NCBI RefSeq assembly: GCF_001029105.3
Contig: NZ_CP011807.3
Coordinates: 3,410,001-3,474,000 of the forward strand
Direction: 5' to 3'
Length of the DNA stretch: 64,000 bases
Origin: Pandoraea faecigallinarum
GTDB lineage: Bacteria; Pseudomonadota; Gammaproteobacteria; Burkholderiales; Burkholderiaceae
The notes beneath the pieces are model-generated. The model was given only the letters and a program-made list of their open reading frames with translations. It did no database searches and was not told the origin of the DNA. Shown here piece by piece: positions 1 through 64,000 of the stretch (positions within the stretch are counted from its first letter, which is position 1; each line of letters starts with the position of its first letter). The position numbers were made by a program, and so were the translations under genes.

Positions 1-1
1 A

Positions 2-322
2 TCGCTGTTGACATCCAAAGGGGCGCACGGCATTCCCGGCTCGGCCATCGTGATTCTGGCGGCGACGCTGGCGGCCATCCCGGCGATTCCGGTGATCGGT
101 CTTGTCCTGATCCTGCCGGTCGACTGGTTCGTGGGTATTGCGCGCGCCATCACCAACTTGCTGGGCAACTGCGTGGCAACGCTGGTGGTCGCCGCGTGGG
201 AGAAAGATGTCGACTTCGCCAGAGCGCATAAGGTCCTCGATGGCGTGCTGCCGTACGAGCCGGTTGCCACGTCGGACGATGGCGTCGACGGCGCGCCGGC
301 CAACGCGGCCCTCACGCGCTGA
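2..322 (+). CDS. Dicarboxylate/cation symporter, C-terminal part (DctA-like, DAACS family)
   Basis: The reading frame is open at the left edge of the window, so only the last ~106 residues are visible. They match the C-terminal end of DAACS transporters such as Dct[12 protein letters not shown], then a hydrophobic stretch, then the [12 protein letters not shown] motif and VVAAWEKD near the end. In this family the last segment lines the substrate and Na+/H+ site of an inner-membrane C4-dicarboxylate importer. The protein ends about 35 residues after the WEKD motif. Family assignment is firm. The exact substrate cannot be read from this fragment. Confidence 0.88.
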
Positions 323-451
323 ATCGAGAAGCCAACGAAACGAAAACATCGGGAGGACCACGGCAGGTGCTGCGGTCCTTCAGTCATTCAAGCCTTTTGC
401 GCCGACGCCGACGATGGCGCGTCGGCGTCTTCATCCGGAGCAAATTGCAAC

Positions 452-1474
452 ATGGCCCTCGCCCCCCAAGATCCGAACGCACCGGAATTCGTGCGCCGTT
501 ACGTCAATCTGGCGGACCCGCGTCTGGGTGCGCAGGCGCTGGTCGCCAGCGACGAATTCTTCGCGGCCAAGGAGCGCATGCTCAACCCCGAGCCTGCGGT
601 CTTCATCCCCGGCAAATACGACGAGAACGGCAAGTGGATGGACGGTTGGGAGACGCGTCGCAAGCGCGTGAACGGATACGACTGGTGCATCGTGAAGCTC
701 GCGCGCCCGGGCGTGTTGTTCGGCGTCGATCTCGACACGAGCCACTTCACCGGCAACTTCCCGCCCGCGGCGTCGCTCGAAGGCTGCTACAGCCCGGGCG
801 ATGCGCCGACCGATGCGGCCGAATGGTTCGAGTTGCTCGCGTCGACCACATTGCAGGGCAACTCGCACCACTACCACGCCATTGCCGGGCAGCGCCCTGT
901 CACGCACGTGCGCGTGAATCTGTACCCGGACGGCGGTCTGGCGCGTTTGCGTCTGTACGGTTTGCCGCAGAGCGACTGGGCGGCACGCTCGCGCGACGAG
1001 CTGATCGATCTGATCGCGATGGAAAACGGCGGCTACGTCGTTGCGGCCAACAATCAGCATTTCGGCCTGGCGTCGAACTTGTTGATGCCGGGTCGCGGCG
1101 TGAACATGGGCGACGGCTGGGAGACGCGCCGTCGTCGCGAGCCGGGCAACGACTGGGCGATCATCGCGCTGGCGCAGCCGGGCGAGATCGACAGGATCGA
1201 AGTCGACACCGCGCACTTCAAGGGCAACTTCCCGGACCGCTGTTCGATTCAGGCCGCGTATGTCACGGGCGGCACCGAGCAGTCGCTCATCACGCAGTCG
1301 ATGTTCTGGCCGGTGTTGCTGCCCGAGCAGAAATTGGCGATGGACAAGGCGTTTCAGTTCGAAGCGCAGGTGCAGAAGTTGGGGGCGATCACGCACATCC
1401 GCTTCAACATCATTCCGGACGGGGGCGTGTCGCGTCTGCGGCTGTGGGGGCGACTGAGCGACGCGAAGGCGTGA
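452..1474 (+). CDS. alc: Allantoicase (allantoate amidinohydrolase)
   Basis: 340 residues, the usual length. Allantoicase hydrolyses allantoate to ureidoglycolate and urea in purine/allantoin catabolism. The protein shows the internal duplication typical of the family: DGWETRRKR...[11 protein letters not shown] in the first half and DGWETRRRR...[11 protein letters not shown] in the second, each followed by a D(T/L)xHFxGNFP segment ([10 protein letters not shown] and [10 protein letters not shown]). A GGAG sits 11 bases upstream of the ATG. The gene is followed closely by ureidoglycolate lyase on the same strand, which consumes the product, so the pair is probably co-transcribed. Confidence 0.95.
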
Positions 1475-1545
1475 GATCCGCATGAACCTCTGTCGCGCAC
1501 GAGTTGCGCGACAGAGCAACGAATCGAGAAAAAAGGAGTTGGGAA

Positions 1546-2079
1546 ATGGCGGGACCGGCCTTGAAGATCGAGCGGTTGACGCGCGAGGCGTTTGCGCCGT
1601 TTGGCGACGTGATCGAGTTGGCGGGGGCGAAGCATTTCGCGATCAATGGCGGGACGACCGAGCGTTTTCACGATTTGGCGACGGTGGATTTGGGGCCGCA
1701 GGGCGGGCGTACGCTGGTCAACGTCTTCCGGGGGCAGCCCAGGCAGTTGCCGTATGAGGTGAAGATGTTGGAGCGTCACCCGCTGGGCAGTCAGGCGTTC
1801 ATTCCGCTGAAGACGACGCCGTACCTCGTGGTGGTTGCGCCGGCGGGCGAGTTGGACGTGAACAAGATGCGCGCGTTCGTCTCGGAGGGTTGGCAGGGGG
1901 TGAACTATGCGAAGGGCGTGTGGCACCACCCGCTGTTGGCGCTCCATGAGGTGAGCGACTTCGTAGTGGTGGACCGGGGCGGCGAGGGTCACAACTGCGA
2001 CGAGCAGGACTTGCCGGGCGTGTATTTGCTGACGCAGGCGGCTTTGGATGCCGTGCAGGCAACGCAGAAGGTCGCGTAG
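1546..2079 (+). CDS. allA: Ureidoglycolate lyase
   Basis: 177 residues from the chosen ATG, which has a strong AAGGAG ribosome site 8 bases upstream; an earlier in-frame start at 1504 lacks one. AllA-family enzymes split ureidoglycolate into glyoxylate and urea. The sequence fits the cupin-type family: [14 protein letters not shown] near the start, [19 protein letters not shown], then [10 protein letters not shown] with the conserved metal-region histidines. It lies 71 bases downstream of allantoicase, so both steps from allantoate to glyoxylate are encoded together. A two-way terminator follows. Confidence 0.95.
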
Positions 2080-2151
2080 AACAGGAAACACGAGAAGCAC
2101 GACGAAAACCGCGAGCCAAGCACGGGAGCGGAAGCGGAAGCGGCCATGAAA

Positions 2152-2185
2152 ATGAAAACGCCGGGCTATGGCCCGGCATTTTCAT
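2152..2185. terminator. Bidirectional intrinsic terminator between allA and the ridA-like gene
   Basis: A near-perfect inverted repeat with arms at 2152-2166 and 2171-2185 and a TATG loop. The core stem is GCCGGGC/GCCCGGC, flanked by an A-run on the left and a T-run on the right, so it can stop transcription arriving from both convergent genes. Confidence 0.9.
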
Positions 2186-2215
2186 GGTCGCGATCGGGTA
2201 GAGGAAGCGTTTACA

Positions 2216-2629
2216 TCAAACGCCGGGCGGCACCACAGCGGTAACTTCGATCTCGACCTTGGCTTCGTCCTCCACGAGATCGGCGACCTCGACGGCCGTC
2301 ATGGCGGGAAAGTGGCGACCGATGACAGCGCGGTAGTGCTCACCGATCGCAGGATAGTTGGCGACGTACTCGCGCTTGTCCTTGACGTACCAGGTCATAC
2401 GAACGATGTGCTCGGGCCTGGCGTTACCTTCGGCGAGAATGGCGACGATATTCTCGAGCGTCTGACGCACCTGGAGCGCGAAATCATCGGTTTCGAAACG
2501 TTGCTGCCCATTCCAGCCGATCTGACCGCCGACAAACACGATGCGGCTACCTGCCGTCATCTCGAAAGCCATGCCGTTGGCATAGCCGCGCGGTTTTGCC
2601 CACTCGGGCGGTTGGAGAACTTGCAGCAT
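2216..2629 (-). CDS. RidA/YjgF-family enamine/imine deaminase-like protein
   Basis: 137 residues, a usual RidA-family length. The family (trimeric, cytosolic) hydrolyses reactive enamine/imine intermediates or acts in specialised pathways such as RutC. Visible family features include FVGGQIGWN near residue 35, the LENI helix and a closing EVADLVEDEAKVEIEVTAV strand pattern. Its start overlaps the stop of the thioesterase gene by one base (TGATG), so it is the last gene of the aryl-CoA operon. Pathway chemistry includes enamine products of 2-aminobenzoyl-CoA reduction, which suggests (inference) that this protein clears them. Confidence 0.85.
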   Translation of the reverse strand: MLQVLQPPEWAKPRGYANGMAFEMTAGSRIVFVGGQIGWNGQQRFETDDFALQVRQTLENIVAILAEGNARPEHIVRMTWYVKDKREYVANYPAIGEHYRAVIGRHFPAMTAVEVADLVEDEAKVEIEVTAVVPPGV

Positions 2630-3099
2630 CAGGACACTCCTTCAATGACAGAATCGGGTGCGGCGAAGCGCACAATCGCTTGACGTTGGGCGGCGGGAAT
2701 GGCGATGGGAGCGGGTTTGCCGCCAGCGCCCTTTGCCACCCAGACGAGAACGAGCGTCGCTTGCAGGCGCGTTTCGTCGCGAGCGCCGGCGAACCGGATA
2801 CGCAGCGTCATCGACGAGCGGCCCAGGCGCGTCACTTCGAGCGAACGCGTTAGCGTGTCGCCCAGGAAACTCGGCGCACTGAAGCGGCATTCGATGTTGG
2901 CCGTCGGCACGCCCATGGCCTCGCGCAGGTGCATCTCGCCGAACGACAGGCCAAGGCCTTCGGCGCACCAGTCTTCGACGAGATCGTTGATCATTTCGAA
3001 ATAGCGCGGATAAAACACGATGCCTGCCGGATCGCAGTGTTTGAACCGTACCAGCAATGGCTTTACGAACGCGTGTTCCACCACATTGGCCTCTGTCAT
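2629..3099 (-). CDS. Acyl-CoA thioesterase, 4-hydroxybenzoyl-CoA thioesterase family
   Basis: 156 residues with a hotdog-fold thioesterase signature: RFKHCDPAGIVFYPRYFEM near the N-terminus carries the catalytic Asp of the 4HBT family (D-x-A-G-I-V-x-[FY]). The role is release of CoA from an aryl- or acyl-CoA, perhaps as a safety valve that frees CoA from stalled intermediates. It lies between the aryl-CoA ligase (117 bases upstream) and the RidA-like gene. The exact substrate is not visible in the sequence. Confidence 0.88.
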   Translation of the reverse strand: MTEANVVEHAFVKPLLVRFKHCDPAGIVFYPRYFEMINDLVEDWCAEGLGLSFGEMHLREAMGVPTANIECRFSAPSFLGDTLTRSLEVTRLGRSSMTLRIRFAGARDETRLQATLVLVWVAKGAGGKPAPIAIPAAQRQAIVRFAAPDSVIEGVS

Positions 3100-3216
3100 T
3101 GTTGTCTCCCTAACCCGAGCAACGCCGGTAACGTCAGTGGGGACTCACCGGAGCACCACTGCCCCCGCCGCCCCCGCTGTCCCGCCACGTCGACTTCCAA
3201 CGTCCCCGGATACGTC

Positions 3217-4860
3217 TCACTGTCCCATTTGCCGCAGCTTGAAGCGTTGCAGCTTGCCTGTCTCCGTGCGCGGCAGCGCGTCGACGAACTCGATGGCACG
3301 TGGGTATTTGTATGGCGCGATGTTAGCCTTCACATACTCCTGAAGCGTCTTCACCATCGCCTCGTCGCGCGCCTCGCCGGCCTTGAGCACCACGTAGGCC
3401 TTCACGATCTGCCCGCGTGCCTCGTCGTTCGCGCCCACCACGCCGCATTCCGCCACTGCCGGGTGTTGCAGCAGTGCCGACTCCACTTCCGGACCGGCGA
3501 TGTTATAGCCTGCGGAGACGATCATGTCGTCCGAGCGCGCCTGATAGTAGTAATTGCCTGCTTCGTCGCACATGAACGTGTCGCCCGGCAGGTTCCAGCC
3601 GTTCTTCACGTAATTCGTCTGACGCGAGTCCGCCAGATAACGGCAACCGGTCGGGCCTTTCACGGCGAGCTTGCCCACGGTGCCCGGCGGCACCGGCTGC
3701 ATGTTCTCGTCGACGATCATCGCGATGTAGCCCGGCACCGGCTTGCCGATGGCGCCCGGCACCACATCGCCATTGGCGGCCGAGATGAAGATATGAATCA
3801 TCTCCGTGCCGCCGATGCCGTCGATCATCTCGATGCCCGAGGCCTGCTTCCAGAGCTGACGTGTCGCGTCGGGCAAGGCTTCGCCCGCCGACACCGTCTT
3901 CTTCAGGCTCGACAGGTCGTATTTGCCGACCAGTGCCGCCATCTGACGGTAGAAGGTCGGTGCCGTGAAACAAATCGTCGCCCGGTAGTGGGCAATGGCT
4001 TGCAGCAAACTGTCCGGCGTGAGCTTTTCCAGCAGGACCGTCGCCGCGCCGACCCGCAGCGGGAACGTGAGCAGGCCGCCCGTGCCGAAAGTGAACGCTA
4101 ACGGGGGAGTGCCGCAGAAAATATCGTCGGGTCCCGGCTTGAGCACATGACGCGGGAACAGATCGCACATGGCCAGCACGTCGCGATGGAAATGCATCGT
4201 GCCCTTCGGCTGCCCCGTCGTGCCGCTCGTGAACGCGATCAGACACACGTCGTCCACGGCCGTGTCGCAGGCATCGAAACTCGCCGGCTGGCGGGCCATG
4301 CGGGCCTCCAGTGAGTCCTCACCCACGTCGTGAAAGTAGACCACCTTCGACAGCACCGGGCAGTAGTATTCGTGCCCCGCCTGTCGATTGAATTCCAGTT
4401 CTTCTTTCAGACGTCCGTCGCAAAGGGCCGCGCTCACTTGCGCCTTGTCGACGATCTGCTTGAGTTCCTTCGCGCGCAGCAGCGGCATCGTCGGCACGCC
4501 GACAAGCCCCGCCTTGATGACCGCCAGCCACGCGGCGGCCATGAACAGGTTGTTCGGCCCGCGCAGCAATACCCGATTGCCGGGCACCAGCGCCATGTCG
4601 TTGCGCAGTACGTGGGCAATGCGATCGACCATCTCGCGCAGGCCGCGATATGTCGTGACCGTTGGCTTGCCATTCTCGACCGAATAGATCGCGGGTGCAT
4701 CGCCGCGTCCTTCGGCAATCGTACGGTCCAGCAATTCGGCTGCGCAATTGATGCGCGCCGGATATGCCACGTCCGGATTGTCGAGCAGAAACTCGGGCCA
4801 CTGCTCGGCGGGCGGCAGATTGTCGCGCGCGAAAGTGTCGAGATGTCCAGATCGTTCCAT
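3217..4860 (-). CDS. Aryl-CoA ligase, probably 2-aminobenzoate-CoA ligase
   Basis: 547 residues from an ATG with AAGGAG 7 bases upstream; a start 27 bases earlier is also open but has no ribosome site. It is an ANL-superfamily adenylating enzyme: P-loop LIAFTSGTTGQPKG, the GGTEM motif, SDDMIVSAGYNI with the hinge Asp region, and the C-terminal lysine in ETGKLQRFKLR. The N-terminal NLPPAEQWPEFL and YPARINCAAELLD segments resemble benzoate/2-aminobenzoate-CoA ligases. Together with the fused monooxygenase/reductase in the same operon, activation of anthranilate to 2-aminobenzoyl-CoA is the best-supported role. Benzoate or salicylate are alternatives. Confidence 0.85.
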   Translation of the reverse strand: MERSGHLDTFARDNLPPAEQWPEFLLDNPDVAYPARINCAAELLDRTIAEGRGDAPAIYSVENGKPTVTTYRGLREMVDRIAHVLRNDMALVPGNRVLLRGPNNLFMAAAWLAVIKAGLVGVPTMPLLRAKELKQIVDKAQVSAALCDGRLKEELEFNRQAGHEYYCPVLSKVVYFHDVGEDSLEARMARQPASFDACDTAVDDVCLIAFTSGTTGQPKGTMHFHRDVLAMCDLFPRHVLKPGPDDIFCGTPPLAFTFGTGGLLTFPLRVGAATVLLEKLTPDSLLQAIAHYRATICFTAPTFYRQMAALVGKYDLSSLKKTVSAGEALPDATRQLWKQASGIEMIDGIGGTEMIHIFISAANGDVVPGAIGKPVPGYIAMIVDENMQPVPPGTVGKLAVKGPTGCRYLADSRQTNYVKNGWNLPGDTFMCDEAGNYYYQARSDDMIVSAGYNIAGPEVESALLQHPAVAECGVVGANDEARGQIVKAYVVLKAGEARDEAMVKTLQEYVKANIAPYKYPRAIEFVDALPRTETGKLQRFKLRQMGQ

Positions 4861-5060
4861 GTGCCTCTCCTTGCCCCCGGTAATCAAGCATGACGCCGAC
4901 GCATCTCGTCAGACGTTGTTCCAGTGCTTCCAAGTGTTATTGCAAGACGCCATGCCATCCCTGTCTCCGTGGGTGGCCACTGCGCAAATCACAGGCGTGT
5001 CGTACTGCCCTGCCGCCGACCTGTCCGGCATGCCCCGCGCGTCGAATGTCAGGAACCGGA

Positions 5061-6257
5061 TCAACCGTCCTTGAGCAATTCGCGCGCGATGATCAGTTTT
5101 TGTACTTCCGTAGCGCCTTCGTAGATCCGCAGCGAACGAATCTCGCGATACAGGCGTTCCACTACCGCGCCCGACACCACGCCCGCGCCGCCGAACATCT
5201 GCAATGCGCGGTCGATCACCTGCTGTGCCGACTCCGTCGAGAACATCTTTGCCATCGCGGCCTCCCGCGTGGTGCGCTGCCCCAGCACGTCGCGCTGCCA
5301 CGCGGCGCGATACGTCAACAACGCTGCGGCATCCACCGATGTGGCCATATCGCCCAGCGCGGCCTGCGTCAACTGAAAGTCGGCAAGCGTATGGCCGAAC
5401 ATCTCGCGCGACTTCGCCCGTGCCAGCCCTTCGTCGAGCGCGCGACGCGCAAAGCCCAGCGCCGCCGCCGCCACCGATGCGCGGAAAATATCCAGCGTCA
5501 TCATCGCGACCTTGAAACCCTGCCCCGCCTCACCCAGACGTTGCGACGCCGGCACCCGGCAGTTCTCGAACTTCAGGCGCGCCAGCGGATGCGGTGCGCT
5601 CACGTCGATACGTTCGGCAACGGTCAGTCCCGGCGTGTGCGCATCCACCACGAACGCACTGATGCCACGCGCCCCCGGCGCTTCGCCCGTGCGCACGAAC
5701 ACGCAATAAAAGTCGGCGATGCCGCCGTTGGAGATCCACGTCTTCTCGCCGTTCAGCACGTAGTCGTCGCCGTCGCGCGTCGCGGTGCACGCCATGGCGG
5801 CAACGTCGGATCCGGCGTTCGGCTCGGAGAGCGCGAAAGCGGCAATCGCCTCGCCCGAAGCCACGCGCGGCAGATAATGCCGCCTAAGCGCGTCACTGCC
5901 CGCGAGCGTAATCGCGCCGCTGCCCAGACCCTGCATCGCAAACGCGAAGTCGGCCAGACCGTCATGGCGCGCCAGCGTTTCGCGCAGCACGCACAGCGCA
6001 CGCGAATCGAGCTTTTCGAGCGCGCCGCCGTAGCCGGCAGGCACGCAGTACTTCAGCCATCCCGCGCGGCCCAGCTGACGCACGAGCGACACGCAAGTCG
6101 CGTCCGTATCGGCGTGATGGTCGACCTTGAGTTCACGCGTGCACCAGTCGTCGAGATCCGCGCCCAGACGGCGATGCGTGTCGTGGAAAAACGGCCACGC
6201 CAGGAAATCGTTATTTCTCGCGTGTCGCGGCGCGTTGTGAGGGTTGATATCGCTCAT
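5061..6257 (-). CDS. Acyl-CoA dehydrogenase
   Basis: 398 residues starting at MSDINPHNA; a longer open frame upstream is only chance read-through of the hydratase gene. It shows acyl-CoA dehydrogenase signatures: [15 protein letters not shown] (FAD/substrate region), [12 protein letters not shown], and near the C-terminus [11 protein letters not shown] and [21 protein letters not shown], which normally carries the catalytic Glu region. FAD-dependent alpha,beta-desaturation of a CoA ester is expected. The gene begins 2 bases after the enoyl-CoA hydratase stop codon, so the two are translationally linked in one leftward operon. Confidence 0.92.
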
Positions 6258-6259
6258 CG

Positions 6260-7123
6260 TCAGTCGCCCTTGAATACTGGCTTTTGCTTCGCGACGAAGG
6301 CCTCGTAAGCCCGGCGGAAATCCTTCGTCTGCATACAGATGGCCTGCGCTTCGGCTTCGGCCTCGATGGCCTCGTCGACACCCATGTTCCACTCCTGATG
6401 CAGCAACTTCTTCGTCACGCCGTGGGCGAAGGTCGGTCCGCAAGCGAGCTGGTCGGCCAGCGTGTGCGCCGCCGGGAGCACCGCGCTCCCGTCGTGCAAC
6501 GCGTTGAAGAAGCCCCACTGCTGGCCCTCCTGCGCCGTCATCACGCGCCCGGTGTAGAGCAGTTCGGACGCGCGTCCCTGCCCGATCATGCGCGGCAGCA
6601 ACGTGCAGGCTCCCATATCGGCACCGGCCAGCCCCACGCGCACGAACAGGAACGCCGTCTTCGTTTGCGGCGTGCCCAGGCGCATGTCGGAGGCCAGCGC
6701 CACCATCGCTCCCGCCCCCGCGCAAATGCCGTCGATGGCGCTGATAACCGGCTGCGGACATGCGCGCATCGCCTTGACCAGATCGCCGGTCATGCGCGTG
6801 AAGTCCAGCAGTTCCGGCATGCTCATCTGGGTGAGCGGGCCGATGATCTCGTGGACGTCGCCGCCCGAGCAGAAATTGCCGCCCGCGCCCGTCACGACGA
6901 CCACCTTGATGTCCGTCGCGTACACCAGAGCGCGGAACAGATCGCGAAGCTCGGCGTACGAGTCGAACGTCAGCGGGTTTTTCTTTTCGGGACGGTTCAG
7001 CGTGATCGTGCCGATGCTCGGACGCCCTTGCGCGTCGTTCGACACCGACCACAGAAAGTGTTTGGCTTCATAGTTCGCGAACGGGCGCTTGTGATGCGCC
7101 ATCGACAGTTTCACGTCACTCAT
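6260..7123 (-). CDS. Enoyl-CoA hydratase/isomerase family protein
   Basis: 287 residues from an ATG with AAGGAG 7 bases upstream; the 10-residue longer open form lacks such a site. Crotonase-fold signatures are present: [14 protein letters not shown] for the oxyanion-hole region, and [24 protein letters not shown]. The family hydrates or rearranges enoyl-CoA esters or opens rings in aromatic CoA pathways. It sits between the acyl-CoA dehydrogenase and the SDR, a beta-oxidation-like arrangement that would process the ring-reduced product of the monooxygenase/reductase. Confidence 0.92.
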
Positions 7124-7294
7124 TGGCCGATCTCCTTTGACATCGCCGGGCACTCTCGCGAGGACATCGCTGCCCGAGAAAAAACCGGCGATCCTGCTGG
7201 TTGGAATGGCGTTGCGCGACCGTTCGCCGGCGCAACGTCTTCAATGGTCATTGCTTCGACAGACATGCCGGACCTGCCCGGCATGCCCGCCCTT

Positions 7295-8119
7295 TCAACC
7301 GACGGTCACTTCCCCGCCCGCCACCGCAATGGACTGCCCCGTGAGCGCACCCGCGCCCGGCTGGCACAGCCACAGCACGGCGTCGGCGACTTCCTGCGGC
7401 TGAACGAGACGCCCCTGAGGATTGCGCCTGGCCAGCTCCGCGCGCGCCTCGTCTTCGCTGCGGCCCGTCTTGGCGACAATGTTCGCCACCGCGTCGCGCA
7501 CGATATCCGTCTCCGTGTAGCCCGGACAAACCGCGTTGACCGTCACGCCTTTTTTCGCCACTTCGAGGGCGAGCGCGCGCGTCAGGCCGACAACGCCGTG
7601 CTTTGCGGCGCAATACGCGGTGACGTACGGATACCCGATCAGACCGGCGGTGCTGGCAACGTTCACGATGCGCCCCCATCCGGCGTTCGTCATCGCGGGC
7701 AGCGCGGCTGAAATGCAGTGATAGGTCCCCGTCAGGTTGACGTCGATCATCTGCCGCCAGAGCTGCGCGTCCGTCTTGCCGAACGGCGCACTCACCGCCT
7801 GCCCGGCATTGTTCACGAGTATCTGCACCGGGCCGAAACGTCCGGCCGCACTTGCGAATGCCGCCTCGACAGCGCTCGCGTCGGCAATGTCCGCGGCCAC
7901 CCACCCAAGCTCGCCGTGCGCGGCCAGCGCCTGCGCACTGCTCGCCAGCTTGGCCTCGCTTCGCCCGAGCAGCGTGACACGCGCCCCTTGCGCGAGCAGC
8001 GCGCGCGCCACCGCCTCGCCGATGCCGCGCGCGCCGCCGGTCACCAGGGCATGCACGCCCTTGAGCGATGTGGGGGCCGTGCCGGTGGCGGTACCCGCAG
8101 AGGTTGCCGTAGTCGTCAT
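7295..8119 (-). CDS. Short-chain dehydrogenase/reductase (probable 3-hydroxyacyl-CoA dehydrogenase)
   Basis: 274 residues with classical SDR features: cofactor motif TGGARGIG near residue 35, NNAG (VNNAGQA) and the catalytic Ser plus YCAAK (Tyr-x3-Lys), with a PGYTETD motif after it. It would oxidise a hydroxyacyl-CoA with NAD(P)+. Start ATG has AAGGAC upstream. It is 9 bases downstream of the fused monooxygenase/reductase gene and reads with the same operon, which supports a role in the CoA-thioester pathway rather than in general metabolism. Confidence 0.9.
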
Positions 8120-8128
8120 GAACTGTCC

Positions 8129-10471
8129 TTATTTACCGATCTGTTGAGCGTACGCGGCAGCACGCTCCAGATTGGTCTCGTACTGACGTTTGCCGGCATA
8201 GTACTGCGACGGCCACGGCAGGTCCTTGTAGCCGATCTTCGCGGCTTCGTGCAGTGTCCAGAACGGATCGGCCAGATGCGGGCGCGCCAGGGCGCAAAGG
8301 TCGGCCCGGCCCGAGGCGATGATGCTGTTCACGTGATCCGCCTCGAAAATCGCACCGACGGCAATCGTCGGCACCCCGGCTTCGTTGCGCACCCGGTCGG
8401 CGAACGGCGTCTGGAACATGCGGCCGTAGACCGGTTTCTCTTCCTTGCTGACCTGACCCGACGAGCAGTCGATGAGGTCGGCGCCGGCCTCCTTGAAGGC
8501 ACGGGCGATGGCAACGGCGTCGTCCGGCGTGATACCGCCTTCGACCCAGTCATGCGCCGAAATACGCACCGACATCGGCTTGGCGGCGGGCCACACGTCG
8601 CGCACCGCTTCGAAGACTTCCAGCGGATAACGCAGACGATTCTCCAGCGAACCGCCATAGTCGTCCTGACGACGGTTCGTGAGCGGCGAGATGAAGCTCG
8701 ACAGCAGATAGCCGTGGGCACAGTGCAGTTCGAGCCAGTCGAACCCGGCTTGTGCCGCGCGGCGGGCCGCTTGCACGAAGTCGTTCTTCACGCGATCCAT
8801 ATCGGCACGGGTCATCTCGCGCGGCGTTTGCGACACGCCTTCGATGTACGGCAGCGGCGAGGCCGAGATCAGCGGCCAGTTACCCTCGTGCAAAGGCTGG
8901 TCGATACCGTCCCAGGCCCGTCGCGTCGAGCCCTTGCGACCGGCGTGACCGATCTGCATGGCGATCCTGGCGTCGCTGCCCGCGTGGACGAAATCGACGA
9001 TGCGTTTCCAGGCGTCGCGCTGCGCGTCGTTCCACAGGCCCGGGCAGCCCGGCGTGATGCGCGCATCGGGCGACACGCAGGTCATCTCCGCGACGATCAT
9101 GCCGGCTCCCCCGAGCGCGCGGCTGCCGAGATGCACGAGGTGGAAGTCGCCCGGCACGCCGTCGACGGCCGAATACATGGCCATCGGCGACATCACGATG
9201 CGATTCTTGAGCGTCAGTTCGCGCGCACGGAACGGCGTGAACATCGGCGGAATCGCGTGCTGGCCCTGCGCGCGCTTCACCCCCGCATGCTCGGCCAGCC
9301 AGTCCTCGTAGCCCTGCACGTAACCGGCGTCGCGCATCCGCAGGTTTTCATGCGAGATACGTTGCGAGCGCGTGAGCAGCGAGTAGGCGAACTGTTCGGG
9401 GGCGAAGCGGGCATAGCGATCGACCGTCTCGAACCATTCCGTCGAGTTACGTGCGGCGTTCTGGATCTTGAGCACTTCGATGCTGCGCGCGGCTTCGTAG
9501 CCGGCCAGCACGCCCGGCAATGCGTCCGCCCCTTGCGTGCCAAGGCCGTCGGCCAGCGCAATGGCGTCTTCGAGCGCAAGCTTGGTGCCGGATCCGATGG
9601 AGAAGTGCGCGGTGTGGGCGGCGTCGCCCATGAGCACGACGGGCACACGCTTGCCGTCCACCTCGGACCAATGCACCCAGTGTTCGCAGATCACGCGCGG
9701 GAACTGAATCCAGATGGCGGAGCCGCGCAGATGCCGGGCGTTGCTCATCAGCGCGTGGCCGCCGAGGTACTTGGCGAAGAGGTGCTCGCAGAACTTCACG
9801 CCCTCTTCCTGACTCATCGCATCGATGCCGTGGGCACGCCAGACCGATTCGGGCGTCTCGACGATGAACGTCGAGGTGTCGGCGTCGAACTGATAGGCGT
9901 GTGCCTGAAACCAGCCGTGCTCCGTCTTCTCGAAGGCAAACGTGAAAGCGTCGAAGCGTTGATGCGTGCCGAGCCAGACGAAGCGGTTGCGGCGCGTGTC
10001 GATGTCGGGACGGAAGGTTTGGGCGTAACGCGTGCGGATACGGCTGTTCAGACCATCGGAGGCGATCACGAGATCGGCCTGATAACGGCGCGCGATTTCC
10101 TGATCGTCGCTCACGTCCGTTTCGAAGACGAGTTCGACGCCGAGCGCTTCGCAGCGCGCCTGCAAAATGTTGAGCAGCTTCTTGCGGCCAATGCCGATGA
10201 AGCCGTGCCCGCCCGAAGTGATCGTGCGGCCCTCGAAATGGATGTCGATGTCGTCCCAGTGATTGAAGGCGGCGTTGATTTGCGCCGCGCTGACCGGATC
10301 GGCTTCCTGGAGGTTGTCCATCGTGGCATCCGAGAACACGACGCCCCAGCCGAACGTGTCGTAAGGCCGGTTGCGCTCGACCACCACCACCCGGTGGGAA
10401 GGTTCGCGCAGCTTCATCAACAGCCCGAAGTACAGGCCCGCGGGACCGCCACCGATACAGACGATATTCAT
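8129..10471 (-). CDS. Fused flavin monooxygenase / Old Yellow Enzyme reductase (2-aminobenzoyl-CoA monooxygenase/reductase or salicylyl-CoA 5-hydroxylase type)
   Basis: 780 residues, start chosen at [16 protein letters not shown], which has GGAGG upstream and begins directly with the FAD-binding GxGxxG-type fold; the longer open frame is upstream DNA. Residues 1 to ~390 are a flavin monooxygenase, with [20 protein letters not shown] as the second FAD motif. Residues ~400-780 are an OYE-like FMN domain: [25 protein letters not shown] and [19 protein letters not shown]. This two-domain layout is that of the Azoarcus evansii 2-aminobenzoyl-CoA monooxygenase/reductase, which hydroxylates and then reduces the ring. 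It is the first gene of the operon and the best marker of its function. Confidence 0.92.
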
Positions 10472-10580
10472 CTCCAGCCTCCGGATTTGCAGGATTCGCA
10501 GATCGCCACAGTTTGCATCAAGCCCACCGACCGTTCGACCTTTGTTAAATCGTAAATAGTTTATGCCTAAAATACTAGCG
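10472..10580 (-). promoter_or_regulatory. AT-rich upstream region of the aryl-CoA operon
   Basis: The bases before the first gene of the leftward operon contain a strikingly AT-rich stretch (about 10545-10576) in otherwise GC-rich DNA. It has A/T hexamers that could serve as a -10 element, and a loose TAAA...TTTA dyad. A promoter with an operator for a ligand-responsive repressor is likely by position, but no specific site can be proven by eye. Confidence 0.4.
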
Positions 10581-10611
10581 AAAAAAAAACGCCGCGACAA
10601 GGTGCGCGGCG
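10581..10611 (-). terminator. Intrinsic terminator downstream of the MHS transporter
   Basis: Stem CGCCGCG (10590-10596) / CGCGGCG (10605-10611) with an 8-base loop, followed on the minus strand by nine T residues (10589-10581). It lies 100 bases after the transporter stop codon and separates it from the aryl-CoA operon. Confidence 0.9.
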
Positions 10612-10710
10612 GGTCGGGCGCGGGCAGGGAAAGTACGTAGATCGAAGACGCACAGCCGCCTCGTCACCCTCAGGCGACTCGGCGATTGCGCGCCCTCCGG
10701 CAGCCCTCGT

Positions 10711-12066
10711 TCAGCGCGCGCCCATCCTGAAGCGCGCGATCGACAGCGTGCTCAGGCTGATGACAGCCCCCGCCATCAGGTAGAGTCCCGGCGCCAGCTT
10801 GTTGCCTGTGGCGGCAATCAGCCATGCCACGGCCAGCGGCGTGAAGCCGCCGAAGATCGTCGTTCCCAGGTTGTAGCCGACCGCCATGCCCGTGGCGCGG
10901 GTGCGCGTCGGGAACAGGGACGACATCAACGCCGGAATGGGCGCGAAGTACACCGCCTTCAACGTGCCGACCCACAACATCACGACCATCATCGTCGCCA
11001 GCGATGCGTGTGCATTCATGAATGCGAACGCCGGATACACGGTACACAGAAACAGCACACCGGCGGCCAGCATGATGCGGATACGACCGACCTTGTCCGA
11101 CCAGTGCCCCACGAACGGTGTCAGCGTCATGATGACGAACCCGGTCACGAGCGTCGCGATGAAGCCCTGTGCAGGCGGCAGCCCGAGTTGCTTCGTAGCG
11201 TACGTCGGCATGTACAGAATCATGTAATTCGCGGTCGTCGTCAGAATGAGGGCCCCGATGCAGACCAGCAGACGCGACTTCTGCGTGGCGAGCACCTCCC
11301 ACACCGGCGACTTGCCGGGGGCGTCGTGCGTGCCCGGCACCGCCTGCTTGCGCGCCACGTCGTTCGCGAAGGCCGGCGTCTCGTCGACATACTTGCGGAT
11401 ATACAGGCCGATGGGACCGACCAGCATCCCGAACAGGAACGGGACACGCCAGCCCCACGATTCGAGTTGCGGTTGCGTCAGCGCGCCCGTGAGGATCGCT
11501 CCGAAGGCAGACGCCAGCAGCGTACTGGCGCCCTGACTCGCGAACTGCCAGCTCGACATGAAGCCCGGCCGGTTCGGCACATGCTCGACGAGGAAGGCCG
11601 TCGAGCTGCCGAACTCCCCGCCTGCCGAGAAGCCCTGCATCAGGCGCGACGCGAAAATGCCGATCGGCGCCCAGACACCGATCGCCGCGTACGTCGGCAT
11701 GAACGCAATCAGCCCCGTGCCTACCGTCATCATCGCAATCGAGAGCATCAGCGACGCACGCCGCCCACGCCGATCGGCATACGCACCGAGAACGAATGCC
11801 CCCAACGGGCGGGCCAGATAGGACAGCGCAAACGTGCCCAGCGCCATCAGCAGCGATACGGTTTCGTCGTGCGCCGGAAAGAACAGCTTCGAGATCGTCA
11901 CCGCGAAGTAGCCGTAGACGATCAGGTCGTACCATTCCAGCGCATTGCCGACGGACGTCGCGACGATCAGCTTGTAGACGGGCACCTCGGCACGCGCGCC
12001 CGCTTTGGCGTCGCCCGGCACTTCGCGAGCACGGTCCGCCCCCGGGGCGGCAGCGGAACTGTTCAT
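10711..12066 (-). CDS. MFS transporter, metabolite:H+ symporter (MHS) family
   Basis: 451 residues with about 12 membrane segments. MHS-type features: SVGNALEWYDLIVYGYFA in the first helix, ADRRGRRASLM in the first cytoplasmic loop (the D-R-x-G-R-[RK] motif) and GFSAGGEFGSS. The family imports organic acids and related metabolites with protons (citrate, shikimate, proline/betaine, alpha-ketoglutarate). Its start overlaps the M20 peptidase stop codon as ATGA, so uptake and hydrolysis of one substrate are probably linked. The substrate is unknown. Confidence 0.9.
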   Translation of the reverse strand: MNSSAAAPGADRAREVPGDAKAGARAEVPVYKLIVATSVGNALEWYDLIVYGYFAVTISKLFFPAHDETVSLLMALGTFALSYLARPLGAFVLGAYADRRGRRASLMLSIAMMTVGTGLIAFMPTYAAIGVWAPIGIFASRLMQGFSAGGEFGSSTAFLVEHVPNRPGFMSSWQFASQGASTLLASAFGAILTGALTQPQLESWGWRVPFLFGMLVGPIGLYIRKYVDETPAFANDVARKQAVPGTHDAPGKSPVWEVLATQKSRLLVCIGALILTTTANYMILYMPTYATKQLGLPPAQGFIATLVTGFVIMTLTPFVGHWSDKVGRIRIMLAAGVLFLCTVYPAFAFMNAHASLATMMVVMLWVGTLKAVYFAPIPALMSSLFPTRTRATGMAVGYNLGTTIFGGFTPLAVAWLIAATGNKLAPGLYLMAGAVISLSTLSIARFRMGAR

Positions 12067-13460
12067 CGCGGCTTCCCCTCCTTGAGACCGAGCTCACCCA
12101 GATCCCAGAACAGCCCGGCCATGATCTGCAACGCTTCGCGCGCGACGGAGCCCAGCAAATGCTCGTCCGGCGCGTGTTGCGAGCAGGCGGGGTAGGAATG
12201 CGGCACCCAGAGCGTGGGCAGTCCGAGCACGTCGGCGAACACATCGTTGGGCAACGTGCCGCCAAGGTTCGGCAACAGCACCGGCGCCTTGCCGGTCGTC
12301 TCGCGCAGCGAGGCGAGCGCCCACAGCACCCATGGATCTTCCGGGTCGAGGCGCGTCGCCATCACCCCACGCTCCACTTCGACCTCCACCATCGGGAAGC
12401 CATGCGCGTCGAGGTGCGCACGCACGATCTCGCCCAGATGCTCCCAATCCGTGCCGACTACGAAACGGATCTGCATGTGCGCGTAGGCATACGGCGGAAT
12501 GGCATTGACCGGCTTCTCCGGATTGCCCGTCTTGAACGCGAGGACTTCGATGTTGTTCCAGCCGATCACACGTTCGGTCGGTGTCAGCCCCGGCTCGCCG
12601 TAGTCGGCGTCGACCTTGGGATCGTTCGGGCCACCACCGGCCTCCAGCCCGGCCAGCGCGCGACGCACCGACGCGGGCAATTCGGGCGGACGCAGCCCTT
12701 GCACGAGAATCTTGCCGTTGCCGTCGACCATCGAGGCGATGGCATTGGCCAGCACGATGCCCGGGTTGCGCAGCAGGCCGCCCCAGTTTCCCGAGTGATG
12801 AGCGCCGTCGCGCAGATTCAGACTGAGCTTGAAGTTGACGAGTCCGCGCGACCCGAGAAACACCGTCGGGCGCGTGGCCGCAAGGCGCGGACCGTCGGAG
12901 GCAATCAGCACGTCGGCACGCAGTTCGTCTCGCAATTGTTCGCAAATCGCGTGAAGGCCGGGCGACCCCATTTCCTCGCCCATCTCCACGATCATCTTGA
13001 CGTTGTAGCCGAGCTTGCCGCCGCGCGCCGCCAGAACTTCCGCCAGCGCCGCGAGATTGATGGTGTGCTGGCCCTTGTTGTCGGCGGTGCCGCGTCCGTA
13101 CCAGCGATCGCCTTCGACGACGATCTCCCAGGGCTTCAGTCCGTCGCGCCACTGAGCGTCGTAGCCGCGCACGACATCGCCGTGCCCATAGGTCAGCACC
13201 GTCGGCAGACCGTCGCCTTCGTGGCGTTGCGCGATCAGAAACGGCCCGCCGCCCGGGACCGGATTCGGCACGATGCGCGAGGTGAAACCGAGCGCGGCGA
13301 GCGCCGGCGTCATTTCCTCGGACAGATACGCCCGAAGCACCTCGCCGCTGTCCGCCTCCTGACTTTCGGTCTTGTAGGCAACCCGGCGATTGAGGGTATC
13401 GAGGAACGCGCCCGAATCGTAGTGGGCGGTGGCTTGGGAAATCGCTGCGCTACGGGTCAC
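12063..13460 (-). CDS. M20-family metallopeptidase/amidohydrolase
   Basis: 465 residues, with the start placed at a GTG that has GGAG 8 bases upstream; the longer frame upstream covers intergenic DNA and the LysR gene. M20 metal and catalytic motifs are visible: YGHGDVV, GRGTADNKGQ (metal Asp) and MGEEMGSPGL (catalytic Glu pair). M20 enzymes hydrolyse dipeptides, N-acyl amino acids or carbamoyl amino acids with a two-metal site. It is coupled (ATGA) to the MHS transporter, and a LysR regulator reads away from it, suggesting a small substrate-inducible uptake and hydrolysis unit. Confidence 0.88.
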   Translation of the reverse strand: MTRSAAISQATAHYDSGAFLDTLNRRVAYKTESQEADSGEVLRAYLSEEMTPALAALGFTSRIVPNPVPGGGPFLIAQRHEGDGLPTVLTYGHGDVVRGYDAQWRDGLKPWEIVVEGDRWYGRGTADNKGQHTINLAALAEVLAARGGKLGYNVKMIVEMGEEMGSPGLHAICEQLRDELRADVLIASDGPRLAATRPTVFLGSRGLVNFKLSLNLRDGAHHSGNWGGLLRNPGIVLANAIASMVDGNGKILVQGLRPPELPASVRRALAGLEAGGGPNDPKVDADYGEPGLTPTERVIGWNNIEVLAFKTGNPEKPVNAIPPYAYAHMQIRFVVGTDWEHLGEIVRAHLDAHGFPMVEVEVERGVMATRLDPEDPWVLWALASLRETTGKAPVLLPNLGGTLPNDVFADVLGLPTLWVPHSYPACSQHAPDEHLLGSVAREALQIMAGLFWDLGELGLKEGKPR

Positions 13461-13694
13461 TACTTGTCTCCAGATGGCTTTATGGGCACGGCTGCCGGTC
13501 TCGCACATCGTTGCGATGCGTGCCATGCGTGCCGGTGGCACGCTGCGGCACAACCGTTCAGGCCATTCTAGGAGCGGGTATTTTTGACAACAATGATAAT
13601 ATTTCGAAGGTTTCTTTGCTGTTTCGGCAAAGCAAAAGCAAACGCCCCGGCGCATCGCACCGGGCAAGTCGGGCGGACCCACTCCCTTGGTGTC

Positions 13695-14612
13695 ATGCAA
13701 ACTCACGCACTGCGTTACTTTCTCGAAGTCGCCCGCACGGGCTCGCTCAGCCGCGCCTCCGAGCGTTTGCACGTGGCCGTCTCCGCATTGAGCCGGCAGA
13801 TCGCGAAGCTGGAGGAGGATCTCGGCACGCCATTGTTCGAGCGTCGCCCGCGTGGCATGGTGTTGAGCGAGGCCGGCGCGTTGCTTGCCGATCATGCGCG
13901 TCGCGTGTTGCTCGACGCGGAGCGTGTCACGTCGGAAATCCGGGGGCTGACGGAGGTGGGCCGCGCGACGATTCGCGTCGCCGGTGCGGAAGGCGTCGCG
14001 CGCGACTTCCTGCCGCAAGTTTTCGCGCGCTTTCGCGAAACCTATCCGGGCGCACATTTTCTGCTGGACGTCGTCTCGCCGTTCGTTGCGACGGAGCGCG
14101 TGCGCGACGGCGAAGCGGACATCGCCGTGTGCTTCAGCGTGGCGCCGGAAAAAGGCGTGCAGGTCGTTCACACCCAGCCCGCGCCGATCTATGCCTTGAT
14201 GGCGAAGCAACACCCGCTCGCCGGGCGGCGCAACGTCGCGCTTGCCGACCTGCTTCCCTACCCGCTGGCGTTATCGAACGCAGGCGTGACCATCCGTCAG
14301 ATGTTCGACCTGTGCTGCACGCTCGAAGGCCTGCTGTTCGAGCCGGTCTTCACCAGCAACTACCACGCAGCGCTGCACAGCTTCGTGCGCTCGGGCAACG
14401 CCGTCACCCTCACCGGCTTGCTGACGGTACGCAGCCGCCTCGCGCCGGAAGGCCTCGTGGCGATTCCCATCCGCAATCCCGAATTGCATCAGCGCTCGTT
14501 GCAGGTGCAGACGATGGCCGGGCGCACCCTGCCGGCTCCCGTCGACGCGTTCCTCGGCCTGCTGATCGACGCCATTCGCGCCCCAGAGATTCTCGACAAG
14601 CCCTTCGCCTGA
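13695..14612 (+). CDS. LysR-family transcriptional regulator
   Basis: 305 residues from MQTHALRYFLEVA, the normal LysR start; a longer open frame (from 13584) adds an unusual extension. The N-terminal winged helix is clear: FLEVARTGSLSRASERLHV, then SALSRQIAKLEEDLGTPLFE, then RRPRGM. The remainder is a periplasmic-binding-like effector domain. It is divergent from the M20/MHS pair with a 234-base shared intergenic region that contains a TTGACA hexamer at 13584-13589, so it most likely controls that pair. The ligand is unknown. Confidence 0.9.
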   Translation: MQTHALRYFLEVARTGSLSRASERLHVAVSALSRQIAKLEEDLGTPLFERRPRGMVLSEAGALLADHARRVLLDAERVTSEIRGLTEVGRATIRVAGAEGVARDFLPQVFARFRETYPGAHFLLDVVSPFVATERVRDGEADIAVCFSVAPEKGVQVVHTQPAPIYALMAKQHPLAGRRNVALADLLPYPLALSNAGVTIRQMFDLCCTLEGLLFEPVFTSNYHAALHSFVRSGNAVTLTGLLTVRSRLAPEGLVAIPIRNPELHQRSLQVQTMAGRTLPAPVDAFLGLLIDAIRAPEILDKPFA

Positions 14613-14648
14613 GCATGCGGAGCGGGCCCAGGCATACCGATTGCGACT

Positions 14649-16103
14649 TTAGTCCACGGGCGGCGGCGGTGCGGCCGCCGTTGCCGTTGCGTGCGCCTCG
14701 CCGTCGCCGGACGCCATCTGCTCGCGGTCGGTCAACTGCGCAAAGATCCACGATGAGCAGCACGTAATCAGGCCGACACATGCGAACGTCGCGCGGAACG
14801 CGGGGAGCGCGCCAGTCCCCGCGCTCTCACCGAACGCGCCGGTAAAGGTCACCAGCAGCGCGCCGCCGACCGTCAGGCCGAAGCTCATTGCCAGCATCTG
14901 CACCAGCGAGAAAAGGCTGTTGCCCGCGCTCGCCTCGTCGGGATTCAGATCCTTGAGCGTGAGCGTGTTCATCGCCGTGAACTGAATCGAATTGATGCCG
15001 CCCAGAACGCCCAACTGGACGATGAGCAGCGGCACCGGATAGTTCGACGTGATTGCCGCGAAACTCGCCATCACGGCCCCCGCCAGAATCGTGTTCCAGA
15101 CCAATACCGGCCGGTAACCGTAACGCATGACGAGATACGTCGCGAGACGCTTCGCCAATATGCCGGCGATCGTGATCGGCAGCATCAGCAACCCGGCCTC
15201 GAATGCGGAATACCCGAGGCTTACCTGCAACAGCAACGGCACGAGATACGGCACGGCCGCAATACCGATGCGCGCGAAGAGATTGCCCAGCAGACCGACA
15301 CTGAACGTATGCACCTTGAACATCGCCAGCGAGAACAGCGGCTGCGGCGCCCGGTTCGCGTAAAGCCCGTAGGCGACGAATCCGGCGAATCCGAGCACGA
15401 GCAGCACCAGCATCAACGCGTGTGCGCCCGCGATGTCGGCATGCCGGTCGAGCGCAAGCGACGTCGCGACCATGCCGACGCACAGCAGCAGATAGCCCTT
15501 GATGTCGAACGATGTCCGATGCGGCGCGCGGGCATTGGCGAGAAAGAAATGCGCAGCGACGCACCCGGCGACGCCGACCGGCACGTTGATGAGGAAGACC
15601 CAATGCCACGACGCCACCTTCACGAGCCAGCCGCCGAGCGTCGGGCCGATCAGCGGCCCGATCATGCCGGGCACCGCCACGAACGCCAGCGCCTGCAAGT
15701 ACTGCTCGCGAGGGAATGTGCGCAACACGGCCAGACGTCCTACCGGCAACAACATGGCGCCACCGAATCCCTGTACCACGCGCCACGCGACGAGCGCATC
15801 CAGTGTGCCGGAGTACGCGCACATGGCCGAGCCGACGGAGAAGATCGTGAGCGCGCTGGAGAACACCACGCGCGTGCCGAGCCTGTCGGCGAGCCATCCG
15901 GACAAGGGGATCGTTACCGCCATTGTCAACGCGTACGCGATGACAACGGCCTGCATGTGCAGCGGCGATTGCCCGAGATCGCGCGCCATGGCGGGCAAGG
16001 CCGTGTTGACGATGGTCGAGTCGAGCGTCTGCATGAAGAAGCCGACCGAGACCACGAAGAGCATCGCCTTTTGCCGCCAGGCGGCCGGATGGGGGGGCGT
16101 CAC
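14649..16103 (-). CDS. MFS drug-efflux protein, DHA2 family (MdtD/EmrB-like)
   Basis: 484 residues with about 14 hydrophobic segments. DHA2 signatures: FFMQTLDSTIVNTALPAMA in the first helix, LADRLGTRVVF in the first loop, VVQGFGGAMLLPVGRL (motif B region) and GPLIGPTLGGWLV (antiporter motif C). It is expected to export toxic or drug-like compounds by proton antiport. Its stop is 36 bases from the convergent LysR stop. It lies 3 bases after the propionyl-CoA synthetase stop codon on the same strand, so the two may share a transcript, although no functional link is obvious. Confidence 0.9.
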   Translation of the reverse strand: MTPPHPAAWRQKAMLFVVSVGFFMQTLDSTIVNTALPAMARDLGQSPLHMQAVVIAYALTMAVTIPLSGWLADRLGTRVVFSSALTIFSVGSAMCAYSGTLDALVAWRVVQGFGGAMLLPVGRLAVLRTFPREQYLQALAFVAVPGMIGPLIGPTLGGWLVKVASWHWVFLINVPVGVAGCVAAHFFLANARAPHRTSFDIKGYLLLCVGMVATSLALDRHADIAGAHALMLVLLVLGFAGFVAYGLYANRAPQPLFSLAMFKVHTFSVGLLGNLFARIGIAAVPYLVPLLLQVSLGYSAFEAGLLMLPITIAGILAKRLATYLVMRYGYRPVLVWNTILAGAVMASFAAITSNYPVPLLIVQLGVLGGINSIQFTAMNTLTLKDLNPDEASAGNSLFSLVQMLAMSFGLTVGGALLVTFTGAFGESAGTGALPAFRATFACVGLITCCSSWIFAQLTDREQMASGDGEAHATATAAAPPPPVD

Positions 16104-16106
16104 CCG

Positions 16107-18008
16107 CTACGCTCCTTTTAACGCATCGCGAACCTGCTCGAGCGCGGCGGGATCTTCGAGCGTGATGAGATCGCCGGTTTCGCGTCCTTCGCAAATCGCC
16201 TGAATCGCGCGACGCAGCAATTTGCCGGAACGTGTCTTGGGCAGCATGGAGACGAAGAACACGCGGGCCGGACGCGCCACCGCACCCAGTTGCTTGTCCA
16301 CCGTCTTCATCACGTCGCCCTCAAGCGCGAGACGCGCGTCGGCCGTCTCCGCCTGCTCCGGGCGGCGCAGCACCGCGAAGGCCATCGCCACTTGTCCCTT
16401 CAACGCGTCCTGCACGCCGATCACCGCCACTTCGGCCACTGCCGGGTGGCTCGCGATGCTCTCCTCGATCTCGCGCGATCCAAGCCGGTGTCCCGCCACG
16501 TTGATGACGTCGTCGGTACGGCCGAGAATGAAGTAGTAACCGTCTTCGTCACGCACGCCCCAGTCGAAGCTCGAATACAGCATGCGCCCCGGCACCGTTT
16601 GCCAATACGTCTTGACGAAGCGCTCGTCGTCGCCCCACAACGTGCTCAGGCATCCCGGCGGCATCGGGCCTTCAATTGCCAGCACACCCTTTTCGTTCGG
16701 TCCGCAGTCTTCCCCTGTCGCTTCGTTGACGAGTTTCACGTCGTAGCCGTACACCGGCTTGCCCGGCGAACCGAGCTTGCCCGGCAAGACTTCGACACCA
16801 CGCGCCATGCCGAGGATCGGCCAGCCCGTCTCCGTCTGCCAATAGTTGTCGACGACCGGCTTGCCGACGCCCTCCGTCAGCCAGCGCGCGGTCGGTTCGT
16901 CCAGCGGTTCGCCCGCGAGGAAAATGAGGCGCAGCGACGACAGGTCGTATTGCGTGAGGTAAGCCGGATCCTGCTTCTTGAGCACACGAATGGCCGTCGG
17001 CGCGGTGAACAACTGCGTCACCTTGTACTTCTCGACGATACGCCACCAGATACCGCCGTCCGGGCGAATCGGCGTGCCCTCGTACATGACGGTCGCAATG
17101 CCGGCCAGCAGCGGCGCATACACGATGTAACTATGGCCGACCACCCACCCGATATCCGACGCGCAGAACATCGTGTCGCCCGGCTTCGCACAGAAGATAT
17201 GCTGCATCGACGAGGCCAGCGCGACGGCGTAGCCGCCCGTGTCGCGCTGCACGCCCTTGGGCTTGCCCGTGGTGCCCGAGGTGTAGAGCACGTAAGATGG
17301 ATCGCTCGATTCCATCCATTCGCAGGGAACGAACGCGTCCAGATGCTGTTCGCGCAGCGGCGCGTAGTCCACGTCGCGGCCTGCCACGCGCGGCATCGGT
17401 GCGAGTCCCCGGTCGACGAGCAATACGCTCGACGGCTTGTGCTGCGCGAGCGCAATGCCCTCGTCGAGCAGCGGCTTGTAAGGCACCACCTTGCCGTTGC
17501 GAGATCCGGCGTCGGCCGAGACGATGACCTTCGGCCGCGCGTCGTCGATGCGCGCCGCGAGGTTGACGGACGCGAAACCGCCGAACACCACCGAGTGAAT
17601 GGCGCCCAGACGCGTGCACGCGAGCATGGCGAACAACGCCTCCGGCACCATCGGCATGTAGATCAGCACGCGCTCGCCTCGGACAATGCCCAGCGATTGC
17701 AGCGACGCCGCCATGCGGTTCACTTCCGCAGACAGCTCGTCATAGGTGTACACACGTTCCTGCCCTGTCTCCGTCGAGACCCAGATCAGCGCGTTTTGCG
17801 TGCCGCGTGAAGGCAGATGGCGGTCGAGTGCGTTATGACAGATGTTGGTCCGTCCGCCAACGAACCAACGAGCAAATGGCGGCTTGTCGTATTCGAGCAC
17901 CTGATCGAACGGCGTCTCCCAGTCGATCAGTCTGGCCTGCTCCTCCCAGAAGGCCGCACGGGAGTCCGGTGAAATCGAACGGGCGTGAAACGACGCATAC
18001 GAAGTCAT
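16107..18008 (-). CDS. prpE: Propionate--CoA ligase (propionyl-CoA synthetase)
   Basis: 633 residues from an ATG with AAGGAG 6 bases upstream (an ATG 15 bases earlier overlaps that site). It is an acetyl/propionyl-CoA synthetase-type enzyme: WVSTETGQERVYTYDEL, the P-loop YTSGTTGKPKGV, DNYWQTETGWPI and the C-terminal KTRSGKLLRRAI lysine motif. The RWFVGGRTNICHNALDRHL region is typical of PrpE. It activates propionate (also acetate or acrylate in some homologues) to the CoA ester. No methylcitrate genes are adjacent, so context does not refine the substrate. Confidence 0.9.
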   Translation of the reverse strand: MTSYASFHARSISPDSRAAFWEEQARLIDWETPFDQVLEYDKPPFARWFVGGRTNICHNALDRHLPSRGTQNALIWVSTETGQERVYTYDELSAEVNRMAASLQSLGIVRGERVLIYMPMVPEALFAMLACTRLGAIHSVVFGGFASVNLAARIDDARPKVIVSADAGSRNGKVVPYKPLLDEGIALAQHKPSSVLLVDRGLAPMPRVAGRDVDYAPLREQHLDAFVPCEWMESSDPSYVLYTSGTTGKPKGVQRDTGGYAVALASSMQHIFCAKPGDTMFCASDIGWVVGHSYIVYAPLLAGIATVMYEGTPIRPDGGIWWRIVEKYKVTQLFTAPTAIRVLKKQDPAYLTQYDLSSLRLIFLAGEPLDEPTARWLTEGVGKPVVDNYWQTETGWPILGMARGVEVLPGKLGSPGKPVYGYDVKLVNEATGEDCGPNEKGVLAIEGPMPPGCLSTLWGDDERFVKTYWQTVPGRMLYSSFDWGVRDEDGYYFILGRTDDVINVAGHRLGSREIEESIASHPAVAEVAVIGVQDALKGQVAMAFAVLRRPEQAETADARLALEGDVMKTVDKQLGAVARPARVFFVSMLPKTRSGKLLRRAIQAICEGRETGDLITLEDPAALEQVRDALKGA

Positions 18009-18255
18009 GTTGTCTCCTTCCATTTATTTGCACCCAGTGTGCGCGGCGACGCTTACGGAAGGCTTACCGGATGCCGTGCGCCATCCCCCGAATTCTAGGG
18101 GATTACGCGGAGATAGCAGGAAGATTGCGCAAGATGCCTCCAGACAAACCACCTCGACATGCTGTAGACCGGCGCCTCGCCTGGGCGTGAGAGGTCTCCT
18201 GCCATACGCGCCTTCGCGAATATGCAGTCGCGAACCGGAGACCGGCATACCAAGC

Positions 18256-18289
18256 AAAACGCCCGTGAGGGCTGACCTCACGGGCGTTT
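18256..18289. terminator. Intrinsic terminator downstream of mltD
   Basis: Perfect 14-bp inverted repeat, AAACGCCCGTGAGG (18257-18270) and its complement (18276-18289), with a GCTGA loop and T-rich flanks on both strands. It ends the leftward mltD transcript 55 bases after its stop codon. The region from there to the prpE start (18290 side to 18008) holds no other recognisable gene. Confidence 0.92.
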
Positions 18290-18343
18290 GGTTTCGTGCT
18301 GCTCTGTTGCCGTGCGTTGTGCCGTGACGGCTTGTGCTCCGGC

Positions 18344-20038
18344 TTACCGCTGAGCGGTCTTCGTGACCTTCGTCGCGGTCTTGGCGGCCGGCTTTGCTGC
18401 GGCCTTCGCAACCGTTCTGGCGGGAGCCTTGGCCGCCGCTTTCGCGCTCACCCCGGCGGCCGGCGCCGCCTTGCCCGCTGCGGTGCGCGTCGTCTTGGCC
18501 GGGCCGGCGGCCGGACGACGGTCGACCACGCGAATCATCTTGCCGTTCTTGCCCTTGACCAGACGGGTGCGTGGCGCATCGTCGTCGTTCTTTGCCGCGG
18601 GCTCGGGTGCCGACGCGGCAACCACTCGCGACGCATCCTTGACCGGCACGTGCAGCACCAGCAATTGGCCCGCCGTCAGCGTATCGCGACGCAGACGATT
18701 CCAGCTCTTGATCTGGGCCACGCTCACACCGCTACGCGCCGCCACACCGGCAAGCGTATCGTGCTTGCGGGCGCGTACCATCACCTTGCGCGTATCCGGC
18801 AGATCCGGCTCCAGTGCCAGAACGGCACTGCTCGCCACCGATGCGCTGATGTCCTGATCGATATCGTCCGAGCGCGGCACCAGCAACGTCGAACCGGCCT
18901 TCAGACGCATGCGCGGCGCAATGTTGTTGACCGAGCGGATGACCGCGGCGTCAACGCCGAGCTTGCGCGCCACATCTTCCGGACGCTCGCGCGAGGCCGA
19001 CGTATAGGTCGTCCAGCTTGACAGCGGTTTGTCGTAGCTCTTCAGACGACGCTGGAAGACTTCGGCACTGTCAAACGGCAGCAGGATCTGCGTTTGCGCG
19101 GCGCCCAGAATGACAGGTTTGCGGAACGAGGGGTTCAGCGCACGGAATTCGTCGAGCGGAAGATCGGCCAGCTTGGCGGCCAGTGCCACGTCGATGTCGC
19201 GCTTGGTGGTCACGCTCACGAAGTACGGGTGGTTCGGGATCTCCGGCAGCTTCACGCTGTAAATGTCCGGATGCGCAATGATGTTCTTGATGGCCTGGAG
19301 CTTCGGCACGTAGTACCGCGTCTCGGTCGGCATACGCAGGCTTAGATAATCGGTCGGCAGACCCTGCGCCTGATTGCGGTCGATGGCGCGCTGCACGTTG
19401 CCCTCGCCCCAATTGTAGGCGGCGAGCGCGAGGTGCCAGTCGCCGAACATCGCGTAAAGCTTCGAGAGGTAATCGAGTGCGGCGGTCGTCGAGGCGAGCA
19501 CATCGCGGCGCTCGTCCTGGAACATGTTCTGCTTGAGGTTGTATGTCTTGCCGGTGCTGGGGATGAACTGCCACATGCCGGCGGCCTTGGCCGTCGAGAG
19601 CGCCTGCGGGTTGTACGCACTTTCCACGAACGGCAACAGCGCGAGTTCCGTCGGCATATGGCGACGTTCGAGTTCTTCGACGATGTGGAACAGGTACTTC
19701 TCGGAACGCTGAATCATGCGCTCGACATACTCGGGACGCTGCGCGTACCACTGCGTGCGGTCCTGTGCGAGATCGGTATCGAGATCGGGGATGGCGAAGC
19801 CGTGGCGGATGCGCGACCAGAGATCGGCGTCGTCGCTGCCGTAGGCCAGGTCGTTGATCGAATCGTTGTCGAGGTCGATGGGCTGATCGCTCGAGACGCG
19901 CTGCTTGCCTTTTGCGGTCGAAGCGACAGGCGACTTGCTGTGCGCATCGGGCGAGGAATTCGATGCACCTGTGGTCGGCGCTGTGCTGGCACACGCTGCC
20001 AATAGCAGCGTCAGGAGCAAGCTAACGATAAGTCGCAT
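18344..20038 (-). CDS. mltD: Membrane-bound lytic murein transglycosylase D (lipoprotein)
   Basis: 564 residues. A lipoprotein signal (hydrophobic LIVSLLLTLLLAAC, lipidated Cys16) sends it to the outer membrane. The SLT domain has catalytic Glu139 in LPFVESAYNP and the AAGMWQFIPSTGKTY motif, followed by LAAYNWGEGNVQRA. Two or more LysM peptidoglycan-binding repeats follow (one around the KHDTLAGVAARSGV segment). The last ~60 residues are a low-complexity Ala/Lys tail, which is longer than usual for MltD and may bind anionic surface polymers. It cleaves glycan strands to 1,6-anhydro products during cell-wall remodelling. Confidence 0.93.
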   Translation of the reverse strand: MRLIVSLLLTLLLAACASTAPTTGASNSSPDAHSKSPVASTAKGKQRVSSDQPIDLDNDSINDLAYGSDDADLWSRIRHGFAIPDLDTDLAQDRTQWYAQRPEYVERMIQRSEKYLFHIVEELERRHMPTELALLPFVESAYNPQALSTAKAAGMWQFIPSTGKTYNLKQNMFQDERRDVLASTTAALDYLSKLYAMFGDWHLALAAYNWGEGNVQRAIDRNQAQGLPTDYLSLRMPTETRYYVPKLQAIKNIIAHPDIYSVKLPEIPNHPYFVSVTTKRDIDVALAAKLADLPLDEFRALNPSFRKPVILGAAQTQILLPFDSAEVFQRRLKSYDKPLSSWTTYTSASRERPEDVARKLGVDAAVIRSVNNIAPRMRLKAGSTLLVPRSDDIDQDISASVASSAVLALEPDLPDTRKVMVRARKHDTLAGVAARSGVSVAQIKSWNRLRRDTLTAGQLLVLHVPVKDASRVVAASAPEPAAKNDDDAPRTRLVKGKNGKMIRVVDRRPAAGPAKTTRTAAGKAAPAAGVSAKAAAKAPARTVAKAAAKPAAKTATKVTKTAQR

Positions 20039-20575
20039 TGATCGGGCTCGATTTGGGTTACATCTTCATGAAATTGGCAAGGATGGTAAGGAAACCCTTC
20101 AGATGCGTCAACCATTCTGCCTAAATTTTTTGCAAAATTTACGCAAAAAGGCCCTAAAAATAAGGGTTATCCCCGATGACGATTTCACAAAATGTGGCCG
20201 AAGCGACACGCGTTTTCGGGACGCTTCGTGCCGCTTGCGTCATATACGATGTCATCGACATGACATCGGATCGTCAAGGCGAAGACGACCCATTGGGGCG
20301 GAGCAGGTGAAGACGACGCTGTCAACGGCCGCTTTGCGACAGAGCGCATGATGCGCCGTGCGGTTGACAGTTTCGGCCGACAACATTAGACGAAACATTG
20401 CAGGCCCCGCGTGCCGGGGTCATGGCGAACCCGCCCCCCTCTGTGTGCCGGGTGCCGGGTGCCGGGTTCCGGAGCCGGACCATAGTCGGGCGGCCGACGC
20501 ACCTCCATCGGAATCGGGGCACGACGGTGCGACGTCACTACGCCACTACGCCACTACGTCCGGCGCGTAGGCCGC
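20039..20575. other. Intergenic region between gloB and mltD, no gene seen
   Basis: 537 bases without a credible coding frame. It must hold the mltD promoter (leftward) and the end of the gloB transcript. A CCCT/AGGG hairpin near 20150-20170 followed on the minus strand by T residues is a weak terminator candidate for gloB. A CCCCG/CGGGG hairpin lies near 20403-20418, and a short CCGGGTG tandem repeat lies at about 20449-20466. Confidence 0.5.
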
Positions 20576-21403
20576 TTAGCGGAACGTGTCCTTCCAACCC
20601 CGCACGGCGGCGAACACCGCCTCGCGCGAGAGCGCGGTGCGGCCCGCATGCCGCTCGGCGGCGGCGATTACCGCCGGGGCATCGCTGCGCAGAAACGGGT
20701 TGGTCGCGCGCTCCTGAGCGAGCGTCGTGGGCAGCGTGGGGCGTCCCGCGGCGCGCAGCGCCGTCGCTTCCCGATGCCAGGCATCGAGGGCCGCGTTCTC
20801 AGGGTCGACGGCCAGCGCGAATCGGATGTTGGAGAGCGTGTATTCATGCGCACAGTGCACGAACGTGGCGGGCGGCAGCGCCGCCAAGGCATCGAGCGAG
20901 GCAAGCATCTGCGCCGGCGTGCCCTCGAATAGACGGCCGCACCCGCAGGAGAACAGCGTGTCGCCGCAGAACAGGCGCGGCGCACCCGCAGCCCCTGCCC
21001 CGAGGAAGTACGCGATGTGACCCGCGGTGTGTCCGGGAACGTCGATCACCTGAAGCGTCATGGCAGGCGCCTCGATGTGCACCGTCTCGCCGCCGTGGTG
21101 AGGATGATCGACGCACCCGATCGCTTCATGCGCGGGACCGTGCACCGGCACGTCGAAACGTTCAAGCAATGTCTCGACGCCGCCGATGTGATCGGCATGC
21201 TTGTGTGTGACGAGAATGGCGCGCAGCGTCAGACCGCGCGCGTCGAGATAGGCGAGTACGGGTGCGGCGTCGCCCGGGTCCACCACCACGGCATCTTTGC
21301 CGTTGTCGACGACCCAGAGATAATTGTCCTGGAACGCGGGGACGGGAAAGACGGTCAGTGTTCCGGCCGACGCCTTACTCACCGCATCTGCGTGCGCATC
21401 CAT
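20576..21403 (-). CDS. gloB: Hydroxyacylglutathione hydrolase (glyoxalase II)
   Basis: 275 residues. Metallo-beta-lactamase fold with the metal motif THKHADHIGG near residue 65 and further ligands in GHTAGHIAYF and FCGDTLFSCGCGRLFEG, typical of glyoxalase II. It hydrolyses S-lactoylglutathione to lactate and glutathione in methylglyoxal detoxification. It is divergent from the methyltransferase gene with only 14 bases between the two start codons, the usual gloB/yafS arrangement in proteobacteria. Confidence 0.95.
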   Translation of the reverse strand: MDAHADAVSKASAGTLTVFPVPAFQDNYLWVVDNGKDAVVVDPGDAAPVLAYLDARGLTLRAILVTHKHADHIGGVETLLERFDVPVHGPAHEAIGCVDHPHHGGETVHIEAPAMTLQVIDVPGHTAGHIAYFLGAGAAGAPRLFCGDTLFSCGCGRLFEGTPAQMLASLDALAALPPATFVHCAHEYTLSNIRFALAVDPENAALDAWHREATALRAAGRPTLPTTLAQERATNPFLRSDAPAVIAAAERHAGRTALSREAVFAAVRGWKDTFR

Positions 21404-21417
21404 ATATACTCGCCACC

Positions 21418-22281
21418 ATGTCAGAACGTCCGATTATAGACTGGCCCGTCTGGCTCGTCTCACCGCCAGGCCGCTACGCGCTCGCATGGGAACAGGCCCT
21501 TTTCGACCAATGGGTCGGGGATCTGTTCGGCTATCACGCACTGCAACTGGGTCGTCCCGAGCTGGATACGCTGCGCGAAAACCGCATGCCATACCGGGGT
21601 CTCATTCTTCCGGCCCCTCGCGGCCCGCAGGCGCCTGCGCTCATGACCAAGGCGGCCAGCGACACCACGGGCGGCATACCGTCGGCAGACGCCGGCGCAA
21701 CCGATATGGTTGCGCGCGACATCCTCGTGAGCCGCTTCGACGAGTTGCCGATCGCGACCGCCAGCACGGACCTCGTGGTATTGCCGCACGTACTCGAATT
21801 TGCCGAGAATCCGCACGACATCCTGCGCGAAGTCGAGCGCATTCTCGTGCCTGAAGGGCAAGTCATCATCACCGGCTTCAACAATCTCAGTCTTTGGGGC
21901 GCACGAGAAGAATTGGGACGCCTTGCCGGCGCGCCGTTCCTGCCACCCGGCGCCGATCTGATCGCGTTCACGCGCCTGAAGGACTGGCTCAAGCTGCTGT
22001 CGTTCGACATCGATCGGGGCCGCTTCGGTTGCTATCGTCCACCTCTGCGCGGTGAGCACTGGCTGCAACGCTTCGAGTTCATGGAGCCGGCCGGCGACCG
22101 CTGGTGGCCTATCTTCGGCGCGCTTTACGCGGTGCGTGCGGTCAAGCGCGTGAGAGGCATGCGCTTGGTCGGCAAAGTCCGCAAGCGTATACTCGGCCTC
22201 CAGCCGGCGGCGGCGGCGCCTGTGGCGACACCGAACACCACCCGCCGTCAGATGGCCGAAGCGACCGACGCGTCCGACTGA
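21418..22281 (+). CDS. SAM-dependent methyltransferase, YafS-like
   Basis: 287 residues from MSERPIIDWPVWL; a longer open frame reads back through gloB and is rejected. The central part is a class I methyltransferase: TASTDLVVLPHVLEFAENPHDILREVERIL is the post-motif acidic/hydrophobic strand and GQVIITGFNNLSLWG follows. The N-terminal part (WLVSPPGRYALAWEQALFDQ) is typical of the YafS group found between gloB and rnhA. The substrate is unknown. The gene leads a rightward gene set with rnhA and dnaQ. Confidence 0.87.
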   Translation: MSERPIIDWPVWLVSPPGRYALAWEQALFDQWVGDLFGYHALQLGRPELDTLRENRMPYRGLILPAPRGPQAPALMTKAASDTTGGIPSADAGATDMVARDILVSRFDELPIATASTDLVVLPHVLEFAENPHDILREVERILVPEGQVIITGFNNLSLWGAREELGRLAGAPFLPPGADLIAFTRLKDWLKLLSFDIDRGRFGCYRPPLRGEHWLQRFEFMEPAGDRWWPIFGALYAVRAVKRVRGMRLVGKVRKRILGLQPAAAAPVATPNTTRRQMAEATDASD

Positions 22282-22292
22282 TTGTTTGAGAG

Positions 22293-22739
22293 ATGACCTT
22301 GCCGCAAGTTGAGATCTACACCGACGGTGCCTGCAAAGGCAATCCCGGCCCCGGCGGTTGGGGCGCCCTGCTCGTCGCGGGCAAACACCGCAAGGAAATG
22401 TTCGGCGGCGAGCCGAACACGACGAATAACCGCATGGAGCTGCTGGCCGTCATTCGCGCGCTCGAAGCGTTGAACAAGCCCTGCCACGTCGTGCTGCATA
22501 CCGACTCGCAATATGTCCAGAAAGGCATCAGCGAATGGATTCATGGGTGGAAAGCGCGCGGCTGGAAGACTGCCGCCAAGGAACCGGTGAAAAATGCCGA
22601 TCTCTGGCAAACGCTCGACGCCGTTTCGCAGAAGCACGAAATCGACTGGCGCTGGGTAAGGGGCCATGCCGGTCACGACGGCAACGAGGCCGCCGACCTG
22701 TTGGCCAATCGCGGCGTGGAGAGCTTGCGCCGCGGGTAA
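22293..22739 (+). CDS. rnhA: Ribonuclease HI
   Basis: 148 residues. The catalytic carboxylates are visible in [18 protein letters not shown] (Asp10 equivalent), [10 protein letters not shown] (Glu48), HTDSQYV (Asp70) and [12 protein letters not shown] (Asp134). It removes RNA from RNA-DNA hybrids in the cytoplasm. It starts 11 bases after the methyltransferase stop codon and precedes dnaQ, as in many betaproteobacteria. Confidence 0.97.
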
Positions 22740-22872
22740 CGAGGACGGCAATGACGGCGCCGGCACGACGCGCGTCGCAATGTCCTCCCTGCCGTTAGCA
22801 TCATCCGCATGCCACGTGAGGCCGCCGGCCAACAGCATGCCAATTCCGAAAGCACACTACCGATTGAACCTC

Positions 22873-23613
22873 ATGCGACAACTGATCCTCGATACTGAAA
22901 CCACGGGTCTGAATGCCAAGACGGGCGACCGTCTGCTGGAAATTGGTTGTGTCGAACTGGTCAATCGCCGCCTGACCGGCAACAACCTGCACTTCTACAT
23001 CAACCCCGAGCGCGACAGCGATCCGGGCGCACTGGCGGTGCACGGTCTGACGACCGAATTCCTCTCCGACAAGCCCAAGTTCGCCGAGATTGCCGAGCAG
23101 CTGCGCGAGTATTGCCGCGGCGCGGAAATCATCATTCACAACGCGGCGTTCGACCTCGGCTTCCTCGACATGGAGTTCGCCCGCCTGGGCTGGCCGCCGT
23201 TCATGGAACATTGCTCGGGTCTCATCGATACCCTGCTGCGTGCGCGTGAGATGTTCCCGGGCCGGCGCAACTCTCTGGACGCGCTGTGCGAGCGACTCGG
23301 TGTCAACAACGCACACCGCACGCTGCACGGCGCATTGCTCGATGCCGAACTGCTCGCGGATGTCTATCTTGCGATGACGCGGGGTCAGGAAAGTCTGGTC
23401 ATCGACGAAGGCGAAAACGACGAAGGCAACGACGGCGTGCCGCGCGAGAAGATTTCGCTGCGGCAGTTCGAGCTGCCGGTGATTCTCGCGGCGACGGAAG
23501 AAATCACACTGCACGACGGCGTGCTCGATGGCATCGACAAGGGCATCAAGGGCACGTGCGTCTGGCGCAAGGAACCGGCGCCGCCGGAGGGCGAAGCGGC
23601 GGCCGCTGCGTGA
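22873..23613 (+). CDS. dnaQ: DNA polymerase III epsilon subunit (3'-5' proofreading exonuclease)
   Basis: 246 residues from MRQLILDTETTG, the normal start for DnaQ because the Exo I motif DTETTG follows directly; an upstream ATG would add a non-conserved leader. Exo II is in HNAAFDLGFLD and Exo III-epsilon in HRTLHGALLDAELLADVYLAM. The C-terminal tail after residue ~185 is the region that binds the alpha subunit. It proofreads for the replicative polymerase. It lies 133 bases after rnhA. Confidence 0.96.
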   Translation: MRQLILDTETTGLNAKTGDRLLEIGCVELVNRRLTGNNLHFYINPERDSDPGALAVHGLTTEFLSDKPKFAEIAEQLREYCRGAEIIIHNAAFDLGFLDMEFARLGWPPFMEHCSGLIDTLLRAREMFPGRRNSLDALCERLGVNNAHRTLHGALLDAELLADVYLAMTRGQESLVIDEGENDEGNDGVPREKISLRQFELPVILAATEEITLHDGVLDGIDKGIKGTCVWRKEPAPPEGEAAAAA

Positions 23614-23660
23614 CGATTGAGGCGAGGTGAGGCGCATTGCGAAAAATTCGCGCAAAACCC

Positions 23661-23689
23661 TTCCCAAACGAAGAAAACGTCCCTATAAT
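23661..23689 (+). promoter_or_regulatory. Probable sigma70 promoter of tRNA-Val
   Basis: A perfect -10 hexamer TATAAT at 23684-23689 preceded by TTCCCA (23661-23666) at a 17-base spacing. It would give a leader of about 185 bases before the tRNA. No gene is seen in the leader (23690-23879). Confidence 0.6.
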
Positions 23690-23808
23690 CGCTGTCTTTG
23701 CTGCTTGCGAAGCATCGCGAGAAACGGCGTGAAGTGATCGAAAGATATCGTCACGGCGGCAGCAAAATAGAACAAAAGAAAGGTTGCAGACTTCTACGAA
23801 AACAGTTA

Positions 23809-23869
23809 AAGTTCTGCTCCTGATTGCGAAAGAAGAACTTCAGCAATCGACACTAAATCATTGATTTAG
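23809..23869 (+). repeat. Inverted repeats in the tRNA-Val leader
   Basis: Three short dyads precede the tRNA: AAGTTCT (23809-23815) with AGAACTT (23834-23840); GATTGC with GCAATC (about 23822 and 23843), which interleaves with the first; and CTAAATC-ATT-GATTTAG at 23853-23869, ending 10 bases before the tRNA. They could form leader RNA structure for processing. Function is unknown. Confidence 0.45.
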
Positions 23870-23879
23870 TTAATGATTT

Positions 23880-23954
23880 GGGTGGTTAGCTCAGCGGTAG
23901 AGCACTGCCTTCACACGGCAGGGGTCACAGGTTCAATCCCTGTACCACCCACCA
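23880..23954 (+). tRNA. tRNA-Val (anticodon CAC)
   Basis: 75 bases including encoded CCA. Acceptor stem GGGTGGT pairs with ACCACCC; the anticodon stem CTGCC/GGCAG encloses loop TTCACAC with anticodon CAC (23912-23914), reading GTG codons; the T-arm contains GGTTCAATCCC. The integrase gene begins 72 bases downstream, so the 3' end of this gene is the likely phage attachment site, and it has been left functional. Confidence 0.97.
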
Positions 23955-23960
23955 GTACTT
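23930..23960 (+). other. Probable left attachment site (attL) at the tRNA-Val 3' end
   Basis: Host genes stop at this tRNA and phage genes begin right after it with an integrase reading away from the tRNA, the classic layout for integration into a tRNA 3' end. No second copy of the T-arm/acceptor sequence was found up to 64,000, so attR is outside the window and the exact core cannot be defined. Confidence 0.55.
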
Positions 23961-23983
23961 TCGGTACCTTTGCGTTCCACCTC

Positions 23984-24017
23984 CGAGACAGTCGCGAGAC
24001 AGTCATCCCCGAGACGG
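23984..24017 (+). repeat. CGAGAC direct repeats upstream of the integrase
   Basis: CGAGACAGTC occurs twice (23984-23993 and 23995-24004), and CGAGACGG follows at 24010. They lie between the tRNA and the integrase start, the position of integrase arm-type or excisionase sites, or of a regulatory site for int. Confidence 0.45.
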
Positions 24018-24025
24018 AGAACGGC

Positions 24026-25045
24026 ATGGGTACTATCCAGAAACGTACTGACAATAGCGGCAAGGTCACGTATCAGGCGAAGATTCGCCGCGTCGGCTTC
24101 CCGCACAAATCCAAGACCTTCCCCACGAAAGCCGAAGCTAAAGCATGGCTTGAGCAAACGGAAAGCGTCCTCGCTACCCCCACGCAAGACTCGGTACAAC
24201 TCGCCACCAAGTACACGTTTGGTGACTTGATGCGCCGGTACGCCAAGGAAGTATCCCCCACCAAGAAGACCGGCGAGGCAGAAGCTGCCCGGCTGCTTAC
24301 CATCTGCCGGATGCCCATTGCCAAGTACACCGTCGATAACCTGACTACTCAGGCATTCGCAGAGTACCGGGACGAACGGTTGAAGAAGGTGACGGGGTCT
24401 ACCGTGAACCGGGAATTCAACGTCCTGCATCACGTGCTGGAGATTGCCCGGAAAGAATGGGGAGTCAGCGCCGGACGTAACCCGCTATCCGATGTGCGGC
24501 GACCGAAGCACAATCCCGGCCGCATCCGCCGACTGTCACCGACAGAGGAACGTGACCTGCTCAAAGCCTGTAGCGAGTCGAGAGGCGGCTATCTGCGCTG
24601 CATCGTGGAACTGGCTCTTGAGACAGCCATGAGACAAAGTGAGCTTCTGAAGATCGATTGGAAGCACATCGACATACCGAACAAACGCCTGTTCCTGCCG
24701 GACACGAAGAACGGTACGCCAAGAGGTGTCCCACTGTCCCGGCGAGCTATCGAGCTACTGCAATCCCGCCCTACCCGGTACGGCCTCGCTTTCGGGGACG
24801 TGTCGCCGGAGGCGGTGAAGCGGTCGTACATTCGAGCGACACGCCGGGCCAATCTGGACGACCTTCACTTCCACGACCTGCGTCACGAGGCCACTAGCCG
24901 CTTCTTCGAGAAGGGACTGTCCATGATGGAAGTGGCGAGCATCACCGGCCATAAGACCCTCTCGATGCTCCAGCGGTACACCCACTTGAACGCAACGCAT
25001 GTAGCGGACAAGCTGGACGCCCTGTCAGGTCACTCCACGTTGTAG
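24026..25045 (+). CDS. int: Tyrosine recombinase / phage integrase
   Basis: 339 residues from MGTIQKRTDN, with CGGAG upstream; the longer open frame runs through the tRNA and is rejected. An N-terminal AP2-like arm-binding segment (residues 1-50), a SAM-like core-binding domain (65-150) and a catalytic domain follow. Catalytic residues: Arg203 in ETAMRQSELL, Lys228 in TKNG, His283 and Arg286 in HDLRH, His309 in TGHK, and nucleophile Tyr318 in QRYTHL. It inserts and excises the phage at the tRNA-Val gene. It is the only phage gene at this end reading rightward and its stop overlaps the convergent Rz1 gene by 16 bases. Confidence 0.95.
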   Translation: MGTIQKRTDNSGKVTYQAKIRRVGFPHKSKTFPTKAEAKAWLEQTESVLATPTQDSVQLATKYTFGDLMRRYAKEVSPTKKTGEAEAARLLTICRMPIAKYTVDNLTTQAFAEYRDERLKKVTGSTVNREFNVLHHVLEIARKEWGVSAGRNPLSDVRRPKHNPGRIRRLSPTEERDLLKACSESRGGYLRCIVELALETAMRQSELLKIDWKHIDIPNKRLFLPDTKNGTPRGVPLSRRAIELLQSRPTRYGLAFGDVSPEAVKRSYIRATRRANLDDLHFHDLRHEATSRFFEKGLSMMEVASITGHKTLSMLQRYTHLNATHVADKLDALSGHSTL

Positions 25046-25269
25046 TACGCCCGCAGGGCTGCCTTGTCTGCGTTGCACCGGTCGAGCGCGGCCCGCTCTG
25101 CCTGTACTGCACCGGCCAGCGCACCGTTGGTACGGGCGGTCGGGGCCGGTGCATGCGTGCAATCAGCGAGCAGGTCGGTTGGTGGTATCAGCGGCGTCAC
25201 CGAACAGGCTGTCAAATACAGCGTCAGGGACAGGAGCGTCAGCCCAAGCCCGGTTCGCATCAAGCGCAT
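25030..25269 (-). CDS. Rz1-like outer-membrane spanin lipoprotein
   Basis: 79 residues. Signal LGLTLLSLTLYLTAC with the lipobox LTAC makes it a lipoprotein; the mature part begins SVTPLIPPTD, proline-containing as in Rz1. It starts inside the 3' part of the Rz gene in another frame and extends past it, the usual nested Rz/Rz1 arrangement. The spanin pair fuses inner and outer membranes at the end of lysis. It is the last gene of the leftward late transcript and converges with the integrase. Confidence 0.85.
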   Translation of the reverse strand: MRLMRTGLGLTLLSLTLYLTACSVTPLIPPTDLLADCTHAPAPTARTNGALAGAVQAERAALDRCNADKAALRAYYNVE

Positions 25270-25498
25270 TCTTCAACTTCTCCTTGTTCTTCGCCTCCTC
25301 GGCTGCCAGCCTGTCGAGGCGGGCTTGCTTCGCCCGGTCGGCGCGCTGGGTAGCCTTGAGGGTGGCGTCCAGTTGGTCGGCACGGCTGCGCTGCTGTACA
25401 GCGTCGGCGGCCGCACGTCGGTATCCGTACTCACAGACACCGGCCACGGCGGCCGCCACGATCAGCAGGCAACCTAGAATCTTCTCGGTAGTCGTCAT
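25163..25498 (-). CDS. Rz-like inner-membrane spanin (i-spanin)
   Basis: 111 residues. A single N-terminal membrane anchor (ILGCLLIVAAAVAGVCEYGY) is followed by a long charged helical region (roughly residues 30-85) rich in Ala, Lys, Glu and Arg, the expected periplasmic coiled coil. It overlaps the endolysin stop codon as ATGA and contains the start of Rz1 in a different frame. Assigned as Rz by topology, size and position, since spanins vary greatly in sequence. Confidence 0.85.
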   Translation of the reverse strand: MTTTEKILGCLLIVAAAVAGVCEYGYRRAAADAVQQRSRADQLDATLKATQRADRAKQARLDRLAAEEAKNKEKLKNALDANRAWADAPVPDAVFDSLFGDAADTTNRPAR

Positions 25499-25971
25499 GG
25501 GGTCAGGAACAGTGCCCGTTCTGCGTCACGCCGCTTCACCAGCCCGCGCAGCTTCGTCTTTCTCGCGTACACCCAGCGGGGAAACTCGTCGGCCGCACCT
25601 TGGAAGTCCCCGGTGTTCAGCTTGCGCACAAGCGTGGACGAGCACATAGCCGTTGGGCCGACGTTGTGCGTGAATGAAATGAGGGAATCGACTTGGTTCT
25701 GGTTCAGCGGTCGGAACGTCACGCATCGGGAGACGTGCCCGGCCCACTTGGCCGCGTCCTTGGAGCGCAATGCGTCGCACATGGCGTCATTGGCTACCAT
25801 CCCGCGCTTCACGTCAGGGCCGGTGTGGCCGTCGCAAATCGTCGGGACCGACCATCCTAGGGCGGGGTCGGGGTACGATTCGTACACCCGCCCCTCCTGC
25901 CCGGTGATGAACGCCAGCCCACTAACCGAGACGGTCAGCGCACCGAACAGCAGCCGGGCTTTTACGCCCAT
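25495..25971 (-). CDS. SAR endolysin, GH24 lysozyme family
   Basis: 158 residues from MGVKARLLFG (the longer open frame overlaps the upstream gene). Residues 7-24 form a weakly hydrophobic segment rich in Gly, Ala and Ser, as in signal-arrest-release endolysins that are exported by the Sec system and activated on leaving the membrane. The GH24 active site is present: Glu26 in GQEGRVYESY, Asp35 in YPDPALGW and Thr44 in SVPTICDGHTG. Spacing is E-x8-D-x8-T instead of the common E-x8-D-x5-T, so a 3-residue insertion lies in the catalytic loop. Its TGATG junction links it to the upstream gene. Confidence 0.88.
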   Translation of the reverse strand: MGVKARLLFGALTVSVSGLAFITGQEGRVYESYPDPALGWSVPTICDGHTGPDVKRGMVANDAMCDALRSKDAAKWAGHVSRCVTFRPLNQNQVDSLISFTHNVGPTAMCSSTLVRKLNTGDFQGAADEFPRWVYARKTKLRGLVKRRDAERALFLTP

Positions 25972-26186
25972 CAGGCCACCTTCACCGTCTTGGTAGCGCC
26001 GGTCACCGCATGGCACGCATTGGCGCAGGCGATGAAGAAGTCACGCAGCGTTGCGGCCGACGCCTTGCCGCTGTCGCCGTAACCGGCAGCCACCTCCACA
26101 GCGGAGATAGCGTCGGCGGATGCGGTGCGCAGTTCGAAGCCGGTCGAGCAGATATCGCCCACATAGGGCAGCTTGTCGTATTGCAT
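25971..26186 (-). CDS. Small phage protein of unknown function between TerL and endolysin
   Basis: 71 residues, begins 1 base after the terminase stop with GGAGG upstream, so it is certainly translated in the late operon. The sequence starts MQYDKLPYVGDICSTGFELR and has no membrane segment, so it is unlikely to be the holin despite its place before the endolysin. I do not recognise a family. Confidence 0.75.
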   Translation of the reverse strand: MQYDKLPYVGDICSTGFELRTASADAISAVEVAAGYGDSGKASAATLRDFFIACANACHAVTGATKTVKVA

Positions 26187-26187
26187 G

Positions 26188-27981
26188 TTACCTCCGGTAT
26201 TTGTTGAACATCGACCCGGCCGCCCGTGCCGGGCCGCGAGTCATGCGGTTGTAGCCGAGCGGGTTCTTCTGCCACTCTGCGAACTCGCGTTCGCGCTGGG
26301 CTTCGATTGCTCGGTCTTGGTTGATACCCATTTGGGTAGTCCAGTAGCGGACGTTCGCCGCCAATGAGTCCAGGCGGTCGTCGTGCTGGAGAGCGTCCTT
26401 GTCACGGGTGACGTGGGCGATCTGATGGAACAGGGAGTAGCTGCTTCGCTTCTCGGCGGCGTACCGCACAAGGCTTTCGGCCTCGTCGCGGGCAATGTCG
26501 TCATTGAAGACGAGAGAACCACGGGCGATGACCGGCTCAAGCGTGTCGATGATGCGCAATTCCTTCTGCCCTGACTCCCAAACCTCCTCGATTGCGCACC
26601 CTGCCCCGTTCACGTTCGGGTATTCGGCGCGTAGGATCGGAAGCCACGTGTGCAGATACGCACCGTTGCCGAAGTTCTTCTCCACGAGGATGCGGTTGAC
26701 CTTCCACTTGCGGGCGACTTGCGCCAGCTTGCGGAAGCCGTCGGCGTCGAAGCCTCCCTTGATACCGGAGCACTCCAACACCCAAATCGTCCCGTTGAGA
26801 AAGCCTGTAACGGAGTAGCCCGTTTCGTCGCCGTTCTTACCACCGCCTGCCGGGTCAACGTGCATGACGATGCCCTGAAGCGGTGCCCGGTCGGGTGAGA
26901 CGCTGGACGGAACCGCCAACGTGTACGTGGTGCCGCACACCTCGTACTTGATCGTCTGGTGCTCAAGCAGGCCCGGCTCGACCGTCAGCGGGAACGAGTC
27001 CCCGATAATTCGAACCGCCTGAATCTTCACCAGACGGAGCGGGAAGCGGTCGGCGTCCGCCAGCTTGGTATTCAGCATGTGCTGAAGCTGGAAGTACGAC
27101 GGCCCTTGGTCGTGCTCCTTCTTACACAGGAACTCCTCTGTCCCGGCTGGGAGTTCCAAGTCGGTCGGCTGCCCTTGGTCGCCAAGCGTACCGCCGCCGA
27201 TATGCAAGGACGGGTCGGCCTCCACGTCGCGCCGAATCATCGGCGCAAGCAGGTCGCCGTAGTTCGCCATCTGCTTCTCGGTGGGGTAACGTCCCGTCCA
27301 AATGCGGACGGTGTAGCCACGTCCCGGAAGCGTGTTGTAGATTGAGTTGATCGACTGCGGCGTGCCGAGGTAGACGATGCGCCCCGTTGCGCAGATGGAC
27401 GGGAAGTCTCGCGTGAGTTGCAGCAGCGACTGGCGCTGGTGCTCCGTCAGGGAGTTCTTCGCGGACTCGATATCGTCTGCGATCAACAGGTCGGCGCGCT
27501 TACCCTGAAGGTTGCCGGTAATGCCGACGCACGCTACTGACGGGGACTTCTCCAGTCCCTTGAGACTGTGGTGAACGTCGAACGCTTCAACTGACGTGCG
27601 ATCCCCGGCGTTACGGTCGGGGCGCAAGCATTCCAACTCGTCCATCGTCATGATGATGCGAACGATGAGCGTGCTGATTTCGTTGGCCTGTGTACCACCC
27701 GCCGAAATGACGAGAATGCGTTGGCGTGGGTTGTGGATCAAACACCAGACTGCGAATGCAGCGGTGATAGTGGTTTTTGCCTGCCCGCGCTGTGCCTGAA
27801 TCATCAGGTAGTGCGGCCCGTGCTCCAAGAACTCGGCAATGTCCTTCTGGATTCGCGTAGTCGAGAATCCCAATTCCTCCATAACATCGTGAAGGAACGG
27901 GATAAACGACGGGTACGCATCCCGCAGAAGGTCCAGCATTGCCCAGCGTTGTAGCGCGAGTTCTTCCGACTCGCGTGCCAC
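26188..27981 (-). CDS. Large terminase subunit (DNA maturase B, T7 gp19-like)
   Basis: 597 residues starting at a GTG that overlaps the small-terminase stop codon (TAGTG). Walker A-like QAQRGQAKTT (about residue 80) and Walker B DLLIADDIES identify the packaging ATPase; MHVDPAGGGKNGDETG in the second half is the start of the RNase H-like nuclease domain, with further acidic residues downstream. It cuts concatemers and pumps DNA into proheads through the portal. Length and order (holin, small terminase, large terminase) match T7-like phages. Confidence 0.95.
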   Translation of the reverse strand: MARESEELALQRWAMLDLLRDAYPSFIPFLHDVMEELGFSTTRIQKDIAEFLEHGPHYLMIQAQRGQAKTTITAAFAVWCLIHNPRQRILVISAGGTQANEISTLIVRIIMTMDELECLRPDRNAGDRTSVEAFDVHHSLKGLEKSPSVACVGITGNLQGKRADLLIADDIESAKNSLTEHQRQSLLQLTRDFPSICATGRIVYLGTPQSINSIYNTLPGRGYTVRIWTGRYPTEKQMANYGDLLAPMIRRDVEADPSLHIGGGTLGDQGQPTDLELPAGTEEFLCKKEHDQGPSYFQLQHMLNTKLADADRFPLRLVKIQAVRIIGDSFPLTVEPGLLEHQTIKYEVCGTTYTLAVPSSVSPDRAPLQGIVMHVDPAGGGKNGDETGYSVTGFLNGTIWVLECSGIKGGFDADGFRKLAQVARKWKVNRILVEKNFGNGAYLHTWLPILRAEYPNVNGAGCAIEEVWESGQKELRIIDTLEPVIARGSLVFNDDIARDEAESLVRYAAEKRSSYSLFHQIAHVTRDKDALQHDDRLDSLAANVRYWTTQMGINQDRAIEAQREREFAEWQKNPLGYNRMTRGPARAAGSMFNKYRR

Positions 27982-28268
27982 TAGTGGACGTGGAAGCTGT
28001 CTGTGGCGTCAGCCACTTCATCAGAGGTTACGGGGGCTGCGGCAGGAGTCGCCGTGGCATTGCGCTCACGGCGCTTCTTCAACTTCTCTTGCAACGAAGC
28101 CAACGCGGAGTTGTCTTCGATCACAGCAGTGATGCTGTTGTCCTTGAGGAACTTGATTGCTGCGCTGATATCCGCAGCGCTCGCCTCGTCATTGTCGATT
28201 CGATCCCGGAGAATCTTCGCGACAGCGGCGTGCAGCAAGCCGAGTTCATCGGTACTGGCTTTACTCAT
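27981..28268 (-). CDS. Small terminase subunit (DNA maturase A, T7 gp18-like)
   Basis: 95 residues, helical and charged, with LLHAAVAKILRDRIDNDEAS near the N-terminus and AADISAAIKFLKDNSI typical of T7-type small terminases, then a Lys/Arg patch (KLKKRRERN) and an acidic/hydroxyl-rich tail. It recognises phage DNA and regulates the large subunit. It overlaps both neighbours (holin-like gene by 4 bases, large terminase by 1 base). Confidence 0.88.
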   Translation of the reverse strand: MSKASTDELGLLHAAVAKILRDRIDNDEASAADISAAIKFLKDNSITAVIEDNSALASLQEKLKKRRERNATATPAAAPVTSDEVADATDSFHVH

Positions 28269-28462
28269 TCGCGCCAGCCTTTACCTGCGTGCCAGTTCTT
28301 GAACTTGGCCCACACGGTCGGCGCGATGTTGATGCATTGGAGGGCGATGTAGAAGGCGGTGAGAATCGACACGATGGTTGACCACGGGAGATTCAGGGCG
28401 GTATACGCCCAGCCGCCGACGCCCACACTAGCAACCGTCGCAGGTTGGTGTGCGTCGTACAT
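28265..28462 (-). CDS. Probable holin (T7 gp17.5 position)
   Basis: 65 residues with one clear membrane segment (about residues 28-47, STIVSILTAFYIALQCINIA) and a basic C-terminal end (WAKFKNWHAGKGWRE); a weaker hydrophobic N-terminal part may add a second segment. It lies between the tail fibre and small terminase genes, exactly where T7 carries its holin. Holin function is inferred from size, topology and position. Confidence 0.75.
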   Translation of the reverse strand: MYDAHQPATVASVGVGGWAYTALNLPWSTIVSILTAFYIALQCINIAPTVWAKFKNWHAGKGWRE

Positions 28463-28501
28463 AGAGTCCTGAAATTTGATTTGATTGGTTGCGGGAGTGG
28501 G

Positions 28502-30145
28502 CTAGTTGACGGCGTTGTTATTAACCGTATATCCGACCGCGTAGAGTGAGACGTTCAGACTTGCAATGTTTCCCTCAGCATTCCGCGTATAAACCTTCCA
28601 ACTAGTGGGCGGGACAGGAACCCACTCGCGGGCGTAGTACCGGCAGGTGACGGAGGAGGTCGGGGTACCGTACGCAATCGGCGAAAAGCTCAATACGTCG
28701 CCTTGTTGCAATGTCGATCCTCCCCCCTCGCTTGACACGATTACATCCACTCCACCATATACACCGGGGCCTGCAACGATGTTACTCACCAAGAACAGAC
28801 CAACGTCTGAAACACCTTCGACGCCGTTCAGAAAACCAAATGTGCGCACTGCATTCGTCGGATGATTGGCGTCGCCGTAGATGCCCCGTGGGCTAAAATA
28901 CCGAACACGCGCCCCATCTAGCTTGATTTCCCAAAGTGGCTTACGGTTGTTCATATCGAACAGCGCAATAAGGTGCGCGTACTTATAGACAGTCCCGACA
29001 AGGTTCGGGGTCGTATTCGCGCTCATAATCAAGCTGATCGTATCCGTGTCGTTGTATACGAGAAATACACGGACAATGATTGCACCTGTAGCCGGAATGC
29101 TGCCATCCTGTCCCAATGCCCCAACCACTCCGACGCGGCATGTGAGGTCAACGTTCTGGATGGCGAGTGTCCCCGCTGCTGATCCCGGGCGTGCGAGTAC
29201 ACCGCGCTTCACCTTCAGACGAAATCCCGCCGACGTACCTGCACTGACAAACGCAGGCGACCAGTTTGCGTTGTCAGCAGTGCTACCCAAAACGCCGAAC
29301 AGCACGCTAACTTGATCCCGCAGCGCAGAAGCCATAGCTAGTGCCGCGCTCGCCTTGCTATCGACGCCATTAGCCGTAGTGTTCGCCGTCTGTGCCACCG
29401 TCTGCGCATTGGTGGCAATGTTTGTTGCACCAACCGAGTTGTCCAGCGCTTGCTGTGCCTTCCCGTCGATTCCGTTAGCGGTATCGCGTGCTGCGTCCGC
29501 TGTCACTTTTGCTGCGTCGGCGGTCAGCACTGCCGCAGCGCCGTCCTCCATTGCTTTAGTGGCCTTTGCGTCGATACCGTCTGCGGTAGTCTTCGCCTCG
29601 TTAGCCGTGCGAACGGCTTGCCCCGAGGCGGCCAGAGCGTCGGCGGCATCAGTCGATGCTTTGCCGGATGCGGTAAGCGCCTCGTCGGCCTTGCGGACTG
29701 CCTCAACGCTGCGCACAACGGCGTCGGCGCTGGAGGCGTTGATGGCGTCAAACCGGTCAACCATTTCGGCGGCGACGAACACCGCCTGCTGGTTGCTCAT
29801 GTCCAAATTTTTCTCGTCCATGACTGCCCCGGTGGCGTAGTTCACCAGCGGTACAGTCTTCTGCGTATCTCGGTAGACGACGAGATAAAAACCGGCAGGG
29901 ATTGCCGGGGTGATGCTCAGGGTGTTCGGGCCGAGGAAGTTCGACGGTACAAGGGCCACCGGACTCGTTAGACCGGTGGCCTGCTCGTACGTGTACGCCT
30001 TGATGTTGGCCCGGCCGATGTAGCCGCCAGCGAAGTTGAACTCGAAAGCGGTACGCTTCCCGTCACACGGGAATGAGACCATCGAATTCCGCTCGCCGCC
30101 CGCGCCTGCCGAGTTGATCCACGGCAATAGCTGTTCGTTCGCCAT
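28502..30145 (-). CDS. Tail fibre protein with T7-type N-terminal attachment domain
   Basis: 547 residues. The N-terminal ~150 residues (SFPCDGKRTAFEFNFAGGYI, then MSNQQAVFVAAEMVDRFDAI) match the T7 tail-fibre attachment domain that docks on the tail. Residues ~150-290 are an Ala/Thr/Asp-rich coiled-coil stalk with repeats TADGIDAKA, TANGIDGKA and TANGVDSKA. The rest is a beta-rich tip that should bind the host surface; its C-terminal end is not recognisable. It is the first gene after a phage promoter (30166-30189). Confidence 0.92.
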   Translation of the reverse strand: MANEQLLPWINSAGAGGERNSMVSFPCDGKRTAFEFNFAGGYIGRANIKAYTYEQATGLTSPVALVPSNFLGPNTLSITPAIPAGFYLVVYRDTQKTVPLVNYATGAVMDEKNLDMSNQQAVFVAAEMVDRFDAINASSADAVVRSVEAVRKADEALTASGKASTDAADALAASGQAVRTANEAKTTADGIDAKATKAMEDGAAAVLTADAAKVTADAARDTANGIDGKAQQALDNSVGATNIATNAQTVAQTANTTANGVDSKASAALAMASALRDQVSVLFGVLGSTADNANWSPAFVSAGTSAGFRLKVKRGVLARPGSAAGTLAIQNVDLTCRVGVVGALGQDGSIPATGAIIVRVFLVYNDTDTISLIMSANTTPNLVGTVYKYAHLIALFDMNNRKPLWEIKLDGARVRYFSPRGIYGDANHPTNAVRTFGFLNGVEGVSDVGLFLVSNIVAGPGVYGGVDVIVSSEGGGSTLQQGDVLSFSPIAYGTPTSSVTCRYYAREWVPVPPTSWKVYTRNAEGNIASLNVSLYAVGYTVNNNAVN

Positions 30146-30165
30146 GCAGGCTCCTGTTTGTATTG

Positions 30166-30189
30166 TGTGTCTTTCTAGGGAGCCAAAAT
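30166..30189 (-). promoter_or_regulatory. Phage RNA polymerase promoter P1, upstream of the tail fibre/lysis block
   Basis: Minus strand reads ATTTTGGCTCCCTAGAAAGA followed by CACA. It is one of five near-identical sites in the prophage and resembles SP6/T7-class promoters (compare CACTATAGAAG). The start is predicted at the G of TAG|AAAGA or beside it, about 25 bases before the tail-fibre ATG. Confidence 0.82.
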
Positions 30190-30217
30190 GGGAGAAGCCC
30201 GCCGTAGCGGGCCTCCC
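30186..30217 (-). terminator. Intrinsic terminator directly before promoter P1
   Basis: Stem GGGAG/CTCCC (30190-30194, 30213-30217) continuing into GCCCGC/GCGGGC (30197-30202, 30207-30212) with a 4-base loop. On the minus strand it is followed by ATTTTGG, whose T-run is also the upstream end of promoter P1. It lies 4 bases after the 1652-residue virion protein gene. Confidence 0.8.
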
Positions 30218-30221
30218 GTGC

Positions 30222-33200
30222 TTACTGTGTTGCCAACGAATTACTCAACGCGGTTCCGAACACTGTGTTTGACCCCGGCACCAGCCGCCACATGTTGCGT
30301 AGCTGCTTGTGATAGTCCACCGGATCGACCTTGCCCGGCATGTGGCCGAGTACGGCCCCGGATGCTACATTGCCCGCCGCCCCTGCCCCGCGTCCGATGT
30401 TTTGGAGGAAGCCGATTGCTGCGACGGGGCTACTACTGCCGAACGTCTGCCCGCCAAAGATCGTATGCCCGAGGTCAAGCGTATCCGGCAGTAGGCCCGC
30501 CATGTTGACCATGACAGCGACACCCGTTGCCAACTTCATGCCGGACAAGTTCTCCTCCAGATACTTCTGCTTCTGCGTGGAGTCCATACCGACGGTATTT
30601 GCCTGTACCTTCGCGTAGTACAGCATCGCGCCCCAAGCAGTTGCCATCGTGAAGCCTACGGCCGCATTGCTATCGCCAATGAACACGTTACGAGCGAACT
30701 GCTTTTCGGCGGCGGTCACACCGAACCGGCGGAACTGCCCAATCAGCTTGCCGAACTCCTTCTCCGTGGCCCAACGCGGCGTTTCACCAACAAGCGCCCG
30801 CTGGACAACCTGCCATGTGGCACGGTGCAGCGATCCAATGAAAGCGTCCGCTGCGTACTGGTCATCCCACTTGTCGAAGTTGATGCCGTCGCCCTTCTTG
30901 CGGCCGCCGTCGTGCTTCGTCATCTGCGTGCGGATTCGGTCGATGTCCTGCGGCAAGATGCCCATGTCAGCGAGGCGCGCATCGGTGATGTGCCCCTTAC
31001 CGTCACGAATCTTCGCCCACATGTCCTCGGCCAGAATCGGCAGCACGCCCCGGTGAACGATCTTGCCAACGAGGTTCAAACCAGACAGCGTACCGACGGC
31101 ATTTGCCGATCGATCGGCCAGACGATTCAGCGTGCTACCTTCCGCGAGAACCGTTTCAGGCTTGAGCACGGAGTTCGTGGTCTGATCGATGTGCATGCGA
31201 TGGTCAAGGCCGAGGGCACTGCCAGCGTACTCATGCAGCGTTGCCTTCAGCCCCTTCCCAGCGCCATCCGTGACCCCGGCGTACAGCGAGCGGAAGAATC
31301 CACCCACGCCAACCGTCGATGCGATGGTCGCAATGTCGGCCATTGCGTTGAAGCCCAGCTTACCCATCATCGTGACGTAAGCCCCGGTTTGGAGTAGCTT
31401 CGAGACACCGTGCTCTTGGTTGTTCAGGTTCCCCTGAAGCGACCGAATCAGGAAGTGGATGTTGTCCACGTCCTGCGGCGTTGCCCCGTCCTGACGCAGC
31501 GCGTCCAACAGCGCATCGACGTGCTGCGGGTCACGCAGGCCGCGCTTCGCCAGCGCGATGTTGCCCGACCACTTGGCAGCACTTCCGTTGACCATACGAC
31601 CAATGTCGGTATCGATGTAGTCCAGCATGCGGACGCCGCCCTCCGCGTCTAGCAAGTCGAACTCGGTACGGGTGCGATCCTTGATAACGTCGGTCAGGCG
31701 CTGCTTGAATTCCGTCGCCATTTCCCACGACACCTTCGTACCGCGCCAGTCCTCAAGCAGAAGATCAGCAGCCACAGCACCGAAATGGTTGTCGGCACCA
31801 TCGATCCGCGATTGCGGGTCTTTCATCGTCTGGTTCAAGTAGTGGTCAACCATACGCCCCGCCTTCTCCGAGGCCGTAGTTCGCAGTTCGGCCAGCGCTT
31901 CGGGCGTGTGGGGGCCGGTCGCCAGCATCTTGTCCAGCGCGGGGCCGACAACCTTCGCCTCGTACTGGCGACGCAAGATCGCCTTGAACGCGTTGAACTT
32001 CGGCACGTCATTGACGTACAGGTCGTTTAGCGCCCGGAAGTCCCACTTGTAAGGCATGTAGCCAACCCAACCGCCACCGTGGATGCCTTCGCTCTGCGCG
32101 TCCCCGACAGCCTTACCGTTCTCGGTCAGAGTACGCCAGTAGCCATCAAGCGCACCCGCGTACTCACGCACCAGCGGGTCTGCCGTGGACACGTACTCGG
32201 TGCCCGCCTGGACTGCTGCACGGTGCTTCAGACGCTCCTCGGCAATCAGCTTCCCTACGCGCTTCTGCGCCTCCTCCCCGCCACCCATTGCAGCGGCAGC
32301 CAGTTCCTTCGGGGTGAACAGCTTCGGCCAGATACGCTCATGGACTTCGAAGAAGGGACGCTTAAACGAATGCGTCATGATTTCCTTCTCGATTGCGGCC
32401 GACGAGGCGTGCTGACGGTTCATACCCGTCGCATCCTCGCCCAGCGCGGACGCCCACATACGCACGCCCTTGCTCTTTGACTGTGCCAGCAGCAGGCCCA
32501 CGCTGTCCGCAATCTGCCCGAACATTCGGAACGCAGCGGTATCACGCACCGCACTGCCGTACCAACCTGCGGCGCGCTCACGTAGTTTGGCCGTCGCCTC
32601 CGGGCGTACCTCCTGCCAGTCGTCAATTTGCTTCTTGAACTCCTGTGCCAGCGCCGAGCGTACAATGTCATCACGCACGGGGGCGCTGTTGCGCACGCCT
32701 GCGGCGGCAGTGTCATGCAGCGGCGTGTCGATGAGCGTATCCGCCAAGCCAATTGCCTTGAGCAGCGCATTGGTCTGGTTCGCCGTAATGCCCAGCAAAC
32801 TACGGACTAGGTCAACCGCCTTAGTCAGTAGGTGTTCGCCCTTCGACTTCATTGCGGCCAGATGGTCGATGAACTCCGTCTTACCGCTATACAGACCGGC
32901 CACAAACTCATCCACGTTCGACAGGTAGTAGCGGGTCTTCGAGTCGTTGCCCCTGTAGGCGGCAGCCGCTTCTGCGCGAAGCTTCTCCAATTCCCCAGCG
33001 ATCTTTCCATGTGCTGAGGCGGGATTCGCCTTACCGTATTCGAGCTTCTTGACCGTAGCCGCGTGGGCCAACTCATGCAGCAGCACGTCGTCACCGGCCT
33101 TGCCGCCGAGCGACACAGAATGAGTCTTCGGGTTGTACGCACCCGTTACCGAGTCGTCGGCACGGCGGACAACAGACACATCACCGCGCAATTGCTCGTG

Positions 33201-35180
33201 CAAGCGACCGGCCAGTCCCTGCACCATTGGGTCGGCCGTGCCCGCTGCCATACGCGCCAGTTCCGCTTTACCGGAGGCACCGGCAACGGCCGCTTCCGTG
33301 TTCTGCGACAGGGCGCGCTCCTCACGGCGGATAGTCGGGATCGCCTCATCAGTCATCGAAGCCAAGGCCCGGCGCACGGCTGTAGCCATCGGCAACTGCG
33401 CAGTCTGCGGCGCGTCGATGGAAGCACGTTCGCGGCGCAGCGCTGCAAGCTGCGTTTCAATCTCGGTAAGGCGCTGGTGCGACTTTGCCGCCTCCGCATT
33501 CATTTCGATGAACTGAGACAAGCGTTCAACCTTGGCATGATGCTCGGCGGTGTACGCCTGCACATCGGCCGTCGCCTTCGCCTGCGCTTCCTTGAACTTC
33601 ATACCGCCAGCTTGGTAATTACGGGTCAGCGCCTTGACATCAGCTTCGTCCGGTACGGAGCCAGCGAGCACGCCGAGTTCGTCACGGGCGGACGCAATCG
33701 CCCCCTTATCCGCGCCCTTGGCTGCCGTGGCGAGGTGCTGTGTACGCTCGGCCTCAAGCGCGGCCACGTCCGCGTCCAGTACATCCGCGAGACGGCGTGC
33801 GCCCGGCTCCACAACATCAGTCATACCGACTCGGTGCGGGCGGAATTCCGAAAGCATCGCCACCGGGTCCGCCGCGTACACACCGCCGTTCGGTACCGGG
33901 CCGCGTACGTCCAATGCACCGGCCTCTCGCACACCGCGCTCTGCGACTTCGGTTGCGGCCTTTGCCGCGCCGACGACAGCGGGATCGTTCTTGGGCACGG
34001 GGGCACCGCCGAATCGGTTTGCCAGCAAGTGACCGCCCGCGCCCAATGCTGCGCCGACGATAGACTGCTGAAGCACGCCGGACCAGTCCATGTCCTGATT
34101 GTTGGACGCCCGGATTGCCATTTCTATTGCGCCGTTCTCCGCACCGGCTAGTGCGGCGGAGCCGAGCAACCCACTGCTCATTTGTACACCGGCACGGGCC
34201 GCGATTGCCGAGCGCGCTGCGGCGACCGCACCACCAGTGCCCATCGTCGCAAGGATGACAGCCGGGTCGCCCATGCCCGCCGCTAATTGCGCGGTCGTTG
34301 CGCCGACCTTCTCCCATCCCTGTACAGCCGCAGCGCGGTTTTCGAACTCAGCGCGCTCAATGGCCCAGCCCATACGGCGACGCCATTCCGCTTCACTGCC
34401 AGAACCGAGCACGTAGTTGCGGAGGTCGTCGTTCGCCCAAACCTGCGGCGTCTGCTCGCCCATTGCACGGCTTTGGTCCGGCGTGATCGTCCAGTTCGGG
34501 TCGTCCGCCTCCCGGCTGAAAATGTCTTTGAGGCGGCCAGTGATGCCTCCCCACACAGCGGCTTGCACGAATGCCTCTCGCGGGTCAACGTGCTTCGTTG
34601 TCTGGTCGGCCACCTGTGCCCAACTGGATTGTTCGGCCTTCGCGGTAAGCGAGGTGTCTCCCGATCCGGTCACTTGGTCGAGTACGCTGCGCTCTCCGAC
34701 AGTACCGTCCGCCATCTGACGGAACAGGCCGGACGCGGCTTGCGCCATCGCAAGCTTCTGACCGACCTTCGTCTGCTTCCCGGAGACAGGAGCAGGTGCT
34801 TCCCCGCCCAGCACTTTCGGTACGTACGCGTTCGTCTCGTCGTTGTTCCAGCGGTCGCGTCGCCAGCCAGCGCTATAGGCGCGCAAGGCATCCGGCAGAT
34901 TGCCGAACTGACGCAGGTTCTCCGACATGACTTCGCGGTGAAGCGTCAGCGCATCATCAAAGTCAGACGGATTGAGTGCGCGGCCCACGCGAGCCTGCAC
35001 AGCGAGCAACGTGTCAGGCATGACCTGCACATAGCCTCGTGCGCCCTTATTCGAAACAGCGTTCGGGTTCCATTCGCTCTCGACCCCGATCTGCCGGGCA
35101 GTCGTGCCACGCGGAATTCCCAGCGTGTCGTCGTTCGCTTGTGCTTTGTCGAGTTGGTCTTGAGTCGGCAGAAATGCCAT
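30222..35180 (-). CDS. Internal virion protein / DNA-ejection transglycosylase (T7 gp16-like) with an embedded zincin motif
   Basis: 1652 residues from MAFLPTQDQL, with GGAG 8 bases upstream. The N-terminus is a lytic transglycosylase domain: Glu34 in GVESEWNPNAVS followed by GARGYVQVMPDT, as in T7 gp16, which digests peptidoglycan while the ejection tube forms. A second feature is HELAH at residues 702-706, preceded by GDDVLL and followed by a region with Glu/Asp-rich NVDEFVAG, the signature of a zinc metallopeptidase. The remainder is long, helical and alanine-rich with hydrophobic stretches (around 1430-1560) that may enter the membrane. It is the largest gene in the window. Confidence 0.92.
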   Translation of the reverse strand: MAFLPTQDQLDKAQANDDTLGIPRGTTARQIGVESEWNPNAVSNKGARGYVQVMPDTLLAVQARVGRALNPSDFDDALTLHREVMSENLRQFGNLPDALRAYSAGWRRDRWNNDETNAYVPKVLGGEAPAPVSGKQTKVGQKLAMAQAASGLFRQMADGTVGERSVLDQVTGSGDTSLTAKAEQSSWAQVADQTTKHVDPREAFVQAAVWGGITGRLKDIFSREADDPNWTITPDQSRAMGEQTPQVWANDDLRNYVLGSGSEAEWRRRMGWAIERAEFENRAAAVQGWEKVGATTAQLAAGMGDPAVILATMGTGGAVAAARSAIAARAGVQMSSGLLGSAALAGAENGAIEMAIRASNNQDMDWSGVLQQSIVGAALGAGGHLLANRFGGAPVPKNDPAVVGAAKAATEVAERGVREAGALDVRGPVPNGGVYAADPVAMLSEFRPHRVGMTDVVEPGARRLADVLDADVAALEAERTQHLATAAKGADKGAIASARDELGVLAGSVPDEADVKALTRNYQAGGMKFKEAQAKATADVQAYTAEHHAKVERLSQFIEMNAEAAKSHQRLTEIETQLAALRRERASIDAPQTAQLPMATAVRRALASMTDEAIPTIRREERALSQNTEAAVAGASGKAELARMAAGTADPMVQGLAGRLHEQLRGDVSVVRRADDSVTGAYNPKTHSVSLGGKAGDDVLLHELAHAATVKKLEYGKANPASAHGKIAGELEKLRAEAAAAYRGNDSKTRYYLSNVDEFVAGLYSGKTEFIDHLAAMKSKGEHLLTKAVDLVRSLLGITANQTNALLKAIGLADTLIDTPLHDTAAAGVRNSAPVRDDIVRSALAQEFKKQIDDWQEVRPEATAKLRERAAGWYGSAVRDTAAFRMFGQIADSVGLLLAQSKSKGVRMWASALGEDATGMNRQHASSAAIEKEIMTHSFKRPFFEVHERIWPKLFTPKELAAAAMGGGEEAQKRVGKLIAEERLKHRAAVQAGTEYVSTADPLVREYAGALDGYWRTLTENGKAVGDAQSEGIHGGGWVGYMPYKWDFRALNDLYVNDVPKFNAFKAILRRQYEAKVVGPALDKMLATGPHTPEALAELRTTASEKAGRMVDHYLNQTMKDPQSRIDGADNHFGAVAADLLLEDWRGTKVSWEMATEFKQRLTDVIKDRTRTEFDLLDAEGGVRMLDYIDTDIGRMVNGSAAKWSGNIALAKRGLRDPQHVDALLDALRQDGATPQDVDNIHFLIRSLQGNLNNQEHGVSKLLQTGAYVTMMGKLGFNAMADIATIASTVGVGGFFRSLYAGVTDGAGKGLKATLHEYAGSALGLDHRMHIDQTTNSVLKPETVLAEGSTLNRLADRSANAVGTLSGLNLVGKIVHRGVLPILAEDMWAKIRDGKGHITDARLADMGILPQDIDRIRTQMTKHDGGRKKGDGINFDKWDDQYAADAFIGSLHRATWQVVQRALVGETPRWATEKEFGKLIGQFRRFGVTAAEKQFARNVFIGDSNAAVGFTMATAWGAMLYYAKVQANTVGMDSTQKQKYLEENLSGMKLATGVAVMVNMAGLLPDTLDLGHTIFGGQTFGSSSPVAAIGFLQNIGRGAGAAGNVASGAVLGHMPGKVDPVDYHKQLRNMWRLVPGSNTVFGTALSNSLATQ

Positions 35181-35199
35181 GTGGTTCTCCAGAGTGGAA

Positions 35200-35246
35200 C
35201 ACGCATCGTGCGGCAGGCTCACGAGGAACCTGCCGGGGGTTGCGTG
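35200..35246 (-). promoter_or_regulatory. Two-step RNA hairpin between internal virion genes
   Basis: Outer arms CACGCA (35200-35205) and TGCGTG (35241-35246) enclose inner arms CGGCAGG (35211-35217) and CCTGCCG (35229-35235). No T-run follows on the minus strand (downstream sequence TTCCACTCTGG), so a terminator is unlikely. In the leader of the 1652-residue gene it could be an RNase III processing site, as between T7 genes, or shape translation. Confidence 0.5.
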
Positions 35247-35250
35247 CTAG

Positions 35251-37581
35251 TTAAAAGGGGGTCTTGAGATATGCGTTGTATGCACCTTCGGGATCGGGTG
35301 CGGGACGACGGCCGTTGGCCTTCTTTTCGGTCAGATGCTCGATCCAGTGGGCGAGTCCGTCCGGGTCGTTCCGATCCCGGCCCGGCCCGACCTGAATCAT
35401 TAACGGACCATGCGTCGTATCCGACGTAGACTTCGGAAACATGAACAGCATTAGCTGCCCCGCGCCGAGTTGTTCGCCGGACCGTACCTCGTAGTCGTCC
35501 GGGTCGAAGTTGCCGATATCTCCGCCGTTCTGGCGCACCTTCTCGGTGACGCGTGCCCGGATCATTTCCTTGAGCGCGTCCTGATAGATGCTCGTGGACT
35601 GGTTTCCTTTCCCCGGCAAGATGCGGTTCACGCTCGCGCCAAGCGACTCCTCGGCACGCACTGCCGGGTTGTGCAGGACGAACGCACCCGGCACGAAGTC
35701 GGCGTTACGGGTCACTTGCGACAGCACAATTTGACCGGCTTCGGCATAGTCCATGTGATAGGCCCGTGCGTACTGCGCGGCGAGCGGCGCGACCTGATCG
35801 GCCAACGCCTTCTTGTTCCCGTCGTTGAGTTCGAACGGGGTAAGCTGCCCGTGGCCTAGCATCTTCTTGAAGAATCCCGGATCGGCGTTGGACACGATCT
35901 GCCGCATCTGCTTACGATCAGCTTCCGTCGCGACAGCATGACCGCCACGGGCGATTACCTCTCGCTGGGCCACCAGTTGCTTCGGGTCATTGATATCGAC
36001 TCCGCTGTTGAGCAACGCGACAACCTTCGGTGCTTCCTCCCCGAGATAGTGGGACAGCGCGGAAGCACCTCCGGTCGGTGACTTGTAAAGCATGGCCGCG
36101 TACTGAAGCGCTTGCTGCTGGTTCGACGTAGCCGGGCCGTTGCCGGACAGCAGACCGGGAATCTGCGTCTTGAAGATGGCCGACAATTCAGGCGGGCGCA
36201 TCTTCTCCTCAGATGCCGACTGCCCCGCCTTGTCGAAGAACGTCTGCATCCGCACCGGGTCGCCGGACTGCACAGCCGAATGAAACGCCTCGTTCATTGC
36301 GTCGCCCACGGCCTTCGGGTCAAGCGTCAGACCATGCAGAGCATCGAAGCGGCCACTGTTGAATGCCGTGAGCGCAAGCGTGCCCGACTGGATGAAGTTC
36401 TCCTGCTTGCTCTGTGCGGCAGCCGCAGTCTTCTCCAGTGCCAGATTCCCGGAGAGCCACTGCTTGTACATGTGCGCCCGCTGGGTGTTGTTGATTAGCG
36501 GCTCGCTCGCACCAGTTTGCGTCTGATGGCGCTGGTTGTAACCATCCACAACGGCGTTGAACTCCTTGTCGCTGTGAATACCGGTCATACCGTGGGACAG
36601 GTTGAACTCGAATCCCGAGAGGTTGTTCAGGATATCGGTCACGGCCGGATTGCTCCGCGCATCCTTCTGCACGTAAGCCGGAAGCAACGACTCCAAGTGC
36701 TCACGGGCATCGCCGGGCAGCTTGCGCCACAGCGGCGATTCCTTCACCGCGGTAAACGCGTCGAAGTTGCCGCTATCGAGGTTGGCCTTCAGCGACCGAA
36801 CCATGCCCTTCGTCCACGACTGTTGGGACTGGCCCGGTGCGGGTTCAGCCGACGCAAGGTAGTTCTCGTACGCGACCTGACGATCCTCGTCCGCCCAGCC
36901 AGTCTTTACCGATGCCTGTCGGGCAGCACGAAGCGCATTACCGTTGGTGACGTTGAGGTTGACCTGTTTGTCGGCCATGTCCTCCTGCTGCCACGCGATG
37001 TGCTCCTTCATATGCGTGGTCAGCATGCCGCCCCACCCTTCCGCAAGCTTCGCCTGGACAGTCGCATCCACGAGAGGATCGCCCGTGCTCTTGATGTTGC
37101 TGGCCTGCGAGACGAGGAACTTGCGCACCTCGTCCGGCGATTTCGTCTTCAGGTCTGGCATGGCCTGAAGGAAGTCCGTTTGTGCCTGAGTCACCGCCGT
37201 GGTAGCCGCCATCGCCTGAGCGCCGCGCACTGTGGCAGAGGGGCCAAAAATCTGCGTGTACCACGGCTGCTCCTTCTCCACGTCCTGAAGCGCTTGCCCC
37301 TGAGCGACCTTCGACATGCCTTCGAAGTACAGCCGCTTTTGCTCCGCATCGACGTACGGCTTCAGTGCGCCGTCAGACAGACGGTTCAGCGCCGTCAACG
37401 TCTTCAGGCTTGCGTCTGCGATACCGCCGAAGTTCGACTGCACGACGGCAGGGCCGGGACCGGTCGAAGCAGACCCACCCGCACCGCCGCCCCGAATCTG
37501 CGTTTGTACACCCGATTGCTGCGCGTCTGCATTCTGGAGCACCACGCTACCGTTACTGGACAATGCGAACGAGTCCGCCAT
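35251..37581 (-). CDS. Internal virion protein (T7 gp15-like)
   Basis: 776 residues with GGAGG before the ATG. The position between the gp14-like and gp16-like genes, the length and the low-complexity Gly/Ser/Gln N-terminal 50 residues (GVQTQIRGGGAGG) followed by long helical segments match the middle ejection protein of T7-like phages, which forms a hub of the trans-envelope channel. A segment KAVGDAMNEAFHSAVQSGDP near the middle is typical. No enzymatic motif is seen. Confidence 0.87.
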   Translation of the reverse strand: MADSFALSSNGSVVLQNADAQQSGVQTQIRGGGAGGSASTGPGPAVVQSNFGGIADASLKTLTALNRLSDGALKPYVDAEQKRLYFEGMSKVAQGQALQDVEKEQPWYTQIFGPSATVRGAQAMAATTAVTQAQTDFLQAMPDLKTKSPDEVRKFLVSQASNIKSTGDPLVDATVQAKLAEGWGGMLTTHMKEHIAWQQEDMADKQVNLNVTNGNALRAARQASVKTGWADEDRQVAYENYLASAEPAPGQSQQSWTKGMVRSLKANLDSGNFDAFTAVKESPLWRKLPGDAREHLESLLPAYVQKDARSNPAVTDILNNLSGFEFNLSHGMTGIHSDKEFNAVVDGYNQRHQTQTGASEPLINNTQRAHMYKQWLSGNLALEKTAAAAQSKQENFIQSGTLALTAFNSGRFDALHGLTLDPKAVGDAMNEAFHSAVQSGDPVRMQTFFDKAGQSASEEKMRPPELSAIFKTQIPGLLSGNGPATSNQQQALQYAAMLYKSPTGGASALSHYLGEEAPKVVALLNSGVDINDPKQLVAQREVIARGGHAVATEADRKQMRQIVSNADPGFFKKMLGHGQLTPFELNDGNKKALADQVAPLAAQYARAYHMDYAEAGQIVLSQVTRNADFVPGAFVLHNPAVRAEESLGASVNRILPGKGNQSTSIYQDALKEMIRARVTEKVRQNGGDIGNFDPDDYEVRSGEQLGAGQLMLFMFPKSTSDTTHGPLMIQVGPGRDRNDPDGLAHWIEHLTEKKANGRRPAPDPEGAYNAYLKTPF

Positions 37582-37598
37582 CTACCCTCCTCTGTGAA

Positions 37599-38447
37599 TT
37601 ACAACGTGAACTTGTAAGCCGAGCCGAACCCGCTGCTACCGGTGAACCCGGCCCCGTAAGAGGCCGACGCGAGCGGTGTTCCTGCACCGAGTCCGAATAG
37701 CCCGGCAGAAGTGCTGCTTGCCGAACCGAAGCCGGACAGCAGCGAACTGACCGCACCGCCGATCCCGCCAAACGCCGCGCCGAGGGCGTCGGCCCCAAGT
37801 GAAAGAACACCCTGCGTGACGGCACTCGGTTGGTAATCTGCTTGCCAAAGCGGCGCGACAGTCTTCGACGCAATCGACTTGGTGAAGTCCATCGGTGCGA
37901 AAACCTGCCCCTCGTCCAGCGCCCGAATCGCACCGCTCATAAGCCCTGAGCGCTGAAGTAGTGCATCGAATGTGGTCTGCTGCTGGGAGTCCTGAATCTG
38001 CGACTCGCGACGTGCTGACGTGGCGGCGAGCGTTGCCTGAAGCATCCGGCCCGTCGTGCCACCTACACCTGACGCGGCGGCGGCAGCGTGCACAGCGCCA
38101 AGCTGCTCCGCCGATTGAAGCTGCCGCTCAAGGCTCCCCTGTACGAACTTGTCGGACATACGGGCCATATTGATTACCGAGGCGTTCACCGCCTTACCAG
38201 CGGAGTCGAGCTTCTGCGAGTTGGCGATACTCCGCTGCACACCGGAAAGCGCAACCTGCGCTGCCAACAGGGTATTGTTTGCCCCGCGCAACGCGTTCTC
38301 GCTCGCCACCTTGGCTTCAGCCAGCAGATTCTGCGAGTCGATTTGAGCCATGCCAATCGTCTTCTGCGCATCGTACGCAGCGTTCCGATTGCTGGCCCCG
38401 AGAAACCCGAACACTGCATCGGTTCCGGCCTTTACTACACTGCCCAT
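37599..38447 (-). CDS. Internal virion protein (T7 gp14-like)
   Basis: 282 residues. Ala/Gln/Ser-rich helical protein (NRNAAYDAQKTIGMAQIDSQ...LLAEAKVASENAL) ending in a Gly/Ser-rich tail (SLLSGFGSASSTSAGLFGLG). By position after tail tube B and before the gp15-like gene it is the first ejection protein, which in T7 inserts in the outer membrane. Sequence alone is low-complexity, so the assignment rests on order and composition. Confidence 0.83.
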   Translation of the reverse strand: MGSVVKAGTDAVFGFLGASNRNAAYDAQKTIGMAQIDSQNLLAEAKVASENALRGANNTLLAAQVALSGVQRSIANSQKLDSAGKAVNASVINMARMSDKFVQGSLERQLQSAEQLGAVHAAAAASGVGGTTGRMLQATLAATSARRESQIQDSQQQTTFDALLQRSGLMSGAIRALDEGQVFAPMDFTKSIASKTVAPLWQADYQPSAVTQGVLSLGADALGAAFGGIGGAVSSLLSGFGSASSTSAGLFGLGAGTPLASASYGAGFTGSSGFGSAYKFTL

Positions 38448-38456
38448 CGGACCTCC

Positions 38457-41018
38457 TTACACGCGACGAGAGTTGTTGAAGAACTGCCCCACCCACTCGA
38501 TAGCGGTGATGGTCATAGGTAGCCAGCGTCGGGATGCCATTCGCACACGGTGCTCCGTGTTGGCCCGCCCCACTGCCACGTTTAGGACGGTCTGAGACAC
38601 CGGCTGCCGCCCGACTAGGTTGTTGCTGTGCCCGACAAGCCGACCATTGAACGACTTGACCTGCGCGGTATTGCCAGCGAACGTGACGTACCCTTCGAAC
38701 CCGCCCGTGTCCGACACCGAGACTGTGTATCGCGTGATAACCAAGCGGCCGTTGACGATTGCGATGCCGTTCTGGTCACGAACGTACGGGGGAGTGATAT
38801 CTACATAAGAATCGAATACCGCCCCGACTACTGCCGGTGGATCATCCCCACCCCCGAGCACGTCACCAACGAACGCGTCAACGTCAGCGATATCCGCTCC
38901 CAGCAGGCGGGCATTTCCGGCGTCAGCCGTGGCTGCTACGCAAACGTCCTCGCGGGGTGCATCGGCCTTACGCAGGAATCCCGAGTTGCTGTAGAAGTCA
39001 TATACGCGACGTTGCATGTCGAGGTACGGTGCTGCGGCGAGATTGGCGTCAACAACGAACTGCTCACATGCCACCCATGTCTCCGTACCACGAGTGCGCA
39101 AGGTGAACGCGTAGAGCGTCGCTTTGTAAACGGTGATCGCGATGATTCGCCCAACCGTCTTTGCCCACGCCCATCGCGACCACGAGTCGTAGACACGAGA
39201 CTGCGTACCCGGTTGATCGATGAACGAATAGACGTACAGGCCATGATCGTTACCGTCTGTGCGCAGAAACACCGTAGCCGGTGCTGCCAATGCTGCGAAC
39301 TCCACAGGCTTGCCCCGCAAGTACATGTCGAGTTGCTGGCTGACCTTGTACGTCTCAGGTGTGTCTTGGAACAGTCCAAGCTGGAACTGACTCACGCTAG
39401 TCGAGAACTTCGAGTTCCCAGCCTGCGCTGGCGCGCTGGCGTACTTGCCGTAGAACAGCAGGTTTCCGATGACAACCGGCTGCGCCTGTGTGGAATCGCG
39501 CTCACTAGCTGACGTGGTGATCGCAACCGACTTCGGCGTGAGCACTACACGCCCCGAGATTGCGTACTGCTTACGCTCACCGAACATGAACAGGTCTTTG
39601 CTGTACGTCACGCTGCGCGTAATGATGTCGTCCTCCGCACCGAGGGCGTACGCTTCAATCGGATCATCGTCAGCAAGCGTAAGCATTGATCGACGGAACC
39701 AGTTGAAGTAGTCGCCCGTGCGAGACATGAACACGACACCATTCGCGACAATCACAAGGCGATCTTGGAAGACCGTCAGTAGCGAAATTCGACGCCCAAA
39801 GAAGTAAGGGACCGCCCCCTTCGAGTCGAGGTCGCCAGTACTGCTCGCTGCGAATCCGGGAACCTCCCCACCCGTCGCGGCGGCGAGTGCCGTTGGCGAA
39901 GAAGCGAGGGTGAACGTCCGGCCATCGGCTGAAATGACGCCAAGGGCGAACACCTGCCCCGGCGTGACCGTCTGTGCCGGTGCCTCCTTCCATGTAACCG
40001 TCTGCCAACCGGCATTCGTGGTGTCCGCGACGGCGCGCATGTAGTACGGGTCCGCCCCATTGGTCGGACGTACGCGTACCACCTTACCCGGTGCGTGGAT
40101 GCTGGATAGCTTGGACGGGTCGTCGACCTCAGCGAACACGCAGCGCAGCAGCGTGCCGTCGCCAGAGTCCGTTCCCGACGCCTTAGTCGCTCCCGAAAAT
40201 ACAAGGGTGCTACCGATGACGTACTGCTCGGTGAACCCGGCAGCCGACAGCGCCTGCGATAACTTAGTTGCGATGCTCTGCGGCTGAATGTCTCGCGCAG
40301 CGTCACCGATCCACTTGTTTACTGCCGAGTTATACGCATTTACACGGTCGTTGACCTGCTTCTGGTAGTCAGTTGCTGTAGATGGGATATCGGACGTGTC
40401 GAGAAGCCCTTGATAGCTGGAAGTCATCGTCGTGTAAGACGCGGTAATCGTCTTGCCGTCCGACTTGCGTTGTACCGTCACCGTATAGGTGCGGCTGTAC
40501 TGCCCGCCCCGAATCCAGAACACACCGTTCCCGCTGGTTGCCGCGTAGTCATCGACTACGCTGTACCCCGGCCCCAGCTTGTTCGACGCCATGACGACGT
40601 ACTGCCCGACTGTCGTAACCGCCGATAGGCCGCCGTAAATCCACGGTTCCAACGCCGTAGGGTCGGCATACGCCACGTTTAAGAATTTTCCGGTGTCCTT
40701 GTTGAGGACGTAGCAAAACGGGAGGTTGTCAGCCTTTGGCCGCTCCGCAGATTGGTACACGAAGCTGTACTCCGTGCCTTCGATGTAGAAGCTGTACTCC
40801 CGGTACTGACGAGCGTATTTCTTCTGGTCATCCGACAAGCTAACGCCGGGGATTACCCGCTCGTCCATCGTCACGGAACCATGGCGGCGTGCCAGCCCCC
40901 GCACCGGGTCGGAAACCATGTTGACCTGTTCGTAGTGCTGCCCCGGATGGCGTGCCTGCGGGATCTGTTCCGACACACCGCGCACCACACTTTCATAGCT
41001 CGAAACGACCTTAGCCAT
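38457..41018 (-). CDS. Tail tubular protein B (nozzle, T7 gp12-like)
   Basis: 853 residues. ATG chosen at MAKVVSSYES; it overlaps the stop of tail tube A (TAATG), so the two are translationally coupled. The N-terminal KVVSSYESVVRGVSEQIPQARHPGQHYEQVNMV motif region (broken here: starts KVVSSYES, then GVSEQIPQARHPGQ and QVNMVSDPVRGLARR) is typical of T7-type gp12. It forms the nozzle below the portal/adaptor and carries tail-fibre contacts. Beta-rich throughout with no catalytic motif. Confidence 0.93.
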   Translation of the reverse strand: MAKVVSSYESVVRGVSEQIPQARHPGQHYEQVNMVSDPVRGLARRHGSVTMDERVIPGVSLSDDQKKYARQYREYSFYIEGTEYSFVYQSAERPKADNLPFCYVLNKDTGKFLNVAYADPTALEPWIYGGLSAVTTVGQYVVMASNKLGPGYSVVDDYAATSGNGVFWIRGGQYSRTYTVTVQRKSDGKTITASYTTMTSSYQGLLDTSDIPSTATDYQKQVNDRVNAYNSAVNKWIGDAARDIQPQSIATKLSQALSAAGFTEQYVIGSTLVFSGATKASGTDSGDGTLLRCVFAEVDDPSKLSSIHAPGKVVRVRPTNGADPYYMRAVADTTNAGWQTVTWKEAPAQTVTPGQVFALGVISADGRTFTLASSPTALAAATGGEVPGFAASSTGDLDSKGAVPYFFGRRISLLTVFQDRLVIVANGVVFMSRTGDYFNWFRRSMLTLADDDPIEAYALGAEDDIITRSVTYSKDLFMFGERKQYAISGRVVLTPKSVAITTSASERDSTQAQPVVIGNLLFYGKYASAPAQAGNSKFSTSVSQFQLGLFQDTPETYKVSQQLDMYLRGKPVEFAALAAPATVFLRTDGNDHGLYVYSFIDQPGTQSRVYDSWSRWAWAKTVGRIIAITVYKATLYAFTLRTRGTETWVACEQFVVDANLAAAPYLDMQRRVYDFYSNSGFLRKADAPREDVCVAATADAGNARLLGADIADVDAFVGDVLGGGDDPPAVVGAVFDSYVDITPPYVRDQNGIAIVNGRLVITRYTVSVSDTGGFEGYVTFAGNTAQVKSFNGRLVGHSNNLVGRQPVSQTVLNVAVGRANTEHRVRMASRRWLPMTITAIEWVGQFFNNSRRV

Positions 41019-41629
41019 TACCAACCACGACGCGTGTAGCGCGTCACCGGGCTAATCAAGCGCAGCTTCGAAAGTGCAGACGGTGCGTTGAGGAAGTTGA
41101 TTCGCTCGTTGCGGATGTTCTCGGCACTCAGTACGTTGAATGCCTGTTGATAAGCACCGCCGAGCTTGCTGTACTTGTCCCGGTCACCGTCGAACGCGGC
41201 TTGGAAGTCGAGCGCCGTACGCGCACATACGACGTGCTGCGCCATCATCGGCAGGTCCGCGAAGGGAATTTCGCGGACAACAATCGCCCGAACCACGCCG
41301 CCGATGCCGGAAACAAACGCCCGCATGTCATACGTTGACTTCGTACGGTCATACAGACGACGGCCACGAGCAACGACTGCCGGATACGCCGTTTCGACGT
41401 TGATCTGATCAGCAGGTAGGTAGATGAAACCGGTTGTCGAGTCCGGCACGAGTTCGATCAAGTCTTTGTTGAACCACCACCCTCTCGACTGCTCAAGCGT
41501 GTTAGAGGTGTTCAGCTTGTTAATTGCGGCAGCGACTAGCGGGTGATCAAGATCGATTGAGTTGATGGGGGATTCGCCCATCGTGTCGAGGCACGCATTG
41601 ATTACGTCAAGTTGCGACAAGGCCGCCAT
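41018..41629 (-). CDS. Tail tubular protein A (adaptor, T7 gp11-like)
   Basis: 203 residues. Typical gp11-type start (LSQLDVINACLDTMGESPIN), LNTSNTLEQSRGWWFNKDLI and YLPADQINVE motifs. It forms the 12-fold adaptor between the portal and the nozzle. It begins a segment after the capsid gene terminator, so part of its mRNA must come from read-through, as with T7 genes 11 and 12. Confidence 0.94.
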   Translation of the reverse strand: MAALSQLDVINACLDTMGESPINSIDLDHPLVAAAINKLNTSNTLEQSRGWWFNKDLIELVPDSTTGFIYLPADQINVETAYPAVVARGRRLYDRTKSTYDMRAFVSGIGGVVRAIVVREIPFADLPMMAQHVVCARTALDFQAAFDGDRDKYSKLGGAYQQAFNVLSAENIRNERINFLNAPSALSKLRLISPVTRYTRRGW

Positions 41630-41644
41630 CTGTGCTCCTGAAAC

Positions 41645-41681
41645 GAAAAATGCCCCGCACTGCTGTTCGCAGCCGGGGCAT
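41645..41681 (-). terminator. Terminator between capsid and tail tube A genes (T7 Tphi position)
   Basis: Stem ATGCCCCG (41650-41657) / CGGGGCAT (41674-41681) with an inner GCTG/CAGC stem, followed on the minus strand by TTTTT. It lies just after the major capsid gene, the same place as the polymerase terminator Tphi in T7, and would boost capsid over tail expression. Confidence 0.88.
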
Positions 41682-41702
41682 AGAGTTCGGGTGACTTGCT
41701 GA

Positions 41703-42719
41703 TTAGGCGGCGGCCTTCAACACGCCAGCGAACGCCGGGTTGTTCGGGGTAACGCCGAAGCTCAAGTGGGCGTCGATGTACCACATCTTCGACTTCTCGT
41801 CATAGAACACAGCCGGGGTCAGCGGGATCGTCTCACCAGCCAGCAGAGCACGCGGCGAGAACACCGTGCCGATGGTCTTCGTGAAGTCGCCGTCGTAGGC
41901 GTTGCCGTTACCGGCGTTCGACAGTTCGTGACCGGTAATGACGGTCGTCGGGACGTTGTTCGAAAGGAAGATCGGAACACCCGCAGCGCTGAGCGACTTG
42001 GTGCGAATTTCCGTGCCTTCCGAGGTCTTGAGCGTCGAGTCGATGAGGCGGTTGTTCTTCAGGAGCGTGTAGAAGTACTTCGGCTTCAGGACGATAATCA
42101 TGTCGTCCTCAACCGGGTCAACGTCCTTCTCCGACATCTCCGCGAACATATCCAGCAGCTTCGATTCCAGCTTCGCCGGATCGGTCTCATCCGAGGCGGC
42201 ATTCATCGTGGTCACGGTGCCCGGCTTCCAGCCCTTCGGGTAGGCCGCCATATCGCTGATTTGCGCGGCCTTGAGCGCTTGGATGAAGAACGACTGGTCG
42301 AAGAACTTCGAAATCTTCTTGCCGTGCTCCATGCCGATATGTGCGCGGGCCTCGTACGCCGACTGGAATTCGTCCAGCAGGAACGTGGTAGCACGCGCAT
42401 TGATGAGCGTATCGACGGTCAGCTTGACCTTCGAGAACTGCACAACACCGCTGTCCGGCTCGGTGCCCGGCGTCACCTTCGAAAGCGTCGATTCACCGAC
42501 TTGGTAGTTGCTGATCGTGGAGGTTCCCTTCACCGGGCGAATCGGCACGAAGTTGCGGATGATCGACTTGCGTTCGATGGTGCCTTCGACCACGCCGCCG
42601 TATTCTTCGATGTGAAGGGCGAGCGGATTGGTTTCTGCCGGTGCCGAGCCGATCTGTGCGTTGGTGCCGGTCTGGAGATTTGCACCCGAGCGGGTGACGT
42701 TGGTGTAGCTGATGCCCAT
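41703..42719 (-). CDS. Major capsid protein (T7 gp10-like, HK97 fold)
   Basis: 338 residues. Features of T7-type capsid proteins: LHIEEYGGVVEGTIERKSII near the start, then IRPVKGTSTISNYQ (residues ~55-70), ATTFLLDEFQSAYEARAHIG and a C-terminal AHLSFGVTPNNPAFAGVL. Start ATG has a weak SD but follows a phage promoter (42764-42787) by only ~45 bases and is followed by a terminator, forming a single-gene high-output unit. Confidence 0.95.
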   Translation of the reverse strand: MGISYTNVTRSGANLQTGTNAQIGSAPAETNPLALHIEEYGGVVEGTIERKSIIRNFVPIRPVKGTSTISNYQVGESTLSKVTPGTEPDSGVVQFSKVKLTVDTLINARATTFLLDEFQSAYEARAHIGMEHGKKISKFFDQSFFIQALKAAQISDMAAYPKGWKPGTVTTMNAASDETDPAKLESKLLDMFAEMSEKDVDPVEDDMIIVLKPKYFYTLLKNNRLIDSTLKTSEGTEIRTKSLSAAGVPIFLSNNVPTTVITGHELSNAGNGNAYDGDFTKTIGTVFSPRALLAGETIPLTPAVFYDEKSKMWYIDAHLSFGVTPNNPAFAGVLKAAA

Positions 42720-42763
42720 TCGATTTCCTTATCGTTATTTCGAACGACACGCCACGGGATGTG

Positions 42764-42787
42764 TGTGTCTTTCTAGGCGACCAAAAT
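42764..42787 (-). promoter_or_regulatory. Phage RNA polymerase promoter P2, upstream of the capsid gene
   Basis: Minus strand reads ATTTTGGTCGCCTAGAAAGA then CACA. It differs from P1 at three positions, all within the variable TCG part before CCTAG. It sits between a terminator and the capsid gene. Confidence 0.82.
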
Positions 42788-42813
42788 GCGAAAGGGCCGC
42801 CCGAAGGCGGCCC
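42785..42813 (-). terminator. Intrinsic terminator directly before promoter P2
   Basis: Perfect 8-bp stem GGGCCGCC (42794-42801) / GGCGGCCC (42806-42813) with a tetraloop that reads TTCG on the minus strand, followed by TTTCGCATTTT on that strand. It ends the scaffold transcript 38 bases after its stop codon and abuts promoter P2, repeating the arrangement at P1. Confidence 0.88.
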
Positions 42814-42850
42814 CATGAGGAGGAAGCGAGGAGGCGCTATGCGCCGTGTA

Positions 42851-43627
42851 TCAACCGCGCCAAGCTGCGCGGCGTTGCTGGAGTTGGCGGTAATCCGGGC
42901 TGGATTCGAACGACGGACCAAGGCGCTCGCGCAAGGCATGCACTTCGCGGCCGTAACTGCGCTGGTCAAGCGGCGAAAACGGCTGGGCAGTGTTGGCCGC
43001 CGCGTCGGAGCGGACTGCCGACCGTTGCGGGGGAGACGTGACGCCCGACGAATTGCGGTAGCCATTCACCAAGAAGTGCGCCATCGCCTCGGCCATAATC
43101 CCGCCCGCCGCGAGCGCGTCGTTTGCTGCCTGCTTCTCGGTTGGTTCGGCGTTGGTGCTGGCCCACTCCAGAACCGCGTCCCACTCCTCACGGCTACCTG
43201 CGGCGGCGACACAAAGCGCGCCCGTGGCCTCCTGCTTTTCACGCTCCGACGCTGTGTGCGTCTCATAAAATTGCTGGGCCAGCGCGATGTGCGCCTCCCA
43301 ACCCTGAATCCCCTTCTCGGCCAATGCGGCGCGCAGCATGTCGAAGTCACCGCCCATGGCCGCCTGGACGGCAGGGTGCTTATCCGACATACCGTTCCGG
43401 CCAAGGAAGCCCAGCACGAGGTCGAGCTTGTCGTCACCCGACGGGGCATACTCGAACGCCTCACCAAAGGCGGGCGATTCACCAGCAACGCCTGCTACCG
43501 GTTGCGCGGATGCGCTCTGCGCCGGGGGCGTGGTCGCCGTTACCGGTGCCGTTGCTGCGGCGGCTACTGCTGCCGGTTGGCCTGCGGGCGCGCCAGTGAC
43601 TTCGGTCGTGGTTACTTCAGTGGTCAT
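42851..43627 (-). CDS. Capsid assembly (scaffolding) protein (T7 gp9-like)
   Basis: 258 residues. N-terminal ~55 residues are Ala/Thr/Pro-rich and disordered; the middle has FEYAPSGDDKLDLVLGFLGRNGM, typical of T7-type scaffolds, and the C-terminal end is basic and helical (LDQRSYGREVHALRERLG). It lies between portal and capsid genes, as in all T7-like phages. It guides prohead assembly and then leaves. Confidence 0.92.
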   Translation of the reverse strand: MTTEVTTTEVTGAPAGQPAAVAAAATAPVTATTPPAQSASAQPVAGVAGESPAFGEAFEYAPSGDDKLDLVLGFLGRNGMSDKHPAVQAAMGGDFDMLRAALAEKGIQGWEAHIALAQQFYETHTASEREKQEATGALCVAAAGSREEWDAVLEWASTNAEPTEKQAANDALAAGGIMAEAMAHFLVNGYRNSSGVTSPPQRSAVRSDAAANTAQPFSPLDQRSYGREVHALRERLGPSFESSPDYRQLQQRRAAWRG

Positions 43628-43630
43628 TAC

Positions 43631-45190
43631 TTATCCTTGCGGCGAATTTGCATTGAGGAATGCCGACGACACAGGACGGGCAACTTGTTGTGCCAGTGCT
43701 GCGGCTTGCTGGTTTTCCAGTTGAGCCTTCTGTTCATCGGGGGATTTGATGTACTGCGTGGAGTCGACACCACGACCGGCGAAGATCGCCTGTGCGATAG
43801 CGTCCATCTTGAGAACGAACTGAGCTTGCGGCGGCAGACCAGACAACGCAGCCAAGTCCATAATGCAAGCCTTGAGGTTGTCCAAGTCGCCGTTGCGCGA
43901 GAGAGCGTCGAGGCCGGTAACAATGGTCGGCTCAATTTCCGTCTCGCCCAACTTGACGCCAGTGAGTTCCACCAGCCAGTAGGCCATCGGAAGCTGGAAG
44001 TCGATAGCGAGTCGCGAGTAGACGCCGCCAAGCGCGGTTTCCAACTCATTCGCCACCAACCGCACTTCTTCGGCGGTGACACGCTCGGCATCGCGAATGA
44101 CCGAAGCCCCCAACAAGAACGTGCGGCCAAGCCGGTTGACGTACTTCGTCGCAACCGTATCCACGAACTGCATGTTCGCGCCGGTTCCCGTGATGAGCGG
44201 GATAATGTCGTCCTTGACGCCCGGCAGTGCTGCACCGTTCTCGGAGTTCTCTAAGTCCTTCGCATTCGTCTGGCCTGCCGGATTCACCAGCCAGCGGAAC
44301 TCGGATGCAAGGATCGCGCCCTTCACTTCCGACTCTGATAGCACAGACAGCGCTGCGAAGTCGCCCGAGTTCTGCTCAACTAGACCGGTGCCGTAGTCGT
44401 TCTCGTCTGCGAGTTCCCACGTTAGCACCCGGTACGGAAGGTCTTTCTCGGAGTACGTCCCTTGGAATTGCGGCCCGAGGTCAAGGTCACCAATCTGAGT
44501 CGTCTCGGTGTACCGCTCCTTCTCCCCGTCCCAGCGAATCCACTTGAAGTACGAGACTTCAGTGCAAGTCGTCGGATCAAGCGGGTTCATCCGCCCGTAC
44601 TGCTGCGGCTTAACGGACTTCAGGTGCGCCTGTACGTCATGCTCCAACTCATCGAATCGCACCTTCTCGTGGATGACGATTTCGATAATGCGGCCGGTCA
44701 TACTGCGCTTCACCACGAAGCGCTTCAGCCCGAGCACACGCATGGGGGCGTCTTTCTTCTTGCCCAAGACAATCAGGCAGTTTCCAGTGATGATGAGGTG
44801 TTTGAGCGCGAGGTAGAGTTTCGGGCGAATGCCCATCTTGTCTAGCTGCTTGATGCAGTTGCGCTCTGCGACGGCGAGTTGACCTTGCAGCGATTCGACC
44901 GGCACATCCAGCCGGGTCATAAGCTGCTGCAACAATTGCGAGGGTACGTCCAGCCGGAAGAAGGGCCGGGAGGGGGCGAACAACGCGAGCATCAGCTTGT
45001 TTGACAGGTTGTTGACTAGCTGATTACCCAGCGACTGGAAGTCGGTTTGAAGTTCTTCGCTCTGTTCGTTGTAGCCCTGCGGAGGGCAAATAATAGGTTG
45101 GGTAAATGCGGCGTATTTTTCACAGCGGGAAAGCAGGGCCGTTCGCTTGAGCGACCCGGCCTCCCACGCCTGCTGCGCGGTGTACAGCAC
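43631..45190 (-). CDS. Portal / head-tail connector protein (T7 gp8-like)
   Basis: 519 residues starting at a GTG that overlaps the upstream stop codon (TAGTG). T7-type portal features: KYAAFTQPIICPPQGYNEQ, QSLGNQLVNNLSNKLMLALFAPSRPFF, the ILASEFRWLVNPAGQTNAKDLENSENG segment region and a Gln/Ala-rich C-terminal tail. It forms the dodecameric channel for DNA packaging and ejection. Confidence 0.95.
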   Translation of the reverse strand: MLYTAQQAWEAGSLKRTALLSRCEKYAAFTQPIICPPQGYNEQSEELQTDFQSLGNQLVNNLSNKLMLALFAPSRPFFRLDVPSQLLQQLMTRLDVPVESLQGQLAVAERNCIKQLDKMGIRPKLYLALKHLIITGNCLIVLGKKKDAPMRVLGLKRFVVKRSMTGRIIEIVIHEKVRFDELEHDVQAHLKSVKPQQYGRMNPLDPTTCTEVSYFKWIRWDGEKERYTETTQIGDLDLGPQFQGTYSEKDLPYRVLTWELADENDYGTGLVEQNSGDFAALSVLSESEVKGAILASEFRWLVNPAGQTNAKDLENSENGAALPGVKDDIIPLITGTGANMQFVDTVATKYVNRLGRTFLLGASVIRDAERVTAEEVRLVANELETALGGVYSRLAIDFQLPMAYWLVELTGVKLGETEIEPTIVTGLDALSRNGDLDNLKACIMDLAALSGLPPQAQFVLKMDAIAQAIFAGRGVDSTQYIKSPDEQKAQLENQQAAALAQQVARPVSSAFLNANSPQG

Positions 45191-45591
45191 TAGCTCAGGC
45201 GGATACCCACACCGCCACTGTCACGCCCACCAACGCCAGATGCAGCGCTACGCTGGTTGAAGTACCGGCGTCGCGGATCGGACTCGCCTTGATCGCCAAC
45301 TTGAACAGACACCGGTTTGCTGTCGGGCGCGGCGTCCGCCTGAAGCTGCGATGCTTCATTGGCCGCTTGCTGCTGGGCAACCGAGTTCTGTAGTGCATTA
45401 CGCGACGCCTCGGCTTGTTGCTGAAGCTGCTGCTGCATCAGCCGAGTGTTCTCCTGCTGTCCGGCAATCTGAGCATCAGTCTGCCGCTTGAGTTCTGCGG
45501 CTTGCGCGGCAGCAGCTTCAGCCATGCCGCCGTCGCCACCACCGCCTCCGAAGCCGAGTGCCTTTGTCACCCCGCGTACGATTCCTCCCAT
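45190..45591 (-). CDS. Small phage structural-type protein, unknown function
   Basis: 133 residues. Glycine-rich N-terminus (IVRGVTKALGFGGGGGDGG) that can form a short amphipathic helix, then an Ala/Gln-rich predicted coiled coil (residues ~25-85) and a disordered Ser/Gly tail. The position just before the portal and the composition resemble small virion-associated proteins of phiKMV-like phages. Function is not known from sequence. Confidence 0.72.
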   Translation of the reverse strand: MGGIVRGVTKALGFGGGGGDGGMAEAAAAQAAELKRQTDAQIAGQQENTRLMQQQLQQQAEASRNALQNSVAQQQAANEASQLQADAAPDSKPVSVQVGDQGESDPRRRYFNQRSAASGVGGRDSGGVGIRLS

Positions 45592-45602
45592 ACTTCTCCT
45601 TC

Positions 45603-46034
45603 TTAAATGCGTTGAATTAGGGTAGTGGCTTCGCGCCGGAAGCCATACCGCTCGTAGACCCTCACTAGCCGGTCATCGCTGGGCAGAGCGGAGCCTGCCA
45701 CGATTACGTCGCACTGGTTCTCTACGGCTAACGCACGCAGTGCCCTGATCGCGTCGGTGAATCGACCTGGCGACTCCGGTACGCGGAGCACCAGCATTTC
45801 CTCCAACGCTCGGACGTTCGGGTTGTACCAAGGCGTACCTACGCCGTAGCAAACCAGATACCCGGATACGAGAACGGACGCGACTGTCCGCTTGAGCAAC
45901 GAGTCCGCAACGTGTGCGGGGTCAATCAATTGCGTCCACTGCTTGCCGCGCTTCTTGATTACTTCGGCTTCAGAGAACACGCGCCCGATGATCGCTTGCC
46001 ACTGCTCCGGCGAGTAATCATCGGGATACAACAT
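45603..46034 (-). CDS. GNAT-like N-acetyltransferase family protein
   Basis: 143 residues from ATG (a GTG 9 bases upstream is the alternative start). The C-terminal half has the alternating pattern of a GNAT fold, ending with RLVRVYERYGFRREATTLIQRI, which matches the final GNAT motif (YxxxGF). The acetyl-CoA pyrophosphate loop is not obvious, so activity is uncertain. Acetyltransferase-like genes occur near the portal in several T7-like phages, where their substrate is unknown. Confidence 0.68.
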   Translation of the reverse strand: MLYPDDYSPEQWQAIIGRVFSEAEVIKKRGKQWTQLIDPAHVADSLLKRTVASVLVSGYLVCYGVGTPWYNPNVRALEEMLVLRVPESPGRFTDAIRALRALAVENQCDVIVAGSALPSDDRLVRVYERYGFRREATTLIQRI

Positions 46035-46188
46035 AGCCTTCACGCAGCAGCTTCAGCACCGTTTGAATGCCTAACTGCGCCCCGGCCTGCAAGTCCGTAG
46101 TAGAACTGGTGACTACGGGCGGGGTTAGCTTAGATTCCAGCGCCTTGTAAGCTTCCGGGTCGAGCCGGACAACAACTTCTTCATTCAT
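46018..46188 (-). CDS. 56-residue phage protein, first gene after promoter P3
   Basis: Begins MNEEVVVRLDPEAYKALESK and ends with LKLLREGYVVSR. It overlaps the acetyltransferase-like gene. N-terminal strand-turn-helix (VVVRLDPEAYKAL) resembles small ribbon-helix-helix proteins, but I cannot assign a family. A longer open frame upstream reads through the RNA polymerase end and is rejected. Confidence 0.65.
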   Translation of the reverse strand: MNEEVVVRLDPEAYKALESKLTPPVVTSSTTDLQAGAQLGIQTVLKLLREGYVVSR

Positions 46189-46207
46189 AGGGGCGGGCTC
46201 CGTTTTC

Positions 46208-46231
46208 TGTGTCTTTCTAGGGTGCCGAAAT
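46208..46231 (-). promoter_or_regulatory. Phage RNA polymerase promoter P3, upstream of the portal block
   Basis: Minus strand reads ATTTCGGCACCCTAGAAAGA then CACA. It lies between the RNA polymerase gene and the leftward portal/scaffold genes. Together with P5 it forms a 17-bp-arm inverted repeat. Confidence 0.82.
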
Positions 46232-46256
46232 TGAAAACCGATTCGGTTCCCTAGAA
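46211..46256. repeat. Inverted repeat made of two opposed promoter copies (P3/P5)
   Basis: Arms CTTTCTAGGGTGCCGAA (46212-46228) and its complement TTCGGTTCCCTAGAAAG (46242-46258) differ at two positions and enclose about 13 bases. As RNA it would form a stable hairpin at the end of the polymerase message; as DNA it places two promoters back to back. Confidence 0.85.
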
Positions 46257-46262
46257 AGATCA
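46239..46262 (+). promoter_or_regulatory. Phage RNA polymerase promoter-like site P5, directed rightward
   Basis: TTCGGTTCCCTAGAAAGA (18 bases, 46242-46259) is identical to the core of P4 but lies on the plus strand, reading toward and antisense into the RNA polymerase gene. The bases after the core (TCACA) differ from the CACA of the other sites, so it may be weaker. Confidence 0.55.
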
Positions 46263-46267
46263 CACCA

Positions 46268-48742
46268 TCATGCGAAGAAGAACGGGCTGTCGAGCACGCC
46301 TTTGATATCCAAGTCGCCGCGCTTCGGTGGATTCGAGAGGCCATCGAAGCGGCTGCGGAACGAATCGAGCGGATCACTTTCTTCATACATACCCACGAAT
46401 GTTTGTCGGATCGTGCGATAGAGCTTCCCGGCGTCTGCGGCGTGCGTGCCGTAGTCATCGTGAATCATCGCGAGAGAGTTCACGCCTCGGTTCTTGCACT
46501 CCAGTACCGTCAGTACCAAGTGCGCGGCATCCATCGAGTGAACGAAGTTGGGGGCAATCCCGTTCTTGTGGCGGGATTTGCTCGGCTCGTCGCCGGTTAG
46601 TCCGATCTTGACGCGGGTCGCGCCGAACAACAGAGAGCGCACGGAGACAACCTCTACCTCGTTGTAGACCTGCACCACAGGAAAACCCGAGGGAGCCGTC
46701 CAAGATATCTGTTGCGCACCGGAGCGGACTAGCGACGTTGCAGACTTCTGAAGCCACGCCATAGCCGACGTGGCCGCGACCACCACTTCTCCGATGGCAT
46801 CCCAAACCAGATGGGAAAGAAATCCTGCCGCCGTCGTGTACTCGTCCGGGTTGAACTCCGGTGCAGAGCCGGTACGGAGATAGTCGGCCTCAATGAACTC
46901 AGCACAGGAGAATCGCGTAGAGCCGTATGGGAGCGTCATAACAGAGCGCTTCACTAGCTTCCGGTTCATACCGTGTGAAAGCCACTTGCTACGGAAAACC
47001 AAATCGCGCTCAGATAGGTCAGACGGATTCAGGTCGGTGAGTTTCCGCTGTACTACGTCTGCGACTTGCTGGTAGATATCGTTCGGTCGTGCAGCGCGTA
47101 CGAGGTTAACCGCCCGTCCGCCGACAGAATCTCGAAGCATTGCCGAGAAGTGCTGAAGGCCGTTGCAACTACCGTCGAACCCAACCGGGATTCGAGAGAC
47201 GAAAGTGTCAGGGCGTCGTCGCCACTCAGCGTACTCGATGCACCACGCAAGAAATTGAAAGGGCGAATCTGCTTCCGACCAGTCGCGGTTAGCGATAGGG
47301 TCGTCGGCGTAGGAGAGGATGAATCGTTCATTGTCGTTGACCCACTTGATGCGTTCCTCGAACGGAACTTTGTCGATACCGAAGCGGTTGGCTCCGTTGA
47401 TCTTGAACCAGCGGACTGCTTCTTCGTCGTGGAGCGGTTTCCCTTCCGCGAATCGCAGCATCGCCTTTTGCAAGTCGCTGCCCTGCGGGGAGACGCCTGT
47501 AGTCATGGCGTACAGGCGACCTCGGAAGTCCGCTTGGTAGACGAAGTAGATGGCCGGGTAGTCCCGGTACTTCAGCGCCGTACGCATGGCGGTATCGAAC
47601 CGGCCCCACTTCACACCACGCTGCACCCTGCGGTTATGCCAAAGTGCAGCCTCACGCTTCCACTTCTTGAACTCAACCTGCTGCTGCTCGGTAAGTACCA
47701 GTTCCTTGATCTTCGCTCCCGGAGGCAACCACACGGGAACCGGCGGTCGTTCCTCACCCTCAGCGGAAACAATCTCAGCAACGTCTCGCTTCGAATGCCT
47801 GGACAACTCCTGCACTGCTGCGAGCAAGTCCGCGTTGATCTGCCAAGGGACTCGCTGGAGGTGATTGATACCTTCGAGCACGCGTCCCATGTCAGCCGAC
47901 TTGATGGCCTCGCGGGCCTGTCGGATGTGGATGCGGTGCATGTTGATGCAGTGCGGCATCTGCCGACGCATTTCCGGCGTGTGGTATCCGCCGTCGTTCA
48001 CCGCGACCCAATCCTTCGGCGGTTCGATACACGGTTGGTGGAACGGCATCGACATGGCGACTGCCTCGCGCACCGTGGATACGACTCTCTTGGCATCGTC
48101 CGAAAGGCTCACGAAGTAGTATTCCCGGTGCTTACCCTTCCGGCTAACCCGCTGCTGTACCACTTCGATAAGGCCGATTTCCCGCATCAGTTCAACAAGC
48201 CACAGGCCGACCTGTTCGCGCTCCGGGTTCGTCCACATCGGGATAGGAACCTCGTTCTCGTTCGCGCTGTGGCGTAGCGTGTTGTAGCGGTGACGCGCAC
48301 TCTTACTGCGTCGTTTGTCGAGGTCATGGGAGATTTCCCAAAACAACTCGGGGTTGATGTGTTCGAACGTTGCGAGCACCAGTTCGGCGTAGACGCTACG
48401 ACCGACCGTACGACCGAGGTCGCGGGCATCGTTGTCGTCGCCACCGGCTACGCAATGTACGAGAGCGCTGCGAACCGCGATGAACGCAACCGATGCCGGG
48501 TCGAGCGGCTTCACGAGTGCGACGTGTGCCGCCCGGCGTCCAGCGCGACCTGTCTCAGCAAGTGATGCTTCGATCAGGTCACGCACCGGGATAAGCCAAC
48601 GACGGAAGACGGCGTTCGTGTACGGGTTGCTTTCGACGCGGCCCTCCTCCTCGTTCTTCGCCATCATGCGAAGTGCGCGGGTGCGGCCTGCGTCGCGGAT
48701 TTGCGCTTCTAGCTCGGTCTGAGTTTCAGGCCGACGCTCCAA
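46268..48742 (-). CDS. Single-subunit DNA-directed RNA polymerase (T7/phiKMV type)
   Basis: 824 residues beginning at TTG, 2 bases after the kinase stop codon; no ATG, GTG or other TTG lies upstream before a stop codon, and the next ATG is ~25 residues in. Polymerase motifs: A in VGFDGSCNGLQHFSAMLRD (about residue 520, catalytic Asp), B in RKLVKRSVMTLPYGST (about 602) and C in APNFVHSMDAAHL (about 736, second catalytic Asp). The N-terminal TELEAQIRDAGRTRALRM resembles phiKMV-like polymerases. It should transcribe the late genes from the CCCTAGAAAGA promoters. Its place beside the structural genes is phiKMV-like, not T7-like. Confidence 0.96.
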   Translation of the reverse strand: MERRPETQTELEAQIRDAGRTRALRMMAKNEEEGRVESNPYTNAVFRRWLIPVRDLIEASLAETGRAGRRAAHVALVKPLDPASVAFIAVRSALVHCVAGGDDNDARDLGRTVGRSVYAELVLATFEHINPELFWEISHDLDKRRSKSARHRYNTLRHSANENEVPIPMWTNPEREQVGLWLVELMREIGLIEVVQQRVSRKGKHREYYFVSLSDDAKRVVSTVREAVAMSMPFHQPCIEPPKDWVAVNDGGYHTPEMRRQMPHCINMHRIHIRQAREAIKSADMGRVLEGINHLQRVPWQINADLLAAVQELSRHSKRDVAEIVSAEGEERPPVPVWLPPGAKIKELVLTEQQQVEFKKWKREAALWHNRRVQRGVKWGRFDTAMRTALKYRDYPAIYFVYQADFRGRLYAMTTGVSPQGSDLQKAMLRFAEGKPLHDEEAVRWFKINGANRFGIDKVPFEERIKWVNDNERFILSYADDPIANRDWSEADSPFQFLAWCIEYAEWRRRPDTFVSRIPVGFDGSCNGLQHFSAMLRDSVGGRAVNLVRAARPNDIYQQVADVVQRKLTDLNPSDLSERDLVFRSKWLSHGMNRKLVKRSVMTLPYGSTRFSCAEFIEADYLRTGSAPEFNPDEYTTAAGFLSHLVWDAIGEVVVAATSAMAWLQKSATSLVRSGAQQISWTAPSGFPVVQVYNEVEVVSVRSLLFGATRVKIGLTGDEPSKSRHKNGIAPNFVHSMDAAHLVLTVLECKNRGVNSLAMIHDDYGTHAADAGKLYRTIRQTFVGMYEESDPLDSFRSRFDGLSNPPKRGDLDIKGVLDSPFFFA

Positions 48743-48744
48743 CC

Positions 48745-49437
48745 TTATGCGATGGCGAAGCTGTCTGCTTGACGCTCAAGGTCGGCAATGGTGCCGTTGT
48801 TCGCCACCAGTTCCACCAACAGGTGAGACAACGATGCCGGTCGCGTGTAGTTCGTAAGCTGCTCGGCAAGGTTCTCGCTGACGTGTTCGTTGACTCGCAC
48901 CACATCCTTGCGGGTGACGCAGATGCAGCGGTCCAACACAGCGGCCTCGTGCTCGAACCGGAAGTCAGTAACGATGACGATGCCCGGCAGACTGCGCCAC
49001 TGGTCAACCGCCAGTTCAACCCACAGCGTTTTGCGAACGCGCTGCCCGCCCTCGGTGCCGAGAATCTGCATGAACTCGCGGGGGCTAATGCTGATTGCGG
49101 AGCGACCGGCGTCATCAAACATGCGCGGTTCAAGGGCTTCGATGGTGTACGTCCACAGCAGGGCACGGTCGTTGTCGGTCAGGCGACCCTGCAAGTACGA
49201 CTCGATGGCGTTGAAAAGGCGGTCGCTCAGTACCGACCAGTTGAACAAGACGCGCTTCTCTTTCTTCGCACGGTCGTGAACGTCGAAGCCACAGCCCGTT
49301 GCGATATGGCGAATGAAGTCCGCGAACCCGCCAATACGCGCCGTGGTGCCTGCGTTAAGGTAGCTGCGCTGAAGTGCGCGGGCGAACGTGTCCTTGCCAA
49401 CACCGGCTAGGCCGGTGAGGCCGATGATTTTTGCCAA
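48745..49437 (-). CDS. Deoxynucleoside monophosphate kinase
   Basis: 230 residues. P-loop GLTGLAGVGKDTFAR begins at residue 6, so translation must start at the TTG directly before it, which has AAGGA 6 bases upstream. The family phosphorylates dNMPs from degraded host DNA to supply phage synthesis. Other family features include SPREFMQILGTEGG (lid/binding region) and IVIVTDFRFEHEA (Walker B-like). It lies just upstream of the RNA polymerase gene. Confidence 0.9.
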   Translation of the reverse strand: MAKIIGLTGLAGVGKDTFARALQRSYLNAGTTARIGGFADFIRHIATGCGFDVHDRAKKEKRVLFNWSVLSDRLFNAIESYLQGRLTDNDRALLWTYTIEALEPRMFDDAGRSAISISPREFMQILGTEGGQRVRKTLWVELAVDQWRSLPGIVIVTDFRFEHEAAVLDRCICVTRKDVVRVNEHVSENLAEQLTNYTRPASLSHLLVELVANNGTIADLERQADSFAIA

Positions 49438-49499
49438 ATGGATTCCTTACGAGTGGAGGTTGCTACTGCCCTTCTGTCAGGATGACTTCGAGGCCGGGG

Positions 49500-50279
49500 T
49501 CAGTTGATGAGGAGGTTGGCGCGGGCGGCCTTACCGTTCACGACTTGTCGACCACGCGACCAGCCACCGCAGTCATTGCAGCGGTAACGGATGTAGCGGC
49601 TGACTTGGGTATGCCGATAGCCCTTCTGGATGACGTTGTGACTACCGCACTTCGGGCACGCTGGACTCGTGGGGTTCGAGAACGCCGCCACGTTTGGATG
49701 ACCTTCCATCCACGGCCGCAGCTTCAAGTACAGTTCCTCCAGCGACACCGTGTCCTGAATGTTGTACTTCTTCATTTCAGCCCACGCCGCACGATTACCG
49801 GCAAGGCATTGCTTCCACAGTTCGAAGCCGGGGAACTGAGCGTGCTCCGACTTCTTCTCCGTACACAGTTGGTCGGTCAGATACACCAGCCGGTTCGAGG
49901 TGAAAGCGAAGTGCTTGCGGGCCTCCAGCATCGTGTCGATGATGACGTAGGGGGACGGCGGCTGTAGCCCGTTCAGAATGAACCGCGCATTGATCTTGCG
50001 CATGTCGAACTTCTTGCCGTTGTGGGCGACAACAATGTCCGCCTCGTCCAGCAGGCGATGCAGCTTGAGCATCAGTTCGTAGTCGTTCTCCATGTCCTTT
50101 GCACGGGACTGGTCGTGATAGATGACGCGCTTCGCGCCTAGCCACTTCGCTGAGAACGAAAGCAAGTACCAGTCATGTTCGATCTGGTTCAGGCCGACGT
50201 TCTCCTTCCAAGTGCGCCACACGTTCGCAAGGATAGGGGCCGTCTCAATGTCTGCTACGAGGATGCGGGGTTTGGTCAC
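49500..50279 (-). CDS. DEDD-type 3'-5' exonuclease (RNase H-like) with C-terminal zinc ribbon
   Basis: 259 residues, GTG start. Exonuclease motifs: I in RILVADIETAP, II in VVAHNGKKFDMRKINARF, and III in YNIQDTVSLEELY. The C-terminal ~55 residues hold CPKCGSH and YRCNDCGGW, two C-x2-C knuckles about 23 residues apart, a zinc ribbon that probably binds DNA or RNA. The fold group covers YprB-like and phage exonucleases. A role in DNA processing or host DNA breakdown is inferred from its position among replication genes. Confidence 0.82.
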   Translation of the reverse strand: MTKPRILVADIETAPILANVWRTWKENVGLNQIEHDWYLLSFSAKWLGAKRVIYHDQSRAKDMENDYELMLKLHRLLDEADIVVAHNGKKFDMRKINARFILNGLQPPSPYVIIDTMLEARKHFAFTSNRLVYLTDQLCTEKKSEHAQFPGFELWKQCLAGNRAAWAEMKKYNIQDTVSLEELYLKLRPWMEGHPNVAAFSNPTSPACPKCGSHNVIQKGYRHTQVSRYIRYRCNDCGGWSRGRQVVNGKAARANLLIN

Positions 50280-50297
50280 TCGATGTGGGCCTTTGGA

Positions 50298-50534
50298 TCA
50301 GGAGATACTGCGTTGGATTTCGTCGGCAATAACTGCGCCGATCTTTTTCGCCACCGATTGCACGATGTACTCGCGGGGAATTTCGGATGCGCGGAAGTAC
50401 CGATCGGCAGGCGTATCGACACATACATACAAGTCCGTGCCGTTGATGGTGACGACAAGTCGCCATTCGTCCACCCTGCGCCACTCGCTGAATGACTTCG
50501 ACCACTCGCGGATCGGGATACGGAGGTCAGGCAT
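50298..50534 (-). CDS. 78-residue phage protein, unknown function
   Basis: Begins MPDLRIPIREWSKSFSEW; the longer open frame is in the endonuclease gene and is rejected. It overlaps the endonuclease VII stop by 8 bases, so the pair is coupled. It has a strand-rich middle (LVVTINGTDLYVCVDTP) and a helical end. No family is recognised. Confidence 0.75.
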   Translation of the reverse strand: MPDLRIPIREWSKSFSEWRRVDEWRLVVTINGTDLYVCVDTPADRYFRASEIPREYIVQSVAKKIGAVIADEIQRSIS

Positions 50535-50895
50535 CTGCACATCCCCCGGCAATGCGTGCCTTGCGGCGTGCCTCTCGGGCCTTCTTGTTGCGCAGGTCGC
50601 GCTTTTGGTCTTCCGTCTTGTACGTCGGATGCAACACGTTCGATGGGAACTGCTGGTGGAATTCGAGGTAGTCCGCGACGCCGCGCAGAAACTTGATCGG
50701 ATCGACGCCGCCGCCGAGGCGGGAGGCCCAATTCTCCAAGCGGCCAAGTACCGCGTTTTCCCACCGATTCAGCACGGCACGAATGCAGCCGGTCTTGTGG
50801 CAGTGATCCAGTACCGGGTCGGTGATCTGGAGGCCCGTGATCGGGCTAGTGTTGTTCTGCTCGCGCAGCATCTTCGTACGCTGCGGCTTGAGCAT
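50527..50895 (-). CDS. Recombination endonuclease VII (HNH family)
   Basis: 122 residues from MLKPQRTKML; it overlaps the FEN gene by 50 bases, and a second ATG 24 bases later would shorten the overlap. The HNH core is LDHCHKTGCIRAVLNRWENAVLGRLENW, broken here as DHCHKTG then IRAVLNRWEN, as in phage endonuclease VII. It resolves branched DNA before packaging. phiKMV-like phages use this family where T7 uses endonuclease I. The basic C-terminal end (RNKKAREARRKARIAG) may bind DNA. Confidence 0.9.
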   Translation of the reverse strand: MLKPQRTKMLREQNNTSPITGLQITDPVLDHCHKTGCIRAVLNRWENAVLGRLENWASRLGGGVDPIKFLRGVADYLEFHQQFPSNVLHPTYKTEDQKRDLRNKKAREARRKARIAGGCADA

Positions 50896-51823
50896 TGATG
50901 CGGTTAAGCGTCTCACGCTGCTCCTTGACACGAATGATGAGCCGATCCAGCGCAGCTTTGATGCTGGCCTTGGCCGGGACGATGCGGAGCATGTCCGCAA
51001 TGGGGGCGTTGCTTGTGGTGCGAAGCCACAAGAGCGCTGCTTGTTCAACGAAAATGTCTGGGGCGTCCGGGCCGAACTTCGTGGCGTAGGCTGTCGCCAC
51101 CACGCCATACGCCTCATCGTTACAAGCGGTTCCGGCAAGAGCCTTCGTCGCCTTTTCCTCCCCGACCTTCGGGATACCGGGGATGTTGTCCGCTGAGTCG
51201 CCCTGGAGCATCTGCAACCAGAACCACTTGTGCCCATAGACGAGGCCGTTGTACGGGCCGATGACTTCGTACGCGCCTTTCGGAACGTGGGTGAGGGTGA
51301 AGTCCGTCCAGTCGATGTGAATGCCGGGCAGCATCCGCATGTCCTTGTCACGCGTTGCGATCACGGTATCGAACAGTGGATCGCGGGACGTGTACGCAGC
51401 GAGAGCCATGCCGTCGTCGGCCTCGCGGTCGTCCCACATGGCGCGCTTGAAGCGCACGTACTCGGCACGCTCAAGGTAGTCGCGGAGCACCTGCCAGTTC
51501 TTCGGCTTGCTGCCGGATCGCTGACCTTGGTACGGCTTGCACTGCGCAATCAGGAAGCGCTCGCCTTTGGTGCTTGCTGCTGCGGTGAGGTGTAAGGTTG
51601 CCGAGGCGCTGCCGGACATTTCCCGGAACGCTTCAATCCGATCTGCCGCCACCCGGCGCGCAACCCCGGCTTCCATGTCATCGCCACCGGCAGCGAAGTA
51701 CGCGAGGTAGTCGCCGTCAACATGGACGACGCGCTCGGGGACTTGCTCTGGGATGACACTGCGGGGGTCAGGCTGGGCGGCTGCTGCGGCGTCGATGGCC
51801 GCAGCGATGTGGTCAGGCAGCAA
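50846..51823 (-). CDS. 5'-3' exonuclease / flap endonuclease (FEN)
   Basis: 325 residues starting at TTG, directly after the stop codon of the upstream gene (TGATTG). No other start precedes the catalytic HVDGDYLAYF, so TTG is required. Metal-binding acidic motifs: VDGD, DREADDGMA, IATRDKDMRM, and the helix-hairpin-helix GDSADNIPGIPKVGEEKATK. FEN-type enzymes remove RNA primers and degrade host DNA (T7 gp6 role). It lies between the SSB-like gene and endonuclease VII. Confidence 0.92.
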   Translation of the reverse strand: MLPDHIAAAIDAAAAAQPDPRSVIPEQVPERVVHVDGDYLAYFAAGGDDMEAGVARRVAADRIEAFREMSGSASATLHLTAAASTKGERFLIAQCKPYQGQRSGSKPKNWQVLRDYLERAEYVRFKRAMWDDREADDGMALAAYTSRDPLFDTVIATRDKDMRMLPGIHIDWTDFTLTHVPKGAYEVIGPYNGLVYGHKWFWLQMLQGDSADNIPGIPKVGEEKATKALAGTACNDEAYGVVATAYATKFGPDAPDIFVEQAALLWLRTTSNAPIADMLRIVPAKASIKAALDRLIIRVKEQRETLNRINAQAAAYEDAARAEQH

Positions 51824-52708
51824 TCAGAACTGTGCCAACGGGTCGTCTTCGTCTGCGGCAGGCGACTCGTCAACCGGCTCGTCCTGCGGCTGCGGCTCGG
51901 GCTTCGCTGCCGCTTTCGCCTTGGCCGGAGTGTCAGTGCCGCCGATATCGACTTCACCTTCGAGCAAGACTTGCATCGGGCTACCCTGCCAGTTCTTCGC
52001 CGTCATGATCGCGTTCTGGAACACGTTCTTCGACTTGGCCGGTGCAATCACTTCACCGGTCTTCTCGTCCTTGCGCTCCGGGTACTCGCCGTCGATGTAG
52101 ATGCTGTCCCACATCGCTTTCGACGGGAAGTCCCACAGGAAGCACTTCGGCTCCGTGATCGGGTCGCTGACCTGCACACGCTTCGTCTCGCCCGTCTCCG
52201 GGTCTTCGACCAACGGAGCACGCACGGTGAAGGCTTTCGTGTTCGGGTCAACGAGGTCGGCTTCGATGCCCTTGCCGCCACCCTTCTTATCGAACTCACG
52301 GTGGAAGATATTGCCGAGGTAGGCATTGCCCAACAGTTCGGCCATGATCTTCGCCTTACCGTCGTAGTTCATCGCCTTGAACAGCTTGTAGAAGCCAGCC
52401 TTTTCACTGAGCGACTTGTTCAGCTTGACCGTGATGCGTTGCGGCACGACCGTACCGTCTTCCAGCTTACGAGGTTCGTGCTTCGGGCCGGACAGTTCGA
52501 AGACCAGCCACGCCTTCTCGTTGGTCTTCGGCTTTCCTTGGTACTGCCCCTCGTGCTTGCCCATTTCGATATAGCCAACGAAGCGCAGGCGCACAAGGCC
52601 CGTCGCCGGGGGCGTGTAGTCGCCACCGCCGCCGCCCTTCGTTGCAACGTTCATGTCTTGGGATTGGGCTGCTGCTTGCTTTACTGCGTCTTGGAGATTG
52701 AACGTCAT
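51824..52708 (-). CDS. Probable single-stranded DNA-binding protein of phiKMV-like type
   Basis: 294 residues. The N-terminus is basic and Gly-rich (NVATKGGGGGDYTPPA), the middle is beta-rich (LVRLRFVGYIEMGKHEG, RITVKLNKSLSEKAG) and the C-terminal ~45 residues form an acidic tail ending EDDPLAQF. An acidic tail with a terminal Phe is shared by T7 gp2.5 and bacterial SSB and contacts partner proteins. The gene is conserved in phiKMV-like phages next to DNA polymerase. SSB activity is inferred from tail and position. Confidence 0.75.
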   Translation of the reverse strand: MTFNLQDAVKQAAAQSQDMNVATKGGGGGDYTPPATGLVRLRFVGYIEMGKHEGQYQGKPKTNEKAWLVFELSGPKHEPRKLEDGTVVPQRITVKLNKSLSEKAGFYKLFKAMNYDGKAKIMAELLGNAYLGNIFHREFDKKGGGKGIEADLVDPNTKAFTVRAPLVEDPETGETKRVQVSDPITEPKCFLWDFPSKAMWDSIYIDGEYPERKDEKTGEVIAPAKSKNVFQNAIMTAKNWQGSPMQVLLEGEVDIGGTDTPAKAKAAAKPEPQPQDEPVDESPAADEDDPLAQF

Positions 52709-52711
52709 TAA

Positions 52712-52786
52712 TCAGTATCCTTGTAGAAGAATGAGAATCGCGACCAGTGCTTCCGCACCGAAGATGTAGAGCTTTAGTGCTGCCAC
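52712..52786 (-). CDS. Possible 24-residue hydrophobic peptide
   Basis: GTG-started frame overlapping the end of the DNA polymerase gene and ending 4 bases before the SSB-like ATG. The peptide is almost entirely a membrane helix (ALKLYIFGAEALVAILILL). No ribosome site is seen. It fills the 65-base gap between two coupled genes and could be a chance frame. Confidence 0.3.
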   Translation of the reverse strand: MAALKLYIFGAEALVAILILLQGY

Positions 52787-55194
52787 GAGGGGGTGTGGCC
52801 GCCGATGAATCGCTTACGAAGCCAAGGACGCAGCGCGTCGCATGCCTTCGAGAACACCGGGTCGGTGATCTTTTCTTCGTCCATCATCGAAGCGCCCCAA
52901 ACGGTGTCGCTCGGCACACCGATGGGCAGTTCCCACTTGAACCACCACTCCATGAACGTGCTGGCTTCTTCCATGCAGACGTGCAAGAGGGCCGCAGCCT
53001 TCGCCGCAACGCTCTTGTGGAAGTCGCCGTACTCGGCGTCGTGAACCTGATTCACGAGGAGCGCGAGGCCGTCGAAGTTTTTGAAGTGATAGAAGGCGCG
53101 GACTGACAACCACATCGCGGCCTTGGCCCATTCGCCGCCCGATCCCTGAACCGGATAGTTCTTGATTTCCGTAGGCGAGAACGACGCGAGTTGCCCACGC
53201 TCGGCTAGGAACTTCGGAGCGGGAGACTCGTAGAAGCAGTAGCGCTTACCGTCCGGCGTCCTGTAATACGACTTGCCAAGCTGTACCGTCAGGCCGCGAA
53301 TGTCGGGGTGAGCCACTACCTTGCCGGTAGGTCGCCGCCCCTTCTTGAGCGTAGTTGTCATAGCGTCGAAGAACGCGTTGACTTCCGGGTAGCGTGCATC
53401 CTCTGCGTCGGCCAGCGCTTGCACTTCGTCCTCGGACATACCGGTGGACCGGGCAATCGTCTTGACGCCTGCACCATAGGCACGCTGGAAGCTGAAGACC
53501 TTGGCCTTCGTGCGCTTGTAATCCCAATCAGGATCGCCCTCGACCTTGCACTTGTGGAACACTTCGTCGTATTCCATGTGCTCCTTCGCAGCCAGACGCA
53601 CGCAGTGCATGTCCTTGCCTGTTCGCAAGTCTTCGATAAGCTGAAGCGCATGGGTAAGGATGGCTTGGATGTAGACTTCCAGCGACGAGAAGTCGGACTG
53701 GCAAATCACACCGTCGTCGCCCCAGCGGGAAGCGAGGATGCGCTTCACATCGGACTTCTGCCCCTTCGGCACATTCTGAAGGTTCGGGTTGCTGGACGAC
53801 AGGCGGGCCGTGACGGTGCTCGTCATGTTCAGCATGTGGTGGATGATGCTGTCCAACTGCACCATCGTGAGCATGCCGACGTGCTCCCCCTTCTTCTCGT
53901 CGTACCGGATGAAGTACGTACCCAAGTCCTTCGTCATCGCCTGGACTGCTGCGAGCGACTTCAGGAACGGGATATCCCGGCTGCCGAGTTCTTCGATGAC
54001 TTCGGACGACGTGGAGTACACACCCGGATCGCTGCCCGCCCATTTCGCATCAGGCTCCGTGAAGCCGTCGAACCGGTAGATGAACTTCTCCATCCGCGAC
54101 TTCGGCTTGGAGAGGTCGTTGACCTTGACCTTCTTCGTCTTGGGCTGGCCCTTGTTCTTGCCGCCCGCGAACGTGGCAACCACCAGTCCGTGCGCCTCCA
54201 CTTTCTCGAAGCTGGCGGTTGTGCCGTCTTCAAGTAGGTAGTGCGTCTCCTCCTTCTGTGCATAGACCTGCTGACCGGCGTCGTCCAGCACCGGGGCGCG
54301 GGCCTCGTACGTGACGTTGCCGCCAAAAATCAGGGCAGACTTGTGGAAGCGGCTATTCCAGTTGAACTCGAACGGTAGGCCATCCGGCAGGAACGCCGAG
54401 AGCGTCGTCAACTCACCGGCCAGTCGCTCGGCCAATTCCCCGGCGAGCTTGTGGCCTAGCTCCGTGTTGACGTACATGCCATTGCGCTCGGCTTCGATGG
54501 TGAAGATGAGCGCGCCCATATTCAGGAGGATGCTGCGGAGTTGACCGTTTGCCTTGGCCTTCTCGTACTGCGCCCGGAACACGAGTTCGGTGTTGCCGAT
54601 ATCACCGTGCTCCCACTGCCCCGCCTCATCGGTACGTCCGACCAGATAGCGCATCAGCAGGTCTTCGGGAATGTCGATGGTCTGAACCCCCGCCTCCCAC
54701 AACGCTTTCACTTCATCGAGCTTGACGTTGCCACCGTAGGCCGGGGCAATCTCGTCCAACGCGAGCATGTGCGAGGACTGCTCCATCCCTGCCAGTAGAT
54801 ACTCGGCAAGCTGAATGTCCCACACAATGCCGCCGCCAGCCACGAAATCCATCCACGCCGACAGGTTGGCCTGCGCATTGGAGTTGGGGTTAGCGATGGC
54901 GTACAGCAGGTCGAACTTGATGTTCTGACCGACCAGCAACTTCGTACCGGCCAGCAGCTTCGTGAACCAATCATTCGGCAGGTTCTTGCAGGCGGCTACC
55001 CGCGCCTCTTGGGTGTCGCCGTCAGGGAAGTACTCGCCGAAAACGCGCTCACCTGACGAGTTCAGATTTTGGTCGGAGAGTTTCCCCCGGCACCATCCGT
55101 GGCATACGACATAGTTCTCCGGCGAAAACGGATTAGCTTTGCGCTTGTATTCCGTCTTGGTCGAAGACTCAATGTCCCATACGGTGTAGTTCAA
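52774..55194 (-). CDS. DNA polymerase, family A (T7-like)
   Basis: 806 residues starting at TTG within TTGA, overlapping the stop codon of the upstream gene. An in-frame stop lies just upstream, and the proofreading motif VWDIESS begins at residue 5, so no other start is possible. Exo motifs: D7/E9, and VGQNIKFDLLYA. Polymerase motifs: A in CQSDFSSLEVY (about residue 500), B in TKAKVFSFQRAYGAG (about 572) and C in NQVHDAEYGDF (about 718), where the usual HDE is HDA. It replicates the phage genome; no processivity-factor gene is needed from the phage in the T7 model. Confidence 0.95.
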   Translation of the reverse strand: MNYTVWDIESSTKTEYKRKANPFSPENYVVCHGWCRGKLSDQNLNSSGERVFGEYFPDGDTQEARVAACKNLPNDWFTKLLAGTKLLVGQNIKFDLLYAIANPNSNAQANLSAWMDFVAGGGIVWDIQLAEYLLAGMEQSSHMLALDEIAPAYGGNVKLDEVKALWEAGVQTIDIPEDLLMRYLVGRTDEAGQWEHGDIGNTELVFRAQYEKAKANGQLRSILLNMGALIFTIEAERNGMYVNTELGHKLAGELAERLAGELTTLSAFLPDGLPFEFNWNSRFHKSALIFGGNVTYEARAPVLDDAGQQVYAQKEETHYLLEDGTTASFEKVEAHGLVVATFAGGKNKGQPKTKKVKVNDLSKPKSRMEKFIYRFDGFTEPDAKWAGSDPGVYSTSSEVIEELGSRDIPFLKSLAAVQAMTKDLGTYFIRYDEKKGEHVGMLTMVQLDSIIHHMLNMTSTVTARLSSSNPNLQNVPKGQKSDVKRILASRWGDDGVICQSDFSSLEVYIQAILTHALQLIEDLRTGKDMHCVRLAAKEHMEYDEVFHKCKVEGDPDWDYKRTKAKVFSFQRAYGAGVKTIARSTGMSEDEVQALADAEDARYPEVNAFFDAMTTTLKKGRRPTGKVVAHPDIRGLTVQLGKSYYRTPDGKRYCFYESPAPKFLAERGQLASFSPTEIKNYPVQGSGGEWAKAAMWLSVRAFYHFKNFDGLALLVNQVHDAEYGDFHKSVAAKAAALLHVCMEEASTFMEWWFKWELPIGVPSDTVWGASMMDEEKITDPVFSKACDALRPWLRKRFIGGHTPSWQH

Positions 55195-55445
55195 CCGGGC
55201 AGCCCGAAGAATTTCAGGATGCTGAACTTGGGACGCTGCTCGAACGATGCACAGTGCTCCCCCTTCCGCGCCGAATATGCAGTCGTGTAGTACACGTCCT
55301 CACCGCCGTTCACATGGTCAGGCTTGCGGGTTGGGTTCGCCCGACATTGCGCTGAAATCCCGTAGCCCGCATGTACATAAATCTGCGCCTTGCGGAAGTG
55401 CTTGCATTCAACGCACGGCGGCGTCGGTTTCTGGAAAGCGATCAT
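55191..55445 (-). CDS. 84-residue phage protein with a possible zinc-binding Cys set
   Basis: Contains CVECKHF, then SAQCRAN and GEHCASF, giving a C-x2-C plus two further Cys that could hold one zinc. It overlaps the next gene as ATGA and its stop codon overlaps the polymerase start. Function is unknown. Confidence 0.75.
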   Translation of the reverse strand: MIAFQKPTPPCVECKHFRKAQIYVHAGYGISAQCRANPTRKPDHVNGGEDVYYTTAYSARKGEHCASFEQRPKFSILKFFGLPG

Positions 55446-55864
55446 GCGACCTCCACGATGGTTCTCGGCTGGGTCAGCGCCAGCAGTTCGGCCTGCGCTT
55501 CCGGGAGGAGGCCAGCAAGCACCTGCTCCTGATAGCCCCGGCGCAGATTGGCTTGGTAAGCGTCTGCAACAGTGCGCTCGATGCGCTGATTCGTTTCCAG
55601 ATTCGTCTGGTATTGCTTCAGGTCAACCTTGCTCACGATCCACTGGTAGCGATGCTCGCTGTTCGGCTCGATTCGCAAGTCACTGTGCTGCTCAACCACT
55701 TCGACAACCTTGTAGTTCTCAGCGACCTGAACCACGGCACGATCCCCGGCAAGCAGCACAAGGTCCGTCACGTATATGTAGGTCTTTTCCAGCGGCGCAC
55801 CTTGGAAGCGCACGCTAACGGTGCGAATGCCTTCACGCAGAAGCGCGGCGATGTTCTTGTCCAT
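55442..55864 (-). CDS. 140-residue phage protein, unknown function
   Basis: Starts MDKNIAALLREGIRTVSVRF and has a beta-rich N-terminal half (APLEKTYIYVTDLVLLAGDR) and a helical C-terminal half (QRIERTVADAYQANLRRGYQEQVLAGLL). Coupled to the downstream gene by an ATGA overlap. I recognise no family; its place among replication genes suggests a nucleic-acid role. Confidence 0.75.
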   Translation of the reverse strand: MDKNIAALLREGIRTVSVRFQGAPLEKTYIYVTDLVLLAGDRAVVQVAENYKVVEVVEQHSDLRIEPNSEHRYQWIVSKVDLKQYQTNLETNQRIERTVADAYQANLRRGYQEQVLAGLLPEAQAELLALTQPRTIVEVA

Positions 55865-55865
55865 G

Positions 55866-56093
55866 TCAGTTTCCGAAGTGGGTATGCAGTCGTTTGTAGA
55901 TGGCTTGCATCGCGGACTCGTCCAGAGCCACGATATCGTCGTCGTCCATGTCATCCCGATTGACCGGCTTCTGTCGCAGCACGAGCAACGGCGTACCGTC
56001 GCGGCGCTCCATCAGCGTTGCCGTCGTCGGGGATGTAGTGGTCCCTGCCCCGTTCACCAAGGACGGGGCGTTGTAGATTTCAGTGGGTCGCAA
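55866..56093 (-). CDS. 75-residue phage protein, unknown function
   Basis: Starts at TTG with GGAG 8 bases upstream (inside the helicase end). An ATG at residue 28 is the alternative start. The C-terminal half is acidic (NRDDMDDDDIVALDES) then helical. No family recognised. Confidence 0.62.
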   Translation of the reverse strand: MRPTEIYNAPSLVNGAGTTTSPTTATLMERRDGTPLLVLRQKPVNRDDMDDDDIVALDESAMQAIYKRLHTHFGN

Positions 56094-56098
56094 TCGGA

Positions 56099-57370
56099 TT
56101 ACTCCGGGTCATTGAACTGCGATTTACCTGCGTCGAAGTACACCTCGCGCCGAGGGTCGCCTGCCGCGCCGTCGCGTCGCTTCTTGTTCTTCGGGAGGGA
56201 AAGGAACCGCGTGTTCTGAAGGGTGGGGTCGCTGGAGCGGCCTAGCATCAGAATGAAGTCGGCAGCACCGGCTTTACCGGTCTGGCTGTTCGCCAGCATG
56301 TTCTGCTTCGGGAAGCACTCGCCTTCGGCGGTTCCATTCAACTGCGACGTGGCGAGCACGGCACAGTCGTACTTCACTGCCCAAATTCGGGCGCGCTGGT
56401 ACATCGCCTCAAGCAACTGGTCGGTTCGCGTACCGCCGTTGGCCGCGCCTTGATCCATCGACACGTTGTCCAGCATGTCCACGACTACGACAGCGGGCTT
56501 CACGTCGCGCACAATGTCCTCAAGCTGGCTCACCGTGAAGTCGTGCACGTCGAACACGTAGAACAGGTCGCGCCCGCCCTGCGCTTGAACGTACCGCTCG
56601 TAGATCGAACCGTCTTGTGACCATCGGACGAGTTCCGAAGTCGTGGCCTTGAGCATCGCGTTATAGAAGCGCTGCTTGATCTTCCGTCCCGGTCCCTCGT
56701 TGTTCAGCACGATGATCGTTCGACCTTGGCCGGGAAATAGCTGCTCTACCTGCGGCGCGAACGCTGCGAGCAGACAGGCGATCAAGCTGGTCTTCCCGCT
56801 ATCGACACGGGCCGCGATGATCCCGAAGTCCCCGGAACGCAGTGGCTTCATCGAAGCGTCGATGCATGCGATGCCGTAGTGAAACCCGGTGTCGTTCGCC
56901 TCGGCCAACAGAATGTCTTCGATGCGATCCTTCACCTTCGGGTGCTCTACGGTGCGCTGCACGATGCTCTCGTGCCGCTCCGCAACGGCGCGCAGTGCTG
57001 CCGTCAGGTCAACTTCACCGGCCTCGTACCCGTCGATCAATGCGGCCAGCCGGTTCGATGTAGCTACCTCTGCGAGCCGGTTGCGGATACCGTCCGTTGA
57101 ACCGGGCGGTGCAGGCTCCGCAGCTTCTCGCAACGTCGCGCCGTACAGCGCAAGCTGTTCCTCGTTGAGCTTCGGGTGACGCAGCGCGAAGAACGTCTGG
57201 AACGCTGCCGTGTCGATCTTCGTAGCGGTCGGATGCTCCGCGAAGTACGCGCCGTAATCCGCTAGAACGGTCTTCGTCTTGATATCGATGCCCTTGTCGG
57301 GTATCGCTCTGTGTAGCTGGTCGTACTCCTCACGGGTGCGAAGAATACGCAGCAGTGTTACGTCAAGAAT
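56099..57370 (-). CDS. Replicative DNA helicase (RecA-fold, DnaB/T7 gp4C type) with a non-ATG start
   Basis: 423 residues if started at ATT (57368-57370). The Walker A segment is IIAARVDSGKTSLIACL and Walker B is AVVVVDMLDNVS; LNNEGPGRKIKQRF and LATSQLNGTAEG are further RecA-fold motifs. The frame stays open and protein-like well upstream of the first internal TTG (57133) up to a stop at 57376, with LRTREEYDQLHRAIP and FQTFFALRHPKLNEEQLALY as expected for the helicase N-terminal part, and contains no ATG, GTG or TTG there. GGGAG lies 8 bases before the ATT. CTG codons at residues 6 and 7 are the alternative. The primase gene overlaps it by 13 bases. Confidence 0.88.
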   Translation of the reverse strand: MLDVTLLRILRTREEYDQLHRAIPDKGIDIKTKTVLADYGAYFAEHPTATKIDTAAFQTFFALRHPKLNEEQLALYGATLREAAEPAPPGSTDGIRNRLAEVATSNRLAALIDGYEAGEVDLTAALRAVAERHESIVQRTVEHPKVKDRIEDILLAEANDTGFHYGIACIDASMKPLRSGDFGIIAARVDSGKTSLIACLLAAFAPQVEQLFPGQGRTIIVLNNEGPGRKIKQRFYNAMLKATTSELVRWSQDGSIYERYVQAQGGRDLFYVFDVHDFTVSQLEDIVRDVKPAVVVVDMLDNVSMDQGAANGGTRTDQLLEAMYQRARIWAVKYDCAVLATSQLNGTAEGECFPKQNMLANSQTGKAGAADFILMLGRSSDPTLQNTRFLSLPKNKKRRDGAAGDPRREVYFDAGKSQFNDPE

Positions 57371-58182
57371 CGGCGTATCTCCCTGTCAGAAAGTAGCTTC
57401 GGGTCAGCACGCGATAAGACGTATCGGGCATTGACACCGTAGCCGGTGAGTTGCTTGACGATGGCCCGCGCAGCGATGACGCCGGGCCGCTTGCCTGCGG
57501 GGTACTGCCAGTCAGGGTCTAGCCACACGAGCACCGGCCCTCCCCGGCTGACGATCTGAACCGCGACCGGCTCGGGCAGCTTCGTGCCGAGTAACGACCA
57601 CGCCTCCGTGTGCTTCCCGACGCGGAAGGCCGACAGAATGTCTTCAGTCAGCACGAGCACCCGGCCCGTGCCGTACTTGGCGACGAGGCGGCTACGGTCT
57701 ACGTTTGGATTCACGTACTTCGGTCGCGGGTCGTCGGGCTTCCAGCCCATCGCCCTGCCCTGCCAGTACACAACCCGCTCGCCATCAAGCACCGGCAGCA
57801 CCACGCGACCAGACGGCTCGTGGAAATACGCACCGACGCGCTCAATCTCCGGTCTGCCCAGCGCGGCCTTGTACAGCCAGACGCGTGCCTCCTCGGGCCA
57901 TGAGTCGATATCGAAGTTGGTTGGTACTGGCAGAGTGACGCTTGAGGCCAGCGCCTCATCGGCTTCGCGCTCGCTTTTGCGGCGAGCAAGCCATTCACCG
58001 AGCGTTTCCGTCGGCTTGTCCACGATTCCCGGCTCACCACAGCGGAAGCAATACGCGCTCCAGCGGTGCGCCTCGTGGCGGATGGAAAGTACGCGTCCGG
58101 GGCCGCAGGCATGCCCTACACGGGCTGACCGGCCTTCGTCTAGCTCCTGTGCCTTAGCGAGCCAGTCGGACGGCGGAAGCAA
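57358..58182 (-). CDS. DNA primase (separate gene, phiKMV-like)
   Basis: 274 residues starting at TTG directly after an in-frame stop (TGATTG); no other start precedes the zinc-binding region. N-terminal zinc motif: GHACGPGRVL...YCFRCGE. A TOPRIM domain follows with VLVLTEDILSAFRVG (catalytic Glu/Asp) and VLVWLDPDWQ (DxD-like). It makes RNA primers for lagging-strand synthesis. In T7 primase and helicase are one protein; here, as in phiKMV, they are two overlapping genes. Confidence 0.9.
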   Translation of the reverse strand: MLPPSDWLAKAQELDEGRSARVGHACGPGRVLSIRHEAHRWSAYCFRCGEPGIVDKPTETLGEWLARRKSEREADEALASSVTLPVPTNFDIDSWPEEARVWLYKAALGRPEIERVGAYFHEPSGRVVLPVLDGERVVYWQGRAMGWKPDDPRPKYVNPNVDRSRLVAKYGTGRVLVLTEDILSAFRVGKHTEAWSLLGTKLPEPVAVQIVSRGGPVLVWLDPDWQYPAGKRPGVIAARAIVKQLTGYGVNARYVLSRADPKLLSDREIRRFLT

Positions 58183-58872
58183 TCAAAGTGCTCGCGGCTG
58201 AATGGCCCACACCTTGACCAGACGCGCATGCGCCTTCTCACGGCCCGCTTTCATCGTATGGCCCGTGTCTCGAAGGAATCCGAGACGTGCCGCAGAGCGC
58301 GGCAGCGATCCCCACGCATTCGCGCTTTCCGGTTCGTCCACACGCCCGGCGGCACGGAATTCATCCAGAGTCACACGAGTGACGCCGCGCTTGTAGCTCT
58401 CCATGCAGAACAGCTTCAGCGCTGCAATGGCGCGGGCCGCCCACTCGGAACCGGCACGGCGTGCCGCTGCTGCTTGACCACGAGCCTTGCGGGCTTCGCC
58501 GCTCGTCGCGGTAGGCGTAATGCGTTCGAATCGGCAATGAAGCCAAAGCGCATTGACCCCCTCAACACGCACAAGGTCTCGGCTGACTGCTTCTACCTTG
58601 TAAACATCGCCAGCCTCCAGTTTGTTCCCGTACAACGACGCACTGGACACGCAGCGTACCGTGTCGCCCTTTTTGAACTTGGACGGCGGGGGCGGCGAGT
58701 ACGACTCATCGGCCAATTCGAAGCGACTGGCGTAGTAGTCGGTTCTGCCGGTCTCCAGAAGCTGAACGTAGATGCCGGTCTGTCCGGCGATGGTATAGAC
58801 TGCCCCACGCTTCAGGCGGACGCTCTCACTCACACAACGAACGCGATCACCGATTTTGAATTGCTTCGTCAT
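58183..58872 (-). CDS. 229-residue phage protein with two SH3/KOW-like repeats
   Basis: Two N-terminal repeats, FKIGDRVRCVSESVRLKRG and FKKGDTVRCVSSASLYGNK (residues ~5-23 and ~66-85), resemble short SH3-like barrels. The C-terminal half is basic and helical (GEARKARGQAAAARRAGS) and may bind nucleic acid. It is the gene immediately before primase and overlaps the upstream small gene's stop codon by 1 base. Function unknown. Confidence 0.75.
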   Translation of the reverse strand: MTKQFKIGDRVRCVSESVRLKRGAVYTIAGQTGIYVQLLETGRTDYYASRFELADESYSPPPPSKFKKGDTVRCVSSASLYGNKLEAGDVYKVEAVSRDLVRVEGVNALWLHCRFERITPTATSGEARKARGQAAAARRAGSEWAARAIAALKLFCMESYKRGVTRVTLDEFRAAGRVDEPESANAWGSLPRSAARLGFLRDTGHTMKAGREKAHARLVKVWAIQPRAL

Positions 58873-59144
58873 CAGAGCACCCCGCCGATCAGCTTGGCTT
58901 CAGCCTGTGCGGCCTGCTTCACGTCACGCGCCGCGACGCGGGCCTTGGCGGCAGTGATATCGGCATCGAAGGCGGCATCGGTGGCCGCGTTAGCGACGCT
59001 GTAGGCGATATCGGCTTCCGTAGTGCGTACGCGGGCTTTCGCCTCGGCAGCGGCTACCGTGAGGCGCAGCGACTTGATATGCAGGGAAACGGCGAACTGG
59101 TGGACGGCACGCGTAGCGCGGGCCAGATGCTTCGAGAATTTCAT
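58872..59144 (-). CDS. 90-residue helical phage protein
   Basis: Starts MKFSKHLARATRAV with AAAGGA 7 bases upstream; an earlier start is rejected for lack of one. Ala-rich and strongly helical (AAAEAKARVRTTEADIAYSV), likely coiled coil. No family recognised. The 126 bases between this gene and the next upstream gene (59145-59270) hold no gene. Confidence 0.75.
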   Translation of the reverse strand: MKFSKHLARATRAVHQFAVSLHIKSLRLTVAAAEAKARVRTTEADIAYSVANAATDAAFDADITAAKARVAARDVKQAAQAEAKLIGGVL

Positions 59145-59270
59145 GTGGATTCCTTTCAGAGTGCGCACACCTTGGATGCGCGCTTTTGGGTCGGTGAGTT
59201 TCGCTAGTTACTGCTCACTACGAGAAGCCGCGCTGCTTCTCCTCTTATGCAACCTATTCGGCTGCGCCGG

Positions 59271-59657
59271 TTATTCCGCGTACTCCAGCGGCAGCGTAGC
59301 GAGAGCTTTGGGGGCCGCATCGCCGTAGCGTCGCGCTTCTGCCTCTGTGTCATAGGCACGCAGGCTACCGACCTCAACCCACTCCCCGACCCGGTACAGG
59401 TTCACCCACACCGTGCGCTTGGTCGGGGCCATGAACAGGTCGCGCCGGTTTTCCTCGCCGCTAAGAAAAGCCCCGTTGTCGCAGAAGTGCATCGTGTGGC
59501 GCTCACCGGTAACATGCGCAAGCACGCGGAACGTTTGCGGCTCCTCCGGCACGTAAGCGACGAACCGCGCAGCGCGGCCGTCACGGGTAATCAGGGCTGC
59601 ACCGGCCTTGGCGGCTTCGAGGTCGAACGGCTTGTACTTCGGTTGGGCTTGCGTCAT
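59271..59657 (-). CDS. 128-residue phage early protein, unknown function
   Basis: ATG chosen at MTQAQPKYKPFDLEAAKAG with AAGGAG 8 bases upstream. The segment LITRDGRAARFVAYVPEEPQ and the closing YDTEAEARRYGD are of a kind repeatedly seen in small early phage proteins. It overlaps its upstream neighbour by ATGA. No function known. Confidence 0.78.
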   Translation of the reverse strand: MTQAQPKYKPFDLEAAKAGAALITRDGRAARFVAYVPEEPQTFRVLAHVTGERHTMHFCDNGAFLSGEENRRDLFMAPTKRTVWVNLYRVGEWVEVGSLRAYDTEAEARRYGDAAPKALATLPLEYAE

Positions 59658-59884
59658 TGCGTCTTCTCCTTCGGTTGCTTCGGGGTATGGGTGACGGTGC
59701 GGGCGTACTCGAATACGGTTTCGATCACGACCCAACCAGTGGTGTCTTTGCGGGACGGGTACAAGAATGGATACCCACCGCGATTCAGGCAGGTAGTCGC
59801 CGGGGCTTTGTTGTTGTAGAAGCGGGAGACGCGCTTACCTTCGGCGTCTTCCACGTGAAAGCGACTGAGAACCATCGCGCCCAC
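59654..59884 (-). CDS. 76-residue phage early protein, unknown function
   Basis: Starts at GTG 2 bases after the preceding stop codon (an ATG 9 bases later is the alternative). Mixed strand protein with FYNNKAPATTCLNRGGY and a basic C-terminal tail (TPKQPKEKTQ). Coupled to the next gene through ATGA. Confidence 0.68.
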   Translation of the reverse strand: MGAMVLSRFHVEDAEGKRVSRFYNNKAPATTCLNRGGYPFLYPSRKDTTGWVVIETVFEYARTVTHTPKQPKEKTQ

Positions 59885-59886
59885 GG

Positions 59887-60060
59887 TTACGCGCCCCCTT
59901 CCAGACCGATGCGGCTGGCGAGCATGCGGCCCAGCAGGTGCTGCACGTAGGCCGCGTGGGACGGGAAGCCGATGGCGCGGGCTGCGCGGTTCTTCTTGCG
60001 CGTGTACTGTCGGCCGGGGCGGGTGCCGCCTACCGAATTGAGGGTACGGACAATATGCAT
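59887..60060 (-). CDS. 57-residue basic phage early protein
   Basis: Starts MHIVRTLNSVGGTRPGRQYT with a strong AGGAG 6 bases upstream of the ATG. Rich in Arg/Lys (RKKNRAARA) and ends LASRIGLEGGA. It fills the gap between neighbouring genes, with 2 bases to the next start. A nucleic-acid-binding role is plausible but unproven. Confidence 0.72.
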   Translation of the reverse strand: MHIVRTLNSVGGTRPGRQYTRKKNRAARAIGFPSHAAYVQHLLGRMLASRIGLEGGA

Positions 60061-60113
60061 AGAACTCCTAATTAAATTGATGGGACGTGTTCCGAAATTC
60101 TGTACTGCGTTGG

Positions 60114-60233
60114 CTACTTCACCGCCCTGTTACGTCGAATCAAGACCGATGTGCGAATCGGGGAGACAAGGCCGGAAATACACGCTGCAACTACCTTGCC
60201 GTTGTGTGTGACGATGCGAACTCGTGGCGTCAT
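60114..60233 (-). CDS. 39-residue basic phage early peptide
   Basis: Starts within an ATGA overlap with the preceding 53-residue gene (MTPRVRIVTHNGKVVAA) and ends RRNRAVK. Coupling and a coherent basic composition support translation; the small size leaves doubt. Confidence 0.5.
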   Translation of the reverse strand: MTPRVRIVTHNGKVVAACISGLVSPIRTSVLIRRNRAVK

Positions 60234-60391
60234 TTTCCGGGCGTGAGGTTGACGGACTTGGCGAATGCCGACGCCATTGCAGACTGCTCGATAAAGCGCG
60301 GGGAGCGGCGAGTAACCGACGTGATGACTGCGGAACCGACGTTGCGGGCGGGCTTACCTTGGTACGGACGCTGCTTCGTGCTGTGTTGCAT
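60230..60391 (-). CDS. 53-residue basic phage early protein
   Basis: ATG with AGGAG 6 bases upstream. Starts MQHSTKQRPYQGKPARNVGS and ends VNLTPGK. Basic, Ser/Arg-rich. No family recognised. It lies 26 bases after the KilAC-domain gene in the leftward early operon. Confidence 0.7.
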   Translation of the reverse strand: MQHSTKQRPYQGKPARNVGSAVITSVTRRSPRFIEQSAMASAFAKSVNLTPGK

Positions 60392-60417
60392 TGCTTCTCC
60401 TGTGGATTGAATTTAGT

Positions 60418-60813
60418 TCAAGCGGCTGCGAGGCATTCGAACGCCTGCGCCAATTTGGTAATGCCTTTCTGCGAAATACGGACTTGCGTTCTGCCTCGCC
60501 CCTCCAGCCGCACAGGAATCTCCCTCTGCGTCAGCAACCCCGAAGTGATGCGCTCCTGATTCGCACGCCACTCGTCACCGTGCGGGTATATCCAGCCCTG
60601 AGACTCTAGGTACGCCGTCAATTCAAGCGGGCGCACAACCAACACGTTTGCTGCATCGCGGATGCACAACGTCCCCGTCGTGTCCGCAAGCCGCGTGAAC
60701 GCCCGCAGCATGTGCGTTTGCTGTGGGCCTATCGCTTCGCCTTGCTCGGCACGTTCACGGAACCTCATAAAGCCACCGCCTACGCGACCGGAGTCGCTAT
60801 GTACAAGCTGCAT
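60418..60813 (-). CDS. KilAC-domain (phage antirepressor C-terminal) protein
   Basis: 131 residues, ATG with AAGGAG 6 bases upstream. Residues ~55-131 match the KilAC/ANT fold found at the C-terminus of phage antirepressors: LVVRPLELTAYLESQGWIYP, then NQERITSGLLTQREIPV and VRISQKGITKLAQAF. The N-terminal part (MLRAFTRLADTTGTL) has no Bro-N or other recognisable DNA-binding domain. In a prophage with a LexA-type repressor, an antirepressor or regulator role is plausible but not shown. Confidence 0.72.
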   Translation of the reverse strand: MQLVHSDSGRVGGGFMRFRERAEQGEAIGPQQTHMLRAFTRLADTTGTLCIRDAANVLVVRPLELTAYLESQGWIYPHGDEWRANQERITSGLLTQREIPVRLEGRGRTQVRISQKGITKLAQAFECLAAA

Positions 60814-60835
60814 CTGCTCTCCTTCGTTGATTGAC

Positions 60836-60964
60836 TTACCTACTCACTCGCAGGGCAAGTCGATTCTCGGCTACCTTGTAAGCCGCTACTAGGTGATCTT
60901 TCTCTAGAAGTTGTGTTAGAGAAACTCCCTCACGCGAGACATGCGGCGTCACGCGAATCCGCAT
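60836..60964 (-). CDS. Possible 42-residue phage early protein
   Basis: Frame MRIRVTPHVSREGVSLTQLL, ending ENRLALRVSR 23 bases before the KilAC gene start. No ribosome site is seen and it overlaps the previous gene by 35 bases, so translation is uncertain. Composition is protein-like. Confidence 0.35.
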   Translation of the reverse strand: MRIRVTPHVSREGVSLTQLLEKDHLVAAYKVAENRLALRVSR

Positions 60965-61130
60965 CAGCAATTGCGCGGAACAGGGCGTACGAAGCGTCAT
61001 GACTAAAATGAAAGGTTGCGCATCGCACGGAATGGGTGGTGGTCTTGCGGTAGACCTCGAACCGCCCCACCCCCTTGCAGTGAACCCAATGGGTCGCGTT
61101 CTCGTGCACGATGTCTGCTTCTTCACGCAT
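60930..61130 (-). CDS. 66-residue phage early protein
   Basis: Starts MREEADIVHENATHWVHCKG and contains GRFEVYRKTTTHSVRC and a helical end SYALFRAIADADSR. It overlaps the preceding gene's end by 8 bases. The pattern is protein-like; no family recognised. Confidence 0.6.
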   Translation of the reverse strand: MREEADIVHENATHWVHCKGVGRFEVYRKTTTHSVRCATFHFSHDASYALFRAIADADSRDAACLA

Positions 61131-61296
61131 GACCACACCCCGCCTTTGCCACCGCGAGACGGCCCGCGAGGAAGTCATCAACGTCCTGCCGCACCTCGGC
61201 AAGAGTGCCCCAACGGGTACGCCCGCCTACCCGCACGCTGTAGCTGATTGCGCACCGCCCCTTTGCGATTCGGAAGCCTTTGTATGTGCTGAACAT
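61123..61296 (-). CDS. 57-residue phage early protein
   Basis: ATG with AGGGG 6 bases upstream. Starts MFSTYKGFRIAKGRCAISYS, a strand-rich beginning, then a helix EVRQDVDDFLAGRLAVAKAG. It overlaps the following gene by 8 bases and sits 9 bases after the next upstream gene, so the operon is tightly packed here. Confidence 0.68.
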   Translation of the reverse strand: MFSTYKGFRIAKGRCAISYSVRVGGRTRWGTLAEVRQDVDDFLAGRLAVAKAGCGHA

Positions 61297-61305
61297 TGCG
61301 GCCCC

Positions 61306-61503
61306 TTAGTAGTCAAGCAGGCCAGCCAACGCGGCACGGTTTGCCGCGACGTACTCGACAATGCGGATACGTTCTCGCGGATGCAAAACGACGGGAGCAA
61401 GGTTGAAAAACTCCCCGATCAGATCGACGCGGTGCCCTTCGGCTTTCTCGCGGCTGTCGAAGGTCTTTCCTCGCGTCACGTACACGGTCTTTTCGTGGAT
61501 CAT
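61306..61503 (-). CDS. 65-residue phage early protein
   Basis: ATG with AGGGGGG upstream. Starts MIHEKTVYVTRGKTFDSREK and ends VEYVAANRAALAGLLDY, an alpha/beta pattern common in small early proteins. The longer open frame is rejected for lack of a ribosome site. Function unknown. Confidence 0.72.
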   Translation of the reverse strand: MIHEKTVYVTRGKTFDSREKAEGHRVDLIGEFFNLAPVVLHPRERIRIVEYVAANRAALAGLLDY

Positions 61504-61513
61504 GATGCCCCCC

Positions 61514-61753
61514 TTACATGCCAACCATCGCAGCACGGATGCTGCTGACGCTGTACGGCGCACCGTCCGGTGTGGTGTGGACGCCGTTGTCGTTCAGATG
61601 GGCCAGTAACGAGGCGGCTGCTACCTGCTTGTTCTCCGAGTCACGCACCAACTCTTGCGCGACCCTGTACAGCCCCTCGTCATTGTTGATCCACAGGGAC
61701 ACGTTCCAGTGATTCCAATTCTTGTGGCCGTTGTAACCTTTGCTTCCGCTCAT
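61514..61753 (-). CDS. 79-residue conserved early phage protein (YNGHKNWxxWNVSLWI type)
   Basis: ATG with AGGAG 9 bases upstream. The motif YNGHKNWNHWNVSLWINNDE belongs to a widely spread small phage protein group (compare YNGWxNYETWxVxLWI). The C-terminal half (HLNDNGVHTTPDGAPYSVSS) is less conserved. It is the first gene of the leftward early operon. Function unknown; early position suggests host takeover or regulation. Confidence 0.75.
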   Translation of the reverse strand: MSGSKGYNGHKNWNHWNVSLWINNDEGLYRVAQELVRDSENKQVAAASLLAHLNDNGVHTTPDGAPYSVSSIRAAMVGM

Positions 61754-61821
61754 GGTCGAATCTCCTATACGTAGGAATACTAAATTTATAAATGACAGAT
61801 ATCCCGGAATCCCGGGTGAAT

Positions 61822-61873
61822 CGAGATAGAGGCACTGGATGCACCAATGCGCCGTTCCAATGTTTCTATCTCG
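61822..61873. repeat. Inverted repeat in the early leader
   Basis: CGAGATAGA at 61822-61830 and TCTATCTCG at 61865-61873 are exact complements (9-bp arms, 34-base spacer). Possible regulator binding site or RNA stem. Function unknown. Confidence 0.5.
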
Positions 61874-62007
61874 TGGCACTGAGCAATACTCGAAGGAAAC
61901 CGCCCAATGCCGCGCCACGTGCCGGTGCTACCGGCTGTCTCGTGTCCCGTGGTGGACATACGGTTACTAGCCCGTGGCCCGCAGGCCGGTGAGCGTTCAC
62001 GCACCGA

Positions 62008-62020
62008 ATTGTTAAAGAAC
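62008..62020 (-). promoter_or_regulatory. rrn-like boxA in the early operon leader
   Basis: Minus strand reads GTTCTTTAACAAT, close to the rRNA antiterminator boxA (TGCTCTTTAACA in E. coli; TTCTTTAA-containing forms in betaproteobacterial rRNA leaders). It lies about 90 bases after the candidate start site of the leftward early transcript. Confidence 0.55.
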
Positions 62021-62111
62021 CGTCCCGAGAACCCCGGTCGCACTGCCGGGCGGGTGCTGCTGTGTTGCTGGTGCCGAACTAGCTTTTGCTTGTTGCTGCA
62101 CCGTGAGACGA

Positions 62112-62140
62112 ACTTTAAACAAGCAAATGCTAACCATCAA
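62112..62140 (-). promoter_or_regulatory. Candidate sigma70 early promoter (PL)
   Basis: Minus strand: TTGATG (62140-62135), 17-base spacer, TAAAGT (62117-62112). The CAAATACT and CAAATGCT repeats overlap the -35 and the spacer, so a repressor bound there would block it. It would start the leftward early genes leading to the phage RNA polymerase. Confidence 0.5.
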
Positions 62141-62193
62141 ATACTGATTTTTAATCACCAAATGATGGCGATAGGGAAAAATTATCAAATGCT
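62124..62193. repeat. Four CAAATGCT-like repeats, candidate repressor operators
   Basis: CAAATGCT (62124-62131), CAAATACT (62138-62145), CAAATGAT (62159-62166) and CAAATGCT (62186-62193), all in the same orientation, in a strongly AT-rich block between the early promoter and the repressor gene. The last one is part of the dyad ATGCT-GGT-AGCAT (62189-62201). Confidence 0.6.
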
Positions 62194-62228
62194 GGTAGCA
62201 TCCACTCACCGCGCCCAGCATATGCATG

Positions 62229-62234
62229 TATACT
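62229..62234 (+). promoter_or_regulatory. Possible -10 element of the repressor gene
   Basis: TATACT at 62229-62234, 36 bases before the repressor ATG. No good -35 is found at 16-18 bases, so the promoter would be weak or activated, as is common for repressor maintenance promoters. Confidence 0.35.
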
Positions 62235-62269
62235 TTGCGTCACGACCAACTCACAGATAGACGACGACC

Positions 62270-62971
62270 ATGAGCGAAACTCAAACGGCGGCTGCGTTCA
62301 TAGAGCGCCTGTTCACGGCCATCGGGCATGACAACCTGTATAGCTGGGGACGGAAGGTGGGCATAACCGAAGGGACGATGCAGACCATCAAGCGAGGAAG
62401 CATCCCGAAGGCGGACGGCCTACTCGCAATCAGCAAAGCAACGGGGAAAACGGTTGACTGGCTATTAGGTGCCGACAGCGAGCAAGGAAATGCTAACTAC
62501 AGCACGCGCCATTCAGCAGATACCACGCCAGCAAATACTGACGAGTTCGTTTACATCCCGCGTTACGATGCTTGCGCATCAGCGGGTACGGGCTACTGGC
62601 TGGGAGACGAGGCGCAAGCCCGGTTCACGATGGCATTCCGCCGTCATTGGGTGGAGAACTACTTGCGAGCAAGGCCGGAGGATTTGAGCGTCCTTCGCGT
62701 TAAGGGCGACTCTATGGAGGATGTTCTTTTCGACGGGGACAACATCCTGATTAACCGAGCCGATACAGCCGCCACCGATGGGATATTTTTGATTACGGTG
62801 GACGGTGAACTACTCGTGAAGCGTCTGCAACGCCTTCCGGGCGGTAGGCTGCAAGTTATATCCGACAACCCCGATTACCCGCCATTCGAAGTCCCCGTTA
62901 AGGAAGACGACGACCAGCGGGCCGGGTTTAACGTCGTTGGCCGCGTTGTCTGGTTCGGTCGGCAGTTGTGA
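62270..62971 (+). CDS. Phage repressor, HTH plus S24 (LexA/CI-type) self-cleaving domain
   Basis: 233 residues. N-terminal helix-turn-helix at about residues 23-55 (LYSWGRKVGITEGTMQTIKR). The C-terminal S24 peptidase domain has the catalytic Ser148 in VKGDSMEDVL and Lys184 in LLVKRLQ; the probable autocleavage bond is Ala105-Gly106 in CASAGTGY. Such repressors hold lysogeny and are cut when RecA is activated by DNA damage. It is divergent from the early operon with operator-like repeats between them. Its end is 8 bases from a convergent membrane-protein gene. Confidence 0.93.
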   Translation: MSETQTAAAFIERLFTAIGHDNLYSWGRKVGITEGTMQTIKRGSIPKADGLLAISKATGKTVDWLLGADSEQGNANYSTRHSADTTPANTDEFVYIPRYDACASAGTGYWLGDEAQARFTMAFRRHWVENYLRARPEDLSVLRVKGDSMEDVLFDGDNILINRADTAATDGIFLITVDGELLVKRLQRLPGGRLQVISDNPDYPPFEVPVKEDDDQRAGFNVVGRVVWFGRQL

Positions 62972-62979
62972 GCTAAAGA

Positions 62980-63345
62980 TCAGTCCCGCCCCTCCGACTC
63001 CAGTCTAGACACCGCTCGCTTCACACGCCCATTAGCGATACGAACACCGCCCCTCGCTACATGAGCGATACGGATGCGGTTTTGGTAAACAGCCCGGACC
63101 ACCCGGTAACACGCAGACACCGCTACGTAGAGCAAGAACATCACCGTAAAGTGAAAGAAAGGAACTGCGATAATGTCTATCGGCTTGTTAAAGTAGGTGG
63201 GCGGAATGACCACACGGGCCAACCCCCAAACCCCGGACATGAGGCCCACACCAAAGGCACGCCACGCGGTGGTAGCCCACCGATTACCGGTGTCACCGGA
63301 AGGCACCTCAGAATGCGCTTCCTGTTCATTCTGCCCCATCCCCAT
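62980..63345 (-). CDS. Small membrane protein, possible lysogenic-conversion (moron) gene
   Basis: 121 residues from MGMGQNEQEAHSEV with GGGGAGG 8 bases upstream; the longer open frame is rejected. Two predicted membrane segments (about residues 30-47 GVGLMSGVWGLARVVI, and 57-80 IIAVPFFHFTVMFLLYVAVS) and a basic C-terminal end (RVKRAVSRLESEGRD), so the tail is cytoplasmic. No family is recognised. It lies opposite to and converges with the repressor. Superinfection exclusion is one possible role (inference). Confidence 0.72.
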   Translation of the reverse strand: MGMGQNEQEAHSEVPSGDTGNRWATTAWRAFGVGLMSGVWGLARVVIPPTYFNKPIDIIAVPFFHFTVMFLLYVAVSACYRVVRAVYQNRIRIAHVARGGVRIANGRVKRAVSRLESEGRD

Positions 63346-63411
63346 ACAGTGACCTCCCCTCGCTGATCTTATATACCGGCTCCTGTACCGGCCCGCCCTC
63401 GGCGGCCTGTC

Positions 63412-63417
63412 ATTATA
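63412..63417 (-). promoter_or_regulatory. Possible sigma70 -10 element of the membrane-protein gene
   Basis: Perfect TATAAT on the minus strand about 67 bases upstream of the membrane-protein ATG. No good -35 at 16-18 bases. If active it would let the gene be expressed in the lysogen by host polymerase. Confidence 0.4.
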
Positions 63418-63712
63418 TCCGTACGGAGTGCTTACTACGCAGTGGCTCCCCGTGCCCTGCATCTGTCAGGCTCGTCTCATACCAGCACCTGTGATTCTTG
63501 GTAGGTCGCTCTCCCCCGCCCGGTTCCCTGTACCCGCTGCCCTGTGTTCGGTCATGTGTTGCTGACCTGTGACGTATTCCTGTGTGGTGTCCTGTTCACC
63601 TCATCCTATCCCGGCGTCCTGTCCCCGCTCCCTGTCTATGTTTCCCTGACCGGCCTAGCTGCGCTGGCCTTCGCATCCGCTCGTCAGGCCGACAGATACC
63701 GGTCATGGTTTC

Positions 63713-63736
63713 TGTGTCTTTCTAGGGAACCGAAAT
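63713..63736 (-). promoter_or_regulatory. Phage RNA polymerase promoter P4, rightmost, directed leftward
   Basis: Minus strand reads ATTTCGGTTCCCTAGAAAGA then CACA, the closest to the consensus of all five. It points at the membrane-protein gene and, beyond it, antisense through the repressor gene into the early operon. Confidence 0.82.
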
Positions 63737-64000
63737 AGGAACGGCACCAATCAACCGCGTCCTGTCCCCGCCCAACGCACCCGCCCAGCCGGAAAAGAAG
63801 AAACAGATGCCGCACTCGCACGCACGCGTTCAATGCGACGGAACCACAGACGCGAGCCTACCGCTCGCCCGGATACAGGCGGATAGACGTGCGTACAGCC
63901 CGCACAATGGCCCGGCACTGGCCCGGTAATGCCAACTTACACCCAGCAACCGGTAAACCAGCACAGCCCCTGTAAGCGGCCCGTGTCCCGGATTGTCTCG

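Follow-up and report, generated by a model that had tools for sequence, protein, structure and literature searches.

Putative promoters for the RNA polymerase of a Pandoraea prophage, with a recurring antisense copy behind the polymerase gene

A prophage in the chromosome of Pandoraea faecigallinarum carries five sites that are well supported, by their specificity, position and covariation, as candidate promoters for its own single-subunit RNA polymerase (RNAP), one of which points back into the RNAP gene. An antisense copy of this kind, spelled in each genome's own and differing promoter sequence, lies behind the RNAP gene in 16 of the 18 genomes analysed, namely the window (the whole 64,000-nucleotide stretch of DNA studied here) and 17 relatives. 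With moderate confidence, we favour an explanation in which all five sites would serve the RNAP and the antisense one would provide for its self-limitation.

A phiKMV-like prophage and its predicted promoters

The prophage spans 41.4 kb, with borders at 23907 and 65276 set by a 49-bp exact repeat of the tRNA-Val end (23907..23955, + strand; second copy 65228-65276, past the window edge), which places all five sites inside it. A tyrosine integrase ORF marks its left edge (23873..25045, +; PF00589, E=3.5e-30); as listed, this ORF begins within the tRNA end, and its true start is probably later. Gene order is collinear with that of the Burkholderia phages Paku and JG068, the RNAP gene sitting, as is typical of phiKMV-type phages, between the replication genes, which include the prophage's own DNA polymerase, primase and helicase, and the structural genes, among them those for the portal or head-tail adaptor (43631..45190, -; PHROG 449), the major capsid protein (41703..42719, -; PHROG 267) and the tail fibre (28502..30145, -; PHROG 25042). 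A CI-like repressor (S24 peptidase) is encoded at 62270..62971 (+; PF00717, E=2e-20).

The RNAP gene (46268..48742, -; PHROG 414, E=4e-293) is an open frame of 824 codons whose product, the presumed reader of all five sites, matches the T7 RNAP structure 1aro at E=5e-116. The catalytic Asp, Lys, Tyr and Asp are conserved: Asp523, Lys598, Tyr606 and Asp762 (numbers counted by eye) align to T7 Asp537, Lys631, Tyr639 and Asp812, which we take to be the catalytic residues of that enzyme. Its PHROG assignment, its nearest isolates (Paku, the closest at 59%, Caulobacter phages and JG068) and the RNAP tree all place it among T7-type single-subunit RNAPs of the phiKMV-type cluster. Three of the four T7 residues are named in the accessible part of PMC12272871. 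The prophage is a temperate-type phiKMV-like (Okabevirinae-like) autographivirus, known here as the integrated form only. An RNAP search of a genome-contig database gave three loci, and a screen of 399 genomes from this order for further such prophages recovered, apart from the genome itself, a single distant match (33% identity).

All five 24-base sites listed in the initial annotation were recovered, the plus-strand one in a register that now starts at 46240 instead of 46239, and four of them do run with the genes on the minus strand. The left-end promoter (63713..63736, -; ATTTCGGTTCCCTAGAAAGACACA; -18 to +6, predicted +1 at 63718) lies where JG068 and Paku have promoters. Behind the RNAP gene, a sense promoter (46208..46231, -; ATTTCGGCACCCTAGAAAGACACA; predicted +1 at 46213) faces small ORFs and the portal gene from the same position as the mapped KP34 promoter (PMC6834552, available sections). 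Back to back with it, and recognised both by pattern match and by its copies in relatives, is the putative antisense promoter (46240..46263, +; GATTCGGTTCCCTAGAAAGATCAC), whose predicted +1 at 46258 lies 10 bp beyond the RNAP stop codon and which is directed into the RNAP gene. The remaining two, both pattern matches, precede the major capsid gene (42764..42787, -; ATTTTGGTCGCCTAGAAAGACACA; predicted +1 at 42769) and the tail-fibre gene (30166..30189, -; ATTTTGGCTCCCTAGAAAGACACA; predicted +1 at 30171). Just upstream of the capsid site, a G+C-rich hairpin followed by TTT (42794..42813, -) makes up an apparent terminator-promoter cassette, with an annotated terminator at the matching place in Paku; a second G+C-rich hairpin lies just upstream of the tail-fibre site (30197..30212, -). 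Both hairpins were read by eye.

The core CCCTAGAAAGA is exact at four sites and reads GCCTAGAAAGA at the 42764 site; CACA follows the core directly at four sites, and the plus-strand site has an extra T inserted at +3 (GATCACA). In the 5.73-Mb genome, the pattern TTYGGNNSCCTAGAAAGA has exactly five matches, the five sites, as befits the recurring, phage-specific motif of a T7-type system, with none at one mismatch, five at two and 30 at three (57 at up to three for the reversed control). The exact 11-base core occurs four times genome-wide, again always within the prophage, and exact matches are confined to it as had been predicted. At up to two mismatches, the core is not enriched in the window (11 found against 6.75 expected; 13 of 100 shuffles as high). 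In IMG/VR, the exact 15-base core is found in 11 stretches, two of them in a record with an identical RNAP. The proposal of a prophage-specific promoter family ahead of late blocks holds for the most part, the exception being the 63713 site, which lies at the phage left end with no late block. The sites were also called SP6-like; they do share ATTT.GGT at the upstream end with the quoted SP6 promoter (ATTTAGGTGACACTATAGAA), but they match it at 8-10 of 20 bases ungapped, the distance to the core is off by one base (by eye), and the prophage RNAP is assigned to a different lineage, the phiKMV/Okabevirinae-like one, in which promoters vary from phage to phage. SP6-like identity was accordingly rejected. 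A sigma-70 scan of 46000-63990 found 0 sites against 5.3 expected by shuffling.

The four sense places (the left end, and those behind the RNAP gene and ahead of the capsid and tail-fibre genes) are those of the phage promoters annotated in JG068, and in Paku we found unannotated motifs at the same four. Besides the capsid copy, both the tail-fibre and the left-end side carry copies in 12 of the 18 genomes (at most 5/24 mismatches, with places assigned by distance on unannotated contigs), one side only does so in four, and neither does in two, both fragments. As predicted promoters, the four sense sites are ordinary ones for a phage, with a new sequence. That the five sites instead bind another regulator, or act as packaging or recombination signals, is most improbable: the motif changes between phages while the places stay, the place behind the RNAP gene is that of the mapped KP34 promoter (accessible part of its report), and in length and polarity the sites correspond to T7-type promoters, all 16 consensi having G at the predicted +1.

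Recurrence of the antisense copy among relatives

The recurring antisense character of the plus-strand site behind the RNAP gene had escaped the initial annotation. Of 21 genomes prepared, 18 were analysed, two having no readable capsid anchor (L009 and L064) and one (L021) matching another (L020); behind the RNAP gene of L064 lies a strong inverted repeat, with no recurring promoter found, and L009 gave no clear antisense copy in the automatic test described below. Each genome's consensus was built without the region behind the RNAP gene. In 15 genomes no other minus-strand place of the record fits the own consensus equally well, and the own phage's promoter is the best fit to the antisense region in 16 of 16, against 15 foreign ones (mean mismatches 3.6/21 to own and 9.5/21 to foreign consensi). 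From -6 to +1, each position of the antisense copy matches the consensus of its own genome in 15-16 of 16 cases; across the consensi, all four bases occur at each position from -6 to -1. Sense and antisense starts lie 43-47 bp apart in 14 of 16. What is conserved is thus a copy of the phage's own promoter on the opposite strand behind the RNAP gene, and it extends beyond the window's clade to P14, L077, L080 and L082. The 16 genomes are related and are not 16 independent cases; two of the consensi differ at a single base.

The antisense copy could also be a functionless relic or by-product of duplication or inversion of the sense promoter. Consistent with this, and counting against our main reading, antisense copies depart from the consensus more than sense copies do (58 deviations against 33 over the 16 genomes), most strongly at -10 to -8, where 8-11 of 16 agree compared with 13-15 for sense, and some relatives have no copy. 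Yet each antisense copy matches its own consensus while consensi differ between these phages by 11/21 bases on average; the copies therefore track changes of specificity, which a relic would not follow. Furthermore, loci with the antisense label group together on the RNAP tree (9 changes against a shuffled mean of 18, 0 of 500 shuffles as low), a result helped by near-copies and with several 'no' labels set by eye. Taken together, these data make a relic highly unlikely.

The hand-chosen anchors were picked after a first look at the data, and an automatic test is in this respect less biased. With 25 loci set aside for having too little sequence past the RNAP gene, and with four duplicates removed, it covered 62 distinct loci, 30 of which have a sense/capsid pair at no more than 3/18 mismatches, a few of them apparently spurious. 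An antisense copy at expectation below 0.05 was found in 20 of these 30, where about 1.5 would be expected by chance, and 15 of the 20 have no background match at all; one of the 20, L089, has to be discounted as a self-palindromic overlap. For the window, the pass is a narrow one, at 0.024 and with seven background matches. Among the 32 loci without a clear pair, four reach the same threshold. One genome, L057, failed automatic pairing and is counted only in the 16-of-18 consensus and own-versus-foreign tests. Since the copy is absent from L024 and L067, from KP34 and from 10 of the 30 paired loci, it is not essential for this type of phage.

Hairpin or replication origin at the promoter pair

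An inverted pair of promoters is also an inverted repeat, and it might act as an RNA hairpin ending the RNAP mRNA (an RNase III site, a stability element or a terminator), with no second promoter involved. The arms pair and fold far better than shuffles in the window (z -4.2) and in L014 (z -4.8). Among the four of 16 genomes folded, however, the fold of the paired Paku arms does not stand out from shuffles (z -0.9, with 33 of 200 as good), and the arms of L066 are unpaired in the best structure. The antisense arm resembles the genome's other promoters more closely than it does the opposite arm (14 of 16 genomes, with one tie and one contrary case, L038), and deviations of the arms are nearly additive (79 between arms; 58 + 33 to consensus) and not compensating. 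Identity between arms falls to 54/160 at +7 to +16, outside the promoter footprint, and the sequence beyond lacks a T-run (at most 3 T in 8). A hairpin without promoter function is, in light of these comparisons, very unlikely.

Alternatively, the pair could be a transcript-primed bidirectional replication origin, both RNAs priming leading strands. The primary origin of T7 lies behind its RNAP gene and uses phage promoters, a place that the pair resembles; its divergent geometry and near-constant spacing would also suit an origin, as would the phage-encoded DNA polymerase, primase and helicase. Against this, 12 of 13 records have no cumulative or detrended GC-skew extremum within 1 kb of the RNAP end, the sole exception being L066 (detrended maximum 0.7 kb away), and the spacer of 0-20 bp exceeds 50% A+T in just 2 of 16 genomes. 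In addition, the available part of PMC3765740 assigns the origins of phiKMV and JG068 to the DNA polymerase gene (that of JG068 by skew), KP34 has a single sense promoter at this place, and some relatives look tandem. We therefore regard an origin as an unlikely explanation.

A possible brake on the polymerase

The recurrence of the antisense site in many relatives, despite its differing spelling, suggests a built-in brake, and the antisense promoter most likely lets the RNAP limit its own gene. Upon loss of the CI-like repressor, host RNAP would transcribe the early operon and phage RNAP would be made. The latter would then fire the left-end promoter and three late ones, which follow the RNAP gene and precede the capsid and tail-fibre genes, and simultaneously the back-to-back antisense promoter just past its own stop codon. 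Antisense transcription would run head-on over the RNAP and replication genes, and the accumulating RNAP may, via antisense RNA or collision, damp its own synthesis and middle-gene expression, while late transcription, directed away from the pair, would continue. If so, transcription by the RNAP would oppose its own gene as well as the middle operon, a negative feedback encoded in DNA only, and a simple, testable means for such phages to restrain their polymerase. The literature search, which had the published survey of T7-like promoters outside its scope, found no description of a recurring antisense promoter. P14, which has the promoter pair, is also annotated with a lysozyme-type RNAP inhibitor, so an antisense brake would not be its only one.

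More tentatively, and with somewhat less than even confidence, a broad phiKMV-type clade may carry a polymerase-borne brake in the form of a divergent antisense promoter kept through repeated changes of specificity. In this prophage, the left-end promoter, from which transcription would cross the CI-like repressor gene in antisense, would also lock the lytic state, and the pair could serve as a bidirectional, transcript-primed origin as well. Opposition of a promoter to CI was rejected as a clade feature, PF00717 being matched in 1 of 19 records (the one with identical RNAP). A strict link between antisense promoter and temperate life was rejected too: an integrase match is present in 11 of the 16 pair genomes (for the window via the IMG/VR record with identical RNAP), two are fragments, three near-complete ones (JG068, L066 and L086) have none, and L024 has an integrase but no pair.

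Promoters of phage RNAPs unlike that of T7 have so far been hard to predict, and the accessible part of PMC11475235 calls promoter prediction the critical limiting factor for using new phage polymerases. Counting against our main reading, in the cell-free screen described there, which included predicted JG068 and P14 promoters, 8 of 26 pairs worked and none of the 16 whose similarity to the T7 DNA-binding domain was low did so; six active pairs are named in that part, JG068 and P14 not among them. Because in the present group of phages places are conserved and sequences are not, comparing the capsid, tail-fibre, left-end and behind-RNAP regions gives a candidate promoter for each phage.

Among named systems, Paku is like the prophage in its four sense places, its clear antisense copy (2/21 mismatches) and its integrase, and differs in its core, ATTTCATGACCCTAAGCAGACACA; promoters are not mentioned in the accessible part of its genome report. 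In JG068, promoters are predicted at all four sense places, and an antisense copy, unannotated and weak, is also present (6/21 mismatches; best other minus-strand place 8), but its promoter sequence is TCAGTAGACTATCTAG, two further sites precede its DNA polymerase gene, and it is virulent, with no integrase match. KP34, a phiKMV-type Drulisvirus, shares the position of the RNAP gene between replication and structural genes, a strong promoter right behind it, which 5' RACE has mapped, and a further copy close to the left end (PMC6834552, available sections). Its promoter sequence, T[AG]ATGTTACAGGAGTA, is unrelated, though; a third copy lies within an internal virion protein gene and none before the capsid gene, and no antisense copy behind RNAP was seen at up to 5/16 mismatches among the ten best matches. 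The T7-like Pseudomonas phage LUZ100 is likewise an autographivirus of temperate type, whose own promoters ONT-cappable-seq has mapped and for which antisense RNA is reported; in the accessible part of its description, however, that RNA belongs to the structural region, where it lies downstream of the capsid gene, and a phage promoter lies upstream of the RNAP gene (positive feedback is proposed) and not antisense behind it. Finally, Syn5 belongs to a marine cyanophage lineage and, in the part of its report available, has its promoter inside the RNAP gene, but the GGCACCC of that promoter (ATTGGGCACCCGTAA) recalls the 46208 site, where, at the best offset, 10 of 15 bases agree, against 8-9 for the other three sites compared.

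Predicted promoters of the prophage polymerase

The prophage spans 41.4 kb and is bounded by an exact 49-bp repeat of a tRNA-Val end (23907-23955 and 65228-65276). It encodes lysozyme, spanin, terminase, tail fibre, internal virion and tail proteins, capsid, scaffold and portal, together with an integrase, a single-subunit RNA polymerase (RNAP), DNA metabolism genes as far as a primase, and two regulators: a CI-like repressor and, in the early region, a KilAC-domain antirepressor-like gene (60418-60813, minus strand). A transposase-like open reading frame of 512 amino acids, named from its sequence by eye, lies outside the window some 3 kb past the right attachment site, at window coordinates 68285-69823. 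The full length of the 824-residue RNAP is covered by its match to PHROG 414, and T7 RNAP is hit in the PDB at E=5e-116; the closest isolate is the Burkholderia phage Paku (59% identity, against 30% for T7). When aligned to T7 RNAP and counted by eye, the catalytic residues are conserved (Asp523, Lys598, Tyr606 and Asp762), and Ser700, Arg702, Arg710 and Lys712 stand at the positions of Arg746, Asn748, Arg756 and Gln758, the specificity residues of T7 RNAP; these changes are in keeping with a different promoter.

All five promoter-like sites proposed in the initial annotation are present in the window. Four lie on the minus strand, at 30166 before the tail fibre, 42764 before the capsid, 46208 behind RNAP and 63713 at the left end, and the fifth is on the plus strand, antisense towards the RNAP gene (46240-46263 in the register adopted here). 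The expectation that a genome-wide pattern search would return hits only inside the prophage was borne out for exact matches: TTYGGNNSCCTAGAAAGA has five, precisely these sites. Near matches across the whole genome numbered none at one mismatch, five at two and 30 at three, and the reversed control gave 57 matches at up to three mismatches. Exact copies of the 11-base core number four in 5.73 Mb, every one in the prophage. Within the window alone, matches to this core at up to two mismatches are unremarkable, so the argument rests on the longer form.

The four sense sites occupy the places at which promoters are annotated in the Burkholderia phage JG068 (left end, behind RNAP, before the capsid and before the tail fibre) and at which Paku carries ATTTCATGACCCTAAGCAGACACA or near copies. 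Both phages share the prophage's gene order, in which RNAP separates the replication genes from the structural ones, and JG068 has two further annotated promoters, before its DNA polymerase. The JG068 promoters are PHIRE predictions (PMC3765740); the Paku copies are absent from its record's annotation and receive no mention in its genome report. For the phiKMV-type phage KP34, PMC6834552 describes a promoter that starts six bases past the RNAP stop, mapped by 5' RACE and active in vitro, and a copy close to the left end (475-490). We confirmed these positions in the sequence, where a third copy falls within a gene for an internal virion protein. By this comparison, the window's four sense sites are ordinary predicted phage promoters. 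By eye, G+C-rich hairpins precede the capsid and tail-fibre sites, making putative terminator-promoter cassettes. After RNAP synthesis, transcription of the structural genes would start from the sense sites, and that of the genes from the early region onward from the left-end site.

A putative divergent promoter pair behind the polymerase gene

For the window and 17 relatives, which are related to one another, a consensus was built per genome from a capsid-upstream seed and copies elsewhere, excluding the region behind RNAP. Besides the capsid copy, further copies occur on both the tail-fibre and left-end sides in 12 of these 18 genomes, on one side in four and on neither in two (fragments). 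Counted at no more than six mismatches of 21, an antisense copy is found in 16 genomes (L024 and L067 are the exceptions). Two back-to-back copies of a phage's own predicted promoter follow the RNAP stop in most of these relatives. Among the 16, the consensi differ at a mean of 11 of 21 positions (range 1 to 18), are limited to A or T at positions -16 and -15, and include all four letters at each of -6 to -1. The presumed +1, which would be the transcription start, is G in every case, the sequence from there reading mostly GACACA. Where the other promoters of a relative read GACACA, its sense promoter behind RNAP often has GACGCA, a position-specific variant; +4 of that promoter matches the consensus in just 4/16.

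The antisense copy follows its own genome. The own consensus beats all 15 foreign ones for the antisense region in 16/16 (mean 3.6 versus 9.5 mismatches), with agreement in 15-16 of 16 from -6 to +1 and in only 8-11 of 16 at -10 to -8. In 15/16 no other position on the minus strand of the sequence examined equals the copy in fit, whereas one does in L015. Its presumed start lies 3-18 bp from the RNAP stop, and the presumed sense and antisense starts are 43-47 bp apart in 14/16. Of 62 distinct loci put through an automatic test without chosen anchors, 30 showed a sense/capsid pair; 20 of these also had an antisense copy, one of them (L089) a palindromic overlap. On a FastTree RNAP tree, the window's clade (n=24) comprises 16 members with the divergent pair, four without and four unscored; outside it, the pair occurs in phage P14 and in loci L077, L080 and L082, and parsimony on the scored rows gives five changes of pair state.

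Three Xanthomonas and Stenotrophomonas phages (L138, L139 and L140) show, by eye, two apparent tandem sense copies behind RNAP and no divergent pair; these come without a confirming capsid copy and are separated by a hairpin and a short T-rich stretch. In Achromobacter deleyi (L009), which has a related RNAP, GCGTACCGAAATGATTCAGTACCC at about 12470-12515 behind RNAP forms a partly palindromic overlap in place of a clear antisense copy.

Possible roles of the pair

Since the pair can fold, it might act as an RNA hairpin and not as two promoters. Among four genomes folded, the window and L014 pairs fold well (z -4.2 and -4.8), whereas the Paku arms pair at a level typical of shuffles (z -0.9), and those in L066 stay unpaired. 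Moreover, the antisense arm is nearer to the genome's other promoters than to its partner in 14/16 (one tie; L038 is contrary), arm deviations are nearly additive and not compensatory, arm identity drops to 54/160 past the promoter footprint, and no T-run was found after the pair. Taken together, these patterns suggest that each arm is under selection as a promoter.

If it acts as a promoter, transcription from the antisense site would carry RNAP back over its own gene and the replication genes, and collision or antisense RNA may lower RNAP and middle expression. The main rival is that the pair forms a bidirectional origin, and GC skew leaves an origin at this place unsupported in 12 of 13 records. 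As the antisense promoter is its strand's best match in 15/18 genomes and sits at the RNAP gene end, braking the polymerase's own gene would be its simplest role. P14 combines the pair with an annotated RNAP-inhibiting lysozyme. A listing-level literature search, with many subscription papers and a directly relevant survey outside its reach, returned no paper on antisense promoters positioned after the RNAP gene of a phage. Of 26 pairs assayed in a cell-free screen, predicted promoters of JG068 and P14 among them, 8 were active, and none of the 16 whose similarity to the T7 binding domain was low worked; six of the eight are named in the text consulted, JG068 and P14 not among them (PMC11475235).

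The predicted left-end promoter and the CI-like repressor

The CI-like gene (62270-62971, plus strand) is transcribed towards the left-end promoter (63713-63736, minus strand), and the phage RNAP would therefore read it in antisense. With RNAP present, such transcription would tip the balance towards the lytic state. The S24 domain of this repressor (PF00717) had no match in 18 of 19 records searched, the sole match being in the record with the identical RNAP. Repeated CAAATGCT / CAAATACTG elements, noted by eye at 62120-62200, in the gap separating the repressor from the leftward early genes, and at 62487-62540, within the repressor gene start, look like candidate repressor operators.
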